From: Cymbomonas tetramitiformis
Lineage: Eukaryota > Chlorophyta > Pyramimonadophyceae > Pyramimonadales > Pyramimonadaceae
Assembly (NCBI GenBank): GCA_001247695.2
Contig: LGRX02034703.1
Span: 1 to 64,000, forward strand
Direction: 5' to 3'
DNA: 64,000 nt
Part shown: positions 1-64,000 of the stretch, piece by piece
Layout: each line of letters opens with the position of its first letter
How positions within the stretch are numbered: position 1 is the stretch's first letter
Position numbers and translations under genes: made by a program
Notes under the pieces: generated by a model
What the model saw: only the letters and a program-made list of their open reading frames with translations
Told to the model about the DNA's origin: nothing
Databases searched by the model: none

Positions 1-5
1 ATTAA

Positions 6-219
6 TGTTAGATATATATAGTTCGGAGTGAATATATAGATAACTGGAAATAAACCCTGGGTTCAGGGTTTCCGGAATCAGAACGGTAAAAGTCAGATTG
101 ATAAAAGGGAGATACACATAAATACTAACGGGAGTTTCCCGACTACTGGTGACGGTCACCCAGCCTACTTTAGGAAGTGACAAGTGACAGATTAAACTGT
201 CGGTGTGTCACATCCAGCA
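6..219 (-). repeat. LTR of gag-only retroelement G (probable 3' LTR)
   Basis: Read on the minus strand it starts TGCTGGATGTGACAC, close to the start of the element A LTR (TGCTGGAAGTGTCAC). It ends near position 6 in TAACA, giving TG...CA termini. It lies just downstream of the minus-strand gag fragment at 482-1663, separated by the GGTGGTG hairpin that precedes the 3' LTRs of this family. The outer boundary is uncertain because it is at the window edge and the partner LTR is not present. Confidence 0.5.
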
Positions 220-260
220 CACCACCTAGTCAAAGTAGGGTGGTGACCGGAGCTAGTAGT
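220..260 (-). other. Conserved hairpin preceding the 3' LTR
   Basis: On the minus strand GTCACCACCC is followed a few bases later by GGTGGTG, which abuts the LTR start. The same arrangement precedes the 3' LTRs of elements A and B, and the GGTGGTG half precedes that of C. It may take the place of a polypurine tract or form an RNA structure; this is inference. Confidence 0.4.
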
Positions 261-481
261 GAAACGAAGCAAACAAACTCCCTACTTAACTTCAGGAGGA
301 AACTGTAGCACACCTGGGGGCCTGTACTCTTGGTCAGGGCGGTCCCAGGTCACAGCAAAGGTTGTTAGATACTGTTGTTAATTGCTAAAACCCTAAACAC
401 AGCTCAAATTCAGAGAGCTCCTCTGCACATCTAGTAGGCTAACGAACAGCTAATCTCTAGGCAGGCGCGGTGTGATCAATC

Positions 482-1663
482 TCAGCCACTAGAGGTCTGC
501 GGGACTGGCGGTCCGGCCCGGAGCAGCGTGAGGGTGAAGTAGTTGCCGGCCTCCGGGGCCGGTGGTAAATCGTTCGTAGAAGAAATTTCTGAATCCTCGA
601 TCACAGCCGCATGGTCACCGGAGCTCGGCTCCTCGTCATCGGACGAGTACGGCGGTGGCGGGTAAGGCGGTGACGGCGGAACTGGTGGGTCGGGGTCATA
701 TAGCTCTGGCGGCCGCGGTACATTGCGGAGAGTGCGGAATCCTTGCCGCAACTCCCGATACCGTGCATGTCGCCGTGGCGGAATAGCATCCGTGTACGCA
801 CCTCCCACCGCGTCGCCAAGATCGTCATGAAGCATTGCAGTCGGTGAAGCTCCCGTAGTTGTGACTGTAGAGGCAGTCCACGTAGCACCACCGACCGGCG
901 GAGCCGTGCATGAGCGCGCATCGGCACCACCGACACCGGCAACGGTGTGCGGTGCGGCGGTGGCACAAATCACAAATAGTGCACATACCAAGGACGAAGT
1001 GAGAAGAGACCTCCCGAAGCCCGGAATGCCGTTCCCACAGCCGTACCGTGGCCGCGGCAGTGCCACCGAGGCATCCTCGTCGTCATCGTCGCTCGTGGCG
1101 TAGGTCGCGGGCTCGTAGTCCATCACGCGCTCCGGTGCCTCAACCGCGGAGAGCAAATTCATGCTCGGGGCCGGCTCGTCGGGCGCCCCCAATGTAATTC
1201 CCGTGCTCTCAATGAAATCGGCAAACGTGTGGGTGACAGGAGGGCAGAAGGGGTTCGGCGGTCCGGTCCATTCCTCCTCGGATTCAACCGACGCGGGCGG
1301 AGAGTGCGTGACCGGCTCCGACACCACCGGCATGTTGGCGGTGAAGGTGTTGGCATTGAAAGTGGTTTCCCCAGCCGTGCGCGCCAACTCAGAGAACTCG
1401 GTGACGGCGGACACGAGGGCCTCACCGTCCACCTCGCAGAACGAGCACGCGGAGAGGTCAGTGAAGATCTCCGGCTTCCCGCCCGCAAGCATGCAAAGCG
1501 CGTCGAACTCCACGGCGTCGTCGTGGTCGATGGCATGTTGGAACTTCGCGGCATACTTAAGCCTCTGCCGGCATCCAAGATCACTAACCTGAGCATCCGC
1601 ATCATCTGAACAACATCCAGCAAAAAGCGAGAACGCGGGTCCACTAAAGACGTATATACGCAT
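482..1663 (-). pseudogene. Gag-like protein, C-terminal part (retroelement G)
   Basis: This 393-residue open frame matches the C-terminal half of the gag-like proteins of elements A, B and C. Its AKFQHAIDHDDAVEFDALC region aligns with FQTAMESNDPARFDSVC in element A. A low-complexity acidic stretch follows, then one hydrophobic helix (SSLVCALFVICATAA, about residue 225), then a proline-rich tail. The N-terminal Gag region and zinc knuckle are absent upstream, so the copy is 5' truncated near 1660. No enzymatic domain is visible. The hydrophobic helix is unusual for a Gag and recurs in all family members. The function as a particle protein is inferred from LTR context, not from a recognised domain. 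Confidence 0.55.
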
Positions 1664-1775
1664 ATCCTGCCAACTTTACAGCCGTCGGAGTGGACCAGCC
1701 TCGAACATTCTCAAGATCAAGTCACAAATCTCGCCCAGAGCCTTAAGAAAAAGCAATCCGACGCAGATCCGAATA

Positions 1776-2046
1776 AAATCCTTCACAAAGAAGATCTCGT
1801 AGCGAAACTTTTCCGCGTTTTTAGTGCACGTAACGCGCGCAATTTGAGCCGCCGAACGCAAGCAGAGCTAGCTCAAAACGCAAAAACGAAAAGTCGCCCA
1901 AGTCATCTTGCAGTCGCATCTCTGAAAGGCTCCAAAGAAGATCCTCAACCAAACCCTTCACAAGGAAGGCCCCATAGCGAAACTTTTCCGTGTTTACAAC
2001 GCACGTACCGCGCGTATTCTGAGCCGTAAAACGTAAGCTGAAGCCG
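1776..2046. repeat. Diverged two-copy tandem duplication, about 177 bp
   Basis: The stretch beginning near 1776 (TCCTTCACAAAGAAGATC, then CGAAACTTTTCCGCG) recurs from about 1953 (CCTTCACAAGGAAGGCC, then CGAAACTTTTCCGTG), with many substitutions. No gene is supported here. The remaining DNA from 1664 to 2720 is AT-rich with no credible coding region. Confidence 0.5.
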
Positions 2047-2722
2047 CTCAACACGCAAACGCAAAAGTCGCCATCTCCAAAATCCCATCCGCAGATCCCA
2101 AAGGTCCGTAGAACATATTCAACATCTGAATACCAATTTGTACCAGGCACAATCCTGATAACTTATACATATTTTTCTCTTTATTTTTCCTTTCTTTTCT
2201 TTTTATGTTTTCTATTGTTTTTGGTGTATCACATAGGCTTCTAGCCTTATATTCCACTGTTTAATTGCATGACATATACTGGCTACACAGCCTAGCAATA
2301 CTATCACTTTTCGATATAATGTATGGTCGCAGACCTATAACATCTATATCCCTATGTTCAGTCTTGGCATCATGCCCAATCCTAACACGTAAAACTTGTA
2401 CAATTCTTTCACTTGGTCAACACTAACTGAGGTTCACTTTTCCCAAGCTTCCCCTTTCATCATGTTGCTCTTTAACTCACTAGCAGGATTCCTAGATTGA
2501 CATCTGTCATCGGCCAATTACCAGCAAACCATGCCTGATTCTGTTACTCCTCCACCAATCATCAGGCAGATCATGATACTTGTATTGCCATTGCAGATCT
2601 TCTCCTGGAATCTACCATGAATCATTTCATTACAGATCTTCTCCTGAAATCTGCTTTGTCATCGATTATTTTCCCCACTCGCTCACTTATGTGAATATCC
2701 GATAACTCCCCATTATTCGCGA

Positions 2723-3100
2723 GTGGGGCATACGCCTCGGGGCATACCCATGGGGCATACGCCTCGGGGCATACCCATGGGGCATACGCCTCGGAGCATA
2801 CCCATGGGGCATACGCCTCGAGGCATACCCATGGGGCATACGCCTCGAGGCATACCCATGGGGCATACGCCTCGGGGCATACCCATGGGGCATACGCCTC
2901 GGGGCATACCCATGGGGCATACGCCTCGGGGCATACCCATGGGGCATACGCCTCGGGGTATACCCATGGGGCATACGCCTCGGGGCATACCCATGGGGCA
3001 TACGCCTCGGGGCATACCCATGGGGCATACGCCTTGGGGCATACCCATGGGGCATACGCCTCGGGGCATACCCATGGGGCATACGCCTTGGGGCATAGCC
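2723..3100. repeat. 27-bp minisatellite, about 14 copies
   Basis: The unit GGCATACCCATGGGGCATAC plus CGCCTCG repeats about 14 times with few changes. Because 27 is divisible by three, several frames stay open on both strands and encode a nonapeptide repeat. These frames are a by-product of the repeat and not evidence of a gene. Confidence 0.9.
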
Positions 3101-4021
3101 CTGAGCTGTCCGTGCCTCCCGGTACATGTCAAGGATATGACCGATGACATATATGTCATGCATGTCATACCTGTAATGTCATGTCATGTCATATGTCATA
3201 ATAAATGACATACAATCGTCAAGTATAATCAATACGGTCTGTCGACTATGACATGTACAGTCAGTATGTATGTCATGTACCTAAGGTGCGTGACATCTAT
3301 CATCGAGAGGCCACGCATATGGCATCGAGATGGCGAAGCAAGACAAGTCTTGAAGAATCGTTCTTGCTGAATCGTTCTGAAGAGATGCGTCTTCGCTTCA
3401 AGCATGCACTGAACAGCATGCGATCATCAAAGGCTATATTGTCTAGCCGATGCGTCAAGTTCACCTAGTGCTCTCGAGTTCACAACTCGATGGTGGTAAC
3501 GCGTATGACGCGTGGGAGCGCTAAAGTATATGAGGAGCATTGAGCTCACGCAGACACTTCTGGTCTACAGATTGTTGCACTCATACCCACCAAATACTTG
3601 CACGTCGCTATTACAGTTAAATGATAGCCGTGCCGTGACAAGGCCCCTCCCGATTAATCTTCGGCGACGTTTTCGCCAACATAGGTCGTGATGGGTCGCG
3701 TTGGCGGGAGTGCAGCAGCGCGCGCAACGCTAAACCATACAATAACCAGAATTGAGAATATCGAATCATGACCCATGGCTCGGCATATTGGTGGCCAAAT
3801 GATGCATGCCGTGGCGCATTTCATGCGCGTGAATATTGCGATGACATTTGCCACCCCTCCGGTGATGATGCTTGGGATCGAGGCTACATGCGATGGTCGT
3901 GGGTCGCGTTGGCGGGAGTGCAACAACGCGCGACGCTGAACGCATGCAACCGTGCTTCATTACGATATATCTCATGTTCCATATTTGGGCACATGCGCGC
4001 ATGAAATCAATAGTGATAGCG
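3101..4021. other. Non-coding stretch with a diverged direct repeat
   Basis: There is no supported gene. GGGTCGCGTTGGCGGGAGTG occurs near 3690 and again near 3902 with similar flanks, so about 210 bp has been duplicated. A run of TGTCATG-like words lies at 3127-3200. Confidence 0.5.
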
Positions 4022-4805
4022 AAGGAGGGACAGAAGGCATTTCCTCCGAAATCTGAAATACGCATCCTTTCGGGTTGAAAACTGGTGTACAAACAGGTCT
4101 TTCATAGACGAACATTTTGATATATCATTTGTTATCACAGGCGCAATATATCGAAAATGTCGACAATAGTTGTAATGTGACATAGTTTTAGTAGAGACAA
4201 GGCATTTCCCAAAATCTGAAATACTAATCCGTTCGGGTTGAAAACTGGTGTACAAACAGGTCTTTCATAGACGAACATTTTGATATATCATTTGTTATCA
4301 TAGGCGCAATATATCGAAAATGTCGACAATAGTTGTAATGTGACATAGTTTTAGTAGAGACAAGGCATTTTCCCCAAAATCTGAAATACGCATCCTTTCG
4401 GGTTGAAAACTGGTGTACAAACAGGTCTTTCATAGACGAACATTTTGATATATTATTTGTTATCATAGGCGCAATATATCGAAAATGTCGACAATATTTG
4501 TAATGTGACATAGTTTTAGCGGAGACAAGACATTTTCCCCAAAATCTGAAATTCGCATCCTTTCGGGTTGAAAACTGGTGTACAAACAGGTCTTTCATAG
4601 ACGAACATTTTGATATATCATTTGTTATCACAGGCGCAATATATCGAAAATGTCGACAATATTTGTAATGTGACATAGTTTTAGCGGAGACAAGACATTT
4701 TCCCAAAATCTGAAATACGCATCCTTTCGGGTTGAAAACTGGTATACAAACAGGTCTTTCATAGACGAACATTTTGATATATCATTCGTTATCACAGGCG
4801 CATTA
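4022..4805. repeat. Satellite-like tandem array, 164-165 bp unit, nearly five copies
   Basis: CGGGTTGAAAACTGGT recurs at about 4071, 4234, 4399, 4564 and 4728, giving a unit of 163-165 bp. Each unit also contains TCATAGACGAACATTTTGAT and a telltale ATATATCGAAAATGTCGACA. Long open frames crossing it on the minus strand are repeat artefacts. The unit length is in the range of many nucleosome-phased satellites. Confidence 0.9.
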
Positions 4806-5428
4806 TATCGAATAGTATATCGATATTTAGGGTTTATCTGATTTTCATATGATCTGATCTGATTGACAACCTTGCGCTTCATTACAGTACATGTCAAAGA
4901 AGTCTCGGTCTGGGCCTCGGGGGAATTGCGGACAGCCACTGGAGAAGAACGCGGGCACGCACATAGACATTTCGGGGGTGTGCGGTTCGTTGGAGGATCA
5001 GCGAGACGTGAAGGATTGGATGCACGCTTGTCTTCGTGCCTTCCAACTGTAGGTTCGACTGTCGCTATTGGGAGCCGCGCTTTCCTTACCGAGGCTACGT
5101 CTTTCAGAAACACGGGTATAGATCGCAGCAGGACAAGGGAGCTACTGCTGCGCGATTTTTCCCGCCGTTGCCAGCGCACGTCAGCCGTTAACATTTCACT
5201 ACACTACGCTGGGGAGGAGTGTTCATTGCGCGGGACTTTCGCATTTCTATTTTACGTTCTAACTGGCGATCAGCATGGCTCTGTCTACTACGAGGGACCC
5301 ACTGTTAGATGTTTGGGACGTACCAGACGTCCATCACGTTTTAGAATCGTTGCGGGACATAAGTGGAAACGAGAAGCATTCAGAAACAGGGCAGAATCGT
5401 GACAAGATACCAAACACAAACACACAGA
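4806..5428. other. No recognised gene upstream of the non-LTR element
   Basis: Open frames of 179 and 74 codons exist on the plus strand, but neither resembles a known family. The second runs into the 129-bp repeat. I see no promoter, RNA gene or repeat that I can name. Confidence 0.4.
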
Positions 5429-5557
5429 AGCTCCGGAAGCTCCGGATGAGTGTCCCGAAGTGTGTGCTGAATCCTTTGATCCCCGGCGTGGGTACATAGT
5501 GCAGTCTCCTGTGGCTACGGGGTGCCAAAGGAGTCGCAAGGATAAGCATACACACAC
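5429..5557 (+). repeat. 129-bp direct repeat, left copy (probable target-site duplication)
   Basis: It matches 11999-12127 at a constant offset of 6570 bp. The only differences seen are three bases near 5439-5441 and one near 5505. It ends in the first part of an (AC)n run. The two copies bracket a non-LTR retrotransposon exactly, which is best explained by a very long target-site duplication. Confidence 0.8.
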
Positions 5558-6366
5558 ACACACACACAGGGCCCTCCCCCCGGGGCCTAACCCTCGCCGG
5601 ATTGGCGGGGGGACAAAGAATGGAGGGGGGAGCGTTTGCCGGCTGAGGGGTATGACCCCCCCCACACGGCTAGGGTTGCGTGTGGTGTCGGTTGGTAGCG
5701 CTCGGGGTTCCCTGCTGAGGCCTTCGAGTGCAGGGTGTTGGCTGCTGCCTTCGCCGATCGGAGCCTTGGTTGTGTGTTCTCCTTCTTGTGTTGATTGTGT
5801 TGGTTGTGTTAGCGGTGGTGGCGGTTGGGTGTGGTCTGGACCCGGGCCCGTAAGGACGAATCCGCACTTCTGGTGTGGTGGCCGTCGCTTGCCGTTGCTC
5901 TCTACGGTCCAGATCCGGTCTTGGGTTTCACGCACACCCGTGTGGTTCGAGTTGTGTACATATTTTGCGCCTGTGCAGGCATGGTTTCATATATTTGTTT
6001 GGGGAGCCAACAGCAGATGGATTTTGCATCAACAGCAATGGTCGAGGGTACCGGAGACCTTCGGGGCGCGGTTACTTTTGTACAGACAGCCCTCCGCGCG
6101 GTTGGCATAGAGCGCCCATCCAGGCCAACCCAGCTGACAGTCCAGGATATTGGATACATTTGTATCTGACGGATGCCTCTGCTGGCGTCAGCACCTGCCC
6201 GCCCAATCCCCCGGGGTGAGAGGCAGGACTCCTAAGGCCACGGCCGGTTGCGATTCCATGGCGATGAGTTTCCGGGTGCTGTTTTTTGGCTCGATTTTGG
6301 TTCTGGTTTTTCGGCTTGGTGGCAGGTGGTGAGCGTCACTGGGCGTAGTGTTCGAATGAATGAATT
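5558..6366 (+). other. 5' leader of the non-LTR element
   Basis: It starts with the remainder of the (AC)n run and then a very GC-rich, highly self-complementary block (5569-5700). CTCCCCCC near 5574 can pair with GGGGGGAG near 5625. CGCC/GGCG closes a small hairpin between them, and AACCCT can pair with AGGGTT near 5695. No CDS is supported, although open frames cross it. Confidence 0.5.
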
Positions 6367-7194
6367 ATGACTACGAGTTCTGATTATGAAGGTAATCGGG
6401 CGAATGAGGGGTTTGTTTATAGTGTAAATATGGAAGGGGCGGCTGGGCAGGCGGCGGACTTGGCGGTCACGGATAGTGTAAATAATGAAAGGCGTGTTGA
6501 TGGTGGGAGATCGGCTGAGCAGAGTGTAGGCCCAGCGATAGCGGCGTTGCCAGTGGGCACCCTGGTGGAGGTGTATTGGCCAGGTGAGCGCAGCTGGTAT
6601 GGTGGACGGTTAGGGGGGGGGGCATCTGTGGAGGGGGCGACGGTGATTGAGTACCTTGATGGGAACCCGGAGAGAGAGGAGGTGTTCCTGGAGGACAGGC
6701 CGAGAGACCCGGGTGATCATGACGGTTTCCTGTCCAGGCGGGGTGGTGGGCGGCGCGTCGGGGTGAAGACGGCTGGTGGCTGGAGCAGGGAGGCGGAGAA
6801 GGGCTTGCTTATGGGTTGGCGGCAGCTGCCTCGGGGGGATGCGGGCGCGGGTGCGGGTGGCGAAACTGAGGGGGTCAGCGGGGAGGACGGGGCCGGAGTG
6901 GATGGTCTGGCGGATGGGATGGCAGTGAGCAGCGGAGAGGGCGTGGAGGGCCCTCATCTATCACTTCGATTGGAACTGTCGGGGCGTTCGGCTGGGGTTA
7001 GCGTTGATCTTGGGAGTGGTGCTGTAGCGGTGGGACAGTCGGGTGGTGAGGAGGCCGTGGGGGTGGCGGGTGAGGGTGTCCACGGGGTAAGGTTAGGGAC
7101 GAGGACGGTGGGGGCAGAGCGCGGGGCTGATGTGGCGGGTGAGGGAGGGGCTGCCACTGAGACCGTTGGGGGGTGCCTCGGGAGTAGGGACTAG
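6367..7194 (+). CDS. Non-LTR element ORF1 with Tudor-like segment
   Basis: The frame has 275 codons. Residues about 62-110 (VGTLVEVYWPGERSWYGG, then YLDG and EEVFLED) have the spacing of a Tudor/Agenet-like beta-barrel, in which a wet-surface WxxxxxWY core precedes a Y-D-G strand. The rest is glycine- and acid-rich low complexity. It overlaps the next frame by 65 bp, so ORF1 and ORF2 may be one protein with a frameshift or a programmed shift. A chromatin-binding role in target choice is inference. The start was chosen as the first ATG of the open frame and is not otherwise supported. Confidence 0.5.
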   Translation: MTTSSDYEGNRANEGFVYSVNMEGAAGQAADLAVTDSVNNERRVDGGRSAEQSVGPAIAALPVGTLVEVYWPGERSWYGGRLGGGASVEGATVIEYLDGNPEREEVFLEDRPRDPGDHDGFLSRRGGGRRVGVKTAGGWSREAEKGLLMGWRQLPRGDAGAGAGGETEGVSGEDGAGVDGLADGMAVSSGEGVEGPHLSLRLELSGRSAGVSVDLGSGAVAVGQSGGEEAVGVAGEGVHGVRLGTRTVGAERGADVAGEGGAATETVGGCLGSRD

Positions 7195-10100
7195 TGGGTC
7201 GGCGCAGCTCGAGGGAAGTGGCGGGCGGAAGGGGGCAGGACAGCGGGTGGGGGGTGTGGTCTGCTCGGTGCCGGGGTGCTCAGTGGGGGCCCTAGGAAGC
7301 AGACGAGCCCTGACGGAGCATTTTCGGCGGAGCCATCCTGACGCATCGGGGCTTCTGCTGTCTGCGGCGAGGCTCACGCGGTGCCCTGAGCAGAGCTGTG
7401 GACATATCCTCTCGGAGACTGGATTGCGGCAGCATCAAGGTCGGGGTGGGGGCTGTCTGGCTAGTTATGCTCAGCGTTGTGCGCCGGCTCAGGGGGGAGG
7501 CGGCAGTGGGGGCCGGGGCAATCCACGGGCGGCGGGGCGGGCGCAGGGGCAGCACGGAGGCGAGAGCTTGGTGGGGGACCCGGATGGGCTTGGAGAGGCG
7601 GGGTGGACATGGCTGCGAGGACTGAGTGTCGACGAGTGTGCTGTGAGCGACTTCCCTTCCCTGATGGTGCCGAAGAAGTTGTGGGGACTGTTCACCGAGT
7701 GTGTGATGGTCGCGCTTCGGAGGATGCGGGTGGACACAGAGGACGTCGAGGCCTATAAGCTGTTCTTTTTACTCCCGCGCCTGGTTCTTCAGCCGGTCCA
7801 GCAGGGGGTGAAGCAGGGTGTGGCCCAGGTCATTAAGGAGCGTTGCGCCCGCTTCCTACGCGGCGAGTGGGAGGGCCTGCATGCGGAGGTGCAGGGGGAT
7901 CGACGAGTTGTGGCCGAGGCGGATGAGGAACGGGTGCTGCGAGATGCTGTGCGGTTGGTGAAGGCGAGGCAGCTGGGAAAGGCAGCAAAGAGGCTGGAGT
8001 TGGCCAAGCTGGCACCAGCGACGGAGGAGACTTTGCTGAAGCTGGAGCGGTTGCACCCGGCTGGGACAGGCAGGAGGCAAGATGTGGGAGAGGATCCCCG
8101 GCGTGAGCTTCGGGGGCAGGCGCTTGAGCTGGATGAGAAGACGTTCGATGATGTAATGCGTAATCTGCCGTGGGCCTCGGGACCGGGCAGCTCTCAGTGG
8201 CGCTGGGAGCATATGTGGGCGGTCCATGTCTCTGGTGGGCGAGATGCACTGTTGGAGGTGTGCAACCATCTGGCAGCAGGTCGGGCCCCGGCGGGGGTTC
8301 GGGAATGGTTGGCAGACGCTAGGTTAGTGGCGTTGCTGAAGGACGACCTCGGCGTCAACGTCCGGCCCATTGCGTGTGACGAAGTTCTCCGGAAGCTAGT
8401 GGCAAAGGTCATATGCAGGCAGCATGCGAAGGCCCTCAGCGCTCGATTTTGTGGGCGCCGACAGGATGATGAGCATGGTGGACTGCGGGCGGCCCAAATT
8501 GGGGTTGCGGTGAAGGGAGGGGCGGACCTGGGGGTCCACACTGTTCAGGCGGCCCTGGATCGGCACCCGGAATGGGTCTGTGTTAAGGCAGATGCCAGGA
8601 ATGCCTTCAATGCGGTGCACCGTGAGGCAATGTTTGAGGCTATCGAGCGGGACTTCCCGGAGCTGTGGGCATGGACAGACCTTTGTTATGGGGTGGATGC
8701 GAACCTGGGGTTTCGGCTGGGGGGCGTTGATGGCTCGGTGATGCGATTTGTCAAGTCGAAGGAGGGCACGCAGCAGGGGGACCCCTGGGGCCACTTTACT
8801 TGGCTGCCCCGTTGCAGGTGGTGCTGGAGCGGGTTCAGGAGGGACACCCTAGCGTGGTCATCTTTGCCTACTTGGATGACGCTTTCTTCCTGGGCCCTCC
8901 GGTTGAAGCGGCGCTCGCGTATGAGACTTATATGGAGGAGGCAGTGGCGATTGGCCTGGATATTCAGCCGGTGAAGTCAGCGGCTTTCTCACCTGAGGGG
9001 GACGCCAGTTGCTTCGAGGCCGGGATGCCGGGTGCACGGGGGGAGCTGGACTTCATCGATGTCTTGGGGGTGCCGGTGGGGAAGGCAAAGGCGGTCAGTG
9101 TGGAGATGTTGAAGAAGGTGGTGGAGTTATGTGGCATCCTGCCCCTCTTGAACAAGCTTGGGCATGCGCAGGCCCAGGGGCTCCTGCTTCGATTCTGTGC
9201 CCACCCGAGGTTGGGGTTCTGGCTGCGAGGTGTGCCGCCGGAGATGATGCGGGAGGCGGCTGAGGAGCATGACAGGAGGATGCAGGGGGCGTTGCGGGAC
9301 TTGCTGCCTGGCGGTGGATTGGCGTGGCATTCCTGTGAGTTTGCCACCCTCCCGCATGGGATGGGCCTGACTAAGGCGGCGAGGGTGAGCAGTGCGGCCT
9401 GGCTTGGTGGGTTTGCGCAAGTCTGGGAGGATATGCGGGAGCTCTTTCCAACAGTGACGGCGGGGACCGAGGACCTCGGGGCTGAGAGCGACTTGCCGTA
9501 TGTCAATTCTTTGCAAGCGGCCATGCAGAAGGTGTCGGAGGCGATGGAGGTGATTGGGGAGGCGAGGGGAGCAAATGAGCATTTGCCACCACAAGTGCCA
9601 AAGGCGGACGACGTCAAGAAGTTGAGTGATTACAGCAGGTCTCAAAAACGTGCCCAACGGGTCTATGCTGCTGTCCTCCACTCTGCGGATTGGCTTTGGC
9701 TGGCTGGGCACGTGGGGGCGTCTCGGCTCCCCTGGCTTTTCTCGGTGACCTTCAACAGTATTGGGCCTGCTTTCTTGAGGGGTGTTCCATGCTGCCCAGC
9801 CCTGGAGCTCAGTTCGGCGGAATACCGGGTGGCCCTGCGGCACATTCTTCATGCGGAGCAGCCCCTCCTTGGCCAAGTGGAGGAGTGCCCCGATTGTGGA
9901 GGAGAGCGGGATCCCACCGGGACACACTTACTGGCATGCCGGGGGGGAGTGGGGGCTGGGGGAGGAAATTGGTACTCTTTCATCCACCACAAACTGCAGA
10001 GGGTGCTGTTCGAGGTGGCCAAGTCTGCCTATCCCTTGGCGTCTGCATTGCACGATGACTTCGCGGGCTACCTGACCTACTCACGGAACCATTGCCCGGA

Positions 10101-10637
10101 TGTGACAGTGCTGGATGCGGAGGGACCGGGCCAGCATGTGCTGTTTGATGTGGCCACGGCGCGGCCGATGTCAGACGCGCACCTGGGAGCGGCCATGATG
10201 GCCCCGGGGCGGCGGCGAAGAAGGTAGAGGAGAGCAAGGTGGCGACGTACGGGGATGTCCGCCCACATCACTTCATCCCCTTTGGGGTGGAGGTGTACGG
10301 TGGGCTGGGGCCTGCGGCGTATGGATTCCTTCGGAAGACGCAGCGGCGCTTCAGGGAGCGGCGGTACATGGAGGCGAACGCGGAAGGGGGAGAGCAGGTG
10401 GATGGCAATGGGGACGAGGACGAGGACGAGGAAGCGGCACGTGGCGGGGCTGTGGGCTGGAAGGAGAAGTGGGTCCGGCTGCTTTCTTTCGCGCTTGCAC
10501 GGAGGGTTGCAGGGCTGATCATCAGGCGGGCTGTAGGGCGATGTCCGGCCGGAAGTGGGTGGCGTTGGGCTGGCGGAGGGCGTGTGAGAGGAGGCATGGG
10601 CCCGGACCTGGATCGGGGGGAGGCGGACCGACGGTAA
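7130..10637 (+). pseudogene. Non-LTR element ORF2: zinc fingers, reverse transcriptase, restriction-like endonuclease (frameshifted)
   Basis: The first frame (7130 to about 8788) has a C2H2 finger (CSVPGCSVGALGSRRAL then H...H), a second Cys/His finger (CPEQSCGHIL...), and the RT fingers/palm (VRPIACDEVLRKLV; motif A KADARNAFNAV with catalytic Asp; motif B QQGDP). A one-base shift at about 8788 moves to the frame carrying motif C (FAYLDDAFFLG), the thumb, a CCHC motif (CPDCGGERDPTGTHLLAC) and a PD...D endonuclease core (HCPDVTVLD then VLFDVATARP). A second shift in a G-rich run near 10200 moves to a third frame with the end of the endonuclease region (HHFIPFGVEVYGGLGPAA). The enzyme would nick the target and prime reverse transcription from it. 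Two frameshifts make this copy non-functional unless the shifts are programmed. Confidence 0.85.
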
Positions 10638-11998
10638 GGGGCGGAGAGGTTGGCACTGATGGACAGAGCGTGGGAGGACGCGTTCGAGGAGACAGACTAT
10701 GCCACGCAGGATGGGTCTGGCGGTGGGACGCAGGAATCTGAGGGAACGCAGCGTGAGCGGTCTGGGCAGGCTCCCGGTGAGGCAGGCGAGGCAGGCGCGA
10801 TGGCATCGAGGCTTTTGGAGAGCATGGAGGACGTGCGGCGGGAGGTGGAGCATCTGGGCACTGTGGAGGGTCAAGGAGGGGGCACCGCCGAGGCGCGATC
10901 TGGAGGGGCGCGGGCAGGCATAGGCGGGCTCAGCCAGGCGGCGTCAAGTGTCCAGGATATCTTGATGGCGGAGTGGGATGACCTCTCATCGCCGAGCCCG
11001 GAGAGTGGGGTCTGGACTCAGGAGCAGAGTGGGGCCTCGCCGGAGCAAGCAATGGCCTTGGCTGAGGGAGGGGTGGCCACCTTGATGGGGGCGAGCAGGC
11101 GGGTGGCCGGCCTTCTTGGGGGGTTGATGGCATGGGGGGGACTGATGAGGATGACGGGGGAGATGTGGGGAGGTCCGCGGGTGGAGTTGACACACGCCGG
11201 GCCCCTCAGAGCCCGGGGGGCCATCCCGGTAGCGATGACCACTTACAACAGGTTGCACGGCAGCATACGGCATCGCATCAGCTTCCGTGCCCACCGGGCG
11301 AGGTTGCTGGCCGTGCTGGAACTAACAGTGAGCAGCTGTCGAGAAGACGACGACCGGGTGGTGAACTATCGGCCACCGGGAGGGCTTGGGACACACAGGC
11401 AACTGTGGGGATGGGACCCCAAGTAGGAACAGTGCGGCGTGACATTTACAGCGCAAGTGTGGAGCGCATTGCTCAAGTTCGCGGCCATCTCGCAAGGCAA
11501 TCAGTGCAAGGGCTCCAGTCACGGGGAGTTGGTGCTGGGGGTAGAGGGCTACAGGCGCAAGTCGGTGGCGGATGCGCAAGTTTGGATGAGGGCAACCCAG
11601 TTTATCATTCTCAGCCCCTTGGGACAGCGCTTGGGCATTCTGGCCGTGGCGTGGGTGGGCAAGCTCTCTTGAGATCAGGCTGTAGGGGGCAGCGGGGTGA
11701 TGTGGGATGTGGGCTTGGTGGTGGAGGGGTGGCTCGATTGGCGGAGGTGAGCCGGCTCCAGAGACACAGCAGCAGTGCGCCGGCAGGACAGCCGCAGAGG
11801 GGCTCAGGTGGCCCAGTGAGGCTCAGGGAGCAGAGGGGTGGTCTTGCGCGTGGGCTTGGTGGTGGAGATATGGCTCGCGCAGCTCGGGGGGCAGGGATGA
11901 ACCGGCTTCAGGCACAAGGCGGCAGTGCGCTGGCGGTGCAGATGCAGAGGGGCTCGGGTGGCTCAGCGAGGCTTAGGGGCTCCCATTCTTCACTAGTG
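10638..11998 (+). other. 3' region of the non-LTR element
   Basis: It is GC-rich with a 258-codon open frame (10650-11426) of no recognisable family that is alanine- and glycine-rich. A further overlapping frame follows. It may be 3' UTR with chance open frames or a decayed accessory ORF. It ends immediately before the right copy of the 129-bp repeat. Confidence 0.45.
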
Positions 11999-12127
11999 AG
12001 CTCCGGAGAATCCGGATGAGTGTCCCGAAGTGTGTGCTGAATCCTTTGATCCCCAGCGTGGGTACATAGTGCAGTCTCCTGTGGCTACGGGGTGCCAAAG
12101 GAGTCGCAAGGATAAGCATACACACAC
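11999..12127 (+). repeat. 129-bp direct repeat, right copy
   Basis: Partner of 5429-5557. It continues into non-repeated DNA (CACACACCCACATAGAC), whereas the left copy continues into the element's leader. This is the pattern expected when the right copy keeps the original target flank. Confidence 0.8.
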
Positions 12128-13427
12128 CCACATAGACTGCTCCGTAGATGCAAATCCTAAGATATGCGGGTATCGAGAGCCACCGCGTAGAATTCAGAGA
12201 AAGCGGGTCATACACCTACGAGCTTCCCATATATATATATATATAGTCATGTGCATAAATTATGATCCCATTTCCGACGATTTGGAGCACACATCTCGAA
12301 AATACACTCTCCCCGCACACATCACTTAGTTCTACACGACTGCCATGGAATTGATGTATGAGGGTGGCGTACAAAAGAGGCCCACAACGTCTAATTTCAC
12401 AAGTGGAGGTCGAGTTTCGCATTCCCACGACTGCCACGCCTACCACATGTCACGTAGAAATGCCCACTTTGAAGGCCTTCTGAGGGGGGGCTGATCAACG
12501 GGTTTTTAAAAATCAGGAAGTCGCTCCCATATGCCATTTGAAACGGATATTTTGGGGAGATATGGTGGTGAGTCGATCCGCATCGATAAACCCCCTGAAG
12601 CACCCCTATTCTGAACCCCACGACATTTTTCCAATTTCAATCAAAATTGGCTGAAATCAATTCTGACTTTTCAGAATCAATAATATGGCCATTTCCCCCA
12701 AGAACGTGAGTCACCTTATCGCTCGATTTCGGACGCCTCACTTCCTCGACGCAGAGTCCATGAGGTGGGCAAAAGGCAAATTGGTCACCCCACCGGCTGG
12801 ATCACAGGTGACACCGCTATAGTGTTACTAGTCTACTTGACTACTTGAGCTGCTTGAGACCTTGAGAATCCCTACTCAGTGAACGTCTAAGTTTATTGAC
12901 ATCGACATTTTCACCGCCTTATGGGAGCATATGGACGACCTCGCGCACTGTGTACATTCTATGGGTCACACCCGAGACGACTGCATCCGAAACAACAAAA
13001 TCGGGCGGGCTTGTCCATTCCCCACCTGATTGCTGGTGGGTCATATGTCTGGGGTGGGGGGATCCAACTCCCTGGACCAAAAAGTATGTGTAAGGGCCGG
13101 GGGCTCCGATCCCCGCCGGAGCCTCGGGCCTTGCCCCCTTTCGCCTCACTTATTCTGCGGCTTCGCCTAACTTTGTCACCCTAGCATCACAGCTGCATCA
13201 TCACGGGAGGGTGTACTCGCACGCATGGGCACCACATCGCCCATGTTTGGCGGTGGCTTCGTGCAATTTCACGGCTCTGTCTTTGCGATTATATATGTAA
13301 GAAAAACCACCCAACTGTTTCAGCACCCGGAATGCTCGGGCAATGCCGTTGAAAGAATGCCGCACCTCTGACATGGGCAGTGACTGCAATGAGAACGTGG
13401 CTTGGATAACATCGTAAAAGCATTCTG
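12128..13427. other. Intergenic DNA without recognised gene
   Basis: It contains a short (AT)n run at about 12229-12246 and otherwise mixed-composition DNA. No open frame of note resembles a protein family. Confidence 0.4.
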
Positions 13428-13429
13428 TT

Positions 13430-13915
13430 GATTGAGCACAACCTGGCAAAAGTCATTTGCTTCTTCGAGCATGCCCTGCCGCTTGCGATTTGTGTCATCC
13501 GGCTTATGTTGCCATATGTCATTTGCTTCTTCGAGCATGCCCTGCCGCTTGCCATGCGATTTATTGAGCATGTCCAGCCACACGCCAACTACCTCATCCA
13601 GGTTGTGTGGCCATATGCCTTATATTTCATCGAGCATGTGCTGCCACAGGTCATCTGCTTCACCGTGCATGTGCTGCCACTTGTCACCTGCTTTATCAAG
13701 CATGCGCTGCCTCAGGTCATCGGCATAATCAAGCATGCACTGCCACCTGTCACCTGCTTTATCGAGCATGCGCTGCCTCAGGTCATCGGCATAATCAAGC
13801 ATGCACTGCCACTTGTCACCTGCTTTATCAAGCATGCGCTGCCTCAGGTCATCGACTTGATCAAGCATGCACTGCCACTTGTCACCTGCTTTATCAAGCA
13901 TGCGCTACCTCGAGG
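13430..13915. repeat. Degenerate tandem repeat, about 33/66-bp unit
   Basis: ATCAAGCATGC(A/G)CTGCC recurs every 33 bp or so, and a clear 66-bp higher-order unit (starting CACTTGTCACCTGCTTTATC) repeats about three times in 13678-13890. A 363-codon plus-strand frame runs through this and the next array and is explained by the repeats. Confidence 0.8.
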
Positions 13916-14221
13916 GATCCCACATATTAACGGGCTTTTACCTGAGTCTTCCTGCATGAAGCTTTGCACGGTTCCGCAAAAGGTTTTGTCAGGGTACACT
14001 CCGATATTGTGCAGCATCCGAGTGCAGTCCTCCAGCAGTGTCTTAGCAGGTTCCACCAACATCACAGTCTGTTCAAGCTCCACTGCACAGCCACCTGCTC
14101 AGTTTCATGAGAGAAGGAGGCACCGAGCAAACCAAAGCAAACTGCCTCCCTCACATATACAGATACAGATTAGTGTGAGATGTGCAGGTCTACTTCTAGG
14201 CCACTCTAGGATGACCTCATG

Positions 14222-14505
14222 TGCAGGTCACCGCGCCAGGATGCAGCGCCTCCGCCCCCAACCTCCACTCATGCCTGAGGCAGGTCATCGCGCCAGGATG
14301 CAGCGCCTCCGCCCCCAACCTCCACTCATGCCTGAGGCAGGTCATCGCGCCAGGATGCAGCGCCTCCGCCCCCAACCTCCACTCATGCCTGAGGCAGGTG
14401 ACCGCGCCAGGATGCAGCGCCTCCGCCCCCAACCTCCACTCATGCCTGAGGCAGGTGACCGCGCCAGGATGCAGCGCCTCCGCCCCCGACCTTCACTCAA
14501 ATCTG
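14222..14505. repeat. 57-bp minisatellite, five copies
   Basis: The unit GGTCATCGCGCCAGGATGCA plus GCGCCTCCGCCCCCAACCTC plus a 17-bp tail repeats five times and is nearly identical. Frames stay open through it on both strands because 57 is divisible by three. Confidence 0.9.
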
Positions 14506-14519
14506 ACGCTAAGGGCTAA

Positions 14520-16556
14520 AGTTTGAGTGGAACCAGGTAGCTGCAAGAAGTATCACTTCCGCGAAGACACTGAGCCCAAGCTCATTTTCTCAGTTGCTGG
14601 GACCGTCAGAGACGCGCAGATGATGAGCCCGCCTTCTTCTTGCTGGAGGCTGAAGGCAAATTCCAAACACTGCAGGCAGTAATTACAGAGCATAGCTGAG
14701 GAGCAGATGACGGGAAACCTTGAGCGCATGTGCACCGATGGAGGCTGCTGTGACTAGGGCTCGGCCATCTCCCACGCCGATATCCAAGAGTGTCTCCGCC
14801 CCGAAGACTTTCCAGTGGGAGCTTAATGCCTGGACCACGACAGGCGTTTGTGTGGAGTCAGCATCTCTTTGCATGACTTGTTCTCACCCAGAGCTTAATG
14901 CCTAGACCACGACAGGCGTTTGAGTGGAGTCAGCATCACTCTGCATGACAGGCCGGGCCCTAGGCTTAGAGATTCCTCAAACGAACGAACAAGCCTTAGA
15001 GATTCTTCAAACGTCATATTTCTCCCCCGGCTGATTTAGGGTTTTGACAACCAGCCTTCCGTTCCCTGTAGAATTTCAGGGCCTTGATGATAAGGATCTT
15101 CCTTTAGGTACCCAGTAAGATTGCTCGATAATATCTATTACAGAACAAGAGAGTGCAGGTTGGGCACCTGGCCAACTTGATCGTACAGCGGAACGTTTCC
15201 ACCGGTCCGCGCGAAGATCGCAAAAGCTGAAGGCTCTTCTGCATAAACCTTCTTCGGTGCCTGGGGTGCCTGCAAGGAGAGGCTTTCCCCTCGGCGGCTT
15301 TCGGAGCTACATCGCCTCTTCACCGGCACACGGCCCAGCACAAACAGCTTTACCCGTGGATTTGGGAAAGGTTACCCGTGGAATTGGGAAAGGATATGCC
15401 CTGAGATCTACAAGCTTTGTGGGCCTGTGAGCCGAGTTCCAGTAAATGAAACAAAACACACGATGGAAGGTGAAGTGCGCAGTGAACATGCGGCAACTCC
15501 TATGAAGCCCAAGTGATCGCATGAAAGGGTGAAATTTCTTAGTGTTCGATTTCGATAGCCTGCACACGGTCTGCACGCTCACAAAGTTCTATGCTGCTTG
15601 GACCAAGAACTTGAACTCTGAAAGTTGGGGCGAAATTTATTTTTATTCAATTTTAATTTTCATTCAAGTTTGTTCCTCGCGCGATACACACATAGTGTGT
15701 AAAAAGAAGAAGCACTGCAGAGCTCTCACCGTAACGGATCCGAGTGCCTGTATGCGCGTCCTCAAATATGTTGAGAAATGCTTGCAAACCCTGAACGCAT
15801 GTTGCATCCCACGGACACAAATTATGCGCAAGTCTCTTTCGCGTCTACCACTTTTGACTCAACAGACAAATCAATTCATACCAGTTCTTGCCATGCAGCA
15901 TCGCCATCGGAAGCTGTAACTTAGGACGCAAGCCAAGAGTTCACGAGGCTGGGATGGTGTTGTTCAGAGATGGGAAATTCAAGAGTTCAGAGAGTTCAAA
16001 GAGATGACGTCAGGGATAGGGCAGAAAGTAAAAGCAGCTTGGACTGCTTGAATAGAGAGGAAATACATGCCTGAGATATTTATACATATTAGCCATACAG
16101 CTAAGTGTGATAATTCAGTGACGTGGACAGTCATTTGTATTGTAAAGGGAGCGCACCTTGACGCGGGACTCGCACTTGAGGCGTCTTGCAGGTGAGACAA
16201 TGCTTTATGAAGCGCACTGATTGCGGCAGGAATCTCTATGGGCTGTCCGTCATTTCCGAAATTTCCTGGCAGCGTTGCAAGGCAACGTATAAAACCATCA
16301 GCATCTTCCTGAAGCATTTCTCGCTCCTGTCTGCTGGCGGGTTTGCCCGAATGTGTCCCTAAACCCTAAACTCAGAACTGAAAACTAAAGGTCTAAACGT
16401 CTAAACCGAGCGGAGCATAGCCTAAGCCTGGACGTGGTCGTGGTTACTTTAATTTCTCGCGAACGATAGACAGTGGTGCCGTGGTGGGGGTTTGGAACTA
16501 AGGTGGGGGGAAGGGCCGATGGGTCCCCTAGAGAGGAACCCTAAAACCTAAACCAC
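14520..16556. other. Intergenic DNA with one tandem duplication
   Basis: A unit of about 72 bp (GAGCTTAATGCCTGGACCAC... with GACAGGCGTTTG) is duplicated at about 14819-14880 and 14890-14950. Telomere-like CCCTAAACCCTAAAC occurs near 16360. No gene is supported. Confidence 0.4.
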
Positions 16557-16763
16557 GGAGGTGGACAAAGCGGTCCCACGCCGGTCCCAACGCGCTCCGG
16601 TCCCACGCCGGTCCCAACGCGCTCCGGTCCCACGCCGGTCCCAACGCGCTCCGGTCCCACGCCGGTCCCAACGCGCTCCGGTCCCACGCCGGTCTCGACG
16701 CGCTCTGGTCCCACGCCGGTCCCAACGCGCTCCGGTCCCACGCCGGTCCCAACGCTCCGTCAT
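16557..16763. repeat. 27-bp minisatellite, about 7 copies
   Basis: The unit CGGTCCCACGCCGGTCCCAA plus CGCGCTC repeats about seven times. The proline/arginine-rich frames on both strands are artefacts of the array. Confidence 0.9.
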
Positions 16764-16968
16764 GGGGAGTGAGACTTTCCCCCCCCATAAGGTGGGGGGT
16801 GTCTGCCTCCTGCTTTCCCCCTCGGACAGCCGTGTCACTTGCACCGTGCCTCACCGCCCTGACTTTCGAAGCATTGCACAAAACACCTAAGTATTTTTTA
16901 TATGCAATCCATCTTAGTCTTGCCGAGTTTCTGTGTTGCCACCTGCGTCACAGCCTGATATAATATAT

Positions 16969-17138
16969 TGTTGGAAGTGACACCCCGACTGTCATTCCTA
17001 TAGTTAGGGTGTATGACTATCATCGGTCCCGGAACCCTAGACCCCGAACATATAACGGAAGACTTGGTTTTATTCGACACTCTTACAATTCTGATTATCT
17101 CACACACCGAATATACAGTCAAGCTGATATATTCAACA
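16969..17138 (+). repeat. 5' LTR of element A
   Basis: 170 bp, TG...CA. It is followed after four bases by TGGTCCCACGC, a possible tRNA primer-binding site. Element B has TGGACCCATTCC in the same position. Confidence 0.85.
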
Positions 17139-17535
17139 GGTTTGGTCCCACGCACTCTTAATTTTACACTGCGACGTTGGCCATGATTGGCTAAACACCG
17201 ACGCTTGAGATGGGGTGAGGAACCCGCGTTAGAGAGGTTTTTGGTATGGGCGGTATGGCTCAGTTACGGGGACGCGCGGTTGATTGGACATGATTGGGAC
17301 GCGCGCTATGGCATCTTATTTTCCGTGCAGTATCGTTGGGATGGATTTTTTTTTGTTTCTGGTCTCATGGACACCGTCCGGCATTGATCACATCTTTTCG
17401 TCCCACATGACCGCGTATTATTTGCTGTTTCCCCGATTTATCCTCGACGACCCGCCACAACTCGCAAGCCGTCGCCCACACCGTTAGCCTCACCTCGCAT
17501 TATTCACCTCACCCTATCTCTGTAGTCATTTCATC

Positions 17536-20163
17536 ATGGGCACTTCTACGAGATCTCACACCGCGGCCGCACGCCGCTCCCTAGTTACCATTTTCGACGA
17601 TGCCGCAGCCAGACATGCGACTACACCGGCCACCCCTACGGTTGGGACTGCGCCGGCTGCTGAGTCGGCAGGGGCCAAGTTCCTCGACGAGGTACGACGT
17701 CTGGCGAAGGAATCCTTCGACGAGCGGGCCGCCAAGCTCGTCATCAAGAAGGTGTACGACGACAAACATGGATGTTTTGATGGTACGGAGTCAAACGTCA
17801 GCTCCGTTTTCGCCCGTCTGGTTCTGGCGCTGCGAGACATTTTCGTCACTGAGGAGGCCGCGTTTTCTTCTCAATTCGACCTGGAAGATGCCACCCTGTC
17901 CGTTCGCGCTGAGGCGAACAAGCTACTGTTTTCGACACTGGAGTACATTGTCGCTCCGGGCAGACTGGATGGAGTCTTCGGCGGAGGCACACCCGTTTGA
18001 TGGGAAACGGGTGTCGCTGGAGATCGCCAGAATGCTTCTGGATTCCGGCGGACCCTTTCAGGGCACCGCAGACCTTCTGGCCATCGAAATCAACCAGTTC
18101 GACCCGTCGCGGACTATCGCCGCCTTCAACGCCGCTCTTCGGTCTGCTCGCACGGCGGAAGAGCACCCTCGACGACATGGAGGTCAAGTCCTTGTTCATC
18201 AAGTCCCTCGACCCGGTTTTCTTTGCCCCGGTTGTCAACCGGCTCCTGTTGCACGACCAGCGTGCGGTGGAGTCCCTTGCCACCATTCAGCGATGGACCC
18301 GTGAGTGCTACGCACAACACGGGACGGACTCGCACGTCCCGCCTGCTACGCGGAAGTACTCCGCCCTCGCCCTGACTGGACAGCACGACGACGACGACGA
18401 CTTCAAGACCATCTGCAGCGAGCTCCGTGACCAGCTCTTCGACATGAAGAAGGAGATCAAAGCCCTGCACAACCGTATCGACGACACCAAGGGTTTCACA
18501 ACCCGCAACGACAAGAAGAACGCCATCGGTCGAGGTGGGCATGGTGACGGTCACCGCTTCGCTGCGACGCCACTTTCCGAGCACGGAAACTTCCCGCAGA
18601 ACTTCCGTGGGAAGCCTTCGAAGAAGGTAGCTTTCCACAAGCCCACCGGTACGTTCGTTCCGTTGTGCGGCAATCCCACATGCTCCGCTACGGCGGAGAA
18701 GCACTGGCACCGCGACTGCCCGAACGGCGGGCCACGTGGACATGTTGGCGCGCACGGCTTCAGCGTTACGGACAGCGAACGCGACGTCTTCGCCACGCTG
18801 TTTCAGACCGCTATGGAAAGCAACGACCCCGCTCGTTTCGACTCCGTCTGCTACATTGCAGACGGCAAACCGGAGCTCTACGACACCGTCTCCGCCTTCT
18901 CCTTCGCTGTCGCCGAGGAGCGGGTGCCCGACACCATCGACGAGTACAGTTATACCGCATATTTAAGGAAACAGGAATTTGGGGTCAGCCCAGCCATTCT
19001 CTTATTTTCATAACGTTCTTAAATATGGAGTGTTATATGTTAAATATTGTGGACAATGCCCAAAAGCTGGCTGGTTCCTTAACCTAGCATTTCCTTAAAT
19101 GTAAGGTATTACTGTATCTGGAGTGCTGCCAGCCCGCTGACACCCGCTTCGGGGTCTGCGCAGTTGGTGGTGTTGTGAACATCAACAACTTCAAGGTCCA
19201 CGACAAGGTCCATGCCGACGCTCTGGTCGTGCCACCGCCGCCAGCACCGCCTACCGCTCCGCGGTCGGTGGTGTCCGACGAGGAGATGTACCCCGTCAGC
19301 GCACTTCACGCCCACGAGCCGCACGTGTCCTTCATGGACAAGTTCGCGGTCAATCTAGACCTGACTGGACAGGAGCCGACCCTCGCGATGCATTGCATGG
19401 GGCCCGTTGCACCCATGGACTCTGTTTCCGTGGCAAGGGAGGACTCCGAGGATGACGACGAGGGTCTTCCGCCACCGCGGCAGGCCTTGGGTGCGGCAGA
19501 CCGCCAATGGGTTTTGGGTTCTCCGCCCTTACATCCCTCGCAGTTTGCATGCTCTTCTTTGTATGTGCAGCTGCTGTACCGTCGGCCGCTTCGGCCTTCG
19601 GTGGTATCGGCATGGGCGCCGACGCGGCTCCACCGGTCGGCGGTGTCGTTCATGGGCACCCGGAGGTGCTTCTAGCAACGGCAGCAGCTTCGCGCGCATC
19701 TTCGATCGGCAATCGAGGTTTGGGTTCTACCCAAAATTACTCCACGCATGATTTATCAGCAGCACCGGAGCACACCGACGACGATGTCGATGGTGCTGGT
19801 GCAGGTGTGCTATCACCCGCGGCGATCCCACCGTTCCGGTATTGGCAGCCGTCGGGGTGGTACCCCAACTTGCATGGTGATTACCCTGGCTGGCTTTGGT
19901 CTTGGCACCCGGGCCCCTCACAGCCGCCTGTGGCTGCTCCGACCCTCCCGATGCCGCCCTCACCGGGTGGTGCTCCACCGTCGCCGGACTATACCCCACC
20001 CGCCTCAGACGGGGAGGGCGAGGATGAACCCGCTTCAATCGACTACAACAACATCGGCACTTTCTCATTTTGCTCCGCGAACGATTTTTCAGACGATGCA
20101 GACACCGGCTGTGCTTCAACAAACAGTCGTACCGGCTCTCCCGGGCGCTGTGAAGGTGGCTAG
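17536..20163 (+). pseudogene. Gag-like gene of element A (frameshifted, MITE-interrupted)
   Basis: The start is the ATG at 17536 (MGTSTRSHTAAARR), with an alpha-helical region to about 17990. The match to its relatives then continues in a second frame (HPFDGKRVSLEIARML) and, from about 18170, a third (DDMEVKSLFIKSLDPVFFAP), so there are two frameshifts. A basic linker and a Cys/His knuckle follow (CGNPTC...HWHRDCPNGG, near 18665-18725). The frame is cut at 18946 by a MITE and resumes in frame at 19117. Another shift near 19510 leads to the hydrophobic helix (LAVCMLFFVCAAA) and a proline/acid-rich tail ending at 20163. No catalytic domain is present. Relatives are seen at 482-1663, 20794-21451, 22671-51167 and 51750-53945. 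Confidence 0.75.
18947..19114. mobile_element. 168-bp MITE, mariner/pogo-like, inside gag A
   Basis: Its ends are CAGTTATACCGCATATTTAA and the reverse complement of the same type (CAGTAATACCTTACATTTAA), flanked by TA on both sides. Leaving it and one TA out rejoins the gag reading frame exactly. CAGT ends with TA duplication are typical of Tc1/mariner-superfamily MITEs. It encodes nothing. Confidence 0.85.
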
Positions 20164-20385
20164 AGCTGCCGAGATCGAGATTAGCCTGCCTGCAGTTTGA
20201 CGTGCTGTTGGTCCGGGTTGCCCCAAGATGGGCCTAGTTTAGGGCTTTAACTGTATCTGTATTCTGCAGTGTGCACCGCTAGCTGCTTTTCAGGAGCTAC
20301 CCTGCCAGAAAGGACAGGTCCTCCTGTAGGATGCTTATTTCCACCGAAGCTGAGTAGGTGTTTGTTTCAGTTCCGTGACCACCTA

Positions 20386-20412
20386 GTTTGCCAGTCACCA
20401 CCCTAGGTGGTG
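20386..20412 (+). other. Hairpin before the 3' LTR of element A
   Basis: GTCACCACCC-TA-GGTGGTG abuts the LTR. The same structure occurs at 51465-51490 (B), 220-260 (G, minus) and partly at 21698-21727 (C, minus). Confidence 0.45.
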
Positions 20413-20582
20413 TGCTGGAAGTGTCACCCCGACTGTCATTCCTATATTTGGGTGTATGACTGTCACCGGTCCCGGAACCCTAGACCCCGAACATATAACG
20501 GGAAAACTTGGTTTTATTCGACACTCTTACAATTCTGATTATCTCACACACCGAATATACAGTCAAGCTGATATATTCAGCA
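20413..20582 (+). repeat. 3' LTR of element A
   Basis: 170 bp, largely identical to 16969-17138. It is followed by the TATAT duplication. Confidence 0.85.
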
Positions 20583-20793
20583 TATATATATCACCGTACC
20601 GCGTTTTCACTGTTGCTCTCCTCAGGTTACGGGCTGCACCACTTCGGTGGTAGCATTGTCTCATTGGCATTTCTGATTTCCGTCTAGTCGAACGCACCGA
20701 TTACCGCACTGAAACCCGCACCGCGACTGTATCCGTCGACCAGATTACCGACAACACGTCTTACCGCCAACTGAAATTACTGCCGACTTTCAA

Positions 20794-21451
20794 ATGTTTC
20801 CGCCGACCGGAATGTCACAACAAACATCGACTACGAAACCGCGTGGGGTGTTGCGGGGTTTGATTACCCCGAAACGCCCCTCACCAGCAGCGTCGGCGAA
20901 CGGCTCGGTATCTGGTGGTGCTCCCGCAGATTTTCCACTTGAGCCGCAGCCGTCGTTGGCCCACGACCCGATCTTGCGCACCAACGTTGTGTTGGTACGC
21001 GAGAAACCCACTCATCGAGAGATTCGACCCGTCGACTTCCTTGAGAACACCGAGAATTTACGGAGCACTCCGTATCAGGCTTCCACGCGCGGGGTGCTTG
21101 TGGACGGAGCCCTCACCAAATCTTTCGAGTACGCCGAAAACGTCATCACCGTCCTCAAAGCCCGTGGGTACCAACCCAAGGGCTCTACTGGATTCTCCTT
21201 GGAGGGCGACAGCGCCAAGAGCGACTTCCTCGCGCAGCGTTCAGCCATGATCACTGTCCTCAAGCCGCTCGACATCATTGAGACCGCCAAGATCTTCGAC
21301 TTGGACTTGGCGTACGCTACTTACCACTACGACGTCAACTCCATCGTCTTCACCATGCTCTCGGTGCTGCTGCGTGGGGCAGCACTAAATGTGTACCACT
21401 TCACCGCCAAGCAACACCCCTTCGACGGTCGCGCGCTGCTGCTCCGCCTAC
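20794..21451 (+). pseudogene. Gag-like N-terminal fragment (element D), cut by element C
   Basis: The frame from 20794 is open to about 21451. Its final part (KQHPFDGRALLLRLL) matches the HPFDGKRVSLEIARML region of element A. It stops being gag-like where the LTR of minus-strand element C begins. The initiating Met is probably 20794 or 20812 (MSQQTSTTKPRG). The rest of D's gag was not found on the far side of C within the window. Confidence 0.6.
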
Positions 21452-21697
21452 TGATATACAACCGGTATATCGCGGGTGTGACAATTCACTTAACAGTCAG
21501 AACACGCGGTATTTCGGATAACTTGTGATATCGATAATAACAAAGACAGATGTTAAACCTAAACCTAGAACCTCGAACGGTCACGGTTACTGTACTGCTA
21601 CTAGTACTCGGGTCTAGACAGACTCAGATTGGACTTGGGTCTGGAAGGGGGGCTGAACCGAGACTCTCGGACAGGGCTGCCCAGCCAGATCCCGACA
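21452..21697 (-). repeat. 3' LTR of element C (minus strand)
   Basis: Read on the minus strand it follows GGTGGTG and begins TGTCGGGATCTGGCTGGGCAGCCC. It is homologous to, but clearly diverged from, the element B LTR (TGCTGAAATCTGTATAGGCAGCCC). The lower boundary is approximate, set where the gag frame of D ends. The partner 5' LTR was not found. Confidence 0.6.
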
Positions 21698-21965
21698 CAC
21701 CACCTCCAATCTGGAGAGTGGTCTAGATAGTCAGTAGCTATACAGCAATAAATAGTTAGGGCACTTGGCCCGGCTAATCCTACTGTGCCATTCTGATAAA
21801 ACCAACTGCTACAACTGTAATCCTAAGCACAAACCAGTGCAGCAGCAAACTCAAGATGATGATTGTGAAAAACTAAAACAAATAAAGCTGTCTATCAAAT
21901 TGAAAGATGTTCTTGTTGATGTCAATGAAGAACCGTGCATTGCACCCGCAGTGCACCTTCAGATG

Positions 21966-22013
21966 CTACCCAGCTGCAGATGCTCCAGAAGTAATCACGG
22001 GACCACCACCTGG
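21966..22013 (-). pseudogene. Extreme 3' end of element C gag, separated by nested insertions
   Basis: Ignoring element B and one CCTGG, the minus-strand gag frame from 51750 onward continues across 22013 for 16 codons to a TAG at 21966-21968. This locates the 3' end of C's gene 29.7 kb away from its body. 21698-21965 is then C's 3' untranslated region. Confidence 0.75.
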
Positions 22014-22272
22014 TGCTGAAATCTGTATAGGCAGCCCTGACTGGGAGTCCCGGTGCAGGCCCCTATGACAGATTCCTAGGTAGCCAACACTGGACCGTGA
22101 CTGATCCGTAAGCCTGTGCTGTGACACACCGAGTGTCACAGGTAGCTAGACTCGAGACCGTTCCGACTCCGTGACCGTTCCGGGTATATCTAGCTTAGGG
22201 TTTATTTCTTATAAGAGTTTATCTATATTGGTTCACTGACTGTCTGATATCTTGAACCGGGATATTCCAGTA
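22014..22272 (+). repeat. 5' LTR of element B
   Basis: Begins TGCTGAAATCTG and ends TATTCCAGTA. It is 259 bp and matches the right copy except for one base. A possible primer-binding site TGGACCCATTCC follows after five bases. Confidence 0.9.
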
Positions 22273-22670
22273 GGTCGTGGACCCATTCCACGCTATATTC
22301 CACAGCTAGTTTGGCCATGATTGGCTAAAACAGCCGCTTTGAGAGGTGGTGTGCAGCGGCGCGTTTGGGTACGAGTGGGAAGTTTGAGATGAGCGGTTTG
22401 TAAGTGCGTCTTTGAGCCGCCGCTATGGGGATTCGACCTGGACCGGGCTTCGTTGGCGCAATGTCCTTTTACGGTATAGTTCTTGCCTTGGCCCAGCATG
22501 CTACCGCTTCTTGGGCTGGTGTCTGCAGCACCTTCGACCTCGACGACGTCTTCCAGTGCCCCTCGCTCGCATGGCTCTACCGCTCCTTACGCAACTGTGA
22601 CGTCGCATTTTCCCCACGCCATTGCCCTTACGCGCCCCGGCGTACCACCTCCCATCAGGCTTTCAAAATT

Positions 22671-23918
22671 ATGGTTGTTCACACACGTGCGAAGAAGTCC
22701 CTCACGAGGGACTCCGACATTGATGCCTCGTTGAGGCTGACGGACGCGGTTCGCAACACACCGACGGCTAGATCACCGGCGGTTACGAGCCCCGACCCTA
22801 CTTCCAACACCGACGCCGACGTTGCGACGAGGAAGTACCTGCAGGAGCAGTCCAAGCTTGTGGACGAGATCTACAAGGGGCGGCTCCATCGGACATGGGC
22901 CAAGGGTATCCGCGAGGATATCCTTGGCGACAAGAAGCATTACTTCAGCGGCACGACTGACGCGGGTCTCCTCTCCGATGTGGTGGTTCAGCTGCGTACG
23001 GAGTTTGAGTCCGCTGGACTGGACCTCGTCTCGTTCGACCTTGACGACCCCCAGGCTCTGGTGGTGAGCAAGGTGAACGCCCTGCTGTACGACGTGCTTG
23101 GGCTTATCGTCGAGAAGCACAGCAACGCCCACGTCTGGCTTACGGGTACGGACGCGTCTGCCGACCGAGATGGACGGCGTGCGCTGGTGGACATCGTGAA
23201 GCGCAGCGTACCGGTGGCGTTGCGGGAGTCATTCCAGCAGGAGCATGCCGCGCTTGCCTATCCCGCGAACGTTGACCCGCAGCCGATTTTGGCTCGGGAA
23301 CAACGTTTGGTGCGGGATAACAAGGCGGCCGACTGGACACCCACCGAGGCCACCAGGAAGCTCAGCCTGTACAGCAGGCTTGACCCGGTGTTCTACGCCG
23401 CGGTCAAGGTGCGTTACCCCATGGTGGCCGACCTCGCGTCGGTTTCCCTTGTGGCCTTGCGCTCTTTGGTCGTCGAGATTTACCAGGCATGGGCGCAGAC
23501 GGACGTCGGGAAGGCCTTCCTGGCCAAGCCCGCAGGTGGTGACACGTCGGCCCTGCTCACCAGCAGCGAGCACCAGGCGCTGCTGGACAAGATCAACGAG
23601 CTGACCGCGCTGGTTCAGCAAAGGTACGAGGCGGCTCCGCCGGTGGTGCAGCGGCAGCAGGACCCGCCGCAGCGGCAGCACGGACAGCGCCGGCAGCAGC
23701 AGCAGCGCGGGCAGTCGCAGCGAGGCTTCCGCATGGGGGTCCAATCCCCACCGGCAGTGGGCTACGATCGTGACGAGCAGCGGGCTAAGCCGCTGTGTAC
23801 CCGCTGCAAAAAGACTGGTAAGGATCTATACCACTTCTACCGCGACTGCCCTCTTGGCGGTCGCCAACATTCCCCTACTTCCGCCGCGGCTTTCTGCGTA
23901 CCCATCGACGAGGAGGAT
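22671..23918 (+). pseudogene. Gag-like gene of element B, part 1
   Basis: I chose the ATG at 22671 (MVVHTRAKKSLTRD) over the upstream ATG at 22425 because its position and basic N-terminus match element A. About 416 codons run to the MITE at 23919. They comprise a helical capsid-like region (RHTWAKGIREDILGD-like; AYPANVDPQPILAREQRL), a Gln/Arg-rich linker, and a Cys/His knuckle (CTRCKKTG...HFYRDCPLGG, near 23797-23860). YPANVDP(Q/R)PILA(R/K)EQRLVR is shared almost word for word with element C. No enzyme domain. The frame is intact up to the insertion. Confidence 0.75.
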
Positions 23919-24566
23919 TGGCTATTACCCTTCGGGTGGCTTAAGCCACCCTAACAGCGATTTAGGGTGGCTTAAGCCACCTTAACGTTTTCAATTATTA
24001 CGGGAGCTATCGGTACCGGAAGCTAGTTTTTTTCAGCTCAAAATGACGGCGACATTGTCCTCTTTTAGACACTATGTGCACTATTAGGCGAGCCCAAGTT
24101 CCCGGTGAGCAATTTTGGGAAGTATCCAAGAGGGTGCAACATTTAGTAAAATTTGAGCGATTTTCCCGGGTTTTTGCATACCCATGCTACTTCAACCGAG
24201 ATTTTGAGGGTCAAGATGACCTCGGATCAAACTTTTGGCAAGACACTGCAGAAAGAGCAGCTCGAGATCTTGCCAACATAGGTCTCCAAATTTTGAAAGC
24301 GTCTTCGAGGAAGCCCCCGGTGAGCTAATTAGCTTAAGGTGGCTTAAGCCATCTTAAGGAAAATTGGGAAATACCCACCCTACTTCAACCGAGATTTTGA
24401 GGGTCAAGATGAACTCAGATCAAACTTTTGATAAGACACTGCAGAAAGAGCAGCTCAAGATCTTGACGACATAGGTCTCCAAATTTTGAAAGCACCGCCG
24501 AAGAAGCCCCCATGAGCCCTTTAAGTTAAGGTGGCTTAAGCCACCTTAAGCTGCGGGTAATAGCCA
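23919..24566. mobile_element. 648-bp MITE in gag B
   Basis: Its ends are TGGCTATTACCC and GGGTAATAGCCA, with GGAT (or AGGAT) on both sides. Leaving it out rejoins the gag frame. Inside, the palindrome GGTGGCTTAAGCCACC occurs at about 23935, 23965, 24340 and 24530. A block (GAGGGTCAAGATGACCTC ... GCAGAAAGAGCAGCTC) occurs twice. The same block is found in the MITE at 52707-53375, so the two are one family. Confidence 0.85.
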
Positions 24567-24570
24567 GGAT

Positions 24571-25523
24571 GCAGAGGGAGTCCATGCGCTAGCCATGTGT
24601 GCTCTCTTCCAGGAGGCGGCGGATGATGGTGCTGAGGCTTTTGCCCGCGCGGCGACGGCGTACGGTCCGCCTGCGGTGCTGTGCGGAGGTGTTGTTGGAG
24701 GCGTCGACGTGTCGGCCTACGGCTTCTCCGTTGACGCGGTGACGCCGGTGGCGGGGACGTCCGGTGACGACATCCTGCAGCGGCTGGACGACCTCGCGGC
24801 GGAGGTCAATGCGGCAGTAGAGCCTAAGGTACATTACACTCACGCCTCTTTCCCGCCGTCTGGGGGCATTGCGACGCAGGCTTCGGCTCTGGTGTGTGAC
24901 ACTGCGGGCGCAGGTATCACACCGGAGGAGCAGGTTCCGGCAGGTGGTGCGGCGGCATCGGCATCCGCCGTGCCGGCCCCTGCTATGCCTGTCTTGGAGA
25001 ATGAGGAGGAGCTCCTGGAGCTCTACGGCTACGGCCCGCCCGTGTCCCTTCAATCGACGCGGGTGACCACTACGGAGAAGTCAGGCGGTGAATTCGCGGG
25101 GGCTGTGGAGACTGTCAACCACGCCGCGGTTGCGCCGGTTGACTTGACCGGCTACGACACCGACGACTACGAGGATTTTGCAGACGGCAGCTTCGCCGTC
25201 AAGCCGCGGGCTCCGGCCATCTCGGCCAATCATGCGTCAGAGCCCGCAGCCCACGTGCCTGAGTCTGGTGGTGCTTCCCGCACCTACGGATGTGGCAAGC
25301 CGCCATGGGGCTTCCCCGCACACGCGGGCCCGTGGGGGTTTCCTTACTTTATCTCCCTCATTCTTTTCATCTCGATCATGGGTGTGGGGGCTGCCGCCTA
25401 CACGGCGGCCAATGACATCGGCTCTGTGCAGGTATCGGGTCGGGCTGCACCGCAGCCTGTGCTGTGCAGAGAGGATTTATGCATCTACCCTGGTATTTCC
25501 GAGCTGGACCCCGTCACTCTGGA
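24571..25523 (+). pseudogene. Gag-like gene of element B, part 2
   Basis: It resumes in frame after the MITE (HALAMCALFQEAADDG, matching HTLALCQVFQSVADNR in element C). It contains an acidic, low-complexity region, a conserved YGCGKPPWGF block, and one hydrophobic helix (FISLILFISIMGVGAAAY), then LCIYPGISELDPVTL, cut by the virus at 25523. The frame fortuitously reads 13 more codons into the viral ITR to a stop at 25561-25563. Confidence 0.75.
25518..25523. repeat. 6-bp target-site duplication of the virus, left
   Basis: TCTGGA, identical to 51032-51037. Six base pairs is the size known for Polinton/Maverick integrase. Confidence 0.9.
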
Positions 25524-25638
25524 ACTACATGGGAAGCGTGTAGAGGGGGAGTATCCTTATTAAATACAACTGTATTCCTTAAGTACCTTCTGTATTTTGC
25601 CAGGATTTACCAGTATTTCGGAACGCTTCCCATGTAGT
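25524..25638. repeat. Nested 115-bp terminal palindrome, left
   Basis: ACTACATGGGAAGCG at the extreme end is repeated inverted (CGCTTCCCATGTAGT) at 25624-25638. The last 115 bp of the ITR can therefore fold back on itself. The right end is the mirror image at 50917-51031. Confidence 0.9.
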
Positions 25639-25777
25639 GGCACCTACGGTTATCTATGGCAGATCTGCATAAGCCGACACCGTGATCCTTGTTATTACCG
25701 CCGTACCTGCATCCCATGCCCGCCTTGCATTGCTCGCTTCCCAGCTCGCAAACATATGTCATTGTGTGATTGTGTGT

Positions 25778-26397
25778 TGTCATAAACTGAGAATCAATGT
25801 TATAGTAAATGTAAGTTTCACTTTGTGACAACTGTGAACTTATGTGAACTTATGTAGATTTCTGGAATTTTGCGATTTTACCCTGGTTTGTGAACTTATG
25901 TACATTTCTGGAAAATCTGCGATCTTGAAACACGGCTTGTCATTAACTGAGAATCATCATTATAGTAAATACAAGTTTCTGTTTGTGACACAGTCCGGTG
26001 GTACACATCTGGAAATTTTGCGATTTGGAAATATAGTTTGTCATAATTAGAGAAGTAGTATTATAGTAAATCTAAGTTTCTATTTATGACAACTATGAAT
26101 TTGTGTACTGTGATTTTCCCTCACAGTGCGATTTGAGCCAGATCTGTGATCGCTGTGATCGGAGCTGATCGGAGCTGATGAGATTACGGGTTGCCATGCT
26201 TGTCATTATTAGAAATTGATCTATATAGTAAATCTAAGTTTCACTTTCTGACACGCACCGGCTGCAGTGTGATTTATTGAAAAAGTGAGGCAATGGTTAC
26301 CTAAAATATCGGGCGTTTCATGCTTTTTTTGCGATCGCAATCCTTGTCATAAACTGAGAATGGTGTATATAGTAATTTTAAGTTTCTCTTTATGACA
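25778..26397. repeat. Five 53-bp TGTCA-TGACA palindromes in the left ITR
   Basis: Copies lie at 25778-25830, 25938-25990, 26039-26091, 26201-26253 and 26345-26397, each 53 bp. Consensus arms are TGTCATAAACTGAGAAT and the reverse complement of TGTCATAAAGTGAAACTTA, around a central TATAGTAA. Spacer DNA between copies is unrelated. Confidence 0.9.
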
Positions 26398-26433
26398 AAA
26401 CTTGATTCCTTTTTCTCTTCCGATATCTTATCA

Positions 26434-26994
26434 TTAAAATTGGATTTCTATAAATTTTGCCAGGAAGCTTATACGTTGCCCCTGTAAATTGCGTCCACTG
26501 TCCAGTTTTAACACACATTGCCCACTTTTTACATAAGTGTAATATACCAATGCATCATTTGGATCATTAGCATCGTTTGTTGAAACTGCACTTACATCTA
26601 TTGTATATTTTCTATCATCTATTTGTGCGTTCGTTATTGGGAGAGCAAGTGTATTAAATGTGATATCCATGATTTTTACACCATCATCTACATCGGCTGC
26701 ACTTAACGTCAAATCAAAGAAGCAAATGAATTTACCCTCTGGTATATCTATTGTTCTGTCATTTACATTTCCACCTGTCAAAGCAGTAATGACATTGCAA
26801 CCTCTGTGAGATAACTCTGACGGCAATGTCAGTCCATTTAACTCTGCGACAGGAGTTCGAACAATATCAGCTTCTATTAAATTAGCACCTATGATATCAC
26901 CTAACATGTTAATTCTAAAAAATTGATTTGATGGTATAACAGGTCGTTTACGAAACTCCAAAGCATACACTGAATTAACTTCTGATAAATTCAA
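26434..26994 (-). CDS. Virion-associated protein, unrecognised
   Basis: 186 residues, with no family recognised. The sequence is rich in short hydrophobic strands (GKFICFFDLTLSAADVDDG, IMDITFNTLALP) typical of a beta-sandwich, with no signal peptide or membrane segment. The start overlaps the end of the next upstream gene (26975-27280) by 20 bp, so both are probably on one transcript and made together. Its position at the end of the fibre/capsid gene run suggests a virion or fibre-tip component; this rests on context only. Confidence 0.65.
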   Translation of the reverse strand: MNLSEVNSVYALEFRKRPVIPSNQFFRINMLGDIIGANLIEADIVRTPVAELNGLTLPSELSHRGCNVITALTGGNVNDRTIDIPEGKFICFFDLTLSAADVDDGVKIMDITFNTLALPITNAQIDDRKYTIDVSAVSTNDANDPNDALVYYTYVKSGQCVLKLDSGRNLQGQRISFLAKFIEIQF

Positions 26995-27280
26995 CCAGTG
27001 ATGTATTCAAATCTATAAATGTTGAATCAGCAGCTTTTGTCCCTTGTAATTCTAAATTTGTCTTGGAACCTAATTGTACAACGTTGACAATTCCACCATT
27101 GATTCTTGCATTTCCATCTACTTCTAAACCGGAAATTTTTACACTTGCTCCAGCGGTTGCCGGTTCCAAAACATTATTTGTTTCGGTCCATTTTGAACTT
27201 TGTACAGGATTGTATGTTTGACCATTAACGGTATCACATGTTAAATTCTTACAAACTAAACTTTGTCCAAAACTTGACAT
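26975..27280 (-). CDS. Short fibre-like protein with shared N-terminal motif
   Basis: 101 residues starting MSSFGQSLVCKNLTCDTVNG. The opening MS(S/A)FGxxLxVxK is shared with the 602-residue fibre (27845-29653) and the 124-residue protein (29679-30053). The rest has the repeating hydrophobic/turn pattern of a beta-helical or trimeric fibre (ISGLEVDGNARINGGIVNV). The common N-terminus is probably a capsid-docking peptide. The C-terminus overlaps the 186-residue gene. ATATGATAT lies immediately upstream of the ATG. Confidence 0.65.
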   Translation of the reverse strand: MSSFGQSLVCKNLTCDTVNGQTYNPVQSSKWTETNNVLEPATAGASVKISGLEVDGNARINGGIVNVVQLGSKTNLELQGTKAADSTFIDLNTSLVEFIRS

Positions 27281-27293
27281 ATATCATATGTAC

Positions 27294-27833
27294 CTATTTA
27301 AATTTCACGCGGTATCGTTTAAAGTGTTTTATATGTGATATACCTAACAATCCTATAGCGTTAGGATAAACCAATACCGAGCCTTCTGCTACTTCACCAG
27401 TCGCTGGTAATATTAAAGGAACGTCGGAATATTGTGTTGTGGCAACCGAACCGCCTATACCGGTAGCACGTTGTGGTTGATTATGATAATCGGACGTACC
27501 GTCTGGTTTAATTATTCCTATAAGTCTGGCATCTGCTGTGCTCATTTGACTGGACGTCGCTCCTGTATCATATATTAAAATGGCGTTTGCACCAGTCCCA
27601 CCCTCTAATGATACGTTCACCTTTGATTGACGTTGATTTGTTTTTGCTTTTGTTTTTGGTAAGTTCTGTTTGTTATATCTGACTACGTTCCCTTGGGGGT
27701 CAGCAATATTTCTTACCTTACATCGAGTGTTTGCGAGTCTTCCATTTACAATTCCTTTAATTCTCATACCGACCCCATCTTGAACGATGGTTTCACAACT
27801 TGGTAAATTAGGATTATTTCGCTTTACAGGCAT
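27294..27833 (-). CDS. Retropepsin-like aspartic protease
   Basis: 179 residues. The catalytic motif ILIYDTGATSS (Asp89) is followed by DARLIGI, a glycine-rich flap-like segment (ATGIGGSVATT, 123-133), and the second hallmark NAIGLLGISHIKHF (159-171). This is the order seen in clan AA retropepsin-like proteases of the DTGA type. One DTG motif in about 100 residues implies a homodimer. The first 75 residues are basic. It sits between structural genes, which suggests maturation cleavage of capsid or fibre proteins. Polintons normally use an adenovirus-type cysteine protease for that, and none is visible here. There is nothing else retroviral nearby, so it is not a stray Pol fragment. Confidence 0.85.
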   Translation of the reverse strand: MPVKRNNPNLPSCETIVQDGVGMRIKGIVNGRLANTRCKVRNIADPQGNVVRYNKQNLPKTKAKTNQRQSKVNVSLEGGTGANAILIYDTGATSSQMSTADARLIGIIKPDGTSDYHNQPQRATGIGGSVATTQYSDVPLILPATGEVAEGSVLVYPNAIGLLGISHIKHFKRYRVKFK

Positions 27834-27844
27834 TTACAATATAT

Positions 27845-29653
27845 TTACAATTTAAATGACGGTTGTAAATAACATATAACTGCATTTGGCGATGCATGAG
27901 TTACGGTTTCCATACAGCACCCGATTACACCATTAGTCGCCACAACTGCCGAAGAATTGACAACACCATTTGCTTGAAGTCCTAAAAGCTGACCCTTGGT
28001 GTACGATCCATCAATACAGTTAACAGAACAGAAACCGCTAATAAGTACAAAACAAGAATTACCTGCAAGACTATCTTGGACACATACACCTATAACACCG
28101 ACATTGGTATTAGTAGCTGTGTTTGTTGCTGCATAGGGTTTTACACCATTGATGTTAGTGCTTACATCGTCAAATGACACCACCGTTCCTGATGTGATTG
28201 TAGAAGCTGTTGTATTCACCATTGTGTAAACTTGGCCTGTGAATGTGTTTGGTGATGTCGTTTTTCTATAAGCACTCGTAAGTTGAGTTAATGGAATACC
28301 ATCAGTCGTTATCGAAGATGTGTTTGGTGTTGTGTAAGCCCAATCAATACTGTTCGTGATTCTTATGGCCGCCGTATCCAAATCTGAAGTGAGGTTGATC
28401 GAACCGCCTGTATTACCAACAGCAAGAACTTGTGATAAACTCGGTATACCACCACCACTTGAAACAGGGCCGTAACGTACCTCGTTGGATGCTGTATCGT
28501 AGTGGAGCATTTGTGACTCGCTTGCTGGGTCGGGACTGGCCCTGACAGGTCTGATATAAAAACTACTTGCGACACCGGCATTCAGTTCAACCCCGCTTGC
28601 ATTCAAAACGATTGTGTTATCGGTGTTAACCGCACTCTGAGCAGAGTTCTGTCCTGCGAGAGCACCTATGTTGATTGCATTTTCACCTGCTGTAAATTCA
28701 CCTGCATATTTTCCAATGTTCACGGCTGCATCTTTGCAATTGTTCTGCCCACAGTCGTCCCCAATAGACACGACATAAGAACCGCAATTGTTATTGCATG
28801 AACCAGAACCAATTGCAATCGTATCATTACTTGTTGTATTGTTAATAGATAATGCATTGCGGCCGATTGCGATAGAACGATCTCCAATGTGGTCGGCATT
28901 GGTAAACCCTTGAGTTTGTTCTCCGATAGACACTTTTCCAAAACCACCAGAACCTGATTCAATTCTAAGATTATTGCCACTCAGTTTTTCTTGATTGACT
29001 ACCATGGTACCCGTTCCGGTGTATGAAACATCGGCGACACTGGTCGTGCTACCTTGATCAGTGACCGATTGTAGATTCTGATTTGCACCAGAAGGTAAGT
29101 TTGTCAAAAGGCTTCCATCTCCGCGATATTTGCCTGCAGTCAATGTGATATCACCGCTGTTGAGCACGAGTGGACCGTCGTTGATTAATACCCCATTGCC
29201 GAATGGCTCTATATTGATTGTCGTTTGCATACATGTAATTTCATTAATACCGGTTTCCCCAATTGAGACTCGTGTTTGTTCAACAGGGTCTAAGCTTTTA
29301 ATCTCGAAAGAAGCATCGAGGTCATCGAGACCTGCTGAAAATCGTGATTTGGAAACCGGGTTGTTCAACACGAAGTCGTTGAATTTGATTGATGTGTGTA
29401 CTTTTAGCGACCCATCTGTCAACAAGGACATTTGTTCTCGTTCATTCAACGGGTCTTGAGTATCTATGAATTTGATATCGTTCTGGTAGCGTATGTCCGA
29501 ACCGATATGCATCGTCTCTAACGGCGAGTCTACGCTGCCTATAGTTTGGCACACAACTGTATCGCACGTTAGTGTATCGGTTGTCCCTGGGGCTGCTACA
29601 TAGTCTTTGCCGTTAATTTTTTCAACTATTAGATTTGAACCGAAAGCTGACAT
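27845..29653 (-). CDS. Long fibre protein with YadA-head-like repeats
   Basis: 602 residues starting MSAFGSNLIVEKINGKDY, the shared docking motif. Residues about 260-340 hold left-handed beta-roll repeats of the SIAIGRNA / TIAIGSGS / VVSIGDDC / AVNIGKYAG / AINIGALAG type, as in trimeric autotransporter heads and viral tail fibres. A segment about 355-395 (SFYIRPVR...QMLHYDTASNEVRYG) is of a kind common in fibres of algal viruses. The C-terminal 180 residues are Cys-rich and beta-predicted, possibly the receptor-binding tip. A trimeric spike is the likely form. TATAGTATATA abuts the start codon. Confidence 0.75.
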   Translation of the reverse strand: MSAFGSNLIVEKINGKDYVAAPGTTDTLTCDTVVCQTIGSVDSPLETMHIGSDIRYQNDIKFIDTQDPLNEREQMSLLTDGSLKVHTSIKFNDFVLNNPVSKSRFSAGLDDLDASFEIKSLDPVEQTRVSIGETGINEITCMQTTINIEPFGNGVLINDGPLVLNSGDITLTAGKYRGDGSLLTNLPSGANQNLQSVTDQGSTTSVADVSYTGTGTMVVNQEKLSGNNLRIESGSGGFGKVSIGEQTQGFTNADHIGDRSIAIGRNALSINNTTSNDTIAIGSGSCNNNCGSYVVSIGDDCGQNNCKDAAVNIGKYAGEFTAGENAINIGALAGQNSAQSAVNTDNTIVLNASGVELNAGVASSFYIRPVRASPDPASESQMLHYDTASNEVRYGPVSSGGGIPSLSQVLAVGNTGGSINLTSDLDTAAIRITNSIDWAYTTPNTSSITTDGIPLTQLTSAYRKTTSPNTFTGQVYTMVNTTASTITSGTVVSFDDVSTNINGVKPYAATNTATNTNVGVIGVCVQDSLAGNSCFVLISGFCSVNCIDGSYTKGQLLGLQANGVVNSSAVVATNGVIGCCMETVTHASPNAVICYLQPSFKL

Positions 29654-29678
29654 TATATACTATAAACGATTTAATAAT

Positions 29679-30053
29679 TTACGATGGAGGACGTCTTGAG
29701 ACAAGTTTCATAAAGATTTGGGCAGGTAAATTATTTGCAGTCCGATAACCATACAATCCATTAACCGGAACTTCGGCGTCAAATGGAGGTGTATTTGTTG
29801 GACCTGTGACAATTGGCAACCCACCTAATCTAAATTTGGTTAGCTTTCCCGCCATGTTGAAATCTGCAATACCGGGGTCCCCGCTTTGGCTTGCATCAAA
29901 ATTAAATATAGCTTCAGTTCCTAACAAATTAATTTGAGTTCTTGCTTCCGGTACAGCCCCATTTTTACCATCACGACCGATGGTCATTCCTCTACCGACC
30001 AAATCATCGGCCACCACTTTTTTTACATTCAATTCATTTCCAAATGAAGACAT
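29679..30053 (-). CDS. Small fibre-like protein with shared N-terminal motif
   Basis: 124 residues beginning MSSFGNELNVKKVVADDLVG, a third version of the docking motif. The remainder (INLLGTEAIFNFDASQSGDPG, then VNGLYGYRTANNLPAQIFMK) has no recognised family but looks beta-rich. It is transcribed with the fibre and capsid genes with 25-bp spacing. It may be a short alternative spike or a base on which the longer fibre stands. Confidence 0.6.
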   Translation of the reverse strand: MSSFGNELNVKKVVADDLVGRGMTIGRDGKNGAVPEARTQINLLGTEAIFNFDASQSGDPGIADFNMAGKLTKFRLGGLPIVTGPTNTPPFDAEVPVNGLYGYRTANNLPAQIFMKLVSRRPPS

Positions 30054-30069
30054 GTCGATATATATTAAC

Positions 30070-30390
30070 TTATGAAAAAAACAAAGGTACAGGTTGCAAC
30101 AATCGACTATTCAATGGATGCTCCATCGGGAAATGAAACATTTCCATTTCTTTTGACACTTTTTGATTGTGCCCTAAAGTATAAGATTTGTATCCAGCCA
30201 GAGGATGAACGTTGCTGATCCTAAATGGTGGATATGTGATGTCATTGATTGTTTTACATGGTAGCTGTTGCATCATAACCGGTCTAAAACCTGACATTTG
30301 AAACATCGTCGCGGTGTGAATTTGTTTGTCCACGTTCGGTCCTACATCTTTTATCATGTTGTAACTGCTTAATCCTGGCTGTTGAGCCAT
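30070..30390 (-). CDS. Small virion protein, unrecognised
   Basis: 106 residues with no family recognised. It lacks Cys apart from one, is rich in Met, His and Pro (FHFPMEHPLNSRLL) and has no membrane segment. It lies between the fibre genes and the major capsid gene with gaps of 16 and 23 bp, so a role in the virion is likely from context. GTTAATAGTATAC stands just before the ATG. Confidence 0.55.
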   Translation of the reverse strand: MAQQPGLSSYNMIKDVGPNVDKQIHTATMFQMSGFRPVMMQQLPCKTINDITYPPFRISNVHPLAGYKSYTLGHNQKVSKEMEMFHFPMEHPLNSRLLQPVPLFFS

Positions 30391-30413
30391 ATTTGTATAC
30401 TATTAACCGCGTT

Positions 30414-31748
30414 TTAAAATACAGTTTCAATCACACGGTTTTGACCGATACGAAGAACTGCGGTTGTTTCGCAAATGATCATGGTTTCGTTTTTTGTAAG
30501 TACCGTTTGTAGCGGGTCTGCTGGTGATGCAGTAGAAGTAGAAAGGTACATTGAACTCGAAAGTCCTCTGCTATCTAAACCAGTTTGACTTCTTACACCC
30601 ATTTCTGAGGGAAGATTCAAACGTACCATAGGAATGAACTGATTATTGAGCCAATCGTCATAACTGTTAATCTTACAACCCGATAGCGTTCCATAATTGT
30701 CAGCTTTACCGATAGTAAGAAGATTGAATGCTGCAAGAGGATCGACTCGATAGTTAGGAACGAACAGGTTATTAATGTTAAATTGCAGAGCACCCAATCC
30801 ACCTGCTGAAAACTGAAAGTATGAGGGTAGGTAGGCTGTTCCACATGTATTTTCCAATTTGATAAGTCCTTTGTTTTTTTCTCTATAATCATTAGGCCTT
30901 TGCACAGCATATATGGTATTAATGCATTGTGAACTCAATGAGAACCTTGTCGATTTGTCCATACCACCAGCTCCTTCAAAGAAACTAAAATAATTGTAAT
31001 ACGGAATCTCCAAGAATCCATCACGCAATTTTGATTCCACCGCTGCGTCGTAGACCCCTGAACTAAACGTGATCGTCTCAACGGTAAAGTAGAGTTTGTC
31101 CAATTTAAAATTGCCTTTCGATACTAATTCTTCTTGAGCTTTTGTGTCAATTTCAAAACCAGGTGTTTTTGTTTTTTGCCAACACCCGAGGACTTCTGGA
31201 CCTGCAAGGTACAGCCTTATCTGAATCGGTGGCAAAAGTGAAGTATCAATGTAAGACGGTTCCGCTTCACCCAAAAACGTTAGCCATTGATTCAAAATGT
31301 ATGGACGAGGTGTGCTGTAAAAGCCCTCGGCTACAGAGATTTCTTGATTCTTAAGAACCCTTTGATAAGTCATTTCTTTGCTAAGAGTGGTTTTGATAGT
31401 ATCAAGTACGCAACTGACCGTGTTGTATCCTTGAAAGCCAGTGGTTAACTGCTGCCCTCCGGCGAAGATTTCCATTCTTTGAATCAATTTCTCGATACCA
31501 TTGGGGAGCGTCGTATGTAATTCATCAGCAACACCTGCGTCGTTTTGAAATGCTAAAGGCGTTGTACAGGAACCTAAACAATGCATGGCTAAACTCTTCA
31601 TGTTTACAATTGAATTAACGGGTAGATTTAGTGTAATAGTACTATACCTTGATGCTTCGGTAAGATTAGTAGTCTCTAATCTAAAGTAATTAGTTGAATA
31701 TGAATTCATTTTCGATAAGCCGTAAGCAAGAGTCATTGGCAGACTCAT
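30414..31748 (-). CDS. Major capsid protein, double jelly-roll type
   Basis: 444 residues. I chose the ATG at 31748 (MSLPMTLAYGLSKMNSYSTN) because the ATG at 31811 would extend into the neighbouring gene and past the TATA-like box. The LPNGIEKLIQRMEIFAGG segment, followed by GFQGYNTVSCVLDTIK near residues 80-120, is of the kind seen in Polinton-like virus capsid proteins. A second half with strand-rich blocks (LDKLYFTVETITFSSGVYD; AVLRIGQNRVIETVF) fits two jelly rolls. It would form trimeric hexons of an icosahedral shell. It lies next to the candidate minor capsid gene, the usual order. The assignment rests on pattern, size and neighbours. Confidence 0.8.
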   Translation of the reverse strand: MSLPMTLAYGLSKMNSYSTNYFRLETTNLTEASRYSTITLNLPVNSIVNMKSLAMHCLGSCTTPLAFQNDAGVADELHTTLPNGIEKLIQRMEIFAGGQQLTTGFQGYNTVSCVLDTIKTTLSKEMTYQRVLKNQEISVAEGFYSTPRPYILNQWLTFLGEAEPSYIDTSLLPPIQIRLYLAGPEVLGCWQKTKTPGFEIDTKAQEELVSKGNFKLDKLYFTVETITFSSGVYDAAVESKLRDGFLEIPYYNYFSFFEGAGGMDKSTRFSLSSQCINTIYAVQRPNDYREKNKGLIKLENTCGTAYLPSYFQFSAGGLGALQFNINNLFVPNYRVDPLAAFNLLTIGKADNYGTLSGCKINSYDDWLNNQFIPMVRLNLPSEMGVRSQTGLDSRGLSSSMYLSTSTASPADPLQTVLTKNETMIICETTAVLRIGQNRVIETVF

Positions 31749-31770
31749 TTTTGTATATATATTATAAAGA

Positions 31771-32778
31771 TTATAAAATATCTGAGAGACCAGCAGGTGC
31801 CAATTCTTCAACTTTGATGCTCAATGAATAATTGATAGAACCGTCTGACGCTTGGGTCGGAGATGCCAATGTGATTAATCTTGCTTTGGAATCTGTAAGT
31901 GTGATTCTAAATGAAGTAAATTGAGACCCAGACACTTCAATAACAAAGTTGTCGTTTGGGTCTATATATCTTATGAAGTCTGTCGTTGTGTCACTTGGCA
32001 ATAATATTTTCGCCCAGATATCAGAACTGATCATTTCGTTAGTGTTTGTAAAAGTAGAAAGATTGGTTGATTCTATATTGTGCGTTGGCAACGATGTTAT
32101 TCTTAAGTACAAGGCGTCGTTGGTTTGAATGTTACATGGATATATTGACGTGCATGTTGTGTTAGCTACTAAATATTTAATTTCAAACAAGTCTATAAGT
32201 TGATATATCTCAGCCAAACCGGCTGTAGTTCTGTTGACTCTTCCACCCAAAACCTGATCTGAGTCGTTGTATTTTCCAGCAGTGGAAACTGAATTTAAGG
32301 CATTTTGTAGGTTACTTCCAGGTAAAGCTTGAAAATCACCGCTAACGCTAAACGATACAAGTTTGACATCGGGTTGTGCAGGATCTAATACTATACGAAA
32401 TTTATTTTGGTAATCAATAACCTCATTCTGATCTTTATCGTAAGTGATAGTAACTGTTTGTATAGTACCACCGATGGCAGTTTTTATTGCGGCGGCCAAT
32501 TTAGATGTGAATTGATCCAGCTCTGTATAATTTGCATAAGGTATTTTCACTTCGGTTAAAGTATTATTTACCGTGTCACCCACATAGAAGATGCCATTGG
32601 TCTCGTTGATACTATACCATGTTTTTGCACAAGAGAAAGTATTCAAAGTTAATCTCAGTTTGGTTTGTGCTCGGTAATTTATCAGCTGAGTGGGTATGTT
32701 CATTTGCAAAACACGTGCGTCTCCATTGCTATTGTCTTCGGAAGACAAGAATAGCGTTCTTGTGCTAATTACGCTCAT
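31771..32778 (-). CDS. Candidate minor capsid (penton) protein
   Basis: 335 residues. It begins MSVISTRTLFLSSEDNSNGD and continues with strand-rich sequence (TKLRLTLNTFSCAKTWYSIN; LTEVKIPYANYTELDQF). The opening pattern, in which the protein states residues with cytoplasmic virion character followed by N-terminal jelly-roll strands, and its place directly upstream of the major capsid gene, match penton proteins of Polinton-like viruses. A single jelly roll would build the fivefold vertices and could anchor the fibres. There is no signal peptide. It overlaps the next upstream gene by 14 bp. Confidence 0.6.
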   Translation of the reverse strand: MSVISTRTLFLSSEDNSNGDARVLQMNIPTQLINYRAQTKLRLTLNTFSCAKTWYSINETNGIFYVGDTVNNTLTEVKIPYANYTELDQFTSKLAAAIKTAIGGTIQTVTITYDKDQNEVIDYQNKFRIVLDPAQPDVKLVSFSVSGDFQALPGSNLQNALNSVSTAGKYNDSDQVLGGRVNRTTAGLAEIYQLIDLFEIKYLVANTTCTSIYPCNIQTNDALYLRITSLPTHNIESTNLSTFTNTNEMISSDIWAKILLPSDTTTDFIRYIDPNDNFVIEVSGSQFTSFRITLTDSKARLITLASPTQASDGSINYSLSIKVEELAPAGLSDIL

Positions 32779-32977
32779 CTATATTAATATAACAATTATC
32801 TTTTATGGAATCAACAGTATCCCGATCTAAAGGAATTGGTTCTTCAATGTTTCCAGTACAAAGGTCATCGTAAAATTCTGGACGTTTGATATAATCATCT
32901 ACAAGCAATTCTACATGAGCTTCTTTAATATCGGGGTATTGAAGTTTGGCTAAGCGTATCAATTCTTGACGGTCCAT
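32765..32977 (-). CDS. Small acidic protein, unrecognised
   Basis: 70 residues from the ATG at 32977 (MDRQELIRLAKLQYPDIKEA). The in-frame ATG at 33019 lies upstream of the TATA-like box TCTATATATTACA and is less likely. It has a helical N-terminal half and an acidic C-terminal half. No family is recognised. It overlaps the candidate penton gene, so they are probably translated from one message. Confidence 0.55.
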   Translation of the reverse strand: MDRQELIRLAKLQYPDIKEAHVELLVDDYIKRPEFYDDLCTGNIEEPIPLDRDTVDSIKDNCYINIDERN

Positions 32978-33013
32978 TGTAATATATAGAGAATAAATTT
33001 GAAAGTTTGAATT

Positions 33014-33066
33014 TGTCACAATTAGAGATTGATGTATATAGTAAATTAGAATCTCACTTTATGACA
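33014..33066. repeat. 53-bp palindrome between structural and lipase/integrase modules
   Basis: TGTCACAATTAGAGATTGAT ... TCTCACTTTATGACA. It lies between two minus-strand genes, ending six bases before the lipase stop codon. Confidence 0.9.
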
Positions 33067-33071
33067 AATCG

Positions 33072-34433
33072 TTAAACAAGCGATTGTCGTTCAAACAATT
33101 CCCTATCTTGATCAGCACGACCCGTGACTTGACGTATCATTTCTGTGATTGGATCATAGATCGGCACTTCACTTAATGGTGTTTGTTCTATAGGACTCAA
33201 TCCTAAATTTTCACGTATGTAATTCTTCTCGCCCAAGCTTTCTTTAACACCCATTACATTCATTAAATCTGTGAAGTTTACATTTGGAGTTTCTGATAAT
33301 AAGATTGGTTCTAATAAACCTTGAGTGGTCCTAAAGATACGTTCGTCGTTGGTGTCAGTCGGTGTGTAATATCCAAGGTACCCTCCCACAGCCGAACCTG
33401 TCATGGCGTTGGCGAAGCCGTAACGAGACCTTGCTGTACTGACTCGCGTAGACTCCAGTGCATCTGAGTACATTTGTTCCACGCTATGCAATTTTGTCAA
33501 ATTGTTTTCCGTACCTACCTTTGGATTGACATGTACGATATCATAATTGCTCTTGGGATGTGGCTTCAATCGTGCCGGCAAGGATATCAGATCACCTTCA
33601 GTTGAGTATAATACTTGCTTTTCGGTCGGAGTGTTAATCGGTTCTTGCAAAGGATTTATTGCTGGGTTAAAATGATGCCCTTCCACATTGTTTATTTCCG
33701 ATATGTAATTGCTTTGACCACCGCCGTTACTATGCCCGGTAACCGATAACTTATACCCACCGTATTTCATTTTGACATCGTCAAATCGTTGTTGTGCTTC
33801 TTGATATCTTGATGTACTACGTTGTTGTTTCATCAATGTCAAAAGATTTACATACCAATCTTCTACGTTTTGTCCACGTGAGATGTCCTGGGCAAGAGTG
33901 TTCAGACTTCCAAATTCTGCATCAGAGCCTCGATATGCAATAATGACGTCTTGACTTTTAGGATTGACCAACGTTGTAGAATTTCGGCCCGACAAACTTT
34001 GATCTACGTAATAACCCGGAAGTCCTCTCATGATACCCTTTAAACGTGCTTTATCACCATAGCTATATGCATACGAAACATCTGATGCTCGTGCATATTT
34101 CGTTTGTGTAGAATCGTCCTTAGATGTAATGTTAGGACCAAATACTTTGTTTAAAGCGGTACTCGGAAATTTCACTGCGTCTTGACTGAGAGCATTTAGC
34201 AATTTTGAGGTGTCTCTTTGTGTATACTTGTCAACATCGTCAGGTTTCATGATTGGTTTACTCTTGACTGTGACCATAGATTTGAAAGGTGCACTACTAT
34301 TGCCAGGCCCATTACGCGAAACCGAACTATGTATTTGTTTATCATTTTGATTATCAACAAAATTACTGAAAGAACTGGTAGATGGACGACAGTAAGCATT
34401 GGATTGATAGCTTTGATTACAAGGAATATTCAT
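33072..34433 (-). CDS. Class-3 lipase (alpha/beta hydrolase)
   Basis: 453 residues. IIAYRGSD (164-171) supplies the oxyanion-hole segment, VTGHSNGGG (231-239) the nucleophile elbow with Ser235, GDLISLP the likely acid Asp281, and KLHSVEQ the likely His316. These fit a fungal-lipase-like class-3 triad. The first 110 residues are low complexity and may tether it to the particle. The C-terminus has no membrane helix. The substrate is probably a glycerolipid or phospholipid. A virion lipase could open an endosomal or host membrane during entry; that role is inferred from parvovirus-like analogies and not shown here. The stop codon abuts a 53-bp repeat. Confidence 0.85.
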   Translation of the reverse strand: MNIPCNQSYQSNAYCRPSTSSFSNFVDNQNDKQIHSSVSRNGPGNSSAPFKSMVTVKSKPIMKPDDVDKYTQRDTSKLLNALSQDAVKFPSTALNKVFGPNITSKDDSTQTKYARASDVSYAYSYGDKARLKGIMRGLPGYYVDQSLSGRNSTTLVNPKSQDVIIAYRGSDAEFGSLNTLAQDISRGQNVEDWYVNLLTLMKQQRSTSRYQEAQQRFDDVKMKYGGYKLSVTGHSNGGGQSNYISEINNVEGHHFNPAINPLQEPINTPTEKQVLYSTEGDLISLPARLKPHPKSNYDIVHVNPKVGTENNLTKLHSVEQMYSDALESTRVSTARSRYGFANAMTGSAVGGYLGYYTPTDTNDERIFRTTQGLLEPILLSETPNVNFTDLMNVMGVKESLGEKNYIRENLGLSPIEQTPLSEVPIYDPITEMIRQVTGRADQDRELFERQSLV

Positions 34434-34438
34434 TATTA

Positions 34439-35020
34439 TTACGGTGATAATCTCTCAGGAGGAACTCCTCTATTAGTCCTTTGACTTGATTCTATATTTC
34501 CGACACCAGAACTTGAAGCAGCACTTTCCGCCGAACCAATACCAGGACCGCTATCCATAAAGCTTTGAGCAGCCCTTTGAAGACTTTCACTTTCCGATAG
34601 CCTGCCACGTCTTGCGAGAAATTGTGCACGTTGTTGACTTGGTGACGGCATTTCTTTATTAATTTCTTCAACTTCGTCATTTATAGCTGAATCTCTTTCT
34701 TGTTGACTACTCTCAATACGTTCTAAAGTCTCTTGATCTCTTTCTTCTTGTGACATTAGCATCACAGGATTAGGCCTGGTTGTATCAATACCACTGCTAT
34801 AGTCCTGAATGTCTCTTACTAATGGTTCCGTGTTTATGATTGAATTTCTCAAACTATTGTAGAACACAGCACTGTTCTTAGGGGGCATCGTTATTACGTA
34901 GTTGCTTTTAGCAAGTTTACCATATCCTCGGAACAGAGTGTCTGAACTTGAGCCGTTGGCAATTCCCATCATTTTCATACAATTGCGTCTTCCGACCTCA
35001 TCGGTCAATATTGTTCTCAT
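34439..35020 (-). CDS. Ser/Gln/Glu-rich protein, unrecognised
   Basis: 193 residues. The first 80 are ordered (NYVITMPPKNSAVFYNSLRN). The rest is polar and probably disordered, with a charged helical stretch (QEERDQETLERIESSQQERD) and Ser/Ala runs. No family is recognised. TTAATATATA sits directly before the ATG. It ends five bases before the lipase start, so the two are likely co-transcribed. It could be a virion core or scaffold protein. Confidence 0.55.
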   Translation of the reverse strand: MRTILTDEVGRRNCMKMMGIANGSSSDTLFRGYGKLAKSNYVITMPPKNSAVFYNSLRNSIINTEPLVRDIQDYSSGIDTTRPNPVMLMSQEERDQETLERIESSQQERDSAINDEVEEINKEMPSPSQQRAQFLARRGRLSESESLQRAAQSFMDSGPGIGSAESAASSSGVGNIESSQRTNRGVPPERLSP

Positions 35021-35026
35021 TATATA

Positions 35027-36340
35027 TTAACGGTTTCTTTTTTTCAACAGTTTAATTTCAGGGTCAGGTATATCAACGAACTCATCCTCTTCCGATTTGT
35101 CATAGAATATCAACTGATACTTACGTTTACTTTTCCTTGATCGATTGAGCTTAAGATATCCTTTCAAAGTCTTTTGATAATTTGACGATTTCTCATCGCT
35201 AATGAACACATTAACTTCATAATCATCATAGTTCCTGGGTGTCTTGGAAGCGGCATTGCCTTCTATACCCTCTTTCTTCAACGCACGCTCAGATTTTGCG
35301 GCCTGCTTGTTTTCACTGTCAGTCTTGGTCCCACGAGTTTCTTTGGATGGTTTGGAAACAGGTCCTTGAACCTCTTTCAGTTCTCTTGGTTTGTATTGTC
35401 GGCTTAAGGTATCACCGTCACCGTCCTCTATCACGAAAGACAACCCCTTTCTACTTCGAACTTTATACACCTGCGTAGACCATGTTTGACTCTCTTTATC
35501 AAATGTCTTCTTAGTCACACGTAATCTCACTCGATCGCCTGGTTTAATGTCTAACTTTTGTAAGAGTTTGGCAGTTTGATTGCGTTTCAACAAGACACTT
35601 CTAATAACACGATTCTTATTCATGTCATCAGGAGGGGTATCATTGATATTACCTTGGTTTGTTGTTCCATTGTAGTTATCCACGATATCATCTATATAGT
35701 TCACCCAATTGCTCTTGCCAGTGGATGCAAAAACCTTTTGCAATTTGCTTTTTAATGTCCTATTGAATCTTTCAATCTTTCCTTGACGAGAGTGGTCCTC
35801 AGCTTGAGACGTGTAATGTTTGATACCCTTTTGTTTCAATAGTTCTTGAACTGGTTTGTTTGTAAATTCAGATCCTAAATCGGTTGTAAGGGTTTTCATT
35901 TTGGTTTCGGTTATCAATCGTTTCATAGCGGGAACTATGCCTTCAACGTCCTCCGATCTTTTATTGTTTTTATCCCTCACCGTTTTACTTTTTAATGGAA
36001 TGGCATAAGCTTTATTTGTGTTAATGTTAATCGCAGTCAGAATCACGGCGTTCCCTTTGTTCACCGACTTTTCTTTTGGCAGAAACGCGAGATCGGCTTG
36101 GATGCTGTTTTTCCCAACAGGTGCGTAGATTGGAAAATAATCCTTACGAGATACCCTTTTAGGTTGTGCCAAAACTTGTGATGTCTCAGTCTTGGAAATA
36201 GCAGATTTGACCTGAGACTCTGTGACTTTATAACCTTGTGCCTTAAGCTTTTTGGTGAATGCATTGGCACCGCTCATTCCGATCTTCGGGTCCAGATATA
36301 ATTCTTGGAGTCTACTCTCAGATATTGGTTTACTTGTCAT
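35027..36340 (-). CDS. Retroviral-type integrase (RVE, D,D35E)
   Basis: 437 residues from the ATG at 36340 (MTSKPISESRLQEL). The ATG at 36406 lies beyond the shared TATA-like region. The core has Asp83 (SIQADLAF), Asp154 (LTTDLGSEFTN) and Glu190 (GKIERFNRTLK), exactly 35 residues apart for the last pair. A C-terminal SH3-like region follows (GDRVRLRV; VYKVRSRKGLSFVIEDGDGD), then a basic tail that may bind DNA or chromatin. It would join the ITR ends to target DNA and make the 6-bp duplication seen at both ends. The N-terminal part (residues 1-50) is helical and lacks an obvious HHCC zinc finger. Confidence 0.95.
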   Translation of the reverse strand: MTSKPISESRLQELYLDPKIGMSGANAFTKKLKAQGYKVTESQVKSAISKTETSQVLAQPKRVSRKDYFPIYAPVGKNSIQADLAFLPKEKSVNKGNAVILTAININTNKAYAIPLKSKTVRDKNNKRSEDVEGIVPAMKRLITETKMKTLTTDLGSEFTNKPVQELLKQKGIKHYTSQAEDHSRQGKIERFNRTLKSKLQKVFASTGKSNWVNYIDDIVDNYNGTTNQGNINDTPPDDMNKNRVIRSVLLKRNQTAKLLQKLDIKPGDRVRLRVTKKTFDKESQTWSTQVYKVRSRKGLSFVIEDGDGDTLSRQYKPRELKEVQGPVSKPSKETRGTKTDSENKQAAKSERALKKEGIEGNAASKTPRNYDDYEVNVFISDEKSSNYQKTLKGYLKLNRSRKSKRKYQLIFYDKSEEDEFVDIPDPEIKLLKKRNR

Positions 36341-36370
36341 ACTATATAATAGTGTTACATATAGTATACA
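36341..36370. promoter_or_regulatory. Bidirectional TATA-like promoter
   Basis: The 30 bp between divergent start codons read ACTATATAATAG ... ACATATAGTATACA. There is one TATA(T/G)TATA-like box next to each ATG. Similar boxes lie 0-15 bp before most ATGs of the virus. Confidence 0.6.
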
Positions 36371-36649
36371 ATGACTTATCAAATCAAAGCTTACACAAAA
36401 AGTCAAGCACGGAAACTCGGTGTGAAGATCAGCCCATCAAATAATCAAAGCAAAAAGATTGATGTTTTCAAGGATGGTAAATTGATCGCTCAGGTCGGAC
36501 AGCGAGGTGCTTCTGATTACCCTACATACATTGCCACTAAGGGTAAAGAGTATGCCGATGAAAGACGTCGGCTGTACAAAATCAGACACAAGAAAGATCG
36601 GAATGTCGTCGGTAGCAATGGGTACTATGCAGATCGATTGTTGTGGTAG
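36371..36649 (+). CDS. Small conserved viral protein (DUF5754-like)
   Basis: 92 residues, basic. KKIDVFKDGKLIAQVGQRG, DYPTYIATKGKEYADERRRL and the ending GYYADRLLW form a pattern I recognise from short proteins of large DNA viruses and Polinton-like viruses. No biochemical role is established for them as far as I know. Its basic character and the compact fold suggest nucleic-acid binding. It is divergent from the integrase gene and ends three bases before a 53-bp repeat. Confidence 0.7.
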   Translation: MTYQIKAYTKSQARKLGVKISPSNNQSKKIDVFKDGKLIAQVGQRGASDYPTYIATKGKEYADERRRLYKIRHKKDRNVVGSNGYYADRLLW

Positions 36650-36651
36650 GG

Positions 36652-36704
36652 TGTCACAAAGTGAAACTTACAATTACTATATATACAATTCTCAGTTTCT
36701 GACA
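36652..36704. repeat. 53-bp palindrome, first of a pair
   Basis: TGTCACAAAGTGAAACTTAC ... CTCAGTTTCTGACA. It lies between convergent genes, immediately after the stop codon of the 92-residue gene. Confidence 0.9.
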
Positions 36705-36714
36705 AAAACAAGTG

Positions 36715-36767
36715 TGTCACAATTAGAAAATCATTATTATAGTAAAATCAATCCCCACTTTATGACA
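36715..36767. repeat. 53-bp palindrome, second of a pair
   Basis: TGTCACAATTAGAAAATCAT ... CCCCACTTTATGACA. Its last eight bases overlap the end of the polymerase gene, including its stop codon. Confidence 0.9.
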
Positions 36768-39700
36768 ATGGTAAAATGTCCCATGTCGTCCAATCAATGT
36801 TTCCTTTGTCATAACTGAAGTTAAATGTCTTGGATTCCGATCTGACTTCTAATCCTAATGGCAACAATCTGTGATTGTTGCTTTTTGATTGATGTCTGAT
36901 AACAAGGTTACTCATTTTGACTGGGTCGTTCCTTTGATTTAGAATCATATTTTTCATAACATCATGATTGATATGTTCTAAGTTTTCAGTACTCAAAGAG
37001 AAACCTTTTATCTTGGTCATACAATATTCATCGGCGAACTTCAGGCTGTATGACTTTGGTCCAGTGCTCAGGAATTCAATACACTTACCATGTTCTTTTT
37101 CCAATCCTTGAAGCTCACACTTAAGATAACCTAACCATGGCTGTCTATAACCAGTCCCGTGATATATATGATGGTTCTCTTGAGTTTCTATATATATAAT
37201 GGAATCAGTATCAAAGTATAATACGTTTGAGAACCCGGTGGCTTCTATCAGCTCGTACAATTTCAATCGTCCATAGCTGGTTATGAACGCGGCCAACACC
37301 TCGTTCGTTGAAAACCGTGTGTCGGCATACACATCAGAATTCTCGGTAAAATTCATCAATACCATCTCATTCTCTTCAGATCCAATAAACTCATATTTAC
37401 AATCGTACCTCTTATTACTGATTGTATTGTAGAACTCACCTGGATTTTGAATGACCTTACTTTTAGATTTGTTTGATCGTTCACCGAGTTTTCCATATAA
37501 TATATTTTGCATGTCTTTAGCAACTTGTCTCATACCTGGATTGTATTTGATGTTTCGTTTGTCTAACTTGATACCTTCATGAAATTCAAAGTCTTTTATG
37601 AATGTATTGATGTCACCCTCAGGTGGTCCCGACGATTCAGTCTTAAGTTTCAAAAACTTATCAATGTATGCACCGAACAAATCAGTTGTAGTCTCCTTCC
37701 AATGTTTAATTTCATAGATGTCAAGAATCTCATATCCCTTTTCAATAGCCTTCTCCAATTCCACCGTGGTCCATGTTCCGACCATTTCATACAACGGAAA
37801 GATCAATTTGTTCGTAACGTGCGGTAACACACCAAACTTCAAATGTTTATTCGGTAGTATCTTACATTTAATCAATCCAAAGTATCCATGAATATCAAGG
37901 GATTTAACATCTCTAATGATCTCCGGGTGCCCTTTCGGGAACCGTTTGGTCTTCATTACCGAAGGATACATAGAGTTGAAGTCTTGATATCTGATATATT
38001 CATTGTCTTTGCATTTATAAAACAACTTGCCTAAATCAACTCTTGCACCATGATAGGAGTCTCTATCATGAATGGGAGAAGCTAAAATTTGTCTATCTAA
38101 GAATGCATTTCCAACATGTGAAGTTTCCAATTGAGCCACTTGTGAATCCCAGTCCGATTCCCATATATATACAAGATTGTAGCCAGCTGCCTTAATGTCC
38201 TCTAATCGTTTCATGGTTTGTCGATTAACTTCGCCAAATGTCATGCCCGATCTCCGACCCTGTTGATACTGAATATCATCTTTGTGATACTTCTTCAAAT
38301 CGGCGTGAAACCAACTACCAAGAAATTCATATACGGTGTTTGTTGTTTTATCAAATCCATCAACATATATGTGTAACCCCGTATCTTTGAGTTTATAGTT
38401 TCGTTTACCATCCAAATCTATAACAAGCTTCGCCGACGTTGTATGAACTATATAATCCAACCATTGATTCTCTTTAATCGATGCATTTTGAGATTTGGTC
38501 AATGATTGAAGGATACCCACAGAATTCTCAGGCATACACTCATGTCGCCATATGTTGACAGCCAATTGAGCTAATGTCAAATAACTGAATGGATCAAACT
38601 TGTTATCGGTAATCTTCAGAAAACAATCTCTGAAAGCGAAGACAGCTCGTCGTAAAATCGTAACATCGTCGTGACAATATCTTGCAAGTTCTTTTTGATT
38701 ATCAAAAATGAAACATTTACTCTTTCTTTCATACCACCAATCGAACAATCTTTTGTATGCTTCAGGCTGCAAGATCTCTGGATTGTAATATTTAATATCT
38801 GGATAGAGATAGATATAATTTTCGTTCTCTTTTGTATTGAAAAGATGTGGATAATATCCCTTCGTGATTTCATGTTCAAAGCCGAACATTTCCGGAAGAC
38901 TATGTAATGGTCTTGACATAAACATATATGAGTCAATGAATCTCACATTTCCAACTTTCATACATAGAATGTCTGCACCTGTATATAATATATCTTGTGG
39001 AGGCTTTCTTTGGACATTGATGATATGTTCTACTATTAATCGGAAATCGAAGCGACTCCCGCAATGGGCGACGAAGGTATGATTATCATGTTTTTTGAGA
39101 TATACCCATTCCAGAAAGTCATCTATTGTTTTGTGAATCACAAATGAACCATCGTGATATTGGCTCTCGCAATGATTAACAATCAATCTGCCATTGTCAT
39201 TCATTGTTTCAAAATCAAAACAAACAATGGTTTTATAGTCTAATATGGATTTCGGCTCAACCTTGGTCATGTAACACTTGTGCTCATGCAGATTACAAAC
39301 GATCTTACAATTAGGACATGACTTGTATCCACATATATGTTTCTCTTTAGAATTAAAGATAACATTACATAATTTACATTTGTGTACATTAGCACAGGTC
39401 ACCAATTCCTTATGAAGATCATAACACTCTTCATTCATAAACTTACGATTGCATATCTCACAATGATGCCATTGTTTATTGCCTGATGACAATCGTGTAT
39501 CCTTGTTTGCAAAGATGCATTTCTGAGACTTGCATTGAGAACATGATGGTCTATAGGTCTTGCCTTTGAAGCAATCAATCCTTGTAATCGGTTCATAGTG
39601 ATTGTCATGTAAGAGTATGTGATAACTATCATTATAACTTGAATAGTCATTGTGTTCGTTAAAGTACGGCGGGTAATACATGATTGGATCACCACTAAGT

Positions 39701-40638
39701 CTTTCAGTGATACCCCACACAAATATATTAGTTTCATAATGTTTTTCTAAAATAGAAAAGTCTTCTATATTGATTCCATTTTGATCCATTTTCGGAAACA
39801 ATTTCAAACGCAGCTGATTAGATATTGTTGTAATATTGCCTCTATGATTGCTGGCATCTCTTTTGAGTTGCTTCCATTTGTTTTCATATTGATTCTTTTT
39901 TATGAGATTATCACTCAACATCTTATCTAATTTTCGTTTCCTATGTAAAAGTTCCAAAGATTTGATACCACAATTGTTGCGAGATTCAATCTTAATCACA
40001 CATTGCTTCAGTCGCAATTCAACACTATTCTTCGGAGCTGCCGTACATTTGCTACCTTTACCTTCTGGTGGTTTGGAAGAGTAATATTCAACTTCGATAT
40101 CTTTGGCAACCTCGACCGACTTTTTGCTGCTATCTCCACCCTTCGGACTTTGCAGCATCTCTTCAAATTTCGTCATCACATCTTGGCGATCTGAACCTTT
40201 GACCCACTTGGATGTGGTCCCATCTTCAAAAACCGCTCTCATTGAGACTTGTTCAGTTCCTTTTGATTTTTCAGGTAACCAATAGTTTAAACTGCTACCA
40301 TCGGGACCAGCTCTTTCAAGAAACGTTGTAAAGGGAACCTTAAGTTTTTCAACATCGGTACTGAATTTCTTGATATGTCTCTTAGAATCCCCGACGGTAT
40401 ACTTTTCGATCTCATCGGTTCTACGTTGTTCTTTGAATGGTCGCTTTCCTTGTTTTTTCCATTGAAGTCTTGTAACTTTCTCAACCTTCTCTTTTGATTT
40501 CCGATACTTCTTCTTGTAATCACGTACAGCTTTCGTTTGATCTTCACCTGTTAGGTTTTTATCTTGTAAATCTTGCCAATCGTCGGTTGTAAGCTTATGC
40601 CGAGCCATAGGATTTTGCTTTCTCAATTTAGGGGGCAT
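36760..40638 (-). CDS. polB: Protein-primed family B DNA polymerase
   Basis: 1292 residues. A basic N-terminus (1-150) is followed by a region ending in HILLHDNHYEPITRID, then a Cys/His-rich zinc-binding stretch (about 370-450: CSQCKSQKC, CEICNRKF, CKLCNVIF, CPNCKIVC). The 3'-5' exonuclease motifs are VCFDFETMND (about 472), HCGSRFDFRL (about 523) and YCHDDV (about 651). The polymerase motifs are A DFNSMYPSVM (about 884), B QNILYGKLGE (about 1042), C LYFDTDSIIYIE (about 1139) and KxY GPKSYSLK. All catalytic acids are present. This type starts on a terminal protein at the ends of linear DNA, consistent with the ITRs. TATATAGTATAGG lies just before the ATG. The separate terminal-protein gene is not evident; the N-terminal region is a candidate. 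Confidence 0.97.
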   Translation of the reverse strand: MPPKLRKQNPMARHKLTTDDWQDLQDKNLTGEDQTKAVRDYKKKYRKSKEKVEKVTRLQWKKQGKRPFKEQRRTDEIEKYTVGDSKRHIKKFSTDVEKLKVPFTTFLERAGPDGSSLNYWLPEKSKGTEQVSMRAVFEDGTTSKWVKGSDRQDVMTKFEEMLQSPKGGDSSKKSVEVAKDIEVEYYSSKPPEGKGSKCTAAPKNSVELRLKQCVIKIESRNNCGIKSLELLHRKRKLDKMLSDNLIKKNQYENKWKQLKRDASNHRGNITTISNQLRLKLFPKMDQNGINIEDFSILEKHYETNIFVWGITERLSGDPIMYYPPYFNEHNDYSSYNDSYHILLHDNHYEPITRIDCFKGKTYRPSCSQCKSQKCIFANKDTRLSSGNKQWHHCEICNRKFMNEECYDLHKELVTCANVHKCKLCNVIFNSKEKHICGYKSCPNCKIVCNLHEHKCYMTKVEPKSILDYKTIVCFDFETMNDNGRLIVNHCESQYHDGSFVIHKTIDDFLEWVYLKKHDNHTFVAHCGSRFDFRLIVEHIINVQRKPPQDILYTGADILCMKVGNVRFIDSYMFMSRPLHSLPEMFGFEHEITKGYYPHLFNTKENENYIYLYPDIKYYNPEILQPEAYKRLFDWWYERKSKCFIFDNQKELARYCHDDVTILRRAVFAFRDCFLKITDNKFDPFSYLTLAQLAVNIWRHECMPENSVGILQSLTKSQNASIKENQWLDYIVHTTSAKLVIDLDGKRNYKLKDTGLHIYVDGFDKTTNTVYEFLGSWFHADLKKYHKDDIQYQQGRRSGMTFGEVNRQTMKRLEDIKAAGYNLVYIWESDWDSQVAQLETSHVGNAFLDRQILASPIHDRDSYHGARVDLGKLFYKCKDNEYIRYQDFNSMYPSVMKTKRFPKGHPEIIRDVKSLDIHGYFGLIKCKILPNKHLKFGVLPHVTNKLIFPLYEMVGTWTTVELEKAIEKGYEILDIYEIKHWKETTTDLFGAYIDKFLKLKTESSGPPEGDINTFIKDFEFHEGIKLDKRNIKYNPGMRQVAKDMQNILYGKLGERSNKSKSKVIQNPGEFYNTISNKRYDCKYEFIGSEENEMVLMNFTENSDVYADTRFSTNEVLAAFITSYGRLKLYELIEATGFSNVLYFDTDSIIYIETQENHHIYHGTGYRQPWLGYLKCELQGLEKEHGKCIEFLSTGPKSYSLKFADEYCMTKIKGFSLSTENLEHINHDVMKNMILNQRNDPVKMSNLVIRHQSKSNNHRLLPLGLEVRSESKTFNFSYDKGNIDWTTWDILPLS

Positions 40639-40656
40639 CTTCCTATACTATATAAA

Positions 40657-41100
40657 TTATATTTTTGTGACGTCCGCTGCTCGGCGTTTTTCACGCCTCA
40701 TTTGTTTTTTCATTTTGATACGCTTTTCAATATTATCAACGGCTTTACGATAATTGCCAACACCCGTATATTCTGCATTAGATCGTTGAAATACTGGGTC
40801 ACCCGTTATTGTACCAGTGCTCGTTTTGTCTAACGGTGCTACCATGATAGGAGATATCCTACGTGGGGGCTTCGTTGGAAGAGCGGGGTCTTTGATGGGC
40901 TGTTGATAGACTGGCTCTCCGGTTGTAGTTCCATGGTCCAAAGCTGTTCCACTTTTTGTCTTCGGCTTTTTAACGACCGGACGACCACGCAAGCTCCGAA
41001 GTTTTTCAGATTGTGTACGGGGTTTCTTTTTGATCCCATATTCTTGTCTATACTCTTCGGAGCATTGCTTGAGTTTTTTAATCCAAGCTTCCTTGGACAT
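40657..41100 (-). CDS. Basic small protein, unrecognised
   Basis: 147 residues, highly basic at both ends (QMRREKRRAADVTKI; GIKKKPRTQSEKLRSLRGR). Two copies of a (T)GDPVFQ / GEPVYQQ motif (TTTGEPVYQQP, TITGDPVFQRS) suggest an internal duplication. No domain is recognised. It is transcribed toward the polymerase gene with an 18-bp gap, so it may be a replication partner or a DNA-packaging protein. Terminal protein is a possibility that the sequence neither supports nor excludes. Confidence 0.6.
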   Translation of the reverse strand: MSKEAWIKKLKQCSEEYRQEYGIKKKPRTQSEKLRSLRGRPVVKKPKTKSGTALDHGTTTGEPVYQQPIKDPALPTKPPRRISPIMVAPLDKTSTGTITGDPVFQRSNAEYTGVGNYRKAVDNIEKRIKMKKQMRREKRRAADVTKI

Positions 41101-41108
41101 TGTTACTT

Positions 41109-41161
41109 TGTCATAAAGTGAGATTTTAATTTACTATATACATCAATCTCTATTTATGACA
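41109..41161. repeat. 53-bp palindrome between polymerase and ATPase modules
   Basis: TGTCATAAAGTGAGATTTTA ... CAATCTCTATTTATGACA. It lies between divergent genes, so here it cannot be a simple terminator. Confidence 0.9.
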
Positions 41162-41214
41162 ACTTAAGTCAGATCAAGAAATATTATTTTCTTAGGGTAT
41201 CCTATAGTTACTTA

Positions 41215-41700
41215 ATGCCAGTCAAAGGGGAAAAAATTACCAACCCAGATACACTTGAACGCCTTGCGAAAATGAGGGAGAAAGCTCTTGCCACTCGCCA
41301 AGCCAAAGCCAAACAAAAACAAGATGTCAAGATGGCCGAACAACTTAAGGAATCTCAGAAAGTTGCCGATGCCCAAGAGACGATCAAGAGAGCTACGACT
41401 AAGACTAAAGAACCCGAACCCGAACCCGAAAAGCAACCCGAAGAATCAATTTCGGAACCGGAAGTAGAACATGTCGTTGTCAAGAAACCAAAAGCCCTTA
41501 AGAAGAAACCGAAAAAGCAGGTTGTCATCGTTGAATCTGATAGCTCTCAATCGGAAGAAGAGCCTCAGGTTATCGTTAGGAAGAGTACCAGGCGTAAGCA
41601 AAGCAGAGTTCCATCGGAATCGCCACCACCTCGTAAAAGAGACGCTGAGATGGAACCGGGATATGACAAAGCTTACTCAAGTCTATTTCTATCATTATAG
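41215..41700 (+). CDS. Lys/Glu-rich DNA-condensing-like protein
   Basis: 161 residues with long charged helices (NPDTLERLAKMREKALATRQ), an EPEPEPE run and basic clusters (KKPKALKKKPKKQ). Low complexity prevents family assignment. The composition resembles histone-tail-like or virion core proteins that neutralise packaged DNA; that role is inferred. It ends three bases before the ATPase start, so the two genes form an operon-like pair. Confidence 0.6.
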   Translation: MPVKGEKITNPDTLERLAKMREKALATRQAKAKQKQDVKMAEQLKESQKVADAQETIKRATTKTKEPEPEPEKQPEESISEPEVEHVVVKKPKALKKKPKKQVVIVESDSSQSEEEPQVIVRKSTRRKQSRVPSESPPPRKRDAEMEPGYDKAYSSLFLSL

Positions 41701-41703
41701 TAT

Positions 41704-42636
41704 ATGCAGTTCCAAAGACTGAAAGATAAGAATTACAATATTAAGATTCCGAAGAAGAGTGCTTTTCCGATCGAGACTCCGGACGACTTTATTCAATTAC
41801 CGATGGTAACACTTGCAAATTCCAAACGCGGAGGTGCTAAAACAACAAGCCTTACTCATTTACTACGACTGATGCAATATAACAATGCATTGGAGAGGAT
41901 TATATTGGTCTCGCCGACATATGAGAATAACAAACACTATTTTGAAGATCTTCCTTTAGACGAGAGCGACGTGCTTGAACCTGAAATAGACGTGATACCT
42001 CAGATTGAAAACATTTTAGATGAAGAAGCCCTTGAATATGAATCATATGTTGAAAAAACAAAACGTTATAAAAGACTCATGGACATGTTACACAAGAGTG
42101 AAATGAGTGTGTACGAAATACCAGCCGACTTATTATTGGAATTTGCCGACGAAAACGATAACATTGCACCACCACAATACAAATACAAGGTTACCAATAG
42201 ACCACCATCTATTGCAATTTTCTTCGATGACTGTTTGGACTCGCCCGTGTTCAGGCCCAAATCGGGATTGGGCCGTTTCGTTATCAGTCATCGACATAAA
42301 GGTAAAACGAAGAATATGGGCTCGATCGGCTGCTCCCTGTTGTTTGCAACCCAAGCATATACGAGCAACGGGGCGGGACTTCAACGTGCTATACGATCAA
42401 ATCTGACCCACATCCTACTTATGAAAACCAAAAATCAAGATGAGCTAAAACAGATAAGTTCAGAATTAGGCGGTGAGGTTTCCCCCGAAGAATTTTATGA
42501 TGTCTTTAATCAGGCTGTAAAAGATAGATATGACTTTTTATTCATTGACCTTGCAAAGAAAGATTGTCACCCGAGTATGTTCAGAAAAAACTTCAATGAG
42601 TTTATTCTTCCCCGAGGTCAGAATCAACAATCATAG
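41704..42636 (+). CDS. FtsK/HerA-type DNA packaging ATPase
   Basis: 310 residues. Walker A is NSKRGGAKTTSL (about 39-50), Walker B is SIAIFFDDCLD (about 169-179), and a downstream LLFATQAYTSNG supplies the sensor Gln typical of the A32-like viral packaging ATPases. It would pump the linear genome into the capsid. It lies outside the capsid cluster, which differs from many Polintons. TTATAGTAT directly precedes the ATG. The 3' end overlaps the convergent 107-residue gene by 35 bp. Confidence 0.88.
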   Translation: MQFQRLKDKNYNIKIPKKSAFPIETPDDFIQLPMVTLANSKRGGAKTTSLTHLLRLMQYNNALERIILVSPTYENNKHYFEDLPLDESDVLEPEIDVIPQIENILDEEALEYESYVEKTKRYKRLMDMLHKSEMSVYEIPADLLLEFADENDNIAPPQYKYKVTNRPPSIAIFFDDCLDSPVFRPKSGLGRFVISHRHKGKTKNMGSIGCSLLFATQAYTSNGAGLQRAIRSNLTHILLMKTKNQDELKQISSELGGEVSPEEFYDVFNQAVKDRYDFLFIDLAKKDCHPSMFRKNFNEFILPRGQNQQS

Positions 42637-42925
42637 AGGATGTATTCAATTTATGCATTATTCTTTCATTGGCGTCTTTTAAACACTTGTGAACGTACTC
42701 TCTCACTTCAATGTTGACGTCACCGTCTCTTGTATCATGATCAATATCCTTTTCAAGATATAAGTGTGAGGGATACAGCAATGGTAGCAAAAAGAGTTGT
42801 CTCTCAAGTTCTTCGTCGCGGTAATTAGAATAGACTGATCCTAAATTTTCATAGCAATAATCGTAACAATTTTGAACGTGTTCATGGATGCTCAGTTCAG
42901 CGTTGATCAATGTGGAGATATTCAT
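42602..42925 (-). CDS. Small acidic protein, unrecognised
   Basis: 107 residues, mostly helical and acidic (NCYDYCYENLGSVYSNYRDE; IEVREYVHKCLKDANERIMH). No family is recognised. It has four Cys, not arranged as a zinc finger. Convergent with the ATPase, overlapping by 35 bp. CTTATATATGTAAG upstream of the ATG follows the common promoter pattern. Confidence 0.5.
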   Translation of the reverse strand: MNISTLINAELSIHEHVQNCYDYCYENLGSVYSNYRDEELERQLFLLPLLYPSHLYLEKDIDHDTRDGDVNIEVREYVHKCLKDANERIMHKLNTSSMIVDSDLGEE

Positions 42926-42977
42926 TCTTACATATATAAGATCTGGTATCCTTAAATGGTTGCATATGTCTATAAGT

Positions 42978-43029
42978 TGTCATAAAGTGAGATTTAATTT
43001 ACTATATATATCAATCTCTAATTATGACA
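42978..43029. repeat. 52/53-bp palindrome supplying the C5-methyltransferase start codon
   Basis: TGTCATAAAGTGAGATTTAA ... CAATCTCTAATTATGACA. The ATG of the methyltransferase is the ATG inside the final TTATGACA. Confidence 0.9.
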
Positions 43030-43668
43030 CCGACACGTGTCTTAGAGCTATTCTCCGGGACGGCATCGGTCAGCAAAGTACTTAAGGAAATCTATAAAAA
43101 TTGCGAAATTGTATCGGTGGATATACTGCCCGATCATGATCCAACTCATGTCGTGGACATACTAAGCTGGGATTACACCGTATATCCACCAAAGCACTTT
43201 GATATGATCTGGGCCAGTCCACCATGCACGGAATATAGTAAGGCCAAGAGATACCAACCACGAAATCTGGAGTTGGCTGATAGCATAGTTGAGAGAACAT
43301 TGCAAATCATTGACTACTTGAAACCTACATATTGGTTCATTGAGAACCCAGCAGATGGTGGCTTAATGAGACATAGACCGGTGATGCAACACATGAATAA
43401 ATACATCCACACATGCTGCTATTGTCGATATGGATTTGAATATCGGAAGGCTACCAATATTTGGACTAATCGGGAAGGGTTAGATTTGAAGATGTGTTTC
43501 AAACACAGCACACCGTGTCAATCAATGGAATTGTATGGGAAGCATATGAAGTCGGCTCAATATGGCCGAAGCTCGTGTGCATCCCATGGGATCGGGAGAG
43601 GCAGGGTTGAGAATGTGTATAGCATACCTCGTGAGTTGATCATAACTCTTGTCACTTTTAGAGATTGA
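43024..43668 (+). CDS. DNA (cytosine-C5) methyltransferase, compact
   Basis: 214 residues. Motif I is VLELFSGTASVSKVL (7-20) for S-adenosylmethionine. Motif IV is MIWASPPCTEYSKA with the catalytic Cys68 in a Pro-Cys pair. Motif VI is WFIENPADGG (Glu107). The C-terminal target-recognition part is short, so the enzyme is smaller than the 300-plus residues of bacterial C5 enzymes. It would methylate viral DNA, perhaps for self-protection, timing, or to mimic host chromatin. The gene starts inside one 53-bp repeat and stops inside the next, so it looks like a one-gene cassette. Confidence 0.85.
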   Translation: MTPTRVLELFSGTASVSKVLKEIYKNCEIVSVDILPDHDPTHVVDILSWDYTVYPPKHFDMIWASPPCTEYSKAKRYQPRNLELADSIVERTLQIIDYLKPTYWFIENPADGGLMRHRPVMQHMNKYIHTCCYCRYGFEYRKATNIWTNREGLDLKMCFKHSTPCQSMELYGKHMKSAQYGRSSCASHGIGRGRVENVYSIPRELIITLVTFRD

Positions 43669-43702
43669 TGTATATAGTAATATTAAGTTTCACTTTATGA
43701 CA
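43650..43702. repeat. 53-bp palindrome containing the C5-methyltransferase stop codon
   Basis: TGTCACTTTTAGAGATTGAT ... AGTTTCACTTTATGACA. It lies between convergent genes; the stop codon of the methyltransferase is at 43666-43668 within it. Confidence 0.9.
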
Positions 43703-43719
43703 AATGCATGTTACTTGTG

Positions 43720-46602
43720 TTAATCCATTAAATATACTTTACCGCGTCGTATGAATTTTACTTTAAATGGCCAATTGCCGGTAGTAGCTTCTATTCTTGT
43801 TCTCATAGTGGACACAAGATCGTTCCATAGTTCAACCCTCTTTCTCGATTTCTTCTCGTCCTCCGATTCTTCCTCGTCAATGAATTGGTATTCTCCATTT
43901 AACAACCCGAAGTCCTTGAAGAGCTCAGGTTTTCGAAATCCCAACAACGTTTTGTGTTCCTCCAAAATCTCCGGCACAACCTCATAGGTGTATCCCCGCT
44001 TGTCTTTGTATCTCACTTGCTTACCTATAGTAAATTTATCTCCGAACAAGTTGTGATAGATCTTACTTTGCAATGCATCACAATCTTGCTTTTGAGTCAG
44101 ATCGTACCCCTTTGCTTTCTTTGTCGGAAACATGTTGAAATACTCTTCATTGCATGTGTCACTCTCCTCTTGTGTCAAAGTCTTTTTTGAATCAATGACA
44201 TTCTTATCCAAGTTCTCAACCATTTCTTGAAACCTTTGTAACCACCACACCTTTGCTTGATCAGATCGTACCAGATTCACAAGAAAGTCATCTCCATTTT
44301 CTACCCTTTCTTTCATTTGTGCTTGGTCATATATCCAAAAGTAGCGAGCGACATTGAAGTGCTTCTTCAATAAGTGGTCAGCTTCGTAGTATTTCCTAAA
44401 GGTTTGTAGGTCATCCTTGGGCACTTCCAACATCTCATGAATTCTTTTGTAAACCTCACATGACATAGGGTCAAATTCTTGTGGAACCTCGGTTTCATCT
44501 TCTATTGGTTTCCTCAACCTTTGTGCTTTAAGATATTGGTTCTCAAAGACGAACCCCTGATTTCTCATTATATTGATGAAGTGAGCTCGTTTATTGGTGT
44601 TGTAACAAAGCTCCTTGTACTCAAATCGTGCCCGAGATTCTAAGTATTCCTCGGCCAATTCTTTTGGGATTGATGGCAACTTAAATAGTTCTAATCCCAT
44701 TGTGTGGGTGCTCTCCAAATCCTTTCTCACATCTTCAAGTGTCTTCGGGTTTGGTTTGTATTGTTGTTTGTAAAAGAACACATATACACATGTAATGTTC
44801 CTCTCACGCATGCATTGCTGAGCCATGCCTAATGGGTTAATGGTATGTTCTTTATATATTGCAAACACGGGACGTTTCATCTCTTGATTGTTGCTATCTA
44901 TCCCATACACCACTTTGGGACTATATATTATCCTTTTGGTGGTGTTGAAATTAGGTAGCTTGTCGGTCTTCTTGGTGATCAATACTAAATCGTCATGGTG
45001 TGGTTTTAAATATGCATACAATTCTTCGGCCAAGGTAGCGGAGTCCATTGGGATCAAGTACTTGTCTTGTTTTAATATCATCTTTCTAAGGTCTTCCTCT
45101 TTTTCAATCTCATAGATCGGAACACCCGAAAAATGTTTGTACTTGTTGTATATGAACATATACTCCTTGTTAATCGTATTCAAAAATTCAATAGAATCGT
45201 CACATATGTCTTGATCGGTTGCAATGTAATTCCTACTTGTATTTAGTACGTGTTTGAGATATGGGTAGATGTGACTCCTAATTGCATTCAAGGTTGTAGA
45301 CCCTATAAGATGGTCGTGTATAGAATTCCACTCATCCATGAAAATGGTGTACTCTTTCAAATCAAACCTACTCAACTTGCACAAGCTATCTAATTGTATG
45401 ACAATGTTATCTCCTTGCTTCAATGAGTCGTCCTCATCGTTGTAGATTTTACAATTGATCCCCGCCTCATTGAACTTTGTATAGTGATCTTCGGCCAGAC
45501 TCACTCTTGATACAATGCTTACAAACTTCATTCCATTTCGCTTTTCAAGATTGGCTTTAGTGTGATCCATGAATGTTGTTGTCTTCCCAGTGGCACAGCC
45601 CGATTTGATGATGTATGATGTATCAGGTGCTAAAATGTCCGATCCTTGGTTCTTTTGTAATTTGTCACGCCTTATGACATTATGAGGTTTGATCTTGTTC
45701 CTTGGAAGTGTTTTCATTTTATGATGATTGACGGCTATCTTCTTTTTTGCTTTGGAGAGTAGCCATGAGACTGAATCAAACTCATTGGGTTTGCATGCAT
45801 TCCATATCTTGATGTTGTTATCATGATCATACTTTGGTTTGGTCTTTGAAAATTCATCCCATTTTGTATTTTGATTCAATCCCTTCATGGCATTGGTAAA
45901 GAGCCGAAAATCTTGGTATGTATCAATGATATCATGAGGTAGCATGCTCAATATGTTATCAATGTCTTTATCGCTTAAGTCATAATACACCTCTCCTTCT
46001 TGAGTGTATTCCTCTTGAGGCTTGATCTCAAACTTTCCGGTTTTTTCATTTTTTTTAGAAGTGGATGTGTAAATGTGTTCCAACAAGAATTGCTTTATTG
46101 CTTCCGGCATTTCCTTGATGGATGTATCATGATAAACAGTGTAGTCCTTGTGGATAATACTTTTAGCTATATCATATATGTGTGAATGTGGTGCTACAAT
46201 ATATCTTTTATTTGAAATGACGTCAATTTCATAAGCACTCCTTGAACAAGGAAAATCCTTGTCATATTTGAAATACAAGTGGAATCCTCCTCTACAAGAT
46301 TGAGCGGTGTAGGTATTGAACACCCTTGGATCTTTTCCAAAAGCAAGAGTCCATGGATGATTATCCATATCCCATTTATTGGTATCCAAGTCTACCACAA
46401 TCATGTCGTTGACTTCACCACCAATGATACCAACATTGAAATTTTTGTTTGGCTCTATACCTTTGAATTGCTTCGTTTTGTCGGTATAGAAACCTTTACT
46501 ATCTTTATGTGGTTTTTTGGAATTGGCCATCAACTTAAACTTGATCATATCTTGAAGGGGACGAGTATCATCATACATAGTGACAACACTTTGGTGGGAC
46601 AT
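43720..46602 (-). CDS. AEP primase-polymerase fused to SF2/UL9-like helicase
   Basis: 960 residues from the ATG at 46602 (MSHQSVVTMYDD); the ATG at 46617 would place the TATACA box within the gene. N-terminal AEP prim-pol: MIVVDLDTN (Asp71, Asp73), RGGFHLYF (His108) and EIDVI (Asp127). A linking region about 205-240 (IDNILSMLPHDIIDTYQDFR) resembles the PriCT-type connector. The helicase part has Walker A KSGCATGKTTT (about 335-345), FVSIVSRVSLAEDH, and Walker B TIFMDEWNS (about 420), like herpesvirus origin-binding helicases. No SF3 helicase signature was seen. It would prime and unwind DNA during replication. The last 350 residues have no recognised domain. Confidence 0.85.
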   Translation of the reverse strand: MSHQSVVTMYDDTRPLQDMIKFKLMANSKKPHKDSKGFYTDKTKQFKGIEPNKNFNVGIIGGEVNDMIVVDLDTNKWDMDNHPWTLAFGKDPRVFNTYTAQSCRGGFHLYFKYDKDFPCSRSAYEIDVISNKRYIVAPHSHIYDIAKSIIHKDYTVYHDTSIKEMPEAIKQFLLEHIYTSTSKKNEKTGKFEIKPQEEYTQEGEVYYDLSDKDIDNILSMLPHDIIDTYQDFRLFTNAMKGLNQNTKWDEFSKTKPKYDHDNNIKIWNACKPNEFDSVSWLLSKAKKKIAVNHHKMKTLPRNKIKPHNVIRRDKLQKNQGSDILAPDTSYIIKSGCATGKTTTFMDHTKANLEKRNGMKFVSIVSRVSLAEDHYTKFNEAGINCKIYNDEDDSLKQGDNIVIQLDSLCKLSRFDLKEYTIFMDEWNSIHDHLIGSTTLNAIRSHIYPYLKHVLNTSRNYIATDQDICDDSIEFLNTINKEYMFIYNKYKHFSGVPIYEIEKEEDLRKMILKQDKYLIPMDSATLAEELYAYLKPHHDDLVLITKKTDKLPNFNTTKRIIYSPKVVYGIDSNNQEMKRPVFAIYKEHTINPLGMAQQCMRERNITCVYVFFYKQQYKPNPKTLEDVRKDLESTHTMGLELFKLPSIPKELAEEYLESRARFEYKELCYNTNKRAHFINIMRNQGFVFENQYLKAQRLRKPIEDETEVPQEFDPMSCEVYKRIHEMLEVPKDDLQTFRKYYEADHLLKKHFNVARYFWIYDQAQMKERVENGDDFLVNLVRSDQAKVWWLQRFQEMVENLDKNVIDSKKTLTQEESDTCNEEYFNMFPTKKAKGYDLTQKQDCDALQSKIYHNLFGDKFTIGKQVRYKDKRGYTYEVVPEILEEHKTLLGFRKPELFKDFGLLNGEYQFIDEEESEDEKKSRKRVELWNDLVSTMRTRIEATTGNWPFKVKFIRRGKVYLMD

Positions 46603-46669
46603 CTTTATTGTATACATGTACTTCTCTTTTCTTTAAGTAGTTTCTATACATGGACAAAACGAAAAAAAT

Positions 46670-46855
46670 CTATATTTGTAAGATTTTTTCTGCCTCCTTT
46701 TTCAGCCTATACTTTTCTCGTCTTTTGGCATTAATCTCATCCTTATGTAGGGCGTAGAATGTCCTTGAAGACTTTTTGACAAGCTCTCTAATTTTATCTT
46801 TATGGGCGTTTCTATATCGTTTTTGAGCGAGTTTTGAGGCCTCGCTACGAGCCAT
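46670..46855 (-). CDS. Small basic helical protein
   Basis: 61 residues from the ATG at 46855 (MARSEASKLAQKRYRNAHKD). The ATG at 46870 falls in the TATATA box. It has repeating Lys/Arg/Glu-rich helices (KRYRNAHKDKIREL; LHKDEINAKRREKYRLKKEAE) of a type often seen as short repeats in large DNA viruses, possibly DNA-binding. It precedes the primase-helicase gene in the same direction. Confidence 0.5.
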   Translation of the reverse strand: MARSEASKLAQKRYRNAHKDKIRELVKKSSRTFYALHKDEINAKRREKYRLKKEAEKILQI

Positions 46856-46897
46856 TATTGATATATACATGCAATATAACCTTTAAGTCTTTTTATT

Positions 46898-46950
46898 TGT
46901 CATAAAGTGAGACTTAGAATTACTATATACATCAATTTCTAATTATGACA
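46898..46950. repeat. 53-bp palindrome between primase and cargo regions
   Basis: TGTCATAAAGTGAGACTTAG ... CATCAATTTCTAATTATGACA. It follows the start of the 61-residue minus-strand gene. Confidence 0.9.
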
Positions 46951-47562
46951 AGGTCTTTAAGTTGAAATCGCAAAAAATTGAGCCGGAGATTTTTAGCTCC
47001 GAAATGGTCAAAATTGAATGTTACGAAGTGATATAAGGTACACTAAAACCCTAAAATATCCTAAAACCTAATATGCAATCTCATTAAACCCTAAGCAGTC
47101 AAAAATTGCTCAAACATGATCGGAAAACTCGAAAAATGACCCCAAAAAGGTCAAAATCGCAAAAAAAATTGAGCACGAGATTTTAAACCCTAAATGACCC
47201 ATATGGGGTTGTCATAAAGTGGGAATTAATATTACTATATACATCAATCTCACTTTATGACACCCGCGAAAAATACTGCCTAAAAATGGGCGAAAACAGA
47301 GCCTTAAAACGTCAAAAACTGCAGTCTGCAGATAGCGAAATTTCTCTACCTTTTTTTCAGAGTCTGAAATCGTATGACAGTACGTACAGTAACTGTGTCA
47401 TTTGCCGGACCGATTGCCGGACCGATTGCCGGACCGATTGCCGGACCGATTGCACGACCGTTCGGGGATTTTGAAAATACTTAGAAATTTCTTCTCGACG
47501 ATTCACTTTCGTTGCTGCGTCTGTTTATACTACTGTAAAACTTAGCAATATCACTGAGCAGT
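46951..47562. other. Non-coding segment between repeats with duplicated host-like words
   Basis: ATCGCAAAAAATTGAGC-like sequence occurs near 46967 and again near 47156. AAACCCTAAA-type words occur at about 47048, 47090 and 47185. A 12-bp unit (GCCGGACCGATT) repeats four times at about 47403-47452 inside a doubtful 62-codon frame. This may be the promoter region of the following GC-rich gene. Confidence 0.45.
47210..47262. repeat. 53-bp palindrome upstream of the GC-rich gene
   Basis: TGTCATAAAGTGGGAATTAA ... CATCAATCTCACTTTATGACA. This is the last internal copy before the right ITR. Confidence 0.9.
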
Positions 47563-48897
47563 ATGGCTTCTAACAGAACTGAACATTTTGGAAAATTTTG
47601 TTTTGTTGTTAAACCTGGAACGAATCAACGTTGGCACTACACCAGGGACTTCGGTCCGCCGCACCGTGTACGGAACGCTCCAAGCGGTGATGCGTTCTGT
47701 TGCCACTGGAGTGCTATCCCCGGATCGGACGAGTGGAGACAGTGTGAAGGAAAAGCTGGTTGTTCGGGTCAGCCCTTCTGCTCGTATGCACACTACAAGA
47801 AGACTATGCCCGTTATGTGCCCGAAGCACGCTCAGCCGGTGTACCAAGAGTTTTACGACTCGGATGACCAGAAAGTCTACAAAGACCTCACCGTCACGTT
47901 GGCGTCTATCACCTATGATGGTTTCGTTCAAAAGGCAAAGGCAGCTGTGATCAACAAGAAGAAGAGCAAGGCCCACGACAGTGCGAAGAAGTCCCGAGAG
48001 GAAACGCTGCGGATTGTAAAGATGGCTGACGAGGCGGAGAAGAAAGCCGCTGCTGAACGCATCAAGGTTGACGATACCCTCTACTTGACCCTCAACCAGT
48101 CCTCCTCCTCAACCGTCCCCCAGTATCAGCCCCTTTTATTATTGGAAGGAAACGCGGAGGACGTGGAAGAGGTCGGCGAGAAACTTGCTGGTGTGAAGTT
48201 TGACGACGCCGCGGGTAATTCGTCGGCAGAGGTGGAGGCACTCCGCGACCAGTCCGCCGTTCAGCTGCAGCAGATTGCCGAGCTCGAGAAGGCGGTGAAG
48301 GTTTCTGAAACGAAGAAAGCGAAGTGGGAGAAGGCCTACAACGTTCAGAAGAGTGCTAACGTCAAGTTGACGAAGGAGCGGGACGCATTGAAATCCGAGT
48401 TGGGCGATATCACCGTCCAGAACGAGCAGCTCAAGGCAGCCGACGAGGAGAAGTCCGAGCGTATTCTGGCACTCGAGGAGAACGTGAAGACGTTGCAGGA
48501 CGAGTTGGACTCCTACGAGACCGATTCGGATGACGACGGTGAAGACGAAGACGCTGACGACGACTCCGAGGACGCATCTGGTGCTGGCGGTGACGCTGCC
48601 GACGGCGACGCTGCGGACGGTACGGATGGTGAAGCGGGCGAGGGTGAAGGTGAGGAAGTGGGCTCGCAGGATTCGTCACGCTCAGGTGACACCGAGGAGT
48701 ACGAAGGCTACCTTGGGCAGCCCGTCACGAGCCCGGTGCGTGCGGAAGAAGTCCCGCATGTCGCATCGACGGCGAAAACAGAGCCGGAGCCGAAACAGCG
48801 TACCCAGAAGGAGAAGGAGAAGTTGGTAGGTATTGCATACCACGGCGAGAAGAAGTCCCCAACTACCCGCTCCAAAGCAAAGAAGACTTCAAAGTAG
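47563..48897 (+). CDS. GC-rich coiled-coil protein with Cys/His N-terminus (possible host-derived cargo)
   Basis: 444 residues, no family recognised. Residues 10-100 contain many Cys and His (FCCHWSAIPGS, CEGKAGCSGQPFCSYAHYKK, MCPKHAQP) that could bind zinc. About 105-175 is basic and helical. About 210-320 is a long coiled coil (VEALRDQSAVQLQQIAELEK). An acidic Asp/Glu/Gly stretch (about 322-375) and a basic tail (TTRSKAKKTSK) follow. Its GC-rich codon use is unlike every other viral gene here and like the host flank, so recent capture from the host is likely. Start 47563 is the first ATG of the open frame. It lies between a 53-bp repeat and the right ITR, with the adenine methyltransferase. 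The function is unknown. Confidence 0.7.
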   Translation: MASNRTEHFGKFCFVVKPGTNQRWHYTRDFGPPHRVRNAPSGDAFCCHWSAIPGSDEWRQCEGKAGCSGQPFCSYAHYKKTMPVMCPKHAQPVYQEFYDSDDQKVYKDLTVTLASITYDGFVQKAKAAVINKKKSKAHDSAKKSREETLRIVKMADEAEKKAAAERIKVDDTLYLTLNQSSSSTVPQYQPLLLLEGNAEDVEEVGEKLAGVKFDDAAGNSSAEVEALRDQSAVQLQQIAELEKAVKVSETKKAKWEKAYNVQKSANVKLTKERDALKSELGDITVQNEQLKAADEEKSERILALEENVKTLQDELDSYETDSDDDGEDEDADDDSEDASGAGGDAADGDAADGTDGEAGEGEGEEVGSQDSSRSGDTEEYEGYLGQPVTSPVRAEEVPHVASTAKTEPEPKQRTQKEKEKLVGIAYHGEKKSPTTRSKAKKTSK

Positions 48898-49410
48898 GTT
48901 CAATTATGCATGCACTTTTCGCATCAACACTTGCAATGGTGCAGTAGCGACGGTAGTTACGGCGTCATGCCGTCACAGTATATTTACATTTGTACAACAT
49001 TCGCAGCTTATGGCTGCCTTTTCAGTATAGAATAGTAGGATATATGTATGTATGTATGTGCCATAGTATATGAGGCACCTAAGACAATAGCTAATTGGTC
49101 ATGCCGGGTGCAAACCCTAAATTCGCAACATGTGACTGCAGCCTGATTAGTGCCCAAACTTTATTAGTGGGTTAGTAATTCACGGATGACTTAACATTTT
49201 TGCTCAGAATAGTGCATATGAATGTTTCAGAAGGTTGCATAGTGTTTAAGTAGCATATTGGTTCATATAAGGTAGCATACAGGGTCAAAACCCTGATACC
49301 AGAACATTGCGAAACGTCACCAGAACTAATTTTATAGGTTCAATTGCACGAATGCTTGAATATTATTGCTAATACTTAATGGTTCTTAATGTTATCGACA
49401 GTCTGGTATA
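48898..49410. other. AT-rich non-coding stretch after the GC-rich gene
   Basis: About 510 bp without a gene. It contains a (TATG)n run at about 49044-49058 and AAACCCTAAATTC near 49121, again a host-like word. Confidence 0.4.
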
Positions 49411-50121
49411 TCATATATTCAATAACTCCCGAGCCATATCATAATATTTCTTATCTAATTCAATTCCAATAAATCTGCGATTATCATTATTGCATACCTT
49501 ACCGACCGTACCGATGCCCATGAATGGATCTAATACTTTATCATTCTCATTTGAATAAGTTTTAACGATCCACTCTAATATACCATATGGCTTCGCCGTC
49601 GGGTGTTTGCTTTTGTGATTACCGTTCGCAATAGTTATCACTGATTTCGGAAATCGTTTCCCGTCCGATATTGTGTTAATTCTCGGACTGTTTCCAGTGT
49701 ACAGCTCAGTGCGTCTGCCCGGGACACGTGTGTACGGTTTACCGTCAGTCATCTGTGGATTATAAGTAGGTAACTTATCATAGAATACATACAGCATCTC
49801 GTGACTGCGTAGTGGCATCTGATTGCAATGATAAAATCCAGAACTGACCGTTTTCTGCCACACGATATCATATCTAAACATGTTCTCATTGCTGGATATT
49901 AACTTATGTCCGAACCGAGTCGTACAAAAGAATACATATGCCGTTCGGGGTTTGCCGATACGTTTCAATTGTTTCCATAATTTATCTAAATCAATAATCT
50001 GATTATCAAATTTACAAGCAGTTTGATTATAAGGCAAATCTAAAATAATTAAATCAATTGAGTTACTATCAATGTTCGGTAAAATGTCAAAACAATCTGC
50101 GTGGAATGTCTGGGTCGCCAT
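49411..50121 (-). CDS. DNA adenine N6-methyltransferase, beta class
   Basis: 236 residues from the ATG at 50121 (MATQTFHADCFDIL). Motif IV is LDLPYNQTA (28-35; Asp-Leu-Pro-Tyr in place of the usual Asp/Asn-Pro-Pro-Tyr). It precedes motif I, VLDPFMGIGTVG (about 202-213), which identifies the beta order of N6/N4 enzymes. GIELDKKYYDMA closes the SAM site. The chosen ATG lies one base from the ITR edge. The longer frame to 50160 would start inside the ITR and looks accidental. It would methylate adenine, possibly to mark or protect viral DNA. With the C5 enzyme it gives the virus two different modification chemistries. Confidence 0.9.
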   Translation of the reverse strand: MATQTFHADCFDILPNIDSNSIDLIILDLPYNQTACKFDNQIIDLDKLWKQLKRIGKPRTAYVFFCTTRFGHKLISSNENMFRYDIVWQKTVSSGFYHCNQMPLRSHEMLYVFYDKLPTYNPQMTDGKPYTRVPGRRTELYTGNSPRINTISDGKRFPKSVITIANGNHKSKHPTAKPYGILEWIVKTYSNENDKVLDPFMGIGTVGKVCNNDNRRFIGIELDKKYYDMARELLNI

Positions 50122-50154
50122 TAAGATATCGGAAGAGAAAAAGGAATCAAGTTT

Positions 50155-50774
50155 TGTCATAAAGAGAAACTTAAAATTACTATATACACCATTCTCAGTT
50201 TATGACAAGGATTGCGATCGCAAAAAAAGCATGAAACGCCCGATATTTTAGGTAACCATTGCCTCACTTTTTCAATAAATCACACTGCAGCCGGTGCGTG
50301 TCAGAAAGTGAAACTTAGATTTACTATATAGATCAATTTCTAATAATGACAAGCATGGCAACCCGTAATCTCATCAGCTCCGATCAGCTCCGATCACAGC
50401 GATCACAGATCTGGCTCAAATCGCACTGTGAGGGAAAATCACAGTACACAAATTCATAGTTGTCATAAATAGAAACTTAGATTTACTATAATACTACTTC
50501 TCTAATTATGACAAACTATATTTCCAAATCGCAAAATTTCCAGATGTGTACCACCGGACTGTGTCACAAACAGAAACTTGTATTTACTATAATGATGATT
50601 CTCAGTTAATGACAAGCCGTGTTTCAAGATCGCAGATTTTCCAGAAATGTACATAAGTTCACAAACCAGGGTAAAATCGCAAAATTCCAGAAATCTACAT
50701 AAGTTCACATAAGTTCACAGTTGTCACAAAGTGAAACTTACATTTACTATAACATTGATTCTCAGTTTATGACA
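50155..50774. repeat. Five 53-bp TGTCA-TGACA palindromes in the right ITR
   Basis: Copies lie at 50155-50207, 50299-50351, 50461-50513, 50562-50614 and 50722-50774, the mirror images of those in the left ITR. Confidence 0.9.
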
Positions 50775-50916
50775 ACACACAATCATTCAATTGATAACTG
50801 ATTTGCGAGCTGGGAAGCGAGCAATGCAAGGCGGGCATGGGATGCAGGTACGGCGGTAATAACAAGGATCACGGTGTCGGCTTATGCAGATCTGCCATAG
50901 ATAACCGTAGGTGCTC

Positions 50917-51031
50917 ACTACATGGGAAGCGTTCCGAAATACTGGTAAATCCTGGCAAAATACAGAAGGTACTTAAGGAATACAGTTGTATTTAATAAGG
51001 ATACTCCCCCTCTACACGCTTCCCATGTAGT
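50917..51031. repeat. Nested 115-bp terminal palindrome, right
   Basis: ACTACATGGGAAGCG at 50917-50931 faces CGCTTCCCATGTAGT at 51017-51031. Mirror of the left end. Confidence 0.9.
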
Positions 51032-51037
51032 TCTGGA
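51032..51037. repeat. 6-bp target-site duplication of the virus, right
   Basis: TCTGGA, identical to 25518-25523. Confidence 0.9.
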
Positions 51038-51167
51038 TGCAGTACTGCACTCCCTGGGTGCTGCGACGGTGGTTCACCGGCCGCCTGACCCACTGGAGAG
51101 CGGTGCTGCAAGCTACTACCGTGGACATTGTGGTGACGGTGCCCCTCTGAACTTTGACCCCGAGTAG
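51038..51167 (+). pseudogene. Gag-like gene of element B, part 3 (C-terminal end)
   Basis: When virus and one TCTGGA are ignored, the frame of 24571-25523 continues here for 43 codons to a TAG at 51165-51167. The region corresponds to the C-terminus of element C's gag (LSPVVRARVIAAFQAAALSS). This shows that the virus landed inside a previously open gag gene. 51168-51490 is then the 3' untranslated region of B. Confidence 0.8.
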
Positions 51168-51464
51168 TTTTCCTTCTGGCTCTGGCAGTACACCACTCTG
51201 GTGGTGTGCTGAAATGTACTTTGACCTCAGCGTGGTCTTCAATTTGGTTTATGCTTTGCTTTGACAACTACAATCTTCAATCTGGTTTGCTTACACAGTG
51301 CCTTTCAGTTGTTTAGCGGGAGCTCCTTACCCGTAGGTTTCTGCACTTGTGCTAGCTAGAGGGTTTCAATTTGTGTATCAGAATAGCACAGTTGGATTAG
51401 CAGTTAGGTTTGTCACCCTAGCTCCTACCCTAACTTATCTTAACTTCTCTGACTTACCTGTCAG

Positions 51465-51490
51465 TCACCACCCACAGTGCTGGGGTGGTG
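51465..51490 (+). other. Hairpin before the 3' LTR of element B
   Basis: GTCACCACCC then GGGGTGGTG abuts the LTR, as in element A. Confidence 0.45.
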
Positions 51491-51749
51491 TGCTGAAATC
51501 TGTATAGGCAGCCCTGACCGGGAGTCCCGGTGCAGGCCCCTATGACAGATTCCTAGGTAGCCAACACTGGACCGTGACTGATCCGTAAGCCTGTGCTGTG
51601 ACACACCGAGTGTCACAGGTAGCTAGACTCGAGACCGTTCCGACTCCGTGACCGTTCCGGGTATATCTAGCTTAGGGTTTATTTCTTATAAGAGTTTATC
51701 TATATTGGTTCACTGACTGTCTGATATCTTGAACCGGGATATTCCAGTA
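51491..51749 (+). repeat. 3' LTR of element B
   Basis: 259 bp, one difference from 22014-22272. It is followed by the CCTGG duplication and then by minus-strand gag C. Confidence 0.9.
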
Positions 51750-53945
51750 CCTGGTGCACCACCAAAAGTCGTGTCTGCACCACTAGAAGACAGCGCGGCA
51801 GCCTGGAAAGCTGCAATTACCCGAGCCCGCACCACCGGGCTGAGGGTGTCGATGCCGCTGTAGATGCACGTATGGCCGTAGCACACCACCGGCTCACGTG
51901 CAACCGCCGAGCCGCCTCCACCGTGCACGGCTGCTGCAACTCCTGCTACGCCGCAGCACATTAAAGTGCACGCAAGGAGCACAACCGGCATGTGAGGGCC
52001 AAGTCCCCATGGTGGCACAGTATCTCCCGACTCTGCTCAACCGCATCACCCGACAGAGTTCCCATGCAGTGAGCACCCATCTCAATGGTGCGAGGCCCCG
52101 CCGGCGGAGGGACCTCCTCAATCCCACCTGTAAACTCGTCAGAGGGCGCCGAATAGGTGAAGTTTGGCGCGTCATTAGCCGTAGTCGCGGCCACCACCGC
52201 AGACAACGGCGGGGCAAACGATGCCTGCATCATGCTCACTCCCGTGGCCGCTGCCACCTCACTCCGCTGCTGCTGCTGCTCGGTCTCCACGTCCATGCCC
52301 TCGCCGTCGGAGTCCTCGGAGTCACCCGTCGCAAAGCCGTAGGCGGAGATGTCCACGCCCCCGGCCGATGCGCCGTCGTTCAGCACGGCTGGCGCGCCGT
52401 ACTGTGTACACGCCGCGGAGAATGCAGTTGGCCTATTGTCGGCCACGGACTGAAATACCTGGCAAAGTGCTAAGGTGTGTAGCACCTCCCGTGTACAGTC
52501 CGCGACCGGCTGGCAGTACGCCGCCGTCGTCCCCGCCGCATGCTTCTTTCCGCCAAGCGGGCAATCGTCCCACGAGTGGAACTTGTGCCCATCGCCCGCC
52601 GTGGGACAGCGAGGGCACTGCGGGATGGCCTTTTTAAGGCGAGTGTCGAATCCCACCTGTGGGTCAGGGCGAGACCCGCAACGCGGTAGCCGGAAAGACC
52701 CTTTCGTGCCTATTCTACGAAAGGTGGGTTTACACACCGTAAGGACCCCTTACGGTGGGTTACCCAACCCTAAGTAATCCGATTATTTCAGCCCCTAAAC
52801 TGACCCCCTGGTCATATTCATGGTGGCAGGATGACTTTAGACACTCCCAAGAGGCATCCGCGAAGAAATATATCGGATGTATCTGGGTTTGTTAACCTGA
52901 AAACACAAACCCAAACCGGCAAACCAATTATCGCATATAAATCGTATCATATAGCGTAATAAACCGTCATACCACCCTCACTTCGCGTGACATTTTGAGG
53001 GTCAAGATGGCCTCGAATGAAAATTTTGACAAGACACCGCAGAAAGAGCAGCTCGAGAACTTCCTTGACAACATAGGTCTCCAAAATTCCAAAGGGCTAT
53101 CGAGGAAGGCCACATATCTACCAATATACAAAATTGTGTGGTAACCCACCGTAAGCATATATGATCGGAACCCGCTACACCTCCCCACTTCGCGAGCGCA
53201 TTACACACATGAGGCACATCGCATCCATCCATAGTATGTTCCTCAGCTTTCATTCAACTCATAAACTGTCTGAAAATCGATAGGTTTGACACCGTAGACC
53301 TCATAACGCCACCACTAGAGGCCGCCGATTCCTCTTACGGCGGGTAAACCCACCGTAAGATTAGTAGAATAGGCATTTCGCGTCCGTTTGGGCAGCAAAG
53401 AAGCCGCACCTCCTTGACGTTGGGACTTCACGAAGTTCTCGATCCTCTCAATTTTGGCGAAGAGCTTGAGGATGAGGTCGTCACCTGGAGGCACCACCGC
53501 CGAAGCCGCGGTCCCGGCAGTGCCCCCCTGCTCCGCCTGCGACGAACTCCACGACACGTAGACCGACGCCACCAAATCGGACAAATCCGCAAGCGACACA
53601 TGTTACAAGTCCACAAGGCGAGGGTAACGCACACGGATGGCAGCGTAGAAGTTAGGGTCCAGTGACTCCCACAGCTGCTGCTTGCGCGTCGTGGCCGTGC
53701 GAGTCCAGTCCGCAGCTGGATTCTCACGCACGAGCCGTTGTTCCTTGGCCAAAATGGGCCTTGGGTCAACATTCGCGGGGTACGTTAGGGAAGAATGCTC
53801 CGCCTGCAGCTTCTGACGAACTGCAGGCGGTACGCACCCTTTAATGAGGTCCACCTCGTCGTCATAATCATTCTCCGTTAGTAGGTGACTGAGCATGTCT
53901 TCTTCCTCAGTGTCTTTCTGCATGGGATGAGTGTCCAGTGCGTGA
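51750..53945 (-). pseudogene. Gag-like gene of element C (minus strand, broken)
   Basis: Reading leftward: a region near 53920-53610 (LTYPANVDPRPILAKEQRL, ESLDPNFYAAIRVRYPRLVD) matches element B. A frameshift near 53600 and a MITE at 52707-53375 follow. Then come the knuckle CPRCPTAGDGHKFHSWDDCP (near 52620), the HTLALCQVFQSVADN region, and, after another frame change near 52000, the hydrophobic helix (VVLLACTLMCCGVAGVAAA) and CIYSGIDTLSPVVRARV. The gene is cut by element B at 51750 and ends at 21966. The N-terminal gag third is missing: at about 53945 the sequence changes to an unrelated element. Confidence 0.7.
52707..53375. mobile_element. 669-bp MITE in gag C
   Basis: Its ends are TGCCTATTCTAC and GTAGAATAGGCA with the 5-bp duplication TTTCG (52702-52706 and 53376-53380). 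Subterminal inverted words (GTGGGTTTAC, TTACGGTGGG) are present. The inner block GCAGAAAGAGCAGCTCGAGA and GACAACATAGGTCTCCAAA is shared with the MITE at 23919-24566. Confidence 0.85.
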
Positions 53946-56900
53946 ATTTCCTCTGGGTCCCAGTTTTGGCCAGCTGCTGGGTCATGCTGTCCTCGACCTC
54001 ACCAGCGTCCGGCGCCGCCGGGTCTGCACCCCGCTGTTGGCCTCCGTCTGTAGCCATTTGCTGGGTCAAATTCTCCTCCAGGTGCTCCGGAGACTCGTTC
54101 ACTGGTCCACCCTCCACTACTTCGTCAGGAGTCACGGCATCAGGCGGTGTAATCTCAATCGGCTGCTGCTCCGGCTGCTCACCAAAGAGGTCCGCCCTCA
54201 TCTCTGCAGGAGTCACCGCCGACTGCCTTTCACGGTACTGGTGCACTCTGTACAAGCTGCACCATGCATCCGGCATCCCGCCGGGGATGTCCCCCCCTGT
54301 CTGTGCTAGGAATGGTCCCCGTGGCCGAAACAGAAGCCGCGGGCACTCCCACGGAGTTTCCACCAGCATCCCCCGTAGCCCAAGGGTAGGGGGGCGAGTC
54401 CATGACGGCCAGTGATTCCTCCGCCGGCATCCCACGCTGTCGGCCGCGCCAGCGCAGAAGGCCCTCCGCCTCCCACGCGCGGTGCCCTATCGGGGCATTC
54501 TGCTCCAAGGCCTCAGCCTGCTCCGCTGGAGTCATCTCGTCCCACGCAAGGCATAGATCGTGGGCCCGTGTCTCCGCCAGGTCCAGTGCACGGACCTGCG
54601 GGGAGTCGTTGCACATCCCACGTGACCTCGGAGGGCCCAGCAACAGTGCCGACACGTGCTCGACCATGCGCTGCTGCTGCGTCGGCAGTGGCAGCGTGCC
54701 CAACGGAGTGTGGTGGGCCGGGGCTTGCTTCTGCAGGTCCATCAGGTCCACCTCATTCCTGACGTTATCCAGCTCGCTCCGTCTCTTGTACCTCCGAGCT
54801 GGCGCGGCAGACGACCTCATACCACGACCTTGTTGCATCCGTTCCAGTGCAGTACGGATCCCCGTCGTCGACTTGCGCTTCAGGCTTTTGCGTAGTCGCA
54901 TCATCAACACTTCCATGGAAAGCGCCCCCGTTGGCCGCCTGAAGTGCCAAGCATTCAGACGGCCAGACACTGCGGCCAAACAGGGCCTGTAGATACCCTC
55001 GTAGGCCCAGGGTTCTAGCACGGAGTAGCGCTTGGGCATGGGGTCGTCGATGATGGGGGTTGCCCCCGCCGCTGCGGGAGCCGGTTGAGGGGTCTCGGCA
55101 AGAGAGCGACGCCCAGTGTCACTTTCTGGCCCCTCAGCCGAAAGGGTCCTTAGACCCTATTGCCGATCCGAGTCGGCCGGCAGCTCGCTGGCCGCCGGGG
55201 ACGCCCGCTGCGCCTCAATGATGCCCTCCACCAGATCTGTACAACCAGTGAGAGCCGTCAACTCTAGAACAGCGTTGACGTCTGCGGCTGCAAGGGCCTC
55301 CACTTCCCCCCGCAGCTCCACCGGTGCCCACGAGATGTCCTCATCGTGTGCCATGGCGAAGAACATAGCGGCCACCTGCCACCTGTCTCGAGACAACCTC
55401 TTAGGAGCGTTCGCCTTCCACGCAGCCAGCTTGGCCGCGTCCTTGCAATCCCGCACCAGATGTCCACGCCTTCCACACGCGTAGCACTCCCGTGTCTCTG
55501 GAGCCGGGAGGCCAGGTGGAGCACCAGGAGGGGGCAGTCCAGGTGGAGGAGGAGGTGTGGATGTCGCGGCCAGCTCGAGCTCAGACTCCGTCAGTGCATT
55601 TAGGGTACGCCCTCGACGTTGCTGCCAGAAAGGTGCAGAAGGTGCTGGGGCTCTTCTGCTGGATGCGTCTGCCGCCTTGGATGCCTTGCTCGCCTCGAGG
55701 TCACTGGCGAACTCGAGCACCTTGAGAACAGCCGAGGTAACGCCTCGGCTGTGCCCTTCAGCACGTGCCCGATTCTCCCACTCCCCTGGATTATTGAGAT
55801 CCAGGTTCACCCTCCTCATTTCCAGCCCCACCTTGCTGTGGTGCACCAAACCCCGCCAGAAGTGGTGGCCGAAATCCTCGTCGGAGACGGGCACACAGCC
55901 AGACACTACCTTGGCCAGGAAGTTTATTTACGGTGCGCTGCCGCGCAGACAGTCGCGAGTGGTAAGCGTTGGCCGTCTCCTTGCTCGATTGTCTTCGAGT
56001 GAGTCCGTCACGCAGCTTCTGCAGCTTCTCAATAGCCAGCAGGCTGAGGGCCAGGTCTCCGAAGAATATGTCAGCGTCGGCGTACCGCTGTATCCACCCC
56101 GCTGACGTGCCGACACCTCCCGCGGCCTTCTCCACAAACTCCCGCTGCTCACCTCGCAAGCACTCCTCCGCCACAATCCACATGATGTCAGGGACGGAGG
56201 CAATGTATCCCTCACCGGTGCAGCTAGCTTGGCGGCACGCCCTCATCACCAGCTTGTTGTCCAGTAAGTTCTGGACCTTTCGAGAGAAGGCCTCCAGCTG
56301 GTTGACCTTGTCGTCTTCGGACAGATCACCTTCTGAAGGGAACTTCGGCAGCTTGTTCACGAGCTTCATTAGCGCGTCCTCCACCTTCTGCTCGCCTGAG
56401 GTCACGGCTGCTGGGCTCTCCCGCGGTGGACGATGAAGTAGCTGCAGGAGTAAAGGTCGCTGCGTTAGGTGAAAGGTGAGGTCGAGGATGATGACGTGGA
56501 CCAAGGTCAGTCGGAGCCGTCGCAGGCGCGGGGGTCGTCGGGTGGTGTACAGAGGTGGGGGCTGCTGTCAGAGCTAGGAAGTGGCTCGACCATCAGATGG
56601 AGGCGGGGTTGGAGTCGGAATTGGCGTAGGAGCTGACTGTGACTGCAGCTGCCGATACCACTCCGATTGCTCCACCTCGGCCCATGCTGCAAGACAGTCG
56701 GGATCCAGGAGGTGAGTCTCGGACTCAGGGGTACTGGAGACGTGCTTCCATTCCGGGCGGGGGTTTCCTGAGCCCGCAGGCCTACTGCGGTATGCCAGGA
56801 GGGCCGCGTCCACCACGCCCCGGTCCACCACCCACGCATGCGTCTCCATCTCCGGGGTCATCAGCATGACTGGTGGCTGTGCCACAGTGCCCCCCATGTC

Positions 56901-58115
56901 AAGGTACTCCCTCAGTGATACCCCCAGCATGAGGATAGCCTTGTAGAAGAGGTCAAGGCCCCCATCTGCAGCCGATCTGACCGTGGCCGTCGGCATTCCG
57001 AGGGGGTATCCAGTGTTCCCCCAAGGCTGCGGTACCCACAGAGTGTGCCCATCTCGAGTGGCCAGTAGAGCCCGCCCTCGATACCCACCTTGACCAGAAG
57101 GAGGGGGAAGGGGAGGTCTCTCTGGTGACCCATCACGACCTCCACCATCATGCCCTGGCGCTGGCAACGCAAACGCGCTACCAGGAGGAGGTGGTGGTGG
57201 TGGTGGCCCACTGGGCGGTGGGGGTGGCCTCGCGGTTGGCAAGGGAGCAGCTGTTGAAAGTCCAGATGGTGCACATCCCCCATCGCCACCTCCAAGAGCT
57301 GGTGCAGCAGGGTCATGCGCAGGGGGAGGCAGCTCCGCTGAGGGCCCGCCAGGCGTCACTCCACCAGGACCATTAACGGTTCCGTTTGCCCCACGGAAGC
57401 TCACGTGTCGAACGTCAGCGGTCGAGTCAGTGCCTGGGGTGTGGTCAGCAGGGGGTCCTTCAACAGACCCGAGAACCACCACCGTCTCCAGGGACTGTCT
57501 TCGTAGCCGGGCCAGTTGACGGGAGCCAGCGGTCTCGCGCTCTCGTGTGGCGCTGCCCTTGCCCGACATCTGCTGCAGGGTCACGTTCCCGCTGCTGGCT
57601 CCAGCTCCTCCTCTGCCGCCGGGCTGCTCAATTTGCACCCCCCACATTGGGGGCCACCACCGCAGTCAGGGGGGCAACACCAGCTCGCTGCTCCATGTGT
57701 GTCTCCCCTGCACCCTCTGTCGGTGGTTCGTCCTCCAAGAGTGCATGCTCCGCAGCCACCGCCTTCCAGCGACTGAAGTGACCCCCGTTGGGAACTCCGC
57801 ACTGGTGGTCTTGGCCAAAGGCGCTGTCTCAGGGCGGGGAGCTGAGTCGGGAGCGGGCTGCTTGTCCCCCTCCTGGCCGTGAAACTCCCGCAGACACTCC
57901 CGGAAGGTAGCCGCGAGGGCTGCTGGAGTGAGCGTCTGCCCCTCGTCACGCTCTCGTCGCCGCAGCCTCCGTTTCCGCTCCTTAGAGTCGCGGTGTCTGC
58001 GAGCACGGTCACTCAGGTCGCCACTCTGCTTGCTCGTGCCCGACTTGGACGACTTCGAGGACCTCGAGGATGATGACGACGACGCCTGCGAGGTAGAGGA
58101 GGGGCCAAGCGAAGG
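53946..58115 (-). pseudogene. CCHC-knuckle Gag-like gene, frameshifted (element E)
   Basis: The minus strand is largely coding from about 58110 to 53946, in several frames. Segments: a charged N-terminal stretch (SSKSGTSKQSGDLSDRARR, about 58050); a 357-codon proline-rich frame (57647-56574); a helical Gag-like region (56504-55950: KVQNLLDNKLVMRACRQ, LSLLAIEKLQKLRDGL); a frame with a CCHC knuckle (CYACGRRGHLVRDC, near 55475) ending at 55157; and a last frame (55039-54230 and on to about 53946) of unknown type. The CCHC motif and layout indicate a retroelement Gag. No protease, RT or integrase was found. Several frameshifts make it a relic. It is unrelated to the gag family of elements A-D and G and replaces the N-terminus of C. 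Confidence 0.6.
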
Positions 58116-58365
58116 AGGTATGTTACACCCCTGTAACTGTACACGTGAATTTAGGGAGTATTAGGGCGTTACATGTGCTGTACTATTTTGAGAATATTTT
58201 TCAATAGCCAATAAAATAGGGTAACGAAAAAAATGAAACCCAAATTTTCATTTTCAGATCTAACGTATTTATTTTTCACGTATTTTAGTACAACATCACT
58301 CAGAGGAAAAAACGTGACTAATCTGTACCTAATTCGGACTTTTTAGGTACCTGCATATCACAGTT

Positions 58366-58600
58366 TAAGTATCTATTTGACACCAGTTAAACACAGTTTA
58401 AGTATCTATTAGACACAGTTTAAGTATCTATTAGACACAGTTTAAGTATCTATTAGACACAGTTTAAGTATCTATTAGACACAGTTTAAGTATCTATTAG
58501 ACACAGTTTAGGTATGATTTAGACACAGTTTAGGTATGATTTAGACACAGTTTAGGTATGATTTAGACACAGTTTAAGTATCTATTAGATACAGTTTAGA
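58366..58600. repeat. 22-bp tandem repeat in the left arm of the foldback
   Basis: CACAGTTTAAGTATCTATTAGA, with variants ending GGTATGATTTAGA, repeats about ten times. The right arm has the inverse array with fewer copies (about 61490-61610), so the arrays have changed copy number since the arms were identical. Confidence 0.9.
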
Positions 58601-59536
58601 CATCTGTTAATAACCGTTTTAGTACCCGCTAGGTGCTTATTAGGCATTGTTTAGGTTCCTTCTAATCACCGTATGTTTTATTCGCGCGTATATATGCTGA
58701 TAATAACCGTTGAGAAATGAGTACAGCTAACCGTTGAGAAAATAATATTGCCGTACGTGACCCAATTCAGAAACCAATACTACTAACCGTTGAAGTCAAT
58801 ATAATATATTTTATCGTTATGCTTGCAAGTAGTATTTGACTCTCACTTTAGTATTTGAGTCAACGTATTAAATAAGTTGGCACGAATTGTTACCGTTGCG
58901 TCCATGCAAGAACTACTCGAAATTGTGAAACTATGTGTCTAACAGCACAACATAAACTGCACATGCACAGAGCAAACAATGCACTGGGTGGGTGACTAGG
59001 CATTCGAAACAGCACAAAGCATATGAATGCATCTCAGGAAAGTAAACACGTTTATTACAACATAAAATTTGACACTTACAGTCTATAGTAGTTTACGTTC
59101 TCGGATTCTACAAAGCTATTCTACTCGAGTAGATCTACAGATCTTCTACTGTGCTTGTACCACAAGTCAGTTTAACAAAATCGTCTAGCAGCGCAACTAG
59201 CTAAAGGCGGTCCCAGCGTCATCGACAGGTGGACCGTATCGACATTCCATCAGCAGTCGGTTACCAATTCCAGCGAAATCTGCGGTTGCACAAAACAAAA
59301 GCCAGGCCTTGTTAGCACAAAAATACTATAAATAACGGAAACAGAGCTTATTACAATAATTACAATACACGCAGCAGAGCGAACATGCACAAACAAGTCG
59401 TATATATCAACAAGCTCACCTGCGCTTTTTCCCAGTGATATTCTTGATGCTCCCCGCCCTATGCGCGCTGCCACTCAAATATCACAGTGTTAGCATTCAA
59501 AACAAATACACATCACAGAAAACTGAAAATCTCAGC

Positions 59537-59606
59537 GGGGTGAGTTGGCTTCGAACCAACAACTCCCAGCCCGATGGGCTGGTGAGACGCACAAATCGAC
59601 CACCCC
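59537..59606 (-). other. tRNA-like hairpin cluster, left arm
   Basis: On the minus strand GGGGTGG can pair with TCACCCC (7 bp with one G-U). The T arm is GTTGG-TTCGAAG-CCAAC with a seven-base loop and a B-box-like GGTTCGAAGCC. An anticodon-like arm is CCAGC-CCATCGG-GCTGG. The D arm is poor and position 33 is not U, so a functional tRNA is doubtful; a tRNA-derived segment is more likely. Confidence 0.4.
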
Positions 59607-60299
59607 CTTCTAGGCAATGAACACCAGGCCTGTATGCGCACGTATGCTAGTAAACAACAAAGTACATGCTACTCGTGCAAAATATAATAATGACAAAAAG
59701 GAAAGCTCAAAGGAAATACAACCAAACCAGTGCTCTATACTGCTTTGCAGCGGTTGACGGCGTGGGCTGGACAACGTTTGTGCGGCTAATCGTTGCTTCT
59801 ATCTTTTGTCTACACGTGAAGAGCTACAGCGGTCAGCGCGGTTCTCCATGGCGGACGATGTCGTTCGAATGATATCTGGATCGATATTTGTGCCAGGCTG
59901 CCAACCCATTTTGATTCGATCGGCATTTATTTCGATCTGACAGCACACGCACCAGTAATCGACGATGTTGAATATATCGAATCGAGATATGATACTACCA
60001 TGATCGTCCGCGGCCTGTTGACCTGTAGCTGTTCATGGGTACAGGGAAGATAGAATCAGATAGAACGTTTAACTACAATCATAAACGCCGTTCAGCTCGG
60101 GCCGCCAACCGTTGCAAAGCAGTACCGTGCACTGGTCTGCTTGTATTTGTTTTTGTAGGCTTTCATGTTTGTGATTGTGTTTTCCACGAGCGGCTCGTAT
60201 TTTGTTGTTTACCAGGTTTGAGTGGTGTTTATGGGTGTCAGCTTTGCTGTGCTTACTGGCATTCGCGCGCACGCATGCCTGGTGTTCATTGCGTAGAAG

Positions 60300-60377
60300 G
60301 GGGTGGTAGACACAGTAGTATGTGCGTCTCTCCAGCCCATCGGGCTGGGAGTTGTTGGTTCGAAGCCAACTCACCCC
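60300..60377 (+). other. tRNA-like hairpin cluster, right arm
   Basis: Inverted copy of the left-arm structure with identical acceptor, anticodon-like and T arms, but a longer D-arm region (78 versus 70 bases). Confidence 0.4.
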
Positions 60378-61728
60378 GCTGAGAATTTCAGTTGTCTGTG
60401 TTGTATATTTGTTTTGAATGCTAACACCGTAATATCTGAGTGGCAGCGCGCATGGGGCGGGTAGCATCAAGATAGCATCAAGAACATCACTGGGCAAATG
60501 CGCAGGTGAGCTTGCTGATATGACTTGCTTGTGTGACATGCTCGCTGTGCTGCATTTATTGTAACCTCTGTTTCCGTTATTTCTATTATTTTTGTGCTAA
60601 CTAGGCCTGGCGTTTTGTGCAACCGCAGATTTCGCTGGAACTGGGAACTGCTGCTGGCATGTCGACACGGTCCGCCTGTCGATGACGCTGAGACCGCCTT
60701 TCGCTAGTTGCGCTGGCTGACGACTTTGTTCAAGTGGCTAGTGGTATAGTCTTAGTAGAAATTCTAAAGAACTTCTCGAGTAGAACAGTGTTGTAGAATC
60801 TTACACATAGTAAGTATCAAAATTTATGTTGTAATAAACGTGTTTACTTTATTTGCTGAGATGCATGCATAATTATGCGTTGTTCTGTTTCGTGTGCTTA
60901 GCTACCCACGCAGTGCATGCTCGCATGGCATACAGTAATGTATCACTGCATCTGAAACTTCATTTTGTTTGCTGCATGCAAGAATAACACGGCTAGGAAA
61001 GCATGCAGTATGAGTTATCAGCTCTAAGAGTTATTGCGTGGGCGCAACGTTGATATCAGTTGACAAAACGTTGACTGGTCAAAGATTGATCCGAACATAC
61101 CAAGTAAATAAATTGTTGACTTAAACGGTTAATAGTAGTGGTTTCTCAACGGTTAGTAGTATTTATTTCCCAACGGTTACGTATAGTATACTTATGTGTA
61201 ATTTAGTGTTCGTTTCTCAACGGTTACATGTAACAGTATTTGCTTCTCAACGGTTACGCGTGAGTCAAAAATAAACCTCACCAACTCGTAAGAACCTGTA
61301 CTAAATACAACCTAGCACATTGAATATCCAATAGGTGATATATGATATAATGCATCGAATAGCAAGCAATGATATCTCGTGGCGCGAATGCACTGCGCGA
61401 ATAAAACATACGGTGATTAGAAGGAACCTAAACAATGCCTAATAAGCACCTAGCGGGTATTAAAACGGTTATTAACAGATGTCTAAACTGTATCTAATAG
61501 ATACTTAAACTGTGTCTAATAGATACTTAAACTGTGTCTAATAGATACTTAAACTGTGTCTAATAGATACTTAAACTGTGTCTAACTGGTGCCAAATAGA
61601 TACTTAAACTGTGATATGCAGGTACCTAAAAAGTCCGAATTAGGTACAGATTAGTCACGTTTTTTCCTCTGAGTGATACAACTCCGTATACCCCTAGATA
61701 TTACACACCTGATATTTAGGGTGTTACA

Positions 61729-64000
61729 CGAGATATGACCATGGTCATTATGTTTTCTGATACCTTAATAGGTATGAAATCATAATTTGAAATAAAATGG
61801 GGTCGGAATTTCAGTTTTGAAATTTATCGCCAACGATTTTTACCCATTTTCCACCTTTTTTGGCCATTCAAATATTTACCTCAGTAATATATCTCGGTGT
61901 GTGTGGAAGTTGCAAGTTACAGAACTAATGCAACTTATCTCACTTTTGCACATGATAATTTTCATGGCATAATAGTGAATATCTCTGATGATCAACATCT
62001 GTGGTTGATCATAAATATGGGTTTTACTGATTTGAAACCCATGGAAGTTGGTTCACTTCCCGATGATTTATTAGGTGTATCAACTGTAAGCGGATTAACC
62101 ACTTAAGTGATAACTTGTCAGAACCTATGATATATTTGGGCATATGGCTGTGCACTGAGAGCATATCAAAGTGATATCTCTAGATTCCAAATATATCAGG
62201 ACACAGCTTGATAATAATCTAAGCAGTTCAACACAACACAATGTGTGTGTGTGTGTCCACAACAACCTCTGTCAGTTCAATATGTAAGTACTGATCTGAG
62301 TATGTACATCCTTATTGTGCTGATCATTTCTGAATCAATTGTCACAATGCAGTGTGGTTGTTGTTCTTGCTCCAGCGATGATATGTAGGACGTGTGGACA
62401 ATGCTCAGCAGTGACCAGCTGCTATATGAGCATTGTATGATGCCTTCGGGTCTGGAGATTTCTCCATCCAGCCCTACAGCATGTTGGATTATTCTGTCCC
62501 CATCTATCGCCATCACTTGACATCCAGTTGTTATCGTGATCAAACTGGATGGTACTATGTATCATGTATTGATATGATTATTGATTATTGCACTTTCGAG
62601 TCAGTGCATTATCAATCTACATAGTAGTGTCGGTGATAATTTATTACACTTGTGAATCAGTGTAAGGTCATATATTTAATGATGCATAAGTGATGCATAA
62701 GTGTAGTGACTTGTTCAAGCAGTGACTTATGTTCATGTACTTGCTGATTGAGTATATGTAAGTGTGTGTGGAATTGTTCACTATACACACTTGTATACAG
62801 GTGATTAATAGTATTACAGTATACCAAGATGATTTGTCATGTAGGATGATCTGTATACCAAGTACTGAATAAATCTAACATGATATATATATATCAGCTT
62901 AGTGGTGATTGTAATCCTGCATACTCTCATTTACAGTAATGAGTTGCTTGGTTTATTTCACATGTAGTTCCGGTGAGCATTCCATTCAGTGATCCACCAT
63001 AGAACGAACATGCTCATCCCAAATCCTTCGTCAGAGCATGTCGAGCTAATTATGGTGTTAAGATCACCTTCAGGCACCTTACACTTACTACATGGGTTCC
63101 AATATAGCTTACATGCATTGCAGTATGCTTTGTGCGATGTATGATGTATTGTGATGTGATGCTATATGTCCCAGTTGTTATCGTGATCAAACTGGTTTGT
63201 ACACTACAGCTGTTATCGTGATCAAGCTGTATGAATAATGCATGCACATATCACAGTGATGCAGTTGCTCAGTATAATAATGTACATGTGATGTAATGCA
63301 CATCTGCTGCATGCACTCAGTATATACTCAATGATGGTGTATACTGCAAGTATATGTGTGTATGTGTGTGGTGCTGCAGGTATTATAATCTCCGCACACT
63401 CGAATTTTACACACACTATGATGTTGCTGCAGAGTATTCAATGATCTGTCATGTTGAGCGTGTATGTGTGTGTAAGCTACTCGCACAGCATGTATGCAGT
63501 TCACACTCTTAATTGCAAGTTGGTATACGAATCTGACAGTGAATAGATTATAATATCTCAGCAAGCATCAGAGTATTGTATGGCATGCTGCAATATATTG
63601 TCATCATGCGTCCGTTCATGATAATCCCAGTAAGTATACACATATTCTGTCAAGGATATCGTGACGCGCGCAGATGATGCATCAGTGATCATTGCAACTA
63701 TCAATAATGACGGTGTTTTGATGACATTTTGTATGCTGACATCGTCATCAAAAAACTGCAAAATGATCATCGTGTACAGTAAGCGATTTATTGCGATCAT
63801 GAAAATCGTGTCGGTGCGCGTTGCTGATAATGAACACATCTTGTCGCAGTATGTATAGCACATGATACAAGTGCTATTTTTCGCGCGGATCATGATTCCG
63901 ATGATGATTTTTGTGTCCGCGTCTCATATTGCGAATTTCGTACAACTGCGAATCGTATCTGCGCGTACATGTGATCGCTGCGCATATGTATGCCGCATGC
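61729..64000. other. AT-rich DNA without recognised gene
   Basis: It contains a (GT)n run near 62240 and scattered GTGTATG words. The hairpin GTTATCGTGATC with flanking complementary arms occurs at 62524-62548, 63171-63195 and 63206-63230. Short open frames have no recognisable family. Confidence 0.4.

Follow-up and report, generated by a model that had tools for sequence, protein, structure and literature searches.

Results

The integrated element

The window, by which we mean the whole analysed stretch of 64,000 nucleotides from Cymbomonas tetramitiformis, contains an integrated polinton-like virus whose end points are the same in other copies. We found a family-B polymerase, an rve integrase, long terminal inverted repeats (ITRs) and a 6-bp target-site duplication, features that characterise polinton-like viruses and Mavericks. 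The main features are as follows.

25524..51031: integrated polinton-like virus, 25,508 bp, with long inverted repeats and a 6-bp flanking duplication
25518..25523: target-site duplication TCTGGA, left (read from the sequence)
51032..51037: target-site duplication TCTGGA, right (read from the sequence)
25524..26430, + strand: left ITR, holding five repeats
50122..51031, - strand: right ITR, holding five repeats
32765..32977, - strand: first ORF of the capsid block, 70 aa, conserved in C22879
35027..36340, - strand: rve-type integrase (Pfam rve, E 1.4e-6, under the Pfam cut-off)
36371..36649, + strand: 92-aa ORF, absent from the genes named in the original prediction
36760..40638, - strand: family-B DNA polymerase (PolB), 1292 aa (Pfam DNA_pol_B_2)
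43024..43668, + strand: C5-cytosine methyltransferase (Pfam), repeats on both sides; its class tracks the repeat type
43720..46617, - strand: 965-aa primase and SF2-type helicase, origin-binding-protein-like (Prim-Pol, PriCT_2; profile match to the herpes origin-binding protein), the proposed repeat binder
49411..50160, - strand: adenine or N4-cytosine DNA methyltransferase (Pfam)

A candidate for the double-jelly-roll capsid protein, of 444 aa, has 36 relatives by protein search, with no match in Pfam or PDB. IMG/VR contained no relatives of PolB or of this protein, and neither Rfam at the gathering threshold nor a tRNA search returned a hit.

Number, form and placement of the repeats

The original prediction described a palindrome of about 53 bp in 18 copies, and both number and positions could be confirmed: ten copies belong to the ITRs, and the other eight are intergenic. 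The strand given below is the one on which the centre, TTACTATA, reads.

25778..25830, -: copy 1
25938..25990, -: copy 2
26039..26091, -: copy 3
26201..26253, -: copy 4
26345..26397, -: copy 5
33014..33066, -: copy 6, between the lipase stop and the 70-aa ORF at the capsid-block head
36652..36704, +: copy 7, convergent junction of the 92-aa ORF and PolB
36715..36767, -: copy 8, same junction, 8-bp overlap with the stop end of PolB
41109..41161, +: copy 9, between the divergent 147-aa and 161-aa ORFs
42978..43029, +: copy 10, 52 bp, overlapping the start of the C5-methyltransferase
43650..43702, -: copy 11, over the final 19 bp of the C5-methyltransferase, convergent with the primase-helicase
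46898..46950, +: copy 12, 27 bp from the start of a 66-aa ORF, before the primase-helicase
47210..47262, +: copy 13, 23 bp from the start of a 62-aa ORF, before the cargo slot
50155..50207, +: copy 14, overlapping the start of the adenine methyltransferase
50299..50351, +: copy 15
50461..50513, +: copy 16
50562..50614, +: copy 17
50722..50774, +: copy 18

The length is as constant as had been claimed, with 17 copies of 53 bp and one, at 42978, of 52 bp. A count matrix made from 12 window copies and scanned over the window detected no copy beyond the 18. The 53-bp copies score 69-84 bits, whereas nothing reaches 12 bits in the host flanks within the window (about 38 kb), which hold no repeat copy; the maximum in 20 single-base shuffles of the element was 3.3 bits. 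A general palindrome scan was insensitive and recovered few of the known copies.

It had further been stated that gene bodies are free of copies and that those touching genes cover only start or stop codons. The first part stands, since all eight internal copies overlap coding sequence by at most 19 bp; the second does not, as copy 11, at the 3' end of the C5-methyltransferase gene, takes in 19 bp of it and so more than the stop codon. With a gene set that includes two small ORFs added in this analysis, such a small overlap is found at 8.0% of possible positions, compared with eight of eight internal copies (P ~1.6e-9 if independent). The intergenic placement of the repeats is non-random.

Each copy is an imperfect palindrome in which 8-14 of the 15 arm positions match, depending on the copy. 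The centre TTACTATA is asymmetric, so that every copy has a direction. The predicted covariation of the arms is absent: over 10 inner arm positions in 13 copies (the right ITR being omitted as a duplicate), an arm had 6.31 matches to its own partner versus 6.53 to the arms of other copies (P 0.84), and 33 distinct 53-mers gave 5.79 versus 6.00 (P 0.95). This speaks against a hairpin and in favour of duplex sites that a protein recognises. The rejection of a plain terminator in the original prediction holds. RNA hairpins that end transcripts would agree with the placement of several copies after stops and with the folding of six of the 13 copies at z below -2; however, the other seven do not fold in this way, the covarying arms expected of a hairpin or an attC-like site are missing and copies also occur at the starts of divergent genes, which makes this explanation very improbable.

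Across elements, 101 copies measure 53 bp and 12 measure 52 bp, the length being fixed while the ITR spacers change. In an alignment of nine ITRs, which includes two hybrid ITRs and omits L004, the mismatch was 0.075 in repeat columns versus 0.106 in spacers, and gap cells made up 8.6% versus 33%.

Repeat types in related elements

In related elements of the same 852-Mb genome, the corresponding slots hold other repeat types, namely a 49-bp GTTCC type, a 52-bp TGTCCCA type, a GGTGG type of ~71-77 bp and a 49-bp ATGTTTCC type. The type was read directly in one element each of classes II, III and IV, the remaining contigs being linked by BLAST. Eight palindromes were sampled in C22879. Seven were of the GTTCC type (six found by script, one by eye), at the methyltransferase flanks, in the ITR and at the capsid head, and one was GGTGG; inspection of the sampled places by eye revealed no TGTCA copy. 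The capsid genes of this element nearly match those of the window and its capsid-head ORF is, by eye, nearly identical, while its repeats are of type II. C606 has three TGTCCCA copies, and a further place 3.8 kb away aligns exactly over the 52 bp. Mixed types were present in four sampled elements, types I and II in C6737, C6703 and C7409 and types I and V in C171; the slot at 41109 holds repeats of other types in C7409 and C171. Downstream of the methyltransferase of C1836 no known repeat type was seen, indicating that a slot can be empty. C7279 proved to be a truncated copy, and the 24.5 kb read past its ITR locus were free of repeats.

These data bear on whether the repeat is an ordinary MITE that inserted many times. 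Inverted ends and constant length are MITE-like. However, the flanks of the copies have no target-site duplication, as had been noted before, one slot carries different types in different elements and the host flank within the window is free of copies. Moreover, a search of the 852-Mb genome with the type-III repeat gave 37 matches (each of the 37 candidates was scored). They lie on 24 contigs, among which are all 16 listed contigs of its methyltransferase class; eight of the 24 belong to no listed class. Tiny non-autonomous elements are therefore unlikely, and repeated insertion of a MITE is hardly credible.

Genes that travel with the repeat type

We found that the repeat type co-segregates with the C5-methyltransferase and the 965-aa primase-helicase, while capsid and ATPase genes cross types. 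Among the best 47 of 278 candidates, a primase-helicase of at least 84% identity occurred on 41 of 73 class-I methyltransferase contigs, on one of 39 of class II, on none of 16 of class III and on none of 22 of class IV, where absence from these 47 does not prove divergence. On the single class-II contig, C17881, a class-I methyltransferase adjoins the helicase match. Aligned fragments reached 59% in L060 and 54% in L061, and L062 gave no match. L054 is truncated, so that a missing helicase is uninformative there. The methyltransferase follows the repeat type no less closely than the helicase. Both g193 and the ATPase were rejected as likely binders; each differs strongly between elements that share one repeat type.

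Recombination at the repeats

Exchange of modules at the repeats, by site-specific recombination or at hotspots, was among the proposed roles. It would fit with a C5-methyltransferase homology block, 42971-43702, that runs from repeat to repeat within 7 bp against two elements, with helicase 3' alleles that part immediately past a repeat, and with the swapped repeat type in the 41109 slot. Five pairwise comparisons against the window, however, placed 14 of 126 inferred identity breakpoints within 30 bp of a repeat, versus 8.5 expected; some of the 14 may reflect conservation of the repeats themselves, and the median distance to a repeat was 548 bp versus 649 bp for all positions. Mosaicism is spread across the compared stretches, and neither the large deletion of C3754 nor the borders of the cargo slot end at repeats. 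We regard a role in recombination as quite improbable.

Repeats at gene starts

At eight of ten inferred block heads a copy lies over the first ATG or within 60 bp of it. The repeat centre contains TATAGTA, and outside the repeats this motif is found at most 40 bp upstream of starts at five of 11 places (P 4e-5). Both observations would suit operators or stoperators, to which another virus-encoded regulator binds, silencing the provirus or switching gene blocks together, the types being immunity groups. Mycobacteriophage stoperators, as described in the available part of PMC3029335, are likewise dispersed, intergenic and lineage-specific, with 24 in L5 and 34 in Bxb1, and these heteroimmune phages have different sites. 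They are, however, short (13 bp), single and asymmetric repressor sites, whereas the repeats described here are long and two-armed and also occupy convergent stops. Scans of the proteins with Pfam or PHROGs profiles (hmmscan), which covered the set that preceded the small ORFs found later, revealed no repressor-like or other DNA-binding domain. Such a regulator is rather unlikely, but deserves serious consideration.

Promoter or enhancer sites for the transcription factor of a helper giant virus, the types corresponding to different helpers, appear unlikely. In the available text of PMC8547959, virophage EMALE types within one protist host have different promoter motifs, which are attributed to different giant viruses. 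Yet no helper is known here, and the late promoter motif described there is short and AT-rich, the type-specific EMALE and mavirus motifs lying upstream of genes, in contrast to 53-bp two-armed sites of which ten lie in ITRs and others at convergent stops. A palindromic, intergenic, promoter-like motif at divergent starts is described for medusavirus in the accessible part of PMC8557863; it measures 24 bp and occurs in 0 of 88 convergent regions, unlike the repeats.

The primase-helicase

The N-terminus of the 965-aa protein matches the pRN1 primase. Its SF2 helicase core is related to UL9: among solved structures, profile A2 matches 9hgj_A best, which is the herpes origin-binding protein (E 8.3e-4, across the helicase motifs), and 9zgf_C is matched as well (E 0.0039). 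The match is limited to the helicase core (145 profile positions). Pfam Herpes_ori_bp did not match the window protein and was found in one of five relatives, below the cut-off. The predicted helicase structure is weak (mean pLDDT 63.9, pTM 0.38).

Discussion

Dispersed palindromes that have been proposed as enhancers and origins are known from the homologous regions of baculoviruses, where they are shorter and form clustered arrays. In the titles and abstract openings listed by searches on polinton-like viruses, virophages and mavirus, and on palindromic binding sites in polintons, no repeats like the present ones are described, which is not proof of their absence in print.

Another parallel is the herpesvirus OriS/UL9 system, in which, according to the available part of PMC12543377, an AT-rich spacer separates inverted boxes and an SF2 helicase has a sequence-specific C-terminal domain. 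There, however, origins are few, whereas here 18 copies are dispersed, the helicase is fused to a primase and its binding is putative. The same domain order, an AEP primase followed by a UL9-like SF2 helicase, occurs in mimivirus R8, ASFV F1055L and some mriyaviruses (PMC11253617); in contrast to these, the protein described here belongs to a polinton-like virus, and the available text of that paper does not describe such repeats.

Of the roles offered in the original prediction, replication or packaging signals, or else regulatory sites, fit best, and module exchange fits weakly. Judged from sequence comparison, the repeats are quite probably lineage-matched protein-binding sites, whichever protein binds them. 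Our best reading is that they are origin- or operator-like boxes for the 965-aa primase-helicase, with putative binding, or for a linked regulator. Each repeat would be a duplex recognition site of two inverted boxes of ~15 bp at fixed spacing around an AT-rich centre, bound by a virus-encoded protein whose specificity differs among virus lineages. The likeliest binder would be the element's own primase-helicase, as kin of the herpes origin-binding protein; it might be loaded at the boxes of the ITRs and at those that separate gene blocks and open the AT-rich centre, so that replication could start. Its binding would also affect transcription, since gene starts are where most of the internal copies are found. 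Binding by the helicase, the identity of the binder and every function of the repeats are what we infer, and we give the version in which such a lineage-specific protein, most likely this one, starts replication a little less than an even chance. With a family-B polymerase and long ITRs, replication may start at the ends via protein priming, and internal origins would then be unneeded.

As a caution, regulatory sites may mark module boundaries in such viruses without causing exchange. More tentatively, the large population of integrated polinton-like viruses in this one genome may fall into recognition groups, which would be defined by dispersed two-armed boxes together with the matching primase/origin-binding helicase. 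Between these groups structural modules would move freely, while boxes, methyltransferase and helicase would move together, and hybrid ITRs with two box types might allow replication or control by two groups. If the helicase is indeed the binder of the boxes, these 25-kb viruses would provide a natural series in which a UL9-like helicase is paired with its boxes, and it could be told from sequence which integrated viruses are able to help or silence each other.

The integrated element and its relatives

The contig studied here, C24581, belongs to an 851.7-Mb genome of 25,745 contigs and carries one virus-like insertion:

25524-51031, integrated element, TCTGGA at both flanks

The element has inverted repeats (ITRs) of about 910 bp and codes for a family-B polymerase, a primase-helicase, two DNA methyltransferases, an rve integrase (Pfam score below the cut-off) and a lipase-like protein (score just below the cut-off). 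By its predicted anatomy it is a polinton-like virus, in which the capsid protein is a candidate only. Related copies are very many in this genome: a search with the 602-aa fibre-like gene found 2,057 preliminary candidates, 73 of which were scored, and an internal stop was absent in 74 of the 76 rows listed for its relatives. The 444-aa candidate capsid protein shares 88% identity with a metagenomic protein, P0008, so relatives occur outside this assembly.

Several local features were also observed. In each ITR the outermost 115 bp (25524-25638 and 50917-51031) are in turn bounded by an inverted repeat of roughly 15 bp, resembling a small unit that caps the element ends. On the host side of the insertion, a 271-nt direct repeat (22013-22283 and 51490-51760) is 98% identical, and a 22-bp tandem repeat array lies at 58321-58672. 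A variable cargo slot (47371-49440) differs in DNA content from the related contigs C4717, C171 and C7409, with only a weak protein match to C4717 (22.7%); in the window it holds a GC-rich 444-aa ORF, Cys-rich and acidic, whose composition looks host-like. Highly divergent alleles lie beside much more similar neighbours at the ORF g193 (34439-35020; compared with loci L039 and L041) and at the ATPase (41704-42636; L053, L056 and L057). In locus L043 (873-6876) both strands are open at the same place, with ORFs above 1,900 aa, probably a long tandem repeat.

Sequence and position of the repeats

All 18 copies of the repeat noted earlier are present; one measures 52 bp and the other 17 are 53 bp long. 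Among twelve 53-bp copies counted, the invariant positions include the outer TGTCA and TGACA, an AAA and the centre TTACTATA, which gives each copy a direction. The arms had been thought to covary, but we found no covariation in 13 copies (P 0.84) or in 33 distinct 53-mers from 113 copies (P 0.95). The larger set was collected with a regular expression in which both ends and some central positions were fixed, and it leaves out the two loci of the window itself. RNA folding gave z below -2 in 6 of 13 copies and not in the other seven.

As first noted, no copy lies within a gene body: coding overlap is at most 19 bp in all eight internal copies, against 8.0% of positions. From ORFs alone, with small ORFs added, we inferred transcription units and ten block heads, namely g70, int, g92, g147, g161, g107, the C5-methyltransferase, a 66-aa ORF preceding the primase-helicase, a 62-aa ORF preceding the cargo, and the adenine methyltransferase. 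At eight of the ten, a repeat overlaps the start codon or lies at most 60 bp away; no repeat lies over, or within 60 bp of, the start codons of the divergent int/g92 pair. Three copies (36652, 36715 and 43650) sit where two genes converge with their stops; none of the five copies in the left ITR is close to a gene start. Outside the repeats, TATAGTA occurs 11 times, five of them just 5' of an ATG (P 4e-5). The 66-aa ORF (46670-46870, minus strand) encodes a small, very basic, possibly DNA-binding protein.

Repeats and module boundaries

Pairwise comparisons revealed mosaics, in which near-identical stretches alternate with stretches of 70-85% identity. When five comparisons with the window were segmented into two states, 14 of the 126 resulting breakpoints fell within 30 bp of a repeat, versus 8.5 expected (median distances 548 versus 649 bp). 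The C5-methyltransferase homology block with C171 and C7409 starts 7 bp outside one repeat and stops at the end of the other; neither the cargo slot (about 47371-49440) nor the deletion in C3754 (40561 to 49441) ends at repeats. Homology between repeats may start some exchanges, but repeats are not general breakpoints.

Repeat types mostly follow lineage

The TGTCA type (type I) flanks the C5-methyltransferase on both sides in 12 of 12 loci (L048-L059, the window being one). At this slot we also read the more distant lineages C22879, C606 and C1836. C22879 has two copies of a 49-bp GTTCC type (type II) there, three in the part of the ITR read and two at the capsid head, seven in total, of which a script found six and inspection by eye the seventh; one of the seven measures 48 bp. 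The ITR of C22879 also contains one GGTGG-type palindrome, and no TGTCA copy was seen by eye in these stretches. The capsid-head ORF of C22879 is nearly identical to that of the window (by eye), which places a lineage junction between repeat and ORF; judged from this one locus, the repeats there follow the element, not the module. The type in C606, TGTCCCA, is 52 bp long and was found three times. Upstream of the methyltransferase gene, C1836 has a GGTGG-armed palindrome of some 71-77 bp; downstream of the gene no known repeat type is present. GGTGG-type palindromes of 71-72 bp were noted at L063 121-192 (single copy, type-II ITR) and L062 383-453 (the C1836 methyltransferase slot).

The TGTCCCA query matched the genome at 37 places on 24 contigs, every one of the 37 candidates having been scored. 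These contigs include 16 of 16 in the 70-72% methyltransferase class and none from other classes; eight lie outside any class listed. In 18 of the 37 rows the alignment covers exactly the 52-bp repeat and nothing outside, and C606 has a second such place 3,836 bp from the first. For GTTCC, the best 40 of 222 candidates were scored, each on a contig of its own; 35 of these 40 contigs are in the 81-86% class, and one, C17881, belongs to both the 81-86% and 90-100% classes.

Mixed elements occur. The ITR of C6737 has four type I copies and one type II, that of C6703 two of each. At the 41109 slot, type II is found in C7409 and a fifth type, 49 bp long (ATGTTTCC), in C171; the other sampled copies of both elements are type I. 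Hence the matching of type to lineage is strong, not absolute; recombinants, or elements answering two factors, would explain the mixtures.

A candidate binding protein

The 965-aa primase-helicase combines Prim-Pol and PriCT_2 domains with a helicase core. With the six-sequence profile A2, the first match among solved structures was the herpes origin-binding protein (9hgj_A, E 8.3e-4), and the N-terminus matched the pRN1 primase. The predicted structure is weak (mean pLDDT 63.9, pTM 0.38). Mimivirus, ASFV and some mriyaviruses encode fusions of a primase with a helicase like UL9, the herpes origin-binding protein (PMC11253617), and the boxes of the herpesvirus origin OriS are inverted relative to each other, with AT-rich DNA between them (PMC12543377). 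The helicase tracks repeat type (best 47 of 278 candidates scored; the zeros in classes III and IV have direct support from just L060, L061 and L062), while the capsid and ATPase genes do not. The C5-methyltransferase likewise tracks type, and the binder therefore cannot be picked out from linkage alone. The C-terminal part of the helicase is the least conserved in the alignment, which would fit a changing recognition domain; a disordered tail would give the same picture.

Dispersed viral sites and UL9-like helicases are known kinds; in the parts of the literature searched we found no description of their combination, nor of lineage types. Overall, the repeats are probably lineage-matched protein-binding sites. 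It is possible, at somewhat less than even chance, that their putative binder is the origin-binding-like helicase, the sites serving replication with side effects on transcription.
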